In this document: positions 1-32,438 of the stretch, one piece after another
Layout of the letters: each line of letters opens with the position of its first letter
Numbering within the stretch: the stretch's first letter is position 1
Source of the DNA: Novosphingobium sp. 17-62-19
GTDB lineage: Bacteria > Pseudomonadota > Alphaproteobacteria > Sphingomonadales > Sphingomonadaceae
DNA: 32,438 bases
NCBI RefSeq assembly: GCF_002256775.1
Contig: NZ_NCII01000061.1
Coordinates: 1-32,438 of the forward strand
Direction of reading: 5' to 3'
The notes under the pieces: generated by a model
What the model was told of the DNA's origin: nothing
The model's input: the letters and a program-made list of their open reading frames with translations, nothing else
Databases searched by the model: none
Program-made: the position numbers and the translations under genes

Positions 1-119
1 TCGGGCTTGAAATATCGACATATTCCTGCGCCCTCCTTCCTTGCACCTGGCCGTTTTGCCTCAAACCTCGACGGTGTGGTTTATGAGTTTACGGCCTAGA
101 TGGCGATCCAGAACCAGAG

Positions 120-222
120 CCCGTTCGTGTCGAGCCCTTCGACTTGCTCAGGATAAACCTCGGGCATTGCCCGAAGTCGAGATACCTTCTGGCGTGTCTC
201 GACTTCGCTCGACACGAACGGG
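120..222. repeat. Palindromic intergenic repeat (sphingomonad REP-like element)
   Basis: Perfect 16-base terminal inverted repeats, CCCGTTCGTGTCGAGC at 120-135 and its complement at 207-222, enclose about 70 bases. Inside are further complementary stretches: CGAAGTCGAGATA around 172-184 against TGTCTCGACTTCG around 195-207. The result is a nested or double hairpin. Elements with the same CCCTTCGAC...CTCAGG flavour are common between genes in Novosphingobium and related genomes (general knowledge, not searched here). It lies downstream of the leftmost minus-strand gene and may act as its transcript end. I see no gene in bases 1-248. Confidence 0.75.
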
Positions 223-248
223 TGTTTGATTGAAATAGACGCTGCGTT

Positions 249-416
249 CTAACCCTTTGTCGGCTTGGTCTTTTTCAGCTTGTGGGCTTCGATCAGTTCG
301 TCCAATTCGGCAACCCGCATGCGTTCCTTCGTGTCCTTGGCCAGACCCTTGAGGCGGCAGCTTGCCCACAGGCTTTTGCGTTCGGATTCGAGCGCCTTCA
401 GATACAGATCGGCCAT
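249..416 (-). CDS. Small charged conserved-looking protein, 55 aa, function unknown
   Basis: An ATG-initiated ORF of 55 codons encodes a highly charged peptide beginning MADLYLKALESERKSLW and ending in a Lys-rich tail (KLKKTKPTKG). It has no membrane segment and is mostly predicted helical. It starts 70 bases downstream of the rsgA stop on the same strand, and a GAGG about 11 bases before the ATG could serve as a ribosome-binding site. Codon use is ordinary for the neighbourhood. A competing longer ORF in another frame (148-369, minus) runs into the downstream palindromic repeat and looks like a shadow. I do not recognise a family. Its position suggests co-transcription with rsgA, but no function can be assigned. 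Confidence 0.6.
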   Translation of the reverse strand: MADLYLKALESERKSLWASCRLKGLAKDTKERMRVAELDELIEAHKLKKTKPTKG

Positions 417-485
417 GAAATTTTTGCCTCGTAAACTTTGGTAATTTCGGGAACTGAGATGGGTAGTTGACCGGCTTTACCGGCG

Positions 486-1547
486 CTACCGGCGTGATCG
501 GTGGCCATGATTTTTTGCCGCCACCTGTGCAGCATTCTGGGCAAGGTCAGCACGCTCTCGGCGGGTCGAGCGGCTGGCCGAATTGGTTGATTCCTCGGCG
601 GCCAATTTGCGCCAACGATCGAAGCGTGCGGGATCAAGCGTGCCCTGTGCAACGGCGGCCTTGATGCTGCACCCGGCCTCTCGCTCATGCGAACAGTTGG
701 AAAAGCGGCACTCCAGCGCCAGTTGCACGATATCGTCAAAAACGTCGGCGATGCCCGCGGCGACCTCGGACAATTGCAACTCGCGCATGCCCGGTGTGTC
801 CATCAGCCATCCGCCGCCTTCCAGACGGTGCATTTCACGCACGGTGGTGGTGTGGCGACCTTTGCCGTCCTCTTCGCGGACGGGCTGAGTCGCAATATCG
901 TCTCGGCCGGTCAGTGTGTTGACCAAGGTTGATTTGCCGACGCCCGATGAGCCCAGCAGAGCAACGGTCTGGCCCGGCCCACACCATGGCGCAAGCCGCG
1001 CAACGCTTTGCGCATCGCGAGCATTTATGGCTTCTACTACGATATCGGGCTGCAGAGCGCGGGCCTTGGCGATATAAGTCTCAGTATTGTCTGCAAGATC
1101 CGCTTTGGTCAGCACGATAACCGGCGTTACCTCCACTTCGCGCGCCAGCACCAGATAGCGTTCGATTCGCGCAACGTTGAAATCCTGATTGCACGATGCG
1201 ACGACGAACAGCGTATCGACGTTTGCGGCGATGACCTGCAACTTCTGGCGCTCTCCGGCAGCAAGCCGCTTGAACAAGTTGGCGCGCTGCAAAAGCCGGA
1301 TGGGTTCGAGGGTATCGCGGTCAAGCAGCAGCCAATCGCCGACAGCCGGACGGTCTGCCTCGGCATCTGCGCCGGGGATGCGCGGCTCGATCAGCATCTG
1401 GATGTCGGCACCTGCCACCGCAATCTTGCCGCGATGTACGGCCATCACCCGGACCGGCACGGAGCCCGCGTCTTCAGTGTCCGACATCTGGTCGCTGAAG
1501 AAGGAGGTCCAGCCGAGTTCGGCCAAGGGGGGGCTGTGGGCGGGCAT
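486..1547 (-). CDS. rsgA: Ribosome small-subunit-dependent GTPase A (RsgA/YjeQ)
   Basis: RsgA is a circularly permuted GTPase that checks late maturation of the 30S ribosomal subunit. From the ATG at 1547 the protein has 353 aa. An OB-fold region (about 30-100) precedes the GTPase domain with motifs in permuted order: TKAD (G4, 147-150), then the P-loop GSSGVGKST (199-207), then DTPG (G3, 250-253). A C-terminal zinc knuckle follows with C280, C285, H287 and C293. Length and motif order match the family. The ORF is open for another 23 codons upstream, but that stretch is Arg-rich and unlike known N-termini, so I place the start at the internal ATG; no strong Shine-Dalgarno decides it. The gene is on the same strand as the small genes on either side. 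Confidence 0.95.
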   Translation of the reverse strand: MPAHSPPLAELGWTSFFSDQMSDTEDAGSVPVRVMAVHRGKIAVAGADIQMLIEPRIPGADAEADRPAVGDWLLLDRDTLEPIRLLQRANLFKRLAAGERQKLQVIAANVDTLFVVASCNQDFNVARIERYLVLAREVEVTPVIVLTKADLADNTETYIAKARALQPDIVVEAINARDAQSVARLAPWCGPGQTVALLGSSGVGKSTLVNTLTGRDDIATQPVREEDGKGRHTTTVREMHRLEGGGWLMDTPGMRELQLSEVAAGIADVFDDIVQLALECRFSNCSHEREAGCSIKAAVAQGTLDPARFDRWRKLAAEESTNSASRSTRRERADLAQNAAQVAAKNHGHRSRR

Positions 1548-1670
1548 AAAGTTTGCGGTGCGGCTTTCAAAGCGACGTGATGGGCGTGCCGTAGTCCGCA
1601 TCACGCGCTTGCGCACTCAAAATCAGGGTGCGCCACATCCTGTTATTGCAAGGGGCCGTTTTTCAAGCGT

Positions 1671-2072
1671 TTACGGCTGAGGAACGGCGGATGGGCCGTT
1701 GCGGATGCTGGAATATTCGGCTTCGGCCTGCTGCATTTTCTGAGTGCCGCTGGAAACAAGCTGCTCGCCATTCATGCGTTCGGTGCGCGAATCTTCGATC
1801 TGGCGTTGCGCCTTGACCATCTTCTCCTGCGCGTTCTTCAGGTCCTTTTCGCCATCGGCGGCGCGTTTGGCGCTGCGGGAGAGGAGCTTCTGCCCCTCGC
1901 GCTGATCGCGTTGGCCGTCAGTCCATGTCTTGCCGCGAGCGGTTATATCGCCGCCACGTTCGGCCATGCGCTGGCCATTATCCATGCCGCCTGATCCGCC
2001 TGACGCGCAGGCCGTCAACGCAAAAGCTGAAGCGGCTACCATTGTTACGTTGAAAAGATTTGAGATTCTCAT
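1671..2072 (-). CDS. Small coiled-coil lipoprotein, 133 aa
   Basis: The protein starts MRISNLFNVTMVAASAFALT and carries a lipobox LTAC, with lipidation expected on the Cys near residue 22. A Gly/Ser linker follows, then a long, highly charged, Gln/Lys/Glu-rich helical stretch (about residues 40-115) that looks like a coiled coil. This is the pattern of small outer-membrane or periplasmic lipoproteins. The start at 2072 is supported by AAAGGAAAA about 7 bases upstream; the 20 extra codons further upstream are not signal-like. I do not recognise a named family, so it is annotated as a hypothetical lipoprotein. No adjacent gene suggests its partner. Confidence 0.8.
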   Translation of the reverse strand: MRISNLFNVTMVAASAFALTACASGGSGGMDNGQRMAERGGDITARGKTWTDGQRDQREGQKLLSRSAKRAADGEKDLKNAQEKMVKAQRQIEDSRTERMNGEQLVSSGTQKMQQAEAEYSSIRNGPSAVPQP

Positions 2073-2229
2073 GACATTTTCCTTTGGCAACCAACAAACG
2101 GCATTACCAACGGAGAAAAATTGCCATTCCACAGATAACGGTAACAGAACGTCCGAAATGCCTGTTGTATCCCGGCTCAGAAATTATTCTGACAAATAAG
2201 TTCGCGTGAACAGTCTTGAAGCTCTGACT

Positions 2230-2391
2230 TCAGACGTTCTTGTCAGCTTCCTGCTTTCTTGCCTCAGCCGCTGCCTTGTCCTTGGCGATCTCGCGGTTGA
2301 TCGAGCGCAGTTGCCACAGGCCAAAGCCCAATGCGATGCCGGCGAACACGACGATTTCGATCCACCCGAAGTTTTCACCGACAGCGTTCAT
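2230..2391 (-). CDS. Small single-pass membrane protein, 53 aa, coupled to bchO
   Basis: This 53-codon ORF encodes an N-terminal segment, one hydrophobic helix (about residues 11-27, with the core IVVFAGIALGFGLW), and a charged cytoplasmic-type tail rich in Lys, Glu and Ala. Its ATG overlaps the bchO TGA as ATGA (2388-2391). It is therefore the fourth gene of the bchI-bchD-bchO chain and probably translationally coupled. No named family is recognised. A role next to Mg-chelatase at the membrane is only inferred from position; it could equally be an unrelated small membrane protein that picked up the promoter. Confidence 0.75.
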   Translation of the reverse strand: MNAVGENFGWIEIVVFAGIALGFGLWQLRSINREIAKDKAAAEARKQEADKNV

Positions 2392-3284
2392 GCAGGCACT
2401 CCTGTCTCTAGACCAAGCTTTTGCGCCAGAAACGTCCCGATCAGGTCTGCGGCGCGCTCAGGCTGTTCTTCGTGCGCCAGATGGCCCAGCATCGGCAACA
2501 CTTCCAGACGGCAATCGGGGATGAGTTTGGCCGCGCGCTCCACCGAATCAAGCGGCACGGCCTTGTCGGCGCTCGAATGGACCAACAGGACCGGGCTGGC
2601 GATTTTCGGCAGCAGGCGGCTTAAGGCTTCCAGATCCCAACTGGCCATCATCTCCATCGCGCCGCCACAGTGGCGATGGTGGCTCATCAAGGCTTCATAG
2701 GCGGCGATGCCCTGAGCATCGATTTTCGACCCGGTAGCGCGGCCCAGAAAGCGCCCCGTCTCGCCGGGGATGCGCGCAATTCCGGCCAGCATTCGGGGGA
2801 CGAAAGGGTTGATGAACAACGCTTTGGCCAGCGATGGAAACAGCTTTGCGGCAAGGCCGGGGAAGGGCATCAGCGCAGGGTTGAAGCCGACGACGGGCGT
2901 CTCGCGCCCCTGCAGGTGGACCAGCTGCAGTGCCATGGCCGCCCCTGCCGAATGTCCCGCAATCAGGGCAGGGCTGGCTTCCAGCTTGGCGAGCAGATCG
3001 GTCAGCGCGCTGGCCATGCCGTTCAGCGTCAGCCCCTGCTTCGGGCGGCCTGTGGTAAAGCCGTGGCCCGGCAGATCCGGCGCGATCACGGTGAAGTTCC
3101 GGGCCAGCAGCGGCAGCACATCGCGCCAGCTGTGCGTGGCCGCGCCCGTGCCATGGAGCAGCAGCACGGCGGGGCCTTCGCCCGCCACTTGCACGTGCCA
3201 TTTCAGCCCCGGCGTTTCGACAAAGCGGCTGGTTGTTCGGTTGGGCCAATTGCGGCCATCAACATCCCAGCGTGGTCCGCTCAT
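2388..3284 (-). CDS. bchO: BchO, alpha/beta-hydrolase-fold Mg-chelatase accessory protein
   Basis: The 298-aa protein has an alpha/beta-hydrolase fold: an oxyanion-type LLLHGTGAATHSW (41-53), APDLPGHGFT (68-77), a nucleophile elbow GHSAGAA with Ser112, and a late LGHLAHEEQPE histidine region near residue 270. BchO is found beside bchI and bchD in photosynthesis clusters of proteobacteria. It is thought to assist Mg insertion into protoporphyrin IX, though its exact reaction is not settled. Its ATG overlaps the bchD TGA (ATGA, 3281-3284) and its own stop overlaps the next small gene, so translation of the whole set is coupled. Generic hydrolase is the alternative by sequence alone; the context makes BchO far more likely. 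Confidence 0.93.
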   Translation of the reverse strand: MSGPRWDVDGRNWPNRTTSRFVETPGLKWHVQVAGEGPAVLLLHGTGAATHSWRDVLPLLARNFTVIAPDLPGHGFTTGRPKQGLTLNGMASALTDLLAKLEASPALIAGHSAGAAMALQLVHLQGRETPVVGFNPALMPFPGLAAKLFPSLAKALFINPFVPRMLAGIARIPGETGRFLGRATGSKIDAQGIAAYEALMSHHRHCGGAMEMMASWDLEALSRLLPKIASPVLLVHSSADKAVPLDSVERAAKLIPDCRLEVLPMLGHLAHEEQPERAADLIGTFLAQKLGLETGVPA

Positions 3285-4966
3285 GCCCGCTTCCTTTCCG
3301 GCTGCGTGGCAAGGGCAACCGCAGCGTTAAGCGTTTTGGCATCGGCAAAGGGCAGCGGCAAGTAGCGCGCGCGCATCGCTTCGGCCACGCGGGCAGCTTC
3401 GGGGCGGGGGCGGGGCGAGATGTCGATCACCACGGCATCGATCCGCGCCTCGGCAATCGCGCGCGCGGCGGTGAGCGCATCGGCATTGGCCTGCGCGCGG
3501 CCGGGGGAGCCATCGGCGGCGATGTTGGCGCTCCCGTCAGTTAGAAACACCAGCATCGGCGTGCGCCCGCGCGAGGCGATGGCATCGGCCAGTTGGCGGG
3601 CGAGCGCGATACCGCTGGCGAGCGGCGTGCCGCCGCCACCGGGCAGTTCCGACAAGGCGCGCTTGGCGCGAGTCAGCGAGCGGGTGGGGGGCAGCAGCAG
3701 CTCTGCGCCTGCGCCGCGAAATGCCAGGAGCGCCACTTCGGCTCGCTTTACATAGGCTTGCGCAAGGATCAGTTCGACCGCGCCCTTGGCCTCGGCAAGC
3801 CGCGACATGGCCGCAGAGCCGGAAGCATCCACGCAGAACAGCGTAACCGTCGTGCTGCGCTCTTCAAAGCGGCGCACGCGCAGATCATCGCGGCGGAAGC
3901 GGATGGGGCCTGCGCCTTCCGGGGCAGGATCGCGGCGGCGCAGCGGCTGCCAGGGGATTGCAGCGCGCAGCGTATCGACCAGCGCCATACGCACGCCGCC
4001 GCCGGGCATTCCCGGCCTTGCGCCAAGTGGCTTGCCGCGCATGGCAGAGCCGGTGCGGCGGCCTTGCCCGCCTCCGCGTGCGGAGCGTTGGGCACGGCCC
4101 TTGGCGATGGCGTCAAGCACATCGGGTGGGATCATCGCGCGAGCGGCTTCGATCAGCAGGTCTTCGGGGATGTCGGGCGGGGTGTCGTCCTCTTCGCTAT
4201 CGTTCTGCTCCTGCTCACGCTCTGGCTGTTCCGGGGCGGGTGGTTGCGGCTGTTCGGGCTCTGGAGGGAGTTGCGTGGCGCGCGGGGCGAGGATCAGGCG
4301 CGTTGCGGCTTCGAGATCGGCCATTTCAGCCAAGGCGCGCCCGGTCAGCGCGGCGTGGGCGCGGGCGGCGGTGGCGCTGTGGAGCAGGGGGCGCAGCGAG
4401 GCCACGCCCAGCGCCGTGGCGGTGGCGGCGAGGGCGGACATAGCCTCACTGTCGAGCGTGGCGGGGGTGGGGGTGTCGGGCGCAGGCAGAGGTGTGGCCA
4501 GGTCGGCGGGGCGGACGGCGTTGAGGCTCAGGTCAAACGCCACGCGTTCCATCAGCGCAGGCGGGGGGCGGTCGTCTCCGTCTGCGCCATCTTCGAGCAG
4601 GATCAGCAGGAACGCGGCACCGTTGTCCATCGCCTGCGCCACACGGCCAGCGATGTCGATGCGCAAGCGTTCAGCCATTGGGATTACGAGGACGCCGCCT
4701 GCAACTTCGGCCAGAAGCCCGCGCTGTAACACGAGTGTGCCACTGGCGAGGCTGGCGGCGATGTCGGTGCCGCCAGACAGGCGATCATCGTCAATATGGC
4801 CGGGCAAGCGGCGGAACGGAGTTTCGGGCGGGAGCAGGGCGCGCAGGGCGTCAAGCACCAAGTCACGCGCCGGGCCGCCACCGCGCAGGCACATGCCGCC
4901 AAGGCGGTCACGCGAATGGGCCAGCAGGCGCGCTGCCAGCAGCGCATCTGCCAGCTGACTAGTCAT
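3281..4966 (-). CDS. bchD: Magnesium chelatase subunit D (BchD)
   Basis: BchD is the AAA+/integrin-I subunit of Mg-chelatase, which inserts Mg2+ into protoporphyrin IX at the branch point to bacteriochlorophyll. The 561-aa protein has the family layout. A degenerate N-terminal AAA+-like domain (about 1-225) lacks a Walker A lysine motif. An acidic and Pro/Gln-rich linker follows (about 233-265). A C-terminal von Willebrand A domain carries a MIDAS: DASGS at 380-384, GGGTPL at 443-448 and LTDG at 475-478. It starts with ATG overlapping the bchI TGA (ATGA at 4963-4966) and ends overlapping bchO. Nothing suggests inactivation. Confidence 0.96.
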   Translation of the reverse strand: MTSQLADALLAARLLAHSRDRLGGMCLRGGGPARDLVLDALRALLPPETPFRRLPGHIDDDRLSGGTDIAASLASGTLVLQRGLLAEVAGGVLVIPMAERLRIDIAGRVAQAMDNGAAFLLILLEDGADGDDRPPPALMERVAFDLSLNAVRPADLATPLPAPDTPTPATLDSEAMSALAATATALGVASLRPLLHSATAARAHAALTGRALAEMADLEAATRLILAPRATQLPPEPEQPQPPAPEQPEREQEQNDSEEDDTPPDIPEDLLIEAARAMIPPDVLDAIAKGRAQRSARGGGQGRRTGSAMRGKPLGARPGMPGGGVRMALVDTLRAAIPWQPLRRRDPAPEGAGPIRFRRDDLRVRRFEERSTTVTLFCVDASGSAAMSRLAEAKGAVELILAQAYVKRAEVALLAFRGAGAELLLPPTRSLTRAKRALSELPGGGGTPLASGIALARQLADAIASRGRTPMLVFLTDGSANIAADGSPGRAQANADALTAARAIAEARIDAVVIDISPRPRPEAARVAEAMRARYLPLPFADAKTLNAAVALATQPERKRA

Positions 4967-5964
4967 ACAAAATGTTCGGCAATCGCGCGTTCGATGCGGG
5001 CGGTTGATCCGGCTTCATCCAGAACATCGCGGCGCAGGCGGTGGCGCAGGGCTAGAGGTGCAATGTGCAGCAGATGTTCTCGGCGCACCAACTTTGCGCC
5101 CTTCAGCGCGGCATAGGCGCGGGCGGCGCGCATCAGCGTGAGTTCGCCGCGCAGGCCATCCACACCGATTGCGCTGCACAGGCGCGCGGCATCGACCAGC
5201 ACATCATCGGGCACGTCCATTTTGGCTAGCCGCTTTTGGCCACGCGCGATCTGGTTCAGGACCTTGTCGTCTTCCTCGCCCCAGGCGGCGGAAAAAGCCT
5301 CGCTATCGGCATCGTGGGCGGCGCAGCGGCGCATGATTTCCACGCGGTCCTCAATCGCGCGCGGTGTGCGCACCTCGACCGACAGGCCGAAACGATCGAG
5401 CAGTTGCGGGCGCAACTCGCCCTCTTCGGGGTTGCCGCTGCCGATCAGCACGAAGCGCGCCTTGTGCCGCACGGAAAGCCCTTCACGCTCCACCACATTC
5501 TCACCCGAGGCGGCCACATCCAGCAGCAGGTCGACCAGATGGTCCTCCAGCAGATTGATCTCATCAATGTAGAGAAAGCCACGATGGGCGCGGGCGAGCA
5601 GGCCGGGTTCGAACACCTTTTCACCGGTGCGCAGCGCGCGTTCCAGATCGAGCGAGCCGAGCACGCGGTCTTCCGTGGCACCCAGCGGCAAATCGACGAA
5701 TGGCACAGCGCGTTTGCTGGCTTTGGTCGCCTCACACGGGCCGGGGCAAGCGCGGGGGCTTTCGGGTGAGCAACCGAAGCGACAACCGTCCATCACCATG
5801 ATTGGCGGCAATAGGTTGGCCAGCGCGCGGGCAGCTGTGGATTTCCCTGTTCCCCGGTCGCCAAAAACCATCACCCCGCCGATGGTGGGGTCGACCGCAG
5901 CGATCAGGAGCGCGAGCTTCATCTCGTCCTGACCGACGATCGCAGAGAAGGGAAAGCGCGCCAT
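4963..5964 (-). CDS. bchI: Magnesium chelatase ATPase subunit I (BchI)
   Basis: BchI is the AAA+ ATPase that drives Mg2+ insertion together with BchD and BchH. From ATG 5964 it has 333 aa, starting MARFPFSAIVGQDEMK as the family does. Walker A is GDRGTGKST at 35-43, Walker B is FLYIDEIN, and a Cys-containing insert (GCRFGC...CPGPC) sits between them. The ORF is open for 34 further codons upstream, but that stretch would contain the PpsR-type operator and is unlike BchI N-termini, so the shorter start is chosen. A GTG 30 bases upstream is the alternative. The Shine-Dalgarno is weak. It is the first gene of the bchI-bchD-bchO chain. Confidence 0.96.
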   Translation of the reverse strand: MARFPFSAIVGQDEMKLALLIAAVDPTIGGVMVFGDRGTGKSTAARALANLLPPIMVMDGCRFGCSPESPRACPGPCEATKASKRAVPFVDLPLGATEDRVLGSLDLERALRTGEKVFEPGLLARAHRGFLYIDEINLLEDHLVDLLLDVAASGENVVEREGLSVRHKARFVLIGSGNPEEGELRPQLLDRFGLSVEVRTPRAIEDRVEIMRRCAAHDADSEAFSAAWGEEDDKVLNQIARGQKRLAKMDVPDDVLVDAARLCSAIGVDGLRGELTLMRAARAYAALKGAKLVRREHLLHIAPLALRHRLRRDVLDEAGSTARIERAIAEHFV

Positions 5965-5965
5965 C

Positions 5966-5983
5966 TGTCCAACACTCTGGACA
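5966..5983. promoter_or_regulatory. PpsR/CrtJ-type operator TGT-N12-ACA upstream of bchI
   Basis: TGTCC at 5966 and GGACA ending at 5983 form an exact TGT-N12-ACA palindrome. This is the consensus bound by the photosynthesis repressor PpsR/CrtJ. The arms are extended (TGTCCa...tGGACA), making a strong dyad. It lies one base upstream of the chosen bchI ATG, within the 44-base gap to the DUF3422 stop. Repression of bchIDO by light and oxygen is inferred from this known site type; the ppsR gene itself is not in the window. Confidence 0.65.
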
Positions 5984-6008
5984 CAATAAAGCGTCACGAC
6001 AAGCGGAA

Positions 6009-7313
6009 TTATTTCTGTGGGGTTGTCTTGATGAGGCGGTCCTTCAGCGTGTGCATCGTCCACCACACGCCCAGCACCAGCGGAACCACCAGCAGCCCGA
6101 TCACGAAGTCGTCTGATACGCCGAAAACACTGTCCGGCACCGAATAGAGAGCATATTTGACAAGGCCGAGCAGATAGTAGCTGAGTGCCACGGCAGACAG
6201 GCCCTCAACCAGTTGCTGCAACCGCGCCTGCATCGAGATCGACTGTTCCATTGATCGCAGCAGTTCGGCGTTCTGGTTTTCAATCCGGGTGTCGATCCGT
6301 GCGCGCAGGAGCGAGGAGAGTTGTTCGGTACGGTTGCCGAGTCGCTGCAGGCGCTCAATCGTAGCGAAGCAAGTGTTCATCGCAGGACGGAAGCGGCGCT
6401 GCGTGAAATCCACGAGAGAGGCAAAGCCTTCTACAGCACTCACATCAAGCTGCTCAAGCCGCTCCTCGACGATCTGGCCATAGGCGCGCGTTGCGTCCAT
6501 GCGGAACGAGATGGCGGTGGAGACCGAGGCGAGATCGAGCGCGAGGCCTGAAAGCTGGGTCAGCAGCGTGTCATCGCGCGCGTCGCTGTCGGCAATGCGA
6601 TCTGCCAAATCGCGCAATCGGGCTTCGGCAGTATCAAGTTTCGGCCAGCATTCGCGCGCCACCGGCAGGCCCAGCAGCGCTTTGTTGCGATAATTGCCCA
6701 GTTCCTGCATCCGCTGCATCTGCCGGGTCAGATCGCGGGGGTCAGCCCCATTGGCGGCTACCAGAAGACGGCCAAAGCCATCGTCCATGATGCGGAAATC
6801 CGACCATATGCGGATGCCGCCGCCCAGTGTGCTGGATACAAGTTCGTCGCGATTGAGCGACTGCCGTTCAAGCAATGGCGCAATGGCAGCATCGTCCTCA
6901 CCCAGCCAGACGCGGGTGCTGCGAATGACCTGTCCGGGCAGGTTTTGCGCCCAGGCAATCGCATCGGCGATTTGCAGATCACCGTGCGCATTGACAAATC
7001 CATCCTCGTCACATGGTGAGGCGAACAGCGTCAGGCTGCTGCCTTCGCTCTGGCGTTCCCATGTGAACGTCACCGCAGCGTTGATGCGCCCTTCGCGGTG
7101 CGAAGGATTTCCCACAGAGTCGTGGACTCCGCATCGCATTTCTATGGCGGCCAGTTCCTCTGCGCGCTCTGCATCCTCAATGGCGAGTACCCATTGAACG
7201 ATGTGGCACGGGACAGGCAAAACCGGCCAGCGGCGCAAGTGCATCTCGCCAACAGCGCGGCGCCTGAGTTCATGATCGCGCACGTGGAGAATCTCCCCTG
7301 CAATGCGGCGCAT
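6009..7313 (-). CDS. DUF3422 family membrane-associated protein
   Basis: From the ATG at 7313 the protein has 434 aa and begins near the typical DUF3422 N-terminus (HELRRRAVGEMHLRRWP). A soluble N-terminal domain is followed by a long helical region, and then two C-terminal hydrophobic segments: AVALSYYLLGLVKYAL and FVIGLLVVPLVLGVWW. This matches the DUF3422 layout, whose function is unknown. The longer open frame up to 7484 is unlike the family and overlaps the promoter region of the divergent TonB receptor, so it is not used. The stop lies 44 bases before bchI on the same strand, so read-through into the Mg-chelatase genes is possible. Confidence 0.85.
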   Translation of the reverse strand: MRRIAGEILHVRDHELRRRAVGEMHLRRWPVLPVPCHIVQWVLAIEDAERAEELAAIEMRCGVHDSVGNPSHREGRINAAVTFTWERQSEGSSLTLFASPCDEDGFVNAHGDLQIADAIAWAQNLPGQVIRSTRVWLGEDDAAIAPLLERQSLNRDELVSSTLGGGIRIWSDFRIMDDGFGRLLVAANGADPRDLTRQMQRMQELGNYRNKALLGLPVARECWPKLDTAEARLRDLADRIADSDARDDTLLTQLSGLALDLASVSTAISFRMDATRAYGQIVEERLEQLDVSAVEGFASLVDFTQRRFRPAMNTCFATIERLQRLGNRTEQLSSLLRARIDTRIENQNAELLRSMEQSISMQARLQQLVEGLSAVALSYYLLGLVKYALYSVPDSVFGVSDDFVIGLLVVPLVLGVWWTMHTLKDRLIKTTPQK

Positions 7314-7470
7314 CTTGGGGCGTTTTGACCACCAGTGCCGCTTTTGAGGAAAGCTATGCCAAGTCTGGAGGTGGACCAAACGGAATCCCGCTGAACTGCC
7401 CGCAATACCGTGCGGTCTTGATCCAAAGGACGATACAGAGGGGGACGTAGCCTTCATCCTGCTTGACCAC

Positions 7471-7500
7471 GTGAACGTTCTCATTTAGGTGAACGTTCAC
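7471..7500. promoter_or_regulatory. Tandem LacI-type operators upstream of the TonB receptor
   Basis: GTGAACGTTCTC (7471-7482) and the perfect palindrome GTGAACGTTCAC (7489-7500) stand 18 bp centre to centre, about two helical turns minus a few bases. The central CG and 12-14 bp dyad fit LacI-family operators. The complement of the first copy occurs again before the GH3 gene (16165-16176). A TTGACC at 7463-7468 could be the -35 box, which the operators would then overlap. The likely binder is the LacI-family product of 13862-14941; this is an inference from locality and motif sharing. Confidence 0.7.
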
Positions 7501-7581
7501 AAGGCGGCGTATCGGCGTCCGCCTGTGCTTTTGCATCCGAGCTTCGAAGATCAACTTTGTAGCCGGAGAAGGGGGAGGATC

Positions 7582-10449
7582 ATGAGCATTTCCACGACCC
7601 GTTCCATTGCTGTCCGCGCTTCGAGCATGGCGGCGCTTGCGTTGGCTCTCGCCAGCCAGCCCGTCTTTGCGCAAGATGCCACGTCGGCAGAGCCGCAAGC
7701 TGCGGCTGAACCGGAAGGTGAAGGCATTGTCGTCACCGGCATCCGCGCCTCGCTTACGCAGGCGCTGAACATCAAGCGCAGCGCGCAGGGCGTTGTCGAT
7801 GCGATCTCTGCCGAAGACATCGGCAAGTTCCCCGATACCAACCTTGCTGAATCGCTGCAGCGCATCACCGGCGTTTCGATTGACCGTTCGAATGGTGAAG
7901 GCTCGACCGTCACGGTTCGCGGTTTCGGCCCTGAATTCAACCTCGTGCTGCTCAACGGCCGTCAGATGCCGACATCGTCGCTGGGCGATGGTGCAAGCGC
8001 GCCATCCACCCGCTCGTTCGATTTCGCCAATCTCGCCTCGGAAGGCGTTTCGGGCGTCGAGGTCTACAAGTCTGGCCGCGCGATCCTGCCCACCGGCGGC
8101 ATCGGTTCGACCATCAACATCAAGACTCCGCGCCCGCTGGACAAGCCGGGCGTCTCGGGCAGCCTTGCCGCGCGAGGTGTCTATGACACATCGCTGAACG
8201 AAGGCACCAAGATCACGCCGGAAGTATCGGGCATCGTCTCGGCCACCTTTGGTGAAGACGACATGTTCGGCGTGCTCGTCACCGGCGTCTGGCAAAAGCG
8301 CCAGGCCAGCGTCAATCAGGCCAATGTCGGCTGGCGCGACGGCTATCTGGGCTCGGAAAACAACTGGGGTTCGCTCCCGCAGGCAGGCGATCCGCGCGCT
8401 GCCAACATTACCAACCGTCCGGGGCCGACTGACGTCTATCAGGTGCAGCAGAACGCCAGCTATGACCTGAACGATATCGACCGCGAGCGCCTCAACGGCC
8501 AGCTCGTGCTGCAGGCTCGCCTGGCTGACAACCTGACCGCAACGTTCGACTACACCTATTCGAGCAACACCGTGCAGGTGCGCAATTCCAACGTCGGCGT
8601 GTGGTTCAACTTCAACGATGTGTCGAGCGCGTGGACCGATGGTCCGGCAGCAGGCCCGATCTTCTATTCCGAACGCTTCGGCGCGGCAGAGGGCAAGGAC
8701 CTGTCGTATTCGGGCGCGCTGACGGAGAACCGTTCGGAAAACAACTCCATCGGCGGCAACCTCAAGTGGGAAAGCGACTTCAGGCTGCGAGTTGAACTTG
8801 ACGCGCATCATTCGACCGCGCAATCGGGCGCGAACAACCCTTATGGCACCAGCACCTCTGTCGGCACGGCGGTGTTCGGCGTGGCGCAGCAGACGGTGAA
8901 CTACGAGAACGACCTGCCGGTCATCTCCTACACCATGCACCCCGGCATCGATGCGCTGAACGCGGGCAACATTCAGGCCACCGGCAACGCTTTCCGCAAC
9001 GCCTTCTTCCGCGACGAGATCAACGAGGCACAACTGCGCGGCGGCTGGGACTTTGACGATTCTGTCCTCGAAAGCCTCGACTTCGGTGTGGTCTACACCG
9101 AAAACAAAGTGCGCTCGGCTTACGGCTTCATCCAGAACGATACATGGGGCGGCTCCACCACCAAGGAGCAGCTGTCCGACGATCTGTTCACGCTCGAAAC
9201 GCTGCCCGACAAGTTCGAGGGCCTTTCGGGCGCTGGCGATCCGGCGATGATCCAGAGCTTTTACAAGTTCAATTTCGAGAACATGGTCAAGTTCCTCGAC
9301 GATCTGAACGGCATCTGCGGGGGTGACAACAACTGCCTTTCGCCCTTCAACACCGATCGCCGCATCCGCGAACGTACCGTTGCGCCCTATATTCAGGCCA
9401 ACACCAAGTTCGACCTGTTCCAGAACCCCGCGCACTTCCGCGCAGGGCTCCGCTATGAAAAGACGAACATCACCTCGTCTGCTCTGGTGCCGATCCCCAC
9501 CGGAACGCAGTGGGTTTCGGCCAACGAGTTCAACCTCGTCTATGGACCCGACAGCGATTTCACCACGTTTACGGGCAGCTATGAAAACTGGCTCCCGGCC
9601 ATCGATTTCGATTTCGAACCGGTGGAGAACGTCAAGGTCCGCGCCAGCTACAGCCACACCATCACCCGGCCCGACTATGCCTTGATGCAGGGTGGGCGCA
9701 CGGTGGACCAGCTGTTCCGCATTGGCGGCGGCTTTGGCAGCCAGGGCAATCCGGGGCTGAACCCCTACAAGTCGAAGAATATCGATGTTTCGGCAGAATG
9801 GTACTACGACAAGGCCAGTTATCTGTCGGTCGGCTTCTTCGACAAGCGCGTGCGCAATTTCATCGCGCAGGACCGGATCGACAGCGAAGCCTTCGGCCTG
9901 ACCAACCCGGCTGACGGTCCGCGCTATCGCGCTGCCATCGGTGCGCTGGGTGCGAATGCCAGCACCACCGCGATCCGCAACTATATCTTTGCCAACAACC
10001 CCGGCTCGGTGATCGTCGACAGCTTCGATCCGGTGACCGGCAACTACGCCGGCAAGATCCTCGGCCTGCCTGAAGACAACGCGGTGAACTTCCAGATCAC
10101 CACGCCGATCAACTCGGATCAGGCAGCGCACCTCTATGGCTTCGAATTTGCCGTGCAGCACAGCTTCTGGGACACCGGCTTCGGCACGATCCTGAACTAC
10201 ACTGTGGTCAAGGGCGATGCGCGCTACGACGTGACGCAGCCATCCAGCGTGCCGCAGTTTGCGCTGACCGGTCTGTCAGACAGTGCCAACGCCGTGCTGT
10301 TCTATGACAAGAACGGGTTGCAAGCCCGCGTGGCCTACAACTGGCGTGACAAGTTCCTTGGCGGCACCGGCCCGAACCCGTTCTTCATCGAGGCCTATGG
10401 CCAGGTCGATGCCAGCGCGAGCTGGGAGTTCGCGCGCGTAAACTTCTGA
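7582..10449 (+). CDS. TonB-dependent receptor (carbohydrate uptake type)
   Basis: This is a 955-aa outer-membrane receptor. It has a signal peptide of about 30 residues ending SQPVFAQDA, then a TonB-box-like EGIVVTGIRASL, and a plug domain with the oligosaccharide-type signature around LQRITGVSIDRSNGEGSTV and VRGFGPEFNLVLLNGR. A long beta-barrel follows, ending in an aromatic residue (ARVNF). The start is fixed by GGGGGAGGATC directly before ATG 7582. It belongs to the class of sphingomonad/Caulobacter receptors that import plant or algal oligosaccharides with TonB energy. The downstream halogenase set and GH3 suggest a glucoside or glucan as substrate, which cannot be read from the sequence. 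Two LacI-type operators lie upstream. Confidence 0.95.
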   Translation: MSISTTRSIAVRASSMAALALALASQPVFAQDATSAEPQAAAEPEGEGIVVTGIRASLTQALNIKRSAQGVVDAISAEDIGKFPDTNLAESLQRITGVSIDRSNGEGSTVTVRGFGPEFNLVLLNGRQMPTSSLGDGASAPSTRSFDFANLASEGVSGVEVYKSGRAILPTGGIGSTINIKTPRPLDKPGVSGSLAARGVYDTSLNEGTKITPEVSGIVSATFGEDDMFGVLVTGVWQKRQASVNQANVGWRDGYLGSENNWGSLPQAGDPRAANITNRPGPTDVYQVQQNASYDLNDIDRERLNGQLVLQARLADNLTATFDYTYSSNTVQVRNSNVGVWFNFNDVSSAWTDGPAAGPIFYSERFGAAEGKDLSYSGALTENRSENNSIGGNLKWESDFRLRVELDAHHSTAQSGANNPYGTSTSVGTAVFGVAQQTVNYENDLPVISYTMHPGIDALNAGNIQATGNAFRNAFFRDEINEAQLRGGWDFDDSVLESLDFGVVYTENKVRSAYGFIQNDTWGGSTTKEQLSDDLFTLETLPDKFEGLSGAGDPAMIQSFYKFNFENMVKFLDDLNGICGGDNNCLSPFNTDRRIRERTVAPYIQANTKFDLFQNPAHFRAGLRYEKTNITSSALVPIPTGTQWVSANEFNLVYGPDSDFTTFTGSYENWLPAIDFDFEPVENVKVRASYSHTITRPDYALMQGGRTVDQLFRIGGGFGSQGNPGLNPYKSKNIDVSAEWYYDKASYLSVGFFDKRVRNFIAQDRIDSEAFGLTNPADGPRYRAAIGALGANASTTAIRNYIFANNPGSVIVDSFDPVTGNYAGKILGLPEDNAVNFQITTPINSDQAAHLYGFEFAVQHSFWDTGFGTILNYTVVKGDARYDVTQPSSVPQFALTGLSDSANAVLFYDKNGLQARVAYNWRDKFLGGTGPNPFFIEAYGQVDASASWEFARVNF

Positions 10450-10481
10450 GGTCTTGATAACGTTCAGGCACAATGGGAAAA

Positions 10482-10503
10482 GGCCGGGCCGAAAGGTCCG
10501 GCC
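10482..10503 (+). terminator. GC hairpin with GAAA loop after the TonB receptor
   Basis: GGCCGGGCC and GGTCCGGCC pair over nine base pairs around a GAAA tetraloop, 32 bases after the receptor stop. No proper T-run follows (only GTTCTCC), so it probably acts as a partial terminator or mRNA-stabilising hairpin. It would lower expression of the downstream SapC-cupin-halogenase genes relative to the receptor. Confidence 0.6.
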
Positions 10504-10573
10504 GTTCTCCTGAAAACTGGGGGCCGGGCGGCGCAGATCGCACAAGCTCCAGAGGATGAAGTCAGGCAAACCC

Positions 10574-11287
10574 ATGACCCAGCACGCAGTCCTCGATTCC
10601 CTCAAGCATCGTCATTTGCGCGTCCGCACGGACCGTGCGGCATCGCTGGGTGATGCAGTGATGGCCTGCCTTGTCATGCCCGCCGAGTTCCGCCGCGCAC
10701 AGGCGCACTATCCCATCGTGTTCCGGCGCGATCTTGAGACCGGGCGCATGTCGGCGCTCGCCCTGTTCGGGTTCGCCAATGGCGAGAACCTGTTTCTGCG
10801 CGGCAATGGCTGGGATGCGCCGTGGCTGCCGCTGGCGCACGCGGTCCAGCCCTTCCTGATCGGCCGCAACGCCGATCCTGCCGCCACACCGCAGGTCCAC
10901 ATCGACCTTGCCAGCCCGCGCGTTTGCGAAACCGAAGGTGAGCGCCTGTTCGACGACATGGGCAATCCGACCACGCTGCTGGAAGACGTGGCGCAGAACC
11001 TCGGTGATCTTGACGCCGCCTATCAGGCTTCGGGCGCCTTCCTCGAAGCATTGGAGCGGCATGAACTGCTCGAACCTTTCGCGCTCGAAGTGCCGCAACC
11101 TGATGGTTCGCACCAGTCGCTGGTCGGCTTTCACACGATCAACGAAGAGCGCCTGCGCACGCTTCCCGCCGATGTGCTGGGCGAGTTGCACGCCGCCGGT
11201 CACCTGATGCCGCTGTTCATGGCGGTGGCCTCGGTCGGGCGCTTTGCCGATCTCATCGCGCGCAAGTCCGTCCTTGGCGCAAGTTGA
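10574..11287 (+). CDS. SapC family protein
   Basis: The 237-aa cytoplasmic protein resembles the SapC family, which accompanies TonB receptors and halogenase-like genes in sphingomonads, Caulobacter and Xanthomonas. Recognisable segments are SLGDAVMACLVMPAEFRRAQ, HYPIVFRRD, ALFGFANGENLFLR, QPFLIG and LFDDMGNPT. Its biochemical role is not known; it is named after an S-layer associated protein of Campylobacter. Two starts are possible: ATG 10556, where AGAGG touches the start codon with no spacer, and ATG 10574. I prefer 10574, giving MTQHAVLDSLKHRHLRV. It precedes the cupin-like gene, which overlaps or abuts its stop. Confidence 0.85.
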   Translation: MTQHAVLDSLKHRHLRVRTDRAASLGDAVMACLVMPAEFRRAQAHYPIVFRRDLETGRMSALALFGFANGENLFLRGNGWDAPWLPLAHAVQPFLIGRNADPAATPQVHIDLASPRVCETEGERLFDDMGNPTTLLEDVAQNLGDLDAAYQASGAFLEALERHELLEPFALEVPQPDGSHQSLVGFHTINEERLRTLPADVLGELHAAGHLMPLFMAVASVGRFADLIARKSVLGAS

Positions 11288-12287
11288 GGCTTTGGCCCCC
11301 GTGCGTGAGGTTACGGCAGCGGATCTGCCCAGCCTGATCGCCAGCGGGCAGGAACCGTTCGCGGTGCGCGGGCTTGTGCGCGATTGGCCACTGGTCAGTG
11401 CAGGCCTGGCATCGGCAAAGGAAGCGCGCGCCTATCTCGTCGCTCATGCCCGCCCGGTCGATCTGCCGGTCTCCATCGCTGATCCCGACAAGGGCGGGCG
11501 GCTGTTCTATGACGCTGCGATGGACGTCAATTTCCGCATGGGAACCGGACGCCTTGCCGACATCTTTGCAGGGTTCGACAAGGCCGAAGGCCGCGCTGCC
11601 CACGAAGTGCCGACCGTCTACCTCGGCTCCATCGACATTCACCGCTATTTCGATGGCCTGCATCAGGCTAACCACGTGCCCGCCGTGCCGCAAGACGCGC
11701 TCGCCTCGATCTGGATAGGCAACGCTACGCGCATTGCTGCGCACAACGATCACCCGCGCAACTTGGCCTGCTGCGCTGTCGGACAGCGCCGCTTCACGCT
11801 GTTCCCGCCCGACCAGTTTGCCAACCTCTACCTCGGCCCGCTCGACATCACGCCAGCGGGGCGGCCCGTTTCGCTGGTCGATTTTGACAACCCGGATTTC
11901 GCCCAATACCCGCGCTACCGGGAAGCGCTGGTCCACGCGCAAGTGGCAGACCTGCAACCGGGCGACGCTCTGTTCATCCCCTCGCTGTGGTATCACCACG
12001 TCGATGCGACCGCGCCGTTCAACGTGCTGGTCAATTACTGGTGGCGCGAAACCCCACGGTTCCTCGGCCAGCCCCAAACCGCGATGACGCACGCCATCAT
12101 GGCCATCCGCGATCTGCCTGAGGCTGAGCGCGCAATCTGGCGCGATATGTTCGAACACTATGTCTTCTCCGGCGGCAATGACGCCCGTGCCCATGTTCCC
12201 GAAGCCGGGCAGGGCATCCTTGCGCCCATCGACGCGCGCACCGCCCAACGCCTCCAGCAGTTCCTCCTGAGGAGCCTCAGCCAATGA
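11274..12287 (+). CDS. Cupin-like (JmjC/cupin_8) domain protein
   Basis: The protein is about 337 aa with the cupin_8/JmjC-like fold. It has an N-terminal PFAVRGLVRDWPL segment typical of the family, then the metal-binding part AAHNDHPRNLACCAVGQRRF (His-x-Asp with a second His), LFPPDQFANLYLGPLD, and a distal His in LFIPSLWYHHVDA. That would place an Fe(II)/2-oxoglutarate-type site, though activity is unproven. Only non-ATG starts exist near the SapC end: TTG 11244, TTG 11274, TTG 11292 or GTG 11301. I chose 11274, giving a short overlap with sapC, with low certainty. The stop overlaps the halogenase ATG (ATGA), so the two are translationally coupled. Confidence 0.85.
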   Translation: MAQVEALAPVREVTAADLPSLIASGQEPFAVRGLVRDWPLVSAGLASAKEARAYLVAHARPVDLPVSIADPDKGGRLFYDAAMDVNFRMGTGRLADIFAGFDKAEGRAAHEVPTVYLGSIDIHRYFDGLHQANHVPAVPQDALASIWIGNATRIAAHNDHPRNLACCAVGQRRFTLFPPDQFANLYLGPLDITPAGRPVSLVDFDNPDFAQYPRYREALVHAQVADLQPGDALFIPSLWYHHVDATAPFNVLVNYWWRETPRFLGQPQTAMTHAIMAIRDLPEAERAIWRDMFEHYVFSGGNDARAHVPEAGQGILAPIDARTAQRLQQFLLRSLSQ

Positions 12288-13786
12288 CCGCAACCAACTT
12301 GCCCCGCCGCATTGTCATTGCCGGAGGCGGCACTGCCGGGTGGATGACTGCCGCCGCATTGGCCCGCACGCTAGGCCCGGTGGCGCAGGTCACGCTGGTG
12401 GAAAGCGAGCAGATCGGCACCATCGGCGTCGGCGAAAGCACGATCCCGCCGCTGGTGGCCTACAACCGCATCCTCGGCATCAACGAGGCCGATTTCATGC
12501 GGGCCACGCAGGCCACCTTCAAACTCGGCATCAATTTCGAGAACTGGCGGGTTCCGGGTGAGGCCTATTTCCATTCGTTCGGCGGCACGGGCAAGGATCA
12601 CTGGTCCGCCGGTTTCCAGCACTTCTGGATGAACGGCCTGACACGCGGCCACACCGCCCCCTACAGCGAATATTGCCTTGAACTGAAGGCCGCAGAGGCT
12701 GGGCGCTTCGCCCACTTGCCCGAAGACCGCATGAACTACGCCTACCAGCTCGATTCCGGCCTTTACGCGCGGTTCCTGCGCGGCATGGCCGAGGCTGACG
12801 GCACAAAACGGATCGAAGGCAAGATCGCGCAGGTCCAGCTGGACGGCGAAACCGGCAATATCGCCGCGCTCCTCCTCGAAAGCGGCAAACGCATCGAAGG
12901 CGACCTGTTCATAGACTGCACCGGCTTCCGCGCGCTCCTCATCGAAGGGGCCTTGCGTGTCGGGTACGACGATTGGACACACTGGCTCCCCTGCGACAGC
13001 GCCATCGCCATCCAGACCGCCAGCGTACGTCCACCGGTGCCCTATACCCGTGCCATCGCGCATGAAGCAGGCTGGCAGTGGCGCATTCCGTTGCAGCATC
13101 GGCAGGGCAACGGCGTGGTCTATTGCAGCGATTTCCTCGGCCACGATGTGGCCCTGGAAAAGCTGCTCTCCAGCGTCGAAGGCGAAAAGCTGGTAAAGCC
13201 AAACCATATCCGCTTCCGCACTGGCGCGCGGCGCAAGCAGTGGCACCGCAATTGCGTGGCCGTGGGTCTTTCGGGCGGGTTCATGGAGCCGCTGGAAAGT
13301 ACCTCGATCCACCTGATCCAGCGCGCAATCCTGCGCATCGTGCGGATGCTTCCGGCAGGCGCAATCAGCCAGCGCGATATCGATGAATTCAACGACCAGC
13401 AGTTCACCGACATGGAGCAGATCCGCGATTTCCTCGTCCTGCATTACAAGGTCACCGACCGGCGTGACACGCCGTTCTGGCGGCACGTGTCGGCCATGGA
13501 CGTGCCGGAAAGCCTGACGCACAAGATCGAACTGTTCCGCGAAACGGGCCGTGTCTTCCGCAAGAACGAGGAACTGTTCGCGGAAAATTCGTGGGTGCAG
13601 GTGATGATGGGGCAGGGGATCATGCCGCAAAGCCACCACCCCGTTGCCGCCAAGCTGCGTGACGAGGAAATGGCACATTTGTTTGGCACTCTGCGCGATC
13701 AGGTGGCCCGCACTGTGGCCGCTCTGCCCGTCCATGGGGACTATGTCGTGCGCTATTGCGGAGCCGACGTTCCGGTCGCCGCATGA
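12284..13786 (+). CDS. Flavin-dependent tryptophan-halogenase family protein
   Basis: The 500-aa protein has the full flavin-dependent halogenase signature: a GGGTAG dinucleotide fold (14-19), VGESTIPP (49-56), Lys80 in ATFKLGI (the active-site lysine of PrnA, K79), W264-x-W266-x-I-P (the WxWxIP motif), and Glu338 in PLESTSIHL (PrnA E346). All catalytic positions are intact, so a functional halogenase is possible. Natural substrates for members beside TonB receptors are not established; the related BrvH brominates indole in vitro. It needs FADH2 from a reductase, and none lies nearby. It is coupled to the cupin-like gene by an ATGA overlap, and a perfect hairpin follows its stop. Confidence 0.92.
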   Translation: MTATNLPRRIVIAGGGTAGWMTAAALARTLGPVAQVTLVESEQIGTIGVGESTIPPLVAYNRILGINEADFMRATQATFKLGINFENWRVPGEAYFHSFGGTGKDHWSAGFQHFWMNGLTRGHTAPYSEYCLELKAAEAGRFAHLPEDRMNYAYQLDSGLYARFLRGMAEADGTKRIEGKIAQVQLDGETGNIAALLLESGKRIEGDLFIDCTGFRALLIEGALRVGYDDWTHWLPCDSAIAIQTASVRPPVPYTRAIAHEAGWQWRIPLQHRQGNGVVYCSDFLGHDVALEKLLSSVEGEKLVKPNHIRFRTGARRKQWHRNCVAVGLSGGFMEPLESTSIHLIQRAILRIVRMLPAGAISQRDIDEFNDQQFTDMEQIRDFLVLHYKVTDRRDTPFWRHVSAMDVPESLTHKIELFRETGRVFRKNEELFAENSWVQVMMGQGIMPQSHHPVAAKLRDEEMAHLFGTLRDQVARTVAALPVHGDYVVRYCGADVPVAA

Positions 13787-13810
13787 GCAATACTTGTCAC
13801 AATACCATTT

Positions 13811-13830
13811 CGCAGCCTACGAAGGCTGCG
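13811..13830 (+). terminator. Perfect 8-bp hairpin between halogenase and lacI
   Basis: CGCAGCCT and AGGCTGCG pair perfectly around ACGA, 25 bases after the halogenase stop and 31 bases before the LacI start. It lacks a T-run, so it is at best a weak intrinsic terminator or processing signal between the two gene groups. Confidence 0.5.
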
Positions 13831-13861
13831 GGTGCCTAGTCAGAGGGGTAATTAAGACACG

Positions 13862-14941
13862 ATGGCGCGCAGGCGGCAGGCGGTAACGATCAAGCACGTG
13901 GCGGCTGATGCAGGTGTTTCGCTGCAGACGGTCAGCCGCGTCATCAACAACGAGGCCAACGTCCGGCCCGAAATGCGCGAGAAGGTTCAAGCCTCTATCG
14001 ACAAGCTGGGCTATGTTCCCTCGATCGCGGCGCAGCGCATGAGCGGATCGCGCTCCTACCTGATCCTTGCCCTGAATGACCGCGAACGCACCATCGCGGA
14101 TTGGCGCGCGCGGCAGGGTACCGACTGGGTGGACCAGATGCTGCTCGGCGGTATGCTTGAATGCGCAGAACATGGCTATCGCCTGATCTTCGAACTGGTC
14201 GATACTCACAGCGATCACGTGGAGCGGGAACTGGGTGCTGCCATCGCCGCGCTCCAGCCCGATGGCGCAATCCTCACCCCGCCGCATTCGGACAATCCAC
14301 TGATCCTCAAGACACTGGCCAAGCACAATATTCCGTTCGCTCGAATTGGCGCGCAGGCGGTGGAGGAGGGACTGCCCCAAGGCATTTGCGTGTCGATGGA
14401 CGATGAAGGCGGCGCACGGCTTGCGACGCGGCACCTGGCCGATCTTGGCCATCGCCGCATCGCCATGATCTCCGGCCCTTCCGAATACCGCCTTGCGGGA
14501 ACCCGTGTCGATGGCTGGCGCGCTGAAATGGCCGAAGCCGGACTGGACAGCGGCAGATTGCTCGAAGCGGGCGACTTTACTTATGCATCAGGCGTCCGTG
14601 CCGCCCGCGCGCTTCTGTCACGTGCCGACCGGCCGAGCGCGATCATTGCCAGCAACGACCAAATGGCGCTCGCCACGGCGGAAATCGCAGCCGAACTTGG
14701 CCTTGCCATCCCCGCAGACCTTTCGCTGGTCAGTTTCGACAACACCCCGCTGGTGCGCTTCACCCGCCCACCACTTACGGCAGTGGACCAGCCCATCGCC
14801 GAAACCACCGCCACCGCCGTGCGCTTGCTGATCGCCGCCCAGCGTGGTGACGAGCGCGTGCCCGAACCGCTGATTATTCCGATGGGCTTCGAAGTGCGCG
14901 GATCGACTGCCGCTCCGGCGGATTGCCTGCAGGATTCGTGA
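13862..14941 (+). CDS. LacI-family transcriptional regulator of the carbohydrate locus
   Basis: The 359-aa protein has a classic LacI helix-turn-helix at the N-terminus (TIKHVAADAGVSLQTVSRVI, then GYVPSIAAQRMSG as hinge) and a periplasmic-binding-protein-like effector domain. Typical segments there are GHRRIAMISGP, AIIASNDQMALATAEIAAELG, LSLVSFDNTPLVRFTRPPLT and AVDQPI. It should bind the GTGAACGTTCAC palindromes at 7471-7500 and 16165-16176 and be released by a sugar or sugar derivative; both points are inference. The ATG at 13862 has only a distant GAGGGG, so translation may be modest. The stop overlaps the GTG start of the MFS gene (GTGA). Confidence 0.93.
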   Translation: MARRRQAVTIKHVAADAGVSLQTVSRVINNEANVRPEMREKVQASIDKLGYVPSIAAQRMSGSRSYLILALNDRERTIADWRARQGTDWVDQMLLGGMLECAEHGYRLIFELVDTHSDHVERELGAAIAALQPDGAILTPPHSDNPLILKTLAKHNIPFARIGAQAVEEGLPQGICVSMDDEGGARLATRHLADLGHRRIAMISGPSEYRLAGTRVDGWRAEMAEAGLDSGRLLEAGDFTYASGVRAARALLSRADRPSAIIASNDQMALATAEIAAELGLAIPADLSLVSFDNTPLVRFTRPPLTAVDQPIAETTATAVRLLIAAQRGDERVPEPLIIPMGFEVRGSTAAPADCLQDS

Positions 14942-16104
14942 ACGCCCAAGCAACCCAAGACCGCCGGTTCCTTGCGCTCTACGCACTGGCATGGGCTGGC
15001 GCGACTGTTGCTTATGTCCCGCTGCTGACGCTGCTTTTGCCGATGCATGTGGACAAGCTGGCAGGACCAGAAGCAGTGCGCTGGCTGGCAATCACGACCT
15101 TTGCAGGCGCGATCATCGCCAGTGTTACCAACATTGCTGCAGGGTGGTTGAGTGATCTAGCCGGAAAGCGCAGGCCGTTCGTGCTGGCAGGACTGGTGCT
15201 CTCCACTGCGATGCTGATGGTGATGCCACACGCTGAAACATTGGCGCGGTTGATGGGCGTGATCGTGCTCTGGCAACTCGGCCTCAATGTGATGCTCGGC
15301 CCCCTGTCCGCATGGGCCGGAGACCGCGTTCCTGAAGCGCGCCGGGGAATGCTCGGTGGCTTGCTCGCGTTCGCCCCGGCCACTGGTGCGCTGGCCGGAG
15401 CAGTCGTCACGATCCCTGGCGTGGCTGACCTGCCGCAGCGCTTTGGCTTGGTCGGTGTCATAGTGACTGCCTGCGTCTTGCCGATCATTCTGCTGGGCGA
15501 AGATGGTCGGCCAACAAACGGCAGCCAACCTACCGAAGGGAGCGAGGTAGCACGGAAAGTTCTGCGCGGCATGGCTACGCGCATGTGGTTCGCACGCCTC
15601 TTCGTCCAAGTTTCCGAGGCCGCGCTTTTCGCCTATTTCTACCTCTGGCTGCGCACGGTCGATCCTGCCTTGCCCGATGACGCCATCGCCCGTGTGCTGC
15701 TGACCGCCATGGTGATTGGCGCGCTGACCGCACTAGCTGCCGGACGCTGGGCAGACAAACATGGCAAACCCGTCCTCCCTCTTGCGCTCGCATCAGGCGG
15801 AGCGGCGGCAGGCCTGATGGTCATGGCACTGGCGACGGGGCGCGGAGGGGTGATCGGCGGATATCTGCTGTTCGGCCTGTCCACTGCGGTTTTCCTCGCG
15901 CTCCACAGCGCTCACACGCTGCGCGTTCTGCCCGACAGCACGCGGCGCGGGCGCGATCTGGGGTTGTTCAACCTCACCAACACCATCCCTTCACTGGTCG
16001 TACCTTCGCTCACGTTGGCGCTTGTGCCTACGCTGGGGTTTGCCGGGCTGTTCGTGGTGCTGGCTGTCCTCGCATTGGCCGCGATGGCGCTGCTTTCCCG
16101 ATGA
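14938..16104 (+). CDS. MFS transporter (sugar-type)
   Basis: This 388-aa protein has about 12 hydrophobic segments in two halves, with a charged loop around GEDGRPTNGSQPTEGSEVARK between them. The MFS loop 2-3 signature is present as GWLSDLAGKRRPFVLAG, and the second-half counterpart is GRWADKHGKPVLPL. It is placed between the LacI regulator and the GH3 glucosidase, so its likely cargo is the mono- or disaccharide delivered by the TonB receptor, moved across the inner membrane. I use GTG 14938 (GTGA overlap with the lacI stop, CAGGA just upstream) rather than the TTG at 14923. The substrate cannot be deduced from sequence. Confidence 0.88.
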   Translation: MNAQATQDRRFLALYALAWAGATVAYVPLLTLLLPMHVDKLAGPEAVRWLAITTFAGAIIASVTNIAAGWLSDLAGKRRPFVLAGLVLSTAMLMVMPHAETLARLMGVIVLWQLGLNVMLGPLSAWAGDRVPEARRGMLGGLLAFAPATGALAGAVVTIPGVADLPQRFGLVGVIVTACVLPIILLGEDGRPTNGSQPTEGSEVARKVLRGMATRMWFARLFVQVSEAALFAYFYLWLRTVDPALPDDAIARVLLTAMVIGALTALAAGRWADKHGKPVLPLALASGGAAAGLMVMALATGRGGVIGGYLLFGLSTAVFLALHSAHTLRVLPDSTRRGRDLGLFNLTNTIPSLVVPSLTLALVPTLGFAGLFVVLAVLALAAMALLSR

Positions 16105-16164
16105 TCGCAAAAGCCTGCTGAAAGGCTTGATTTATGCCCGCTGACATGTGAAACGCTTTGAATT

Positions 16165-16176
16165 GAGAACGTTCAC
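16165..16176. promoter_or_regulatory. LacI-type operator upstream of the GH3 gene
   Basis: GAGAACGTTCAC is the exact reverse complement of the first operator before the TonB receptor (7471-7482) and differs at one base from the perfect palindrome there. It ends 17 bases before the GH3 ATG, so binding would block transcription or early elongation. This ties the GH3 gene to the same LacI regulator. Confidence 0.7.
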
Positions 16177-16193
16177 AGAAGTTGGGGAAGTCG

Positions 16194-18602
16194 ATGTCGA
16201 CAGGTTGCAAAACGCACGCCGGGTTGTTGGTTCTGCCACTGCTGCTGGGCACCACTGCGCTGAATGCGCAAGGGAGCGGGACTGCCGATCCTGCAAAGTG
16301 GCCCATCGCGCAAAGCCCCTCGGCCATCACTTCGCCCAAGACAGAACGCGAGATTGACCGGCTCATCAGTAAAATGACGCTGGAACAGAAGGTTGGGCAA
16401 GTCATCCAAGGCGATATCAGCGCGATGACCCCCTCCGATCTGGAGCGCTATCCGCTTGGCTCGATCCTTGCGGGCGGCAACAGCGGCCCATATGGAGACG
16501 AACGCGCAGACGCCGCCAAGTGGTTGAAACTGGTGCAGGAATACCGCGCCGCATCGCGCAAGGCCGGAGCCGGAATCCCTATCCTTTTCGGCGTTGATGC
16601 TGTCCACGGACATTCCAATGTGCCGGGCGCAACGATCTTTCCGCACAACATCGGGTTGGGCGCTGCGCATGACCCGGATCTGATCCGTCGCATCGGCGAG
16701 GCGACCGCTGAAGAGATTTCCGCGACCGGGATTGAATGGACGTTCGCGCCCACGTTGGCGGTGCCGCAAGACCTGCGCTGGGGACGTGCCTATGAAGGCT
16801 ATTCAAGCGACCCGAAAGTGATCGCTGCGTACTCCCCGGTGATGGTAGAGGCGCTTCAGGGGCGTTTTGGTGCACTTCAGAAACTGCCCGCAAACAAGGT
16901 TGCCGCAAGCGCAAAACACTTCCTTGCCGATGGTGGCACGGCTGGCGGCAAGGACCAGGGCGATGCGCAGATTTCAGAGGAAGAACTGGTCCGCATCCAC
17001 GCCGCAGGGTATGCGCCTGCGATCGATGCGGGCGCGCTGACGGTGATGGCCAGCTTTTCCAGCTGGAACGGCGTGAAGAACCACGGCAACCGCTCGCTTC
17101 TGACTGATGTGTTGAAAAAACGCATGGGGTTTGAAGGGCTTGTGGTGGGTGACTGGAATGGCCACGGCCAGATTCCCGGTTGCACGCCCACCGATTGCGC
17201 CGCTGCGATCAATGCCGGGCTTGACCTCTACATGGCGCCAGACAGCTGGAAAGCCTTGTATGACAATACCTTGAAGCAAGCGCGGGACGGGACGATCCCG
17301 ATGGCTCGGTTGGAAGACGCCGTCCGCCGCAATCTGCGGGTGAAGTTCAAGCTCGGACTGATGGGCAAAACGCCGGTGGAGCGCGGCAACCCGGCCATGT
17401 TGGGCGCAGACAAGCATCTTGAAGTAGCCCGTGAAGCCGTTGCCAAGTCACTGGTACTGCTGAAAAACGAAGGCTCTGTTCTGCCGATCCGCGCCGGTGC
17501 GAACGTGCTGTTGACCGGCCCGGGGGCTGACAGCATGGCGATGCAGGCTGGCGGCTGGACGATCACCTGGCAGGGCACAGATACATCGCCCGCCGACTTC
17601 CCGAAGGGCCGCACCATCGGCCGCGCCATTGTGGACGCGGTGAATGAGGCTGGCGGCAAGGCGGAAATCGCTGCAGTTCCGGGTGCAGCAAAGCCCGATG
17701 TGGCGGTGGTCGTTTTTGGCGAACAGCCTTACGCCGAATTTCAGGGCGATGTTTCCAATCTTATGTTCCAGCCCCAGTCGGGCGAATTGGAACTGATCAA
17801 GTCGCTGAAAGAAAAGGGTATCCCGGTCGTCGCGGTCTTTCTTTCGGGCCGCCCGATGTTCGTTGGAAAGGCAATGAACCTTGCCGATGCATTTGTTGCA
17901 GCATGGCAGCCGGGATCACAGGGGCAGGGTGTTGCCGATGTTCTGGTGTCAGGCCGCGATGGCAGGCCCAAGCGGGATTTCACCGGTACGCTTTCATTCG
18001 ACTGGCCGCAGGATGCGCGCGCGCCGATGATCGATCCGCTGTTCAAGGTCGGCCACGGCCTTTCCTATGCCAGACCGGGAAAAGTCGGCCCGGTCAACGA
18101 AGACCCACGCGTCGATCTTGGCCCGGCGCTCAGTGAAACGACCTATATTCGCGCGGGCAAAGTCATTGATCCGTGGCGGCTGGGCCTTGATAGCGTTGTG
18201 ATGATGCGCGCGGTGGACGTGTCGGCGCAGGAGGATGGACGGCAGTTCACCTGGGCTGGCAAGGGTGCCTTCGCGCTCGATGGCCCACCGATTGACGTGC
18301 AGCGTCAGGTGAACGGCGGCTTTGTGCTGCGGCTCGACTGGCGGCTGGATGCGCGCGGTTCCGGGCCGGTGACGGCTTCATTTGGCGGCGTGGCGCTGGA
18401 CGTGAGTGCGCTGCTTCCAGCTGCGGGACAGACCGGCATGATGCGTATTCCGCTGACTTGCTTTGCGGCGCATGGGGCGAAGGTGGCAGCGATTGGTCAG
18501 CCGTTGCGGCTGGGCGCGGACAAGGGCTTTGTCGTGAGCATCCGCAATGCCGGGATTGAGGGTGTGGGTGAGGCGATTGCCTGCCCTTCGCTGGCGAAGT
18601 AG
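16194..18602 (+). CDS. Secreted GH3 beta-glucosidase / exo-glucanase (ExoP-like)
   Basis: The protein has 802 aa, with a signal peptide (hydrophobic LLVLPLLLGTTALNAQG, cleavage near residue 25-27), so it acts in the periplasm. The GH3 TIM-barrel domain includes FGVDAVHGHSNVPGATIFPH (132-151), the KHF of AASAKHFLADGG (238-248) and nucleophile Asp320 in LVVGDWNGHG. An alpha/beta sandwich domain follows, with VFGEQPYAEFQGD as the likely acid/base region and HGLSY. The last 170 residues resemble the extra ExoP C-terminal domain of marine exo-1,3/1,4-beta-glucanases. The ATG at 16194 follows GGGGAAG; the in-frame TTG at 16182 is discarded. It probably trims beta-glucosides imported by the receptor at 7582-10449. 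Confidence 0.94.
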   Translation: MSTGCKTHAGLLVLPLLLGTTALNAQGSGTADPAKWPIAQSPSAITSPKTEREIDRLISKMTLEQKVGQVIQGDISAMTPSDLERYPLGSILAGGNSGPYGDERADAAKWLKLVQEYRAASRKAGAGIPILFGVDAVHGHSNVPGATIFPHNIGLGAAHDPDLIRRIGEATAEEISATGIEWTFAPTLAVPQDLRWGRAYEGYSSDPKVIAAYSPVMVEALQGRFGALQKLPANKVAASAKHFLADGGTAGGKDQGDAQISEEELVRIHAAGYAPAIDAGALTVMASFSSWNGVKNHGNRSLLTDVLKKRMGFEGLVVGDWNGHGQIPGCTPTDCAAAINAGLDLYMAPDSWKALYDNTLKQARDGTIPMARLEDAVRRNLRVKFKLGLMGKTPVERGNPAMLGADKHLEVAREAVAKSLVLLKNEGSVLPIRAGANVLLTGPGADSMAMQAGGWTITWQGTDTSPADFPKGRTIGRAIVDAVNEAGGKAEIAAVPGAAKPDVAVVVFGEQPYAEFQGDVSNLMFQPQSGELELIKSLKEKGIPVVAVFLSGRPMFVGKAMNLADAFVAAWQPGSQGQGVADVLVSGRDGRPKRDFTGTLSFDWPQDARAPMIDPLFKVGHGLSYARPGKVGPVNEDPRVDLGPALSETTYIRAGKVIDPWRLGLDSVVMMRAVDVSAQEDGRQFTWAGKGAFALDGPPIDVQRQVNGGFVLRLDWRLDARGSGPVTASFGGVALDVSALLPAAGQTGMMRIPLTCFAAHGAKVAAIGQPLRLGADKGFVVSIRNAGIEGVGEAIACPSLAK

Positions 18603-18631
18603 GAGGTTTATGACTACCGGTGGACATACGC

Positions 18632-18676
18632 CTCCGGTTGCGCGAAAAGGATGGGAGAATCCCAGCGCAGCCGGAG
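18632..18676 (+). ncRNA. Candidate structured leader of the sulfite oxidase gene
   Basis: A nested stem-loop lies between GH3 and sorA. CTCCGG (18632-18637) pairs with CCGGAG (18671-18676), TGCG (18639-18642) with CGCA (18666-18669), and TGGGA (18652-18656) with TCCCA (18660-18664) around GAA. The outer right arm overlaps the Shine-Dalgarno-like GGAGAGGA (18673-18680) of the GTG at 18688, so folding would hide it. The stretch has third-position base use unlike the genes on either side, which argues that it is not coding. It does not match any riboswitch class I can recall. Confidence 0.4.
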
Positions 18677-18687
18677 AGGAATTGGCC

Positions 18688-19881
18688 GTGTTCGACCGTA
18701 GAATGTTTCTCGCCGGAGCTGGCGTTGCCGCGCTTGGCGGCCCGGCGCTTGCGGCTGACGGTGGCGTGACGCTGCCATTTGGCAACGGTGCGCGGCCATT
18801 GGTGCGGATGCCACAGAAGCGCGAGATGATACTGCTCACCACGCGCCCGCCGCAATTGGAAACGCCGTTTACGGTGTTCAACGACGGATTGTTGACGCCC
18901 AACGATGCTTTTTTCGTGCGCTATCACTTGTCGGGACTGCCCACAGTGATCGATCCGGGCGCGTTCCGACTGAAGGTTGGCGGGCATGTGGGCAAGCCGC
19001 TGGAACTGTCACTCGCCAGCCTGAAGCGTGATTTTCCGGTCAGCGAGATCGTGGCGGTCAACCAGTGTTCGGGCAACAGCCGGGGCTTCGTGCAGCCGCG
19101 CGTGGGAGGCGGGCAGCTTGGCAACGGGGCGATGGGCAATGCCCGCTGGCGTGGTGTGGCGCTGAAGCATCTGCTTGAAAAGGCAGGGCTTCGTGAAGGC
19201 GCGCGGCAGGTGACTTTCAACGGGCTGGACAACCCGCCGCTCGATGGCATTCCCGATTTCGTCAAAGCGCTCGATCTGGATCATGCGCTGGATGGCGAGG
19301 TGATGGTGGCGTTCCAGATGAACGGGGAGGACCTGCCGTTCCTCAACGGCTATCCGCTGCGGCTGATCGTGCCGGGCTATTACGGCACCTATTGGGTCAA
19401 GCATCTGGACGAGATTACCGTCGTGGATGCGCGGTACGATGGGTACTGGATGAAGACTGCCTATCGCATCCCCGACAACGACTGCAATTGCTTGGAGCCG
19501 GGGCAGAAGCCTGACAAGACCAAGCCGATTGGGCGTTTCAACGTGCGCTCTTTCATCACCAGCCATGGCGATGGCGCGCAGGTGAAGGCGGGCAGCGTGG
19601 CCGAATTGCGCGGCATTGCCTTTGCCGGGGGCGATCCGGTGCGGCGAGTCATGGTTTCGGCTGACGATGGGCAGACCTGGCATGAGACGCAGCTGGGCGA
19701 GGATCTGGGGCGCTATTCCTTCCGCGAATGGCGGCTGGGGGTGACGTTTGGGGCCGGGAAGCACGCGATTAAAGTTCGGGCGGAGACGGCAGGCGGAGAA
19801 GTTCAGCCTGTAACCGCGCGCTGGCAACCGGCGGGGTATATGCACAATCCGGTTGAGACGATCATGGTGGAGGCGGTTTGA
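18688..19881 (+). CDS. sorA: Sulfite oxidase-type molybdopterin enzyme (SorA/SoxC-like), Tat-exported
   Basis: This is a periplasmic sulfite dehydrogenase catalytic subunit, 397 aa. An N-terminal twin-arginine signal (FDRRMFLAGAGVAALGG) shows folded export with its cofactor. The molybdopterin domain carries the Mo-ligand Cys in AVNQCSGNSRGF, followed by NARWRGVALKHLL, LDNPPLDG and the PGYYGTYWVKHLDEI stretch. A C-terminal dimerisation domain (VRRVMVSADDGQTWHET) completes the family layout. Two starts compete: ATG 18610 behind a perfect AGGAGG only 3 bases away, giving 26 extra codons, and GTG 18688 behind GAGAGGA. I chose GTG because it puts the RR motif at the N-terminus and leaves the upstream hairpin non-coding. 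The stop overlaps the cytochrome ATG by one base. Confidence 0.88.
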   Translation: MFDRRMFLAGAGVAALGGPALAADGGVTLPFGNGARPLVRMPQKREMILLTTRPPQLETPFTVFNDGLLTPNDAFFVRYHLSGLPTVIDPGAFRLKVGGHVGKPLELSLASLKRDFPVSEIVAVNQCSGNSRGFVQPRVGGGQLGNGAMGNARWRGVALKHLLEKAGLREGARQVTFNGLDNPPLDGIPDFVKALDLDHALDGEVMVAFQMNGEDLPFLNGYPLRLIVPGYYGTYWVKHLDEITVVDARYDGYWMKTAYRIPDNDCNCLEPGQKPDKTKPIGRFNVRSFITSHGDGAQVKAGSVAELRGIAFAGGDPVRRVMVSADDGQTWHETQLGEDLGRYSFREWRLGVTFGAGKHAIKVRAETAGGEVQPVTARWQPAGYMHNPVETIMVEAV

Positions 19882-20192
19882 TGCGGGCGCTGGTTCTTTC
19901 CGCGGGGCTTGCGGCTCTGGCGGTGTCTGTCGGTGCTTCGGGCGCGAAGCCGGTGACGTTCGAAATGCCGGAAGAAGCTGTGCCTGCCGAATTGGCCGAC
20001 AATGAGGGCGAGCCTGTGGTTGCGGCCTGTTCGACCTGTCATTCGCTGGAATACATCACCACCCAGCCACGCGGCAAAGGCCCCCAGTTCTGGCGTGATG
20101 CGGTGGCGAAGATGGTCAACGTTTACAATGCGCCGCTGGAACCGTCCGATGCCAATGCGGTGGCAGAGGTTTTGGCGAAGCGGTTCGGGTGA
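19881..20192 (+). CDS. sorB: Small c-type cytochrome, electron acceptor of the sulfite dehydrogenase (SorB-like)
   Basis: The 103-aa protein has a signal peptide (MRALVLSAGLAALAVSVGAS) and one haem-c site C50-S-T-C53-H54. Met78 in AVAKMVNVYNAPL is a probable distal ligand. It overlaps the sorA stop (TGATG), so the two are made together, matching the SorAB arrangement in which a mono-haem cytochrome takes the two electrons from sulfite oxidation. The symbol follows from this pairing rather than from sequence identity. A convergent repeat follows the stop and likely ends the transcript. Confidence 0.88.
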   Translation: MRALVLSAGLAALAVSVGASGAKPVTFEMPEEAVPAELADNEGEPVVAACSTCHSLEYITTQPRGKGPQFWRDAVAKMVNVYNAPLEPSDANAVAEVLAKRFG

Positions 20193-20206
20193 ACTAAAGG
20201 ACCCGT

Positions 20207-20289
20207 GATCCTGAACTTGTTTCAGGATCCATCGTGCCCATCAGGCTGCCGCATGTGGTGAGAAATGGACCCTGAAACAAGTTCAGGGT
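20207..20289. repeat. Palindromic repeat between convergent genes, likely bidirectional terminator
   Basis: ATCCTGAACTTGTTTCAGG at about 20209-20227 is mirrored by CCCTGAAACAAGTTCAGGG at 20270-20288, so the two arms form a long hairpin with about a 40-base loop. Each arm is itself a partial palindrome. It fills the gap between the cytochrome gene and the oppositely oriented exporter gene. This sequence type is a frequent intergenic repeat in sphingomonads (general knowledge). Confidence 0.75.
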
Positions 20290-20308
20290 GACGACGTTTT
20301 CTTTGCGG

Positions 20309-21388
20309 TCAGCCGACCAGCATTGCAGCGGCGAGCGAGGCCACGAAGCTCACCACCGTGGCAATGGCCACCGGGATTGCAGGCTTCAACCCGGTCTCCA
20401 TCAGCAGGTCGAGGCGGCTGCGCATGGCGGTGGCGATCACGGCTATCAGCAGCAGGCCTTTTGATCCGCTGAGCGCCGCATCGCGGGCAGGGGCGGGGAT
20501 GGGGGCCAGCGAATTGAGCAGGACCACGCCGAAGAACGCCACGATGAACCACGGCAGGGCGAGGCGCTTCCACACCGGGCCATCCTTGCTTTGCCCCACA
20601 TTGCCTATCACCAGCCCGGTGACGATCACCACGGGTGCCAAGAGAGCCACGCGCGAAAGTTTGACGATGGTGGCATAGCTGCCCGCGCTTTCCGAAAAGG
20701 CGTAGCCGCCGCCGATGGCCTGCGCGACATCGTGGATCGACGCGCCGATCAGGAAGCCGGCCTGACTGTCAGTCAATTGCAGGTATTCGGCGAGGATCGG
20801 ATAGAGCGACATGGCCAGCGCACTGGCAAGCGAGACAACGACCAGCGTGATGGCGAATTGCGACTGGCTGAGCCGTTCGCGCCCGATGATGCCATAGAGC
20901 GCCATCGCTGCGCTTGCCCCGCAGATCGCTGTGGCTCCGCCTGCCAGAATGCCGGTGTAGCGTGACTGGCCGACCAGTTTTGCGCCTGCGACTCCGGCGA
21001 GGAATGTGACCGTCATGATCGCCACCAGCGCCGCGAACGGTGCCGGTCCCAGCGATCCGATCTGCGAGAACGTGACCTGCAATCCCAGCAGCACCACGCC
21101 AAAGCGCAGGCAGGTACGCGAGGCGAAATCGAGGCCCATGTGGCTGCGCGGGTCGCGCGCCACGAAGCTGAGCGACAGGCCGATCAGCAGGCCGAGCAGG
21201 ATGATCGGGAAGTGGTAGTGTTCAGAAAGCCATGCCGCGGCTGCGGCGGCAATTGCGCAGATGGCAAGCCCGTGGAATACCGTCTCACGCGGTTCGGCGG
21301 TGGCGGGAGCGGTTTCGGCAAGGTGCATTTCGCCGAACAGGTCAGCCGCAGAGGGGAGCGAATCCCAATCGATTTCCTGCCGCGCCAC
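20309..21388 (-). CDS. YeiH/TauZ family (UPF0324) putative sulfate exporter
   Basis: The protein is about 359 aa with roughly ten hydrophobic segments and the family hallmarks LRFGVVLLGLQVTF, GGATAICGASAAMA and GASIHDVAQAIGGGY. Members of this family (YeiH, TauZ) occur beside sulfonate-degradation genes and are proposed to export sulfate. Here it stands convergent to a sulfite dehydrogenase and near a sulfoquinovosidase operon, which fits that role. The first 35-40 residues are polar and cytoplasmic. GTG 21388 is preferred because GGGAG lies about eight bases upstream; GTG 21403 would add five residues. Confidence 0.9.
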   Translation of the reverse strand: MARQEIDWDSLPSAADLFGEMHLAETAPATAEPRETVFHGLAICAIAAAAAAWLSEHYHFPIILLGLLIGLSLSFVARDPRSHMGLDFASRTCLRFGVVLLGLQVTFSQIGSLGPAPFAALVAIMTVTFLAGVAGAKLVGQSRYTGILAGGATAICGASAAMALYGIIGRERLSQSQFAITLVVVSLASALAMSLYPILAEYLQLTDSQAGFLIGASIHDVAQAIGGGYAFSESAGSYATIVKLSRVALLAPVVIVTGLVIGNVGQSKDGPVWKRLALPWFIVAFFGVVLLNSLAPIPAPARDAALSGSKGLLLIAVIATAMRSRLDLLMETGLKPAIPVAIATVVSFVASLAAAMLVG

Positions 21389-21517
21389 GTGCTGTTCTCC
21401 CACGATTGACCCGCTCTCTGTCCTGCGGTGTCACATTATGCTTTCCTTACGCGCGGCAGCGGCTATCGTGCAAGTGGGAAGCGCCAGTAGAGCGACCGAA
21501 GTTTGGGAGAATTTCGC
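21389..21517. promoter_or_regulatory. Divergent promoter region, exporter / MFS transporter
   Basis: The 129-base gap between two divergent genes contains CGATTGACCC (21403-21412) and GCGGTGTCA (21425-21433). Both words recur in the other divergent promoter of this locus (25639-25648 and 25680-25688), suggesting a shared regulator site. A Shine-Dalgarno GGGAG sits before the MFS ATG. No clear -35/-10 pair with standard spacing could be settled. Confidence 0.4.
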
Positions 21518-22756
21518 ATGACGCAGGGTAAGGGCATGGGCCAAGGGGGCATGGGACGCGGTGCGGCGATTGCGCTCGTGACGCTGTTGTTCCTTGGCAA
21601 TGCGCTGAACTATGTCGATCGGCAGGTGCTGGCGCTGCTCAAGCCCACGCTGGAGGCCGAGTTTGGCTGGTCGGACGCGGAATACGCGCACCTTGGCTCC
21701 TCGTTCCAGATCGCGGCGGCGGGCACGTTGCTGTTTGTCGGCTGGTTTGTCGACCGGCTGGGCGTGCGCGTGGCCTATGCCATCGCGGTCACGGTGTGGA
21801 GCGCGGCGGGCATGGCCCATGCGCTGGCGCAAACGGTGCAGCAGTTCGTTGTCGCGCGGATCGTGCTGGCAGCGGGCGAATCGGTCTCGACACCGGCGGG
21901 GTTGAAGGCAGCGGCGATCTATCTTCCTGTGAAGGAACGTAATTTTGCCATCGGGTTGATCAACACGGCACCCAATATCGGCGCGATCCTCACACCGTTG
22001 CTGATCCCGCCATTCGCCTTGGCCTTCGGGTGGCAGGCGGCCTTCTGGGTCACCGGCGCGCTTGGTTTTCTGTGGCTCGCCGGGTGGTGGTTCGGCACTC
22101 GCAACCTCAAACCGCTGGGCAACATTCCCGAGCGCGCGCGCGTGCCGTGGGGCGTGCTGCTGCGGGACCGCAAGACGTGGACGGTGATCGGCGCGAAGTT
22201 CTGCATCGATGCGGTGTGGTGGTTCGTGCTGTTCTGGATGCCCGACTTCTTCAACCGCCAGTTTGGGCTGGGGCAGGGGGCGTTGGGATGGCCCATCGCG
22301 ATCATCTTCACGCTGGCGGCGCTGGGCGCGCTGACATCAGGCGGGCTGTATCCGATCCTGCTGAGCCGGGACTTCAGCGTGAACGCCGCGCGTAAAACGT
22401 CGATGCTGTTCTATGCGCTGGTCGTGCTGGCCATGCCGCTGGCGCTGCTGACCGACAACCCGTGGCTGGCCGCCGTGCTGATCGGCCTTGGCCTGTTTGC
22501 GCATCAGGGCTTTTCCACCAACGTCTTCGGCATGACCGCCGACATCATCCCCGCCACCCGCGTCGCCAGCGTGATCGCGCTGGGGGCGATTGCCGGGAAC
22601 CTGTCGGGCACGGGGATCATCGAATTTGCGGGTTGGTCGCTGACCAACGGGCTGGGTTACGGGCCGCTGTTCGCGATCTGCGGGAGCGCGTATCTGGTGG
22701 CGCTGGGGTTCATTCAGGTGATGTTGCCGAAGCTGGAACTGGCGGCGGGGGAGTAG
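21518..22756 (+). CDS. MFS transporter, ACS/hexuronate-like, candidate sulfoquinovose(-glycerol) importer
   Basis: This 412-aa protein has 12 predicted membrane segments. The anion:cation symporter signature is visible: LNYVDRQVLALLKPTLEAEF after the first helix, then GWFVDRLGVRV, and GESVSTPAGLKAAAIYLP in the helix 4-5 region. Relatives carry hexuronates, galactonate and other organic anions, which is the right chemistry for an anionic sulfo-sugar. Its position between the sulfate exporter and the TonB receptor of a sulfoquinovosidase operon makes import of sulfoquinovose or sulfoquinovosyl glycerol a reasonable guess, not a demonstrated fact. ATG 21518 has GGGAGAATTTCGC upstream; the TTG at 21503 is rejected. 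A strong hairpin terminator follows. Confidence 0.88.
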   Translation: MTQGKGMGQGGMGRGAAIALVTLLFLGNALNYVDRQVLALLKPTLEAEFGWSDAEYAHLGSSFQIAAAGTLLFVGWFVDRLGVRVAYAIAVTVWSAAGMAHALAQTVQQFVVARIVLAAGESVSTPAGLKAAAIYLPVKERNFAIGLINTAPNIGAILTPLLIPPFALAFGWQAAFWVTGALGFLWLAGWWFGTRNLKPLGNIPERARVPWGVLLRDRKTWTVIGAKFCIDAVWWFVLFWMPDFFNRQFGLGQGALGWPIAIIFTLAALGALTSGGLYPILLSRDFSVNAARKTSMLFYALVVLAMPLALLTDNPWLAAVLIGLGLFAHQGFSTNVFGMTADIIPATRVASVIALGAIAGNLSGTGIIEFAGWSLTNGLGYGPLFAICGSAYLVALGFIQVMLPKLELAAGE

Positions 22757-22772
22757 GCTCTTTTGCTGGTGC

Positions 22773-22798
22773 CGCGCCCCCGCCTTCGCGGGGGCGCG
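22773..22798 (+). terminator. Strong GC hairpin after the MFS gene
   Basis: CGCGCCCCCGC and GCGGGGGCGCG form an uninterrupted 11-bp stem around CTTC, 16 bases after the MFS stop. No T-run follows. Its position between the MFS gene and the oppositely oriented small gene is consistent with transcript termination or 3'-end protection for either. Confidence 0.65.
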
Positions 22799-22816
22799 AT
22801 GCATGTTCGGGTGAGC

Positions 22817-23077
22817 CTAAGGTCTGATTTCATCGCCCAAGGTGTATTTTGGAAGCTCTATCAAAGCCGTTTCGAAGCCTTCGCGGATTTGAGTTTGGGT
22901 GAAACCGCGGTCCCAAAGTTCGGTCATGAGATAGGCCATCGCCTGTGGCAGCGCAGGGATATGTGGCCAAGGGTTGCTCTGGTGAAGTCCCCGAAGCTCA
23001 ACAGCAAATGCTTGCACGGCGGCAAAACCTCTGTCCTGCCACACATCATCTGAATCTGGTTCGACTGATCCGCTCAT
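22817..23077 (-). CDS. Small hypothetical protein, 86 aa
   Basis: The 86-aa soluble protein starts MSGSVEPDSDDVWQDRGFAA; the rest is a compact Trp/His-rich sequence with WPHIPALPQAMAYLMTELW and GFTQTQIREGFETALIELP, suggesting a small helical domain. It has an acidic N-terminus and no membrane segment. Amino-acid composition and codon positions look like a real gene, and nothing convincing lies on the other strand. The start at 23077 has no Shine-Dalgarno; the frame is open 12 codons further to a TTG, with an internal GTG. It lies downstream of the TonB receptor terminator on the same strand. I do not recognise a family, and the link to sulfo-sugar metabolism is positional only. Confidence 0.6.
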   Translation of the reverse strand: MSGSVEPDSDDVWQDRGFAAVQAFAVELRGLHQSNPWPHIPALPQAMAYLMTELWDRGFTQTQIREGFETALIELPKYTLGDEIRP

Positions 23078-23177
23078 TTGGCGGAGGCTATCGAAACGGA
23101 CAAGCACCCGCAACAGGGTGTGTCTGGAGCATCAGGATTCAACGCAAGACACCGGCAAGCCGCCACCTGATTCCACA

Positions 23178-23215
23178 ACAAAAAAGAGGCCCCGGACTTT
23201 CGCCCGGAGCCTCTT
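23178..23215 (-). terminator. Intrinsic terminator of the second TonB receptor
   Basis: On the minus strand, AAGAGGC-CCGGG pairs with CCGG-GCCTCTT over about 12 bp around the GCGAAAGT loop. A run of Ts follows (AACAAAAAA on the plus strand at 23178-23185), making a standard Rho-independent terminator. It begins about 25 bases after the receptor stop. Confidence 0.85.
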
Positions 23216-23239
23216 CTTACGCCGAGGGAGGATCGACGG

Positions 23240-25576
23240 TTACTGGAACTTGGCGCGCAGGCTCACGCCGAAGTAGCGGTCGGCGTCGCGCGGGATCTGC
23301 AGGCGCTGGCCGGCGCTGACGTTGAGCAGCGCGTAGGACTTGTCGGTGATGTTCCGTGCCAGGAACGTCAGGCGATAGAGATCATCCGCGTCCGAGAAGC
23401 CCACCGAAGCGTTCCAGATGCCATAGGCGTCAATCGGGCCACTCTCGCCAAGGTCGGAGAACTGCTTGCCGACATGGCGGAAGTCGGTGTCGAGGTAGAG
23501 CTTCACGCTGCCCAGATCCCGTTCGTAGCTGCCGCCCAGCGTGTAGGTGAACTTCGGGGCCAGCGGCAGGCGCGTGCCGTTGCGGGCGTCGGGCGCGTTG
23601 GTGTCGGGGTTCGGGTTGAACTTCAGCACCTTGGCATCGGCATAGGCGGCGCTTGCGCGCAGCGTCAGCCCGTTCACCGGCACGGCCAGCAGATCGGCTT
23701 CGAAGCCCTTGCTGCGCACAGAACCGGCGTTGGTCAGGTTCGAAACGACCGCACCGTTGAGAAGCACGAAGTTGTTCGCCTGGAAGCCGTTGTAGGTGAC
23801 GGTGAAGGCCGAAGCGTTGAACTGCACGCGGTTATCGAGGAACTGCGACTTCAGGCCGATTTCGAAGGCGTCAGAGGTTTCCTCGTCGATCGGAATGGCG
23901 TTGGTCGGTGCGGTGTGGTTGAAGAACACGTTGAACGCCGGACCCTTGTAGCCACGTGTGTAGCTACCGTAGAGCATCACGTCGTCCGACGGGGTGAACT
24001 GCAGCACGGCGCGGCCCGAGAGATTGCCGTTGCTGCTTGAACCGGCAGAAGTGTTGGTGCCATTGCCGCCCGAAGCCAGCGTGCCGCCTGCGGGAGCGCC
24101 CGAAACGCCGGGGCCGGTAGCGGGAAGGCCGGTGGTGGCATTCACGCCCGGTGCGCGGGTGTGCGTGTAGTCCAGCTCATCCTTCGTATAACGCAACCCG
24201 CCGGTGAGCGAGATCATGTCGCTGAAACGATAGGTGGCTTGGCCGAACACCGCGTAGTTACGCGATTGCACGTCGCTGAACGATGTGGCCGTGGGGAACA
24301 GGGTGTTGACCGTGTCTGCCGTGTTGCAGGGCCGTGCGCCAGTTACCGGATCGACGGGCAGGGTGGAGGTGTTGCAGGTGATGTTGCGGCGGGTGAAGTC
24401 CTGCTGGTTGTTCGATCCCCAGGCAAACGCGCCTACCTGATAGAAGAACGGCTGCGTCTGGTCAGAGGCAAGCCGCACTTCGAGGCTGAGTTGCTGGGTG
24501 CGCACTTCGCCGTTGTCATGCAATTCGCCGGTGCCGACGATGGCACGGGGGAGGAAATCGCCCTCACGCACTTCTTCGTTCTGCCAGTTGCGATAGCCTG
24601 CGATCACGCTGAGCGAGTGGCTATCGAACACGTCGAAATCACCCGATGCGGTGAGGCTCCACTGACGGTCCTTGGTCTGCGTGACGAGGTTGTGGTTGAC
24701 AGTGCGCTGGTCCAGCCCTTGCGCCACACCGCCTGGCAGGCCGAGTTCGGCATCCAGCACCGCGCCACGGCTGACCGTGGTGACGTCGGCGCAGCAATCG
24801 TCATTGGCCTTGAAATAGTCCGCGATCAGGCGAAAGCGCGAGGTGCCGTTTTCGTAGTCGAGAATGCCGCGTGCGCCGTAGTGTTCGTAACCGTTGACCT
24901 TTTCATTGCGGCCGCCGAACACGTTGGTGATGTTGCCATCATAGTTGCCGTAAAACCCGGTCACGCGGGCGCTGAGGCCTTCACCCAAAGGACCGGAAAC
25001 GGCACCGCGCAGGCGGTATTCCTCATCTTCGTAGTATTCTGCGCGGACTTCACCTTGCAGCGTATCGGTGCCGCCCTTCGACACGATGTTGACGAGGCCT
25101 GCCGAGGCGTTCTTTCCGAAAAGGGTGCCTTGCGGGCCGCGCAGCACTTCAAGGCGCTGTGCGTCAACGAGGTCCATGAAGGCCTGGCCCGAACGGCTGA
25201 GCACCACGCCATCGACCACGGTGGAAACGCTGGGTTCGGCGGCGACCGAAAAGGTGATCGTGCCCACGCCGCGCATCACGATGGCGCTGTTGGCGCTGGT
25301 GGTGCCTTTGCGAAACGTGACCGAGGGGACGAGCTGGGTCAGCCCTTCAAGGCTGGTGACGCCGCTCGATTCGAGGCGGTCTGCCGTGATCGCGGTGATA
25401 GCGATTGGCACGTCCTGCACGTTTTCCGCCACCTTCTGCGCGGTGACGACGATTTCGCTGATGCCGCCGGTTTCTTCGGCCGCTTCCTGCGCATTTGCGT
25501 GGCCCGCGAAGGCGAACGACAAGGCGCTGGCAGATAGGGCCAAGGCGCGCACGGACGGACGGTGGGTGAATTTCAT
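23240..25576 (-). CDS. TonB-dependent receptor, candidate sulfoquinovosyl-glycerol / sulfolipid-fragment receptor
   Basis: This is a 778-aa outer-membrane receptor with a signal peptide ending FAFAGHANAQEA. The TonB box is in the form ISEIVVTAQKVAENVQDVPI, followed by a plug (RGVGTITFSVAAEPSVSTVV and LEVLRGPQGTLFGKNASAG) and a beta-barrel closing with SLRAKFQ. The IVVTAQ...RGPQGTLFG type is the FecA/PupB-like group abundant in sphingomonads, where many members carry organic compounds other than siderophores. ATG 25576 follows GGGAGAG. The gene is divergent from the GH31 operon with a shared 161-base promoter region, which makes joint control and a role in importing the GH31 substrate likely. 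It differs in type and length from the receptor at 7582-10449. Confidence 0.93.
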   Translation of the reverse strand: MKFTHRPSVRALALSASALSFAFAGHANAQEAAEETGGISEIVVTAQKVAENVQDVPIAITAITADRLESSGVTSLEGLTQLVPSVTFRKGTTSANSAIVMRGVGTITFSVAAEPSVSTVVDGVVLSRSGQAFMDLVDAQRLEVLRGPQGTLFGKNASAGLVNIVSKGGTDTLQGEVRAEYYEDEEYRLRGAVSGPLGEGLSARVTGFYGNYDGNITNVFGGRNEKVNGYEHYGARGILDYENGTSRFRLIADYFKANDDCCADVTTVSRGAVLDAELGLPGGVAQGLDQRTVNHNLVTQTKDRQWSLTASGDFDVFDSHSLSVIAGYRNWQNEEVREGDFLPRAIVGTGELHDNGEVRTQQLSLEVRLASDQTQPFFYQVGAFAWGSNNQQDFTRRNITCNTSTLPVDPVTGARPCNTADTVNTLFPTATSFSDVQSRNYAVFGQATYRFSDMISLTGGLRYTKDELDYTHTRAPGVNATTGLPATGPGVSGAPAGGTLASGGNGTNTSAGSSSNGNLSGRAVLQFTPSDDVMLYGSYTRGYKGPAFNVFFNHTAPTNAIPIDEETSDAFEIGLKSQFLDNRVQFNASAFTVTYNGFQANNFVLLNGAVVSNLTNAGSVRSKGFEADLLAVPVNGLTLRASAAYADAKVLKFNPNPDTNAPDARNGTRLPLAPKFTYTLGGSYERDLGSVKLYLDTDFRHVGKQFSDLGESGPIDAYGIWNASVGFSDADDLYRLTFLARNITDKSYALLNVSAGQRLQIPRDADRYFGVSLRAKFQ

Positions 25577-25737
25577 GGTGTCTCTCCCTGCAAAAAGCGG
25601 CCTTCCAAGGGTAGTCATGCTCCCTCGTCGATCGGCCGCGATTGACCCTTGATCTGCTATGACTGTCTCGATATGTCAAGCGGTGTCAGAAAAACGGACA
25701 GCACCTGCGGCCAATTGGTCACGGTAGGGCTGCCGGG
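25577..25737. promoter_or_regulatory. Divergent promoter region of TonB receptor and sulfoquinovosidase operon
   Basis: A plausible plus-strand promoter is TTGATC (25649-25654) and TATGTC (25672-25677) with a 17-base spacer. On the minus strand a consensus TTGACA lies at 25679-25674, so the two promoters would overlap. Candidate operator sequences are the CCAATTGG palindrome (25711-25718), TGTC-N9-GACA (about 25684-25700), and the words CGATTGACCC and GCGGTGTCA shared with the 21389-21517 region. The LacI protein encoded in the operon is the likely binder. Confidence 0.45.
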
Positions 25738-27762
25738 ATGAGGAAAACGCCTTTGGAACTGCGGCTGGTGGCCGGAATGGATGGGTTCGAACTCCGATTC
25801 GGGGATCGGTTGGTGCTGCGTCACACGCAGTCCTGTCCTGCGGTGGTCATGGCGCGTGGAAATTCTGAAGTGCTGATGTATCGGGGTAACTTCCGCATCG
25901 GCGACAACCCTCATGGAGAAATCGTCCCTGTGGGCTGGCGTGAAAGCACTGGCGGCATTGTCCTGCTGGATGGTGACGTGATCGTCGCACGTCTTGCAGT
26001 TGAACAGACCGCCTTGACCGTCAGTGCGCTGGTGCCCGGATATGACCGTTTGCGGGTGCGGTTCCATGCTGAATCCGGCGAGTGCGTCTGGGGCGGGGGC
26101 GAGCAGATGAGCTACCTTGCGCTGAACGGCCGCAGCTATCCGATCTGGACGAGCGAGCCGGGGGTGGGGCGTGACAAGTCCACCGAACTCACCCAGCGCA
26201 TGGACGCCGAGGGTATGGCGGGTGGCGATTACTGGAACACCAACTATCCGCAGCCCACGTTCCTGACCTCGCGCTGGCTGGCGGTGCATCTTGATGCGAG
26301 CTGTTACAGTGTGCTCGACTTCACCGATCCGGCGTTTCATGCGGTGGATGTGTGGAGCGGCGCGGCGCGGTTTGAAGTGTTCGGCGATACCGGGCCGCAA
26401 GGGTTGGTCTCGCAGCTTTCCGCACGTTTTGGCTGTCAGCCTGAATTGCCCGATTGGGCCATCGGCGGCGCGATTGTCGGGCTGAAATCGGGTGGAAGTA
26501 GCTTCGACCGTCTGGAGAAGTTCATTGAAGCGGGCGTTGCCGTATCTGGCCTGTGGTGTGAAGACTGGGCAGGTGTGCGCGAAACGAGCTTTGGTCGACG
26601 CCTGTTCTGGGACTGGCACAGCGGTGCGCGCAGTGCAGAGCGCCATCCCGATCTGGCGGCGCGCATTGCGGCGCTGAACGCACGGGGTATTCGCTTTCTT
26701 GCTTATGCCAACCCCTATATCGCGGTGGACGGTGACCTGTATGAGGAAGCACGCGCGGGCGGACATTTCTGCCTGCGGACCGACAGCGATGAGGTGTACC
26801 TCGTTGATTTCGGTGAGTTCGACTGCGGCGTGGTCGATTTTACCCGCGCTGAAACACGTGCCTGGTTTGCCGAGCGTATCCTTGGGCGTGAAATGCTCGA
26901 CATCGGCATTTCGGGCTGGATGGCCGACTTTGGCGAATACCTGCCGACCGATCTACGCCTCGCCGATGGTTCCGATCCGATGGACGCGCACAACCGCTGG
27001 CCGGTGCTGTGGGCGCAGGTCAATGCCATGGCGCTGGAATCACGCGGCAAGACGGGCGATGCACTTTTCTTCATGCGCGCTGGGTTTTCGGGCGTGCAAG
27101 GCTATTGCCCGCTACTGTGGGCGGGCGACCAGTCGGTTGATTTTACGCGCCACGATGGCATCGGCACGGTCATCACCGGCGCGCTTTCGGCAGGATTGGT
27201 GGGCAATGCCTACAGCCATTCGGACTGCGGCGGCTACACCTCGCTCCACGGCAACGTACGCACCGCCGAACTGATGCAGCGCTGGTGTGAACTCGCCGCC
27301 TTCGCACCGGTCATGCGCAGCCATGAGGGCAACCGCCCTGACGACAACCTGCAGTATGACAGCACGCCTGAACTGCTAGCTTGTTTCGCCCGATGGAGCC
27401 GGGTTCACGCGCACCTTGCACCTTATGTCCGCCACCTTTGTGAAGAAGCCAGCGTGCGCGGCTTGCCGGCACAACGTCCGCTGTTCCTGCACTACCCGCA
27501 GGAAACCGCGCTCTTTACGGTGCAGGACCAGTTCATTTACGGTGCCGATCTGCTGGTGGCACCGGTGATCGAGGAAGGGGCTGCGTCGCGCCGGGTCGTC
27601 CTTCCGGGGACCGAAACGTGGCGAAATTGCTGGACGGGTGAGGACTTTGCCCCCGGCACGCATGAAATTCCTGCTCCGATCGGTCAGCCACCTGTATTCT
27701 ACCGACCGGACAGCGCGTTCGCGCCACTGTTCGAAGGATTGAAGGGTGTGCTGGAAGCATGA
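25738..27762 (+). CDS. GH31 sulfoquinovosidase (YihQ/SmoI type, KERW variant)
   Basis: The enzyme hydrolyses alpha-sulfoquinovosides such as sulfoquinovosyl glycerol to sulfoquinovose. The 674-aa protein has no signal peptide, so it acts in the cytoplasm. It aligns with E. coli YihQ (from memory) at nucleophile Asp397 in GWMADFGEYLP (YihQ D405), acid/base Asp464 in WAGDQSVDF (D472) and His529 in MRSHEGNRP (H537). The sulfonate-recognition residues are Lys250 (GLKSGG), Glu275 (WCEDWAG), and Arg288 and Trp291 (GRRLFW): the KERW set reported for the Agrobacterium enzyme rather than the QQRW set of E. coli. Few GH31 enzymes have these residues, so the call is specific. The stop overlaps the regulator ATG (ATGA). 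It heads a five-gene operon. Confidence 0.93.
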   Translation: MRKTPLELRLVAGMDGFELRFGDRLVLRHTQSCPAVVMARGNSEVLMYRGNFRIGDNPHGEIVPVGWRESTGGIVLLDGDVIVARLAVEQTALTVSALVPGYDRLRVRFHAESGECVWGGGEQMSYLALNGRSYPIWTSEPGVGRDKSTELTQRMDAEGMAGGDYWNTNYPQPTFLTSRWLAVHLDASCYSVLDFTDPAFHAVDVWSGAARFEVFGDTGPQGLVSQLSARFGCQPELPDWAIGGAIVGLKSGGSSFDRLEKFIEAGVAVSGLWCEDWAGVRETSFGRRLFWDWHSGARSAERHPDLAARIAALNARGIRFLAYANPYIAVDGDLYEEARAGGHFCLRTDSDEVYLVDFGEFDCGVVDFTRAETRAWFAERILGREMLDIGISGWMADFGEYLPTDLRLADGSDPMDAHNRWPVLWAQVNAMALESRGKTGDALFFMRAGFSGVQGYCPLLWAGDQSVDFTRHDGIGTVITGALSAGLVGNAYSHSDCGGYTSLHGNVRTAELMQRWCELAAFAPVMRSHEGNRPDDNLQYDSTPELLACFARWSRVHAHLAPYVRHLCEEASVRGLPAQRPLFLHYPQETALFTVQDQFIYGADLLVAPVIEEGAASRRVVLPGTETWRNCWTGEDFAPGTHEIPAPIGQPPVFYRPDSAFAPLFEGLKGVLEA

Positions 27763-28772
27763 GCGAGCGGTCAAACATTCGGGACGTGGCGGCCAAGGCG
27801 GGAGTGGCGGTGAAAACCGTCAGCCGCGTGCTGAACGGGCATCCCTATGTCAGCGCCGATACCAAAGCGCGTGTCGAAGAAGCGATGCGCGCGCTCGATT
27901 TCCGGCCGAGCGTTGCAGCGCGCATTCTTTCAGGTGCAAAGTCGAACCAGATCGCGCTGATTTACGACAATCACAGCCCGTACTACATGTTCCAGATCCA
28001 GACCGGCTGCTGGGACTTCTGCCGCGCAAACAACATCCGCCTGCTGGCCCAGCCTGTCGATGTGGCTGATCCGCAAGTGGGAGAGCAGGTGCGCGGGCTG
28101 GTGAGCGAAACCCATGTAGACGGGATCATCCTGTCTTCTCCTGTGACCGATTGCGACCCGGTGCTGCGCGCGCTGGAGGCGATGGACATTCCCTTCGTGC
28201 GCATATCGCCCGGCACCAATCACGCGCTGACCAGTTCGGTGTTCATGGACGATGCGCAGGCAGCGGACGATATGACCACGCATCTGATCAACGCAGGGCA
28301 CCGCCGCATCGGCTTTATCAAGGGCCACCAGAACCACATGGCTTCGGACGATCGACTGTTCGGTTATCGTCGTGCGCTGGACCGGGCGGGGATTTCCTAC
28401 GACCCGGTGCTGGTGTGTGATGGCGAGTTCGATTTCGATTCCGGCACGCGCGGCGGCAATGCACTGCTCGATCTGCCCAACCGACCCACTGCGATCTTCG
28501 CGTCGAACGACGATATGGCGGCGGGCGTGCTGGCCATTGCGCATGATCGCGGGATCAATGTGCCGGCAGAGCTTTCCGTTGCAGGCTTTGACGACACCAC
28601 GCTTGCCCGCACGGTCTGGCCTCCGCTGACCACGATCCATCAGCCGATGATCGAACTGGCGCGCACGGCCACCGAAATTCTCATTGCGGGCGGCGATATT
28701 TCCCACCGTCGTCTGCCTCATACTCTCGTAGAGCGCGCATCGGTCGCGCCGCCACACAGGACTGTTTCATGA
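27759..28772 (+). CDS. LacI-family regulator of the sulfoquinovose operon
   Basis: The 337-aa protein has an N-terminal LacI helix-turn-helix (NIRDVAAKAGVAVKTVSRVL), a hinge (FRPSVAARILSG) and an effector-binding domain with SNQIALIYDN, GHRRIGFIKGH, TAIFASNDDMAAGVLAIA and LSVAGFDDTTLARTVWPPLT. It overlaps both neighbours by ATGA, so it is made with the enzymes it presumably controls. The likely inducer is sulfoquinovose or its glycoside, and the likely operators are in the divergent promoter at 25577-25737; both are inferences. It is clearly distinct from the regulator at 13862-14941. Confidence 0.92.
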   Translation: MSERSNIRDVAAKAGVAVKTVSRVLNGHPYVSADTKARVEEAMRALDFRPSVAARILSGAKSNQIALIYDNHSPYYMFQIQTGCWDFCRANNIRLLAQPVDVADPQVGEQVRGLVSETHVDGIILSSPVTDCDPVLRALEAMDIPFVRISPGTNHALTSSVFMDDAQAADDMTTHLINAGHRRIGFIKGHQNHMASDDRLFGYRRALDRAGISYDPVLVCDGEFDFDSGTRGGNALLDLPNRPTAIFASNDDMAAGVLAIAHDRGINVPAELSVAGFDDTTLARTVWPPLTTIHQPMIELARTATEILIAGGDISHRRLPHTLVERASVAPPHRTVS

Positions 28773-29683
28773 GCGAATTGCAATTGCCACCTGCTTTCCG
28801 TCCTCTTGGCAAGAGCGACATTGCTGTGTCGCCTATTGCATGGGGCATGTGGCGGCTGGCCGAGGATGGGCGCAGCGCTGCTGATGCGGCAAAGCTGGTC
28901 CATGCCGCGCTGGATGCCGGGATCAACTTCCTTGATACTGCCGATATTTACGGGTTCGACGGCGCGGGCGGCTTTGGCGATGCCGAGGCGTTGTTGGGCC
29001 AAGTGCTGGCGGCCGAACCTGCGCTGCGTGAGCGGATGGTATTGGCCACCAAGGGCGGCATCCTGCCCCCGCTGCCCTATGACCAGAGCGCTGACTATCT
29101 GCGCAAGGCCATCGAGGATTCACTCACACGCCTGAAGGTGGACGTGATCGACCTGTGGCAGATCCATCGCCCGGATATTCTTGCTCATCCGCAGGAAGTG
29201 GCGCGCGTGCTGGACGATGCTGTCGCTTCGGGCAAAGTTCGGAAGTTGGGTGTGTCGAACTTCACGATGCCGCAGCTCGCCGCGCTCAATCATTTTCTGG
29301 GCGAGAAGCTGGTCACGACGCAGCCGGAAATCAGCCCGCTGCGGATCGATTGCTTCGAAAACGGCGAACTGGATCAGGCGATGATGATGGGCCTGACGCC
29401 GATGGCATGGTCGCCGCTGGGTGGGGGCCGTCTCGCCTCGCCCGAAACTGCGCGGGACATTGCCGTGGCCGAGGCGCTCGACGTGGTGGCGCAGGCACAG
29501 GGCGTTTCGCGCACTGTTGCGGCCTATTCATGGCTGATGGCGCACCCGGCGGGGATCATCCCGATCATCGGATCGCAAAAGGCTGAGCGGATTGCCGAGG
29601 GTGCGCAGGCGCTCACGGTGCAGTGGACACGTACAGATTGGTACGCCGTGCTGGTTGCGGCGCGGGGCGAGCGGCTCCCGTAA
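28769..29683 (+). CDS. smoB: Aldo/keto reductase, SmoB-like (6-oxo-glucose reductase candidate)
   Basis: This 304-aa (alpha/beta)8 NADPH-dependent reductase has the complete catalytic tetrad: Asp56 and Tyr61 in FLDTADIYG, Lys95 in VLATKGG and His133 in LWQIHRPD. Cofactor-binding segments are LGVSNFTMPQL, the AWSPLGGGRL loop and PIIGSQKAERI. In the sulfo-SMO pathway SmoB reduces 6-oxo-glucose, the product of sulfoquinovose desulfonation, to glucose. Its position directly before the SsuD-like monooxygenase and after the sulfoquinovosidase supports that role; by sequence alone it is a general aldo/keto reductase. It starts within the lacI stop (ATGA) and ends 37 bases before the monooxygenase. 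Confidence 0.85.
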   Translation: MSELQLPPAFRPLGKSDIAVSPIAWGMWRLAEDGRSAADAAKLVHAALDAGINFLDTADIYGFDGAGGFGDAEALLGQVLAAEPALRERMVLATKGGILPPLPYDQSADYLRKAIEDSLTRLKVDVIDLWQIHRPDILAHPQEVARVLDDAVASGKVRKLGVSNFTMPQLAALNHFLGEKLVTTQPEISPLRIDCFENGELDQAMMMGLTPMAWSPLGGGRLASPETARDIAVAEALDVVAQAQGVSRTVAAYSWLMAHPAGIIPIIGSQKAERIAEGAQALTVQWTRTDWYAVLVAARGERLP

Positions 29684-29720
29684 CAGAAGACTTGCGCCCG
29701 CCGTGAAAAGGAGAGGCAAG

Positions 29721-30809
29721 ATGGCCGAACAGAATTGCGAGATCGCCTGGTTCTCGGCACTGTGCGACGATGATTACGAATTCCTGGGCGTGCCGGACAA
29801 ATACCTGCAATCAAGCTGGGAGCATTGCCGCAACATCGTGATGCGCGCCGAAGAAGGCGGGTTCGACAATATCCTGCTGCCATCGGGTTATAGCCTTGGG
29901 CTGGATACGACTGCCTTTGCCGCTGCTGTCGCCACTCAAGTGCGCCGGATCAAGCTGCTGTGGGCTACGCGCATGGGCGAGGACTGGCCGCCACAACTGG
30001 CACGTCGCATCGCCACACTGGACCGCATCCTCGGGCCGAATGCAGCAGGCACAGGCGGTCGGCTGAACGTCAATATCATCTCATCCGACATGCCGGGTGA
30101 GACGATTGCCAGCGGCCCGCGCTATGCCCGTGCGACCGAGATCATGAAGATCGTGCGCACGCTGCTGAACGGGGAATCGCTCGATTTTCAGGGGGAGTTC
30201 TACAAGCTCAAGCTGGATCCCCCACGCATCAGCACGCTTTCAGGCAAGTGTCCCGCGTTCTACTTCGGCGGGTTGAGCCACGATGCGCGCGAATGTGCGG
30301 CAGAGGCGAGTGACGTCTACCTGATGTGGCCCGACACGATGGACAAGGTGCGCGAAACCATCGCCGACATGAAGGCGCGCGCCGCAAACTATGGCCGTAC
30401 GCTGAAGTTCGGCTACCGCGTCCATGTGATCGTGCGCGAAACCGAGGACGAGGCGCGGGTCTATGCCGACCGTCTGCTGTCCAAGCTGGACGACGAGGCA
30501 GGCAAGGCGATCCGTGAGAAATCACTGGATGCCAAGAACTTCGGCGTGCAGCGCCAGCAGGAACTTCGCGGCGCGGCCGATGGTGATGGCTTTGTGGAAG
30601 AAAACCTGTGGACTGGCATCGGTCGTGCTCGGTCAGGCTGCGGTGCGGCAATTGTCGGCACGCCCGATCAGGTGTTGGCCAAGTTGCGCGCCTATCAGGC
30701 AGAGGGGATCGAGGCGTTTATCCTGTCAGGCTATCCGCACGCGCAGGAGGCTGATCTGTTTGCCCGCCATGTGCTGCCGCATATCCAGCACGGGCCGCTG
30801 GATATCTGA
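29721..30809 (+). CDS. smoC: SsuD/SmoC-like FMNH2-dependent monooxygenase, sulfoquinovose desulfonation
   Basis: This 362-aa bacterial-luciferase-like TIM barrel is related to alkanesulfonate monooxygenase SsuD. Residues important in SsuD are kept: Trp203 (YLMWPDT; SsuD W196), Arg233 and His235 (FGYRVHVIVRET; R226, H228), Arg304 (GRARSGCG; R297) and Tyr338 (FILSGYPH; Y331). SsuD Cys54 is replaced by Leu59. In a sulfoquinovosidase operon the best reading is SmoC: oxygen-dependent cleavage of sulfoquinovose to sulfite and 6-oxo-glucose. It requires reduced FMN, and no reductase gene (smoA) is seen in this window. ATG 29721 has AAGGAGAGG upstream. The stop shares one base with the glpD ATG. Confidence 0.88.
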   Translation: MAEQNCEIAWFSALCDDDYEFLGVPDKYLQSSWEHCRNIVMRAEEGGFDNILLPSGYSLGLDTTAFAAAVATQVRRIKLLWATRMGEDWPPQLARRIATLDRILGPNAAGTGGRLNVNIISSDMPGETIASGPRYARATEIMKIVRTLLNGESLDFQGEFYKLKLDPPRISTLSGKCPAFYFGGLSHDARECAAEASDVYLMWPDTMDKVRETIADMKARAANYGRTLKFGYRVHVIVRETEDEARVYADRLLSKLDDEAGKAIREKSLDAKNFGVQRQQELRGAADGDGFVEENLWTGIGRARSGCGAAIVGTPDQVLAKLRAYQAEGIEAFILSGYPHAQEADLFARHVLPHIQHGPLDI

Positions 30810-32305
30810 TGTCGGACGCCGTGGACAAGACTGTGTTTGACGTCGCCGTGATTGGCGGTGGCGTCAACGGCACCGGAATTGCGCGCGATGCTGCGGGGCG
30901 TGGCGCGAAAGTGCTGCTGCTCGAAGCGCACGACCTTGCCAGCGGCACGTCGTCCAATTCCAGCAAGCTGATCCACGGCGGATTGCGTTACCTTGAGCAC
31001 TACGAGTTCGGACTGGTGCGCGAGGCTTTGGGCGAGCGTGAGAAACTGTGGGCCATCGCGCCGCACATCATCTGGCCAATGCGCTTTGTGCTGCCGTGGG
31101 TGCAGGGGTTGCGCCCGCGCTGGCTGCTGCGGTTGGGGCTGTTCCTATACGACCACCTTGGCAAGCGGCGACTATTGCCTGCGACCGAAGCGGTGCGGCT
31201 GGATCGCCATGTGGCAGGCGCGGCGCTCAAGCCTGAGTTTATGTACGGTTTCGTCTATTCGGATGGTTGGGTGGATGACGCGCGGCTAGTGGTGCTGAAC
31301 GCGCGTGATGCGGCTGACAAAGGGGCCGAAGTCCGCACGCGTTGCCCGGTGGAAAGACTGGAGCGCGATGGCGATCATTGGCGGATCGAAACCGCGCAAG
31401 GCACATTCTGCGCGCGCTCGGTTATCAACGCAGCGGGGCCTTCGGTCCTGACCGTGCTTGGCCGCAGCGGGGAGGCTCCGAAGCAATCCATCCGCCTTGT
31501 GCGCGGATCGCACATCGTGGTGCCAAAACTGTTCGACCACCCGCATCCCTACTTCTTTCAATTACCCGACGGACGCATCTTCTTCGCCATACCCTATGAA
31601 CACGACTACACGCTGATCGGCACGACCGACCGTGATCATGTTGCGGGCCAACCCATCGTAGCGAGCGACGAGGAGGTGGCCTATCTTTGCGAGGGCGCGA
31701 GCCGCTTCTTTAGCAAGCCCGTCATGCCTGCCGATGTCGTCTGGAGCTATTCCGGCGTGCGCCCGCTGATGGATGATGGTTCGGGCAAGCCGGAAGCGGC
31801 CACGCGGGGCTATACGTTCGAGGTAAGCGATCCTGCCGAAGGCGCACCGATCCTTTCGGTCTTTGGCGGCAAGATCACTACGTTCCGCACGCTTTCCGAA
31901 GAGGCGGTGGATCGCATGGGCGAGCGCATTCCCGCATTGTCCGGCACCCACTGGACCGATTGCAATTCGCTGCCGGGGGGTGATTTCGGTGTAGGGGAAG
32001 TGGTGCAGCGGATCGTAGATCTGCAGGCACGCTACCCTTTTCTTGCACCTGCATGGGCCGAACGTCTGTTCCGCAACTACGGCACGCTGGCCACCACCGT
32101 GCTGGGCGATGCCGCAACGCTTGCCGATTGCGGCGAACACTTCGGACACGGCCTGACCGAGCGCGAAGTGCGCTATCTGGTTTCGCACGAATGGGCGCGT
32201 GAGGCAGATGACGTACTGTGGCGACGCACCAAATTGGGGCTACGCCTGCCAGAGCAGCAGCAGGAAAGCCTGCGTCGCTTCATGCGGGAATTGACCGCGC
32301 CATGA
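30809..32305 (+). CDS. glpD: Aerobic glycerol-3-phosphate dehydrogenase
   Basis: This 498-aa flavoprotein oxidises sn-glycerol-3-phosphate to dihydroxyacetone phosphate and passes electrons to quinone at the inner membrane. The FAD fold is at the N-terminus (DVAVIGGGVNGTGIARDAAG), followed by SGTSSNSSKLIHGGLRYLE, RLVRGSHIVVPK, YEHDYTLIGTTDRD, SYSGVRPL and SVFGGKITTFR. The C-terminal domain has RNYGTLATTVLG and VSHEWAREADDVLWRRTKLG, as in full-length GlpD. In this operon it would use the glycerol freed from sulfoquinovosyl glycerol after phosphorylation by glycerol kinase. It follows the monooxygenase with a TGATG junction, and its stop overlaps the start of a broken glycerol-kinase-like ORF. 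Confidence 0.95.
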   Translation: MSDAVDKTVFDVAVIGGGVNGTGIARDAAGRGAKVLLLEAHDLASGTSSNSSKLIHGGLRYLEHYEFGLVREALGEREKLWAIAPHIIWPMRFVLPWVQGLRPRWLLRLGLFLYDHLGKRRLLPATEAVRLDRHVAGAALKPEFMYGFVYSDGWVDDARLVVLNARDAADKGAEVRTRCPVERLERDGDHWRIETAQGTFCARSVINAAGPSVLTVLGRSGEAPKQSIRLVRGSHIVVPKLFDHPHPYFFQLPDGRIFFAIPYEHDYTLIGTTDRDHVAGQPIVASDEEVAYLCEGASRFFSKPVMPADVVWSYSGVRPLMDDGSGKPEAATRGYTFEVSDPAEGAPILSVFGGKITTFRTLSEEAVDRMGERIPALSGTHWTDCNSLPGGDFGVGEVVQRIVDLQARYPFLAPAWAERLFRNYGTLATTVLGDAATLADCGEHFGHGLTEREVRYLVSHEWAREADDVLWRRTKLGLRLPEQQQESLRRFMRELTAP

Positions 32306-32379
32306 CCGATCAACGCTGTATTCTCGTCCTTGAAGAATCTGGTCGTGTCCCACTGGGTGGTGTAAGAAGGTTTCCCTGA
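32302..32379 (+). pseudogene. glpK: Interrupted glycerol kinase gene, N-terminal stub
   Basis: The ATG overlaps the glpD TGA (ATGA) and the first ten codons read MTDQRCILVL. This resembles the start of glycerol kinase, whose next residues should be the phosphate-binding D-x-G-T-T-S. Instead the frame gives EESGRVPLGG and stops at 32377-32379. The sequence from about 32335 on looks like the end of an insertion sequence, so the simplest explanation is a transposon insertion just after codon 10. The rest of glpK would lie beyond the window. The stub is short, so identification rests on position after glpD and the start pattern. Confidence 0.5.
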
Positions 32380-32438
32380 CAGGGTAGCCACCGTCGATCT
32401 TCTGTTAGGGTTCGGATGCGAACTCGAACCTGGAGAAG
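32335..32438 (+). mobile_element. Probable insertion-sequence end (IS256-like), runs off the window
   Basis: From about 32335 the sequence changes character: GTGTCCCACTGGGTGGTGTAA, with a GTGTAA typical of inner ends of IS256-group terminal repeats, followed by a non-coding leader that ends in a purine-rich CCTGGAGAAG, which would be a Shine-Dalgarno just before a transposase start beyond base 32438. The exact left boundary and any target duplication cannot be fixed without the other end. IS-family assignment is a memory-based guess; that the sequence is foreign to glpK is better supported. Confidence 0.45.

Follow-up and report, generated by a model that had tools for sequence, protein, structure and literature searches.

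The window, by which we mean the whole stretch of 32,438 nt that was analysed, contains a sulfo-SMO (sulfo-ASMO) locus at positions 20309-32305, with SorAB encoded upstream at 18547-20192. The locus comprises genes for a PF03601/YeiH-family exporter, an MFS protein, a TonB receptor, a GH31 enzyme, a LacI regulator, a SmoB-like aldo/keto reductase, a SmoC-clade monooxygenase and GlpD (Table 1). All the genes named in an earlier note on this DNA were present, the profile matches and the closest solved relatives being in agreement. Overlaps of a few bases were observed at GH31/LacI, LacI/reductase and monooxygenase/GlpD, and the reductase and the monooxygenase are separated by a gap of 37 bp. The locus holds a SmoC/SquD-type monooxygenase, an adjoining SmoB/SquF-type reductase and a GH31 sulfoquinovosidase; in the accessible part of PMC13372026, co-localization of SmoB and SmoC serves as the criterion for the sulfo-SMO pathway. 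No flavin reductase was found among the 20 window proteins scanned with profiles, and the contig stops at position 32438.

Table 1. Features of the sulfo-SMO locus and its upstream neighbours (window coordinates)
Feature	Position	Strand	Evidence or remark
SorA sulfite dehydrogenase catalytic subunit	18547..19881 (start uncertain; 18610 or 18688 possible)	+	NF052245 655.7 bits, cut-off 600
SorB cytochrome c subunit	19878..20192	+	NF052246 93.4 bits, cut-off 93 (marginal)
YeiH-family (PF03601) protein, probable sulfite exporter	20309..21403	-	Pfam PF03601 met
Predicted operator 2, TGTCCTGCGGTGTCA	21419..21433	+	Between YeiH-family and MFS genes, before MFS
MFS transporter, probable inner-membrane importer	21503..22756 (ATG 21518 likely start)	+	Pfam MFS_1 157 bits
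TonB-dependent receptor, divergent from GH31	23240..25618	-	Pfam Plug and TonB_dep_Rec_b-barrel
Predicted operator 1, TGTCAAGCGGTGTCA	25674..25688	+	15 bp, between TonB and GH31 genes
GH31 sulfoquinovosidase (SmoI/YihQ type)	25738..27762	+	Closest solved relative 5ohy, 796 bits, 55.1% identity
LacI-family regulator of operon	27759..28772	+	Pfam LacI and Peripla_BP_3
Aldo/keto reductase, SmoB/SquF type (6-dehydroglucose reductase)	28769..29683	+	7bbz, 185.9 bits, 42.1% identity
FMNH2-dependent sulfoquinovose monooxygenase, SmoC/SquD clade	29721 (likely start)..30809	+	7olf, 364 bits, 53.6% identity
GlpD, glycerol-3-phosphate dehydrogenase	30809..32305	+	NF008899 707.7 bits, cut-off 360

A search of sphingomonad genomes for the same gene order, as the earlier note had proposed, retrieved the same eight genes, in the same order and on the same strands, from N. 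aromaticivorans DSM 12444 (G005, taken as this strain because 4001 bases of pNL2 match 100% at the same coordinates), with protein identities of 79% (YeiH), 91% (MFS), 86% (TonB), 83% (GH31), 96% (LacI), 89% (reductase), 96% (monooxygenase) and 81% (GlpD). Two reviews, PMC9594981 and PMC12890257, cover the sulfo-ASMO pathway of N. aromaticivorans (SquD/SquF; Liu et al. 2021); the available part of PMC9594981 describes the recombinant enzymes of this pathway as characterized and its cluster as lacking SsuE. A flavin reductase is missing both from the proteins scanned here and, according to that part of the review, from the N. aromaticivorans cluster. The locus tested by Liu et al. (2021) was presumably the one in G005. 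Since the gene order is shared at 79-96% identity and the enzymes have been characterized according to the same portion of the review, the core of the locus is not new, and the suggestion that it may be undescribed is not supported. The two loci differ in that SorAB lies beside the locus here, whereas the N. aromaticivorans genome gave no SorA match at E <= 1e-60. The monooxygenase was found in 90 of 195 Novosphingobium genomes. Among 80 related loci, which were collected through the monooxygenase and several of which end at contig edges, the reductase was matched in 80 and GH31 in 76, indicating that the grouping is more than chance, and LacI and TonB were matched in 77 and 71, respectively. 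The strain had also been called probably phototrophic; its BchI, BchD and BchO are genuine, but in its genome (assembly 94.9% complete) there were 0 matches to PufL/M (PF00124) and none above the cut-off to BchL, leaving phototrophy possible rather than probable.

Searching around both the TonB and the GH31 gene starts, we found operator 1 in 63/63 loci in which the two genes are adjoining and divergent, 60 of them with an exact site and three with one mismatch. Eight loci (L032, L037, L043, L051, L059, L060, L066 and L069), where the two genes were non-adjacent or non-divergent as called, were left out of this count; six of them carried an exact site, and L059 and L060 were without any. Each of the 11 genomes searched contained a single exact copy. 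Operator 2 is the sole further occurrence of TGTCNNNCGGTGTCA in the window (~0.004 expected), with the second-best matrix score (13.7, the next being 2.9), and N. aromaticivorans shares both the exact operator 1 and the second site before the MFS gene. Allowing two mismatches in operator 1 gave 60 matches in the 11 genomes as compared with 64 for a reversed-pattern control, and we therefore claim no further targets. No perfect palindrome was recurrent as a candidate operator, and the predicted site is itself no clean palindrome. Four loci that have no LacI gene (L059, L060, L232 and L092) lacked the strict site, as did L188, where a LacI gene is accompanied by a 14/15-base match only; L226 has a LacI-family gene and no site. 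This co-occurrence suggests that the LacI protein likely binds the sites before TonB/GH31 and before MFS. Both the 15-bp predicted operator and the second predicted site are apparently new.

The PF03601 protein did not reach the YeiH subfamily model TIGR00698 (127 vs 232.6 bits). The family was present in 83 of the 90 monooxygenase-bearing Novosphingobium genomes as compared with 34 of the 105 others (Fisher odds ratio 24.8, p 7e-19, with genomes taken as independent and relatedness and completeness ignored), and its gene lay <=20 kb from the monooxygenase in 44 of the 90, an association across the genus that is apparently new. Deletion of yeiH in Salmonella results in sulfite sensitivity, according to the available part of PMC12880088. 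Sulfate export, as initially proposed, is disfavoured by the twin-arginine-type signal of SorA (read by eye): because this signal would place sulfate formation outside the inner membrane, sulfite would be the ion in need of export, and is the more likely of the two to be carried by the exporter.

SorA has RR at codon 51 (Tat-type signal) and Cys174, and SorB has CSTCH at codon 51; as in known SorAB (NF052245/NF052246), both subunits score over the cut-off, SorB marginally, with a Tat-type signal and CxxCH, and here the pair sits beside a sulfosugar locus. A second SorA is encoded elsewhere in the same genome (G000:C67). SorA lay <=11.5 kb from the monooxygenase in 17 of the 36 genomes carrying both, in three layouts and in 12 of the 17 downstream on the same strand, a proximity that is apparently new. 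It argues against the alternative that SorAB serves general sulfite detoxification and only happens to sit next to a functional unit that ends at the YeiH-family gene. That alternative, which we place a little short of an even chance, is nevertheless favoured by the lack of a SorA match at E <= 1e-60 in 54 of the 90 monooxygenase-bearing genomes, including N. aromaticivorans, and by the lack of a strict operator site before SorAB in the window and in G088, G034 and G021. Sulfite oxidation, which had been regarded as built in, is accessory to the locus, because N. aromaticivorans shows no SorA match and SorAB here lacks the site common to the other two divergent regions.

Against PDB sequences, the GH31 protein scored 796-595 bits for six of YihQ type and dropped to 131 bits for other GH31; its score for NCBIfam NF007746 was 862.7 bits (cut-off 553). 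In the alignment, K250/E275/R288/W291/Y500 and D464, presumably sulfoquinovose-binding or functional residues, were identical to their counterparts in 5ohy, which we take to be the Agrobacterium sulfoquinovosidase. The reductase has an intact D56/Y61/K95/H133 tetrad, and its relative 7bbz, whose PDB molecule name is 'aryl-alcohol dehydrogenase', is SmoB. Comparison with characterized Smo proteins, another check named in the earlier note, placed GH31, monooxygenase and reductase closest to 5ohy, 7olf and 7bbz, and the Agrobacterium smo cluster (SmoI, SmoC and SmoB) has the same three enzyme classes (55.1, 53.6 and 42.1% identity, respectively). That cluster presumably also encodes an ABC importer and a SmoA-type flavin reductase; here, TonB and MFS genes take the place of the importer, as had been claimed, GlpD and a YeiH-family gene are added, and no SmoA-type reductase occurs among the scanned proteins. 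The same monooxygenase-reductase pair was found in Ruegeria, Paracoccus and Rhizobium plasmid loci (monooxygenase 51-52% identical), and two of these three loci also have, close by, a gene annotated as sulfate exporter family; the three loci differ in having TRAP transport, a flavin reductase and, replacing GH31, a Gfo/Idh/MocA gene that is presumably GH188-like. Such pairs thus sit with different uptake and hydrolase genes, and the substrate is not fixed by sequence, so that the cluster could serve a different sulfonated glycoside; we consider this very unlikely, given the conserved GH31 residues, which presumably bind sulfoquinovose, and the action on sulfoquinovose reported for the N. aromaticivorans pathway in the available part of PMC9594981.

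The monooxygenase scored 364 and 358 bits against 7olf and 7oh2, whose PDB titles name oxidative desulfurization of sulfoquinovose, as compared with 201 for MsuD and 183 for SsuD. In the tree it grouped with 7olf/7oh2 and apart from MsuD/SsuD on a long branch (support 100/100), contrary to the grouping with simple alkanesulfonate monooxygenases that the earlier note had listed as part of a refutation. It carries the sulfonate-binding W203/R233/R304, a motif taken from PMC8234197; its AlphaFold model was poor (mean pLDDT 55.6, 29 close sequences as input). An MsuD-like identity was dropped, 7jv3 being MsuD and 7olf of the SmoC type (PDB titles, PMC8234197). Although the enzyme family is the same and the top NCBIfam model is alk_sulf_monoox (244.8 bits, far below the cut-off of 518.2), these scores, the tree and the YihQ branch of the neighbouring GH31 make it extremely unlikely that this is an ordinary alkanesulfonate (SsuD/MsuD) sulfur-scavenging enzyme whose neighbours serve ordinary glucosides.

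From the gene identities, orthology, gene order, sites and associations observed, we infer substrates, transport directions, LacI binding and sulfite as the exported ion as follows. Sulfoquinovosides, probably sulfoquinovosyl glycerol, would cross the outer membrane through the TonB receptor and enter the cytoplasm through the MFS protein (best NCBIfam model TIGR00893, score under cut-off), where GH31 would release sulfoquinovose and glycerol. Using FMNH2 supplied by a reductase from elsewhere in the genome, the monooxygenase would cleave the C-S bond to yield sulfite and 6-dehydroglucose, which the SmoB-like reductase would convert to glucose. Glycerol would pass through a glycerol kinase, also encoded elsewhere, to GlpD, of which the genome has three copies, the operon gene being one; in N. 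pentaromativorans, glycerol kinase comes right after GlpD, in line with the glycerol handling proposed earlier. The YeiH-family protein would export the sulfite, which in this strain SorAB may oxidize to sulfate in the periplasm. The earlier reading of sulfo-SMO chemistry is supported, at the level of sequence, by the match of GH31, monooxygenase and reductase each to a sulfo-SMO enzyme class. Taken together, our results suggest that this sphingomonad locus, an ortholog of the N. aromaticivorans cluster, is very probably of the sulfo-SMO (sulfo-ASMO) kind and follows this flow from uptake to sulfite.

Sulfoquinovose ranks among the most abundant organosulfur compounds, and its assimilation was dominated by Novosphingobium in a mangrove isotope-probing study, according to the available parts of PMC12890257 and PMC13372026, respectively. 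In the sulfoquinovose literature searched, as far as its accessible text goes, no account was found of sphingomonad outer-membrane uptake, a LacI operator or the sulfite route, and no title or abstract opening among the matches listed for TonB-dependent, LacI/operator and SorA describes a TonB receptor or an operator. The core enzymes of the locus are already known; new leads come from the control site and from the recurrence of sulfite-handling genes together with the locus. More tentatively, and as something possible rather than probable, the locus may represent a compact sphingomonad regulon in which one LacI reads TGTCNNNCGGTGTCA and controls TonB uptake, MFS import, hydrolysis and desulfonation, PF03601 is the inner-membrane sulfite exporter, and a sulfite dehydrogenase has been plugged in separately by several lineages, so that sulfite electrons would enter respiration and one cell would convert the sulfosugar to CO2 and sulfate. 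The predicted operator offers a direct test of regulation as well as a search key, and PF03601, a poorly characterized transporter family, gains a specific and testable role in sulfite export.

The window is an entire contig of 32438 bases (G000:C99), and its genome is grouped in the genus of N. aromaticivorans. The proteins of the sulfosugar locus, in the right third of the window, were compared with solved relatives. GH31 matched six YihQ-type sequences in the PDB at 796 to 595 bits, with the next match down to 131; the six are deposited under the names alpha-glucosidase yihQ, sulfoquinovosidase, alpha-glucosidase or GH31, and we take them all to be sulfoquinovosidases. Aligned with 5ohy (55.1% identity), GH31 keeps K250, E275, R288, W291, Y500 and D464, presumably the sulfonate-binding set plus the acid/base, and the position equivalent to D464 is the D/N difference between 5ohy and 5ohs. 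The best solved relative of the aldo/keto reductase (AKR) was 7bbz, which we assume to be SmoB (186 bits, 42.1% identity; next different protein, 155 bits). The flavin monooxygenase (SMO) scored 364 bits against 7olf and 358 against 7oh2, as compared with 201 for MsuD and 183 for SsuD (53.6% identity to 7olf vs 36.4% to MsuD); both 7olf and 7oh2 refer in their titles to oxidative desulfurization of sulfoquinovose. In a 35-row tree, SMO fell on the 7olf/7oh2 side of a split with 100/100 support from MsuD, SsuD and a Methylocystis row, on a long branch (program warning), arguing against a simple alkanesulfonate enzyme; within its group, the sphingomonads and 7olf/7oh2 formed separate branches, both weakly supported. 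SMO residues W203, R233 and R304 aligned with W195, R225 and R296, given as the sulfonate-binding motif of MsuD in PMC8234197. The SMO loop GRARSGCG was identical in 7olf, and the whole protein was 98% identical to the monooxygenase of Novosphingobium sp. AAP83.

Features of the window and of two variant loci, with their positions
Feature	Position	Strand	Basis
BchO, BchD, BchI	2388-6066		each above curated cut-off
Separate sugar-uptake-like cluster	7489-18602		
SorA, SorB	right third of window, leftmost pair	+	domain/family models
Inverted repeat, ~90 bp	20204-20293, SorB to YeiH-family gap		
PF03601/YeiH-family gene	right of SorB	-	domain/family models
MFS gene	right of YeiH-family gene	+	domain/family models
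Predicted operator before MFS gene	21419-21433		
TonB receptor	between MFS and GH31	-	domain/family models
Predicted operator in TonB-GH31 intergenic region	25674-25688		
GH31, LacI, AKR, SMO, GlpD, in that order	rightmost, operon-like run	+	domain/family models
Variant locus L232	4813-15080 of its own stretch		
Variant locus L089	7447-11053 of its own stretch		

Gene ends overlap in the GH31-LacI, LacI-AKR and SMO-GlpD pairs, and 37 bases separate AKR from SMO. An SMO relative was found in 90 of 195 genus genomes (E <= 1e-60), the window's included, and in 183 stretches of a species-genome collection. The analysis went on with the 80 best-scoring stretches and 10 kb on either side, shortened in some loci by the end of a contig; their genomes partly overlap the 90. 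The titles of these best 80 of 183 named a sphingomonad group in 74 and a class or phylum alone in 6. With SMO present by construction and distant family members counted too, best hits at E <= 1e-15 were counted for AKR in 80 of the best 80 of 183, LacI in 77, GH31 in 76, TonB in 71, MFS in 67, GlpD in 57 and the YeiH family in 53; SorA and SorB appeared in 7 and 2, the flanks mostly stopping before the position that SorAB occupies in the window.

The sulfo-ASMO pathway is reported to have been identified in N. aromaticivorans DSM 12444 (PMC12890257), by genome mining and biochemistry of recombinant enzymes, in a cluster described as lacking SsuE (PMC9594981). One genus genome (G005, three contigs) is this strain, matching 4001 bases of pNL2 at 100% and identical coordinates. 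Its locus contains all eight genes in the order and on the strands of the window, with identities of 79% (YeiH), 91% (MFS), 86% (TonB), 83% (GH31), 96% (LacI), 89% (AKR), 96% (SMO) and 81% (GlpD), and we infer that it is the locus whose enzymes were tested. Taken together, the enzyme matches and this orthologous locus confirm the sulfo-SMO locus proposed in the earlier note as a well-conserved member of a known pathway, so that its core is not new and the suggestion that the gene complement may be undescribed is not supported.

The 15-mer TGTCAAGCGGTGTCA in the TonB-GH31 intergenic region is a predicted operator. Among 71 named loci with TonB and GH31 on the expected strands, 63 had the two genes adjacent and divergent as called, and all 63 carried the 15-mer (60 exactly, 3 with one mismatch), preceded by four bases that were mostly GATA and followed by one conserved downstream base, with variable columns between. 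In 11 genomes that we chose from the 90, the exact 15-mer occurred once per genome, always in the sulfosugar locus. A second site, TGTCNNNCGGTGTCA, precedes the MFS gene, and 30 of 35 MFS matches with identity >45% had a best upstream match of at least 12/15. These two were the only matches in the window to a restrictive operator pattern (strict sites), against 0.004 expected. The operon's LacI would be the likeliest binder, and no strict site was found in four loci lacking LacI (L059, L060, L232 and L092). Two loci speak against a simple LacI-site rule: L226, with a LacI-family and a Gfo/Idh/MocA gene and without GH31, had no strict site, and L188 has LacI and a best site of 14/15.

The PF03601 family was present in 83 of 90 SMO-bearing genomes vs 34 of 105 SMO-less ones (Fisher odds ratio 24.8, p 7e-19, uncorrected for relatedness or completeness), lying within 20 kb of SMO in 44 of the 90. 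PMC12880088 describes a Salmonella yeiH deletion as sulfite-sensitive and a transport role for YeiH as unproven. By eye, SorA has a signal of the twin-arginine type, which would put sulfate formation outside the cytoplasm; the ion crossing the inner membrane is therefore more likely to be sulfite than the sulfate suggested earlier.

SorA was found in 53 of 195 genus genomes (E <= 1e-60; 21 above the curated cut-off), namely in 36 of 90 with SMO vs 17 of 105 without (odds ratio 3.45, p 3.3e-4, uncorrected for relatedness or completeness). It lay within 11.5 kb of SMO in 17 of the 36, in three layouts: SorAB beyond the YeiH-family gene in four genomes (the window's, G088, G034 and G021); SorA 3' of SMO on the same strand in twelve, nine within 0.31 kb of the SMO end and three about 1.6 kb on; and SorAB 3' of SMO on the opposite strand in one (G181). 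The second type is more distant, under the NCBIfam cut-off and 48-51% identical to the window's SorA in the 11 stretches read. This recurrence in several layouts indicates that sulfite oxidation is a recurrent accessory of the locus. Against the tight, "built-in" link claimed in the earlier note, SorA was not found in the N. aromaticivorans genome (E <= 1e-60), SorAB had no strict operator in any of the four genomes where it lies beyond the YeiH-family gene, and a second SorA lies elsewhere in the window's genome.

Glycerol handling, also proposed earlier, agrees with GlpD in the operon, present in 57 of the best 80 of 183 loci and thus not universal. The N. pentaromativorans plasmid pLA3 locus has GlpD followed by glycerol kinase, which supports sulfoquinovosyl glycerol as substrate. 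The window's contig stops 133 bases past GlpD; its genome has three GlpD copies, this one included, with another about 1 kb before the glycerol kinase (contig C120) and one copy containing an internal TGA.

Several variant loci were observed. In L232, L059 and L060 (Novosphingobium sp. EMRT-2, MD-1 and SCN 66-18), the monooxygenase was 91% and GH31 52-53% identical to the window's, and neither LacI nor a strict operator was found; the GH31 gene of EMRT-2 has a LysR gene as a neighbour and overlaps one for a long-chain fatty acyl-CoA ligase. This variant might handle whole sulfolipid. L092, L226, L090, L227 and L228, on Sphingobium, Sphingomonas, Ruegeria, Paracoccus and Rhizobium plasmids, pair monooxygenase and reductase with a Gfo/Idh/MocA-family gene, possibly GH188, in place of GH31. 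L089 (Rhizobium sp. WSM4643) has a 72% identical monooxygenase adjoining LacI and an ABC transporter, with neither reductase nor GH31 among nearby annotations. L048, a single 10-kb contig, reads LacI-AKR-SMO and then its mirror image, probably an assembly artefact.

Elsewhere in the window, the inverted repeat had at least 28 further genome copies (74-89% identity, often on both strands; 40 of 133 candidates scored) and appears to be a REP-like element. The sugar-uptake-like cluster comprises a TonB receptor (TIGR01782), SapC, cupin-8, a tryptophan-halogenase family protein, LacI, GH3 and, by eye, an MFS-like protein; it may be an insertion, because the G088 stretch read showed no relatives of its genes between the DUF3422 and SorA relatives. 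The organism had been called probably phototrophic: BchO, BchD and BchI are real, but PufL/M were not found in its genome and BchL matched only below cut-off; the three genes may be a remnant or part of a photosynthesis cluster with missing contigs.

For this known pathway, four things are new and testable: the operator, the assignment of TonB and MFS, the association with the exporter family, and a sulfite dehydrogenase that recurs near the locus.
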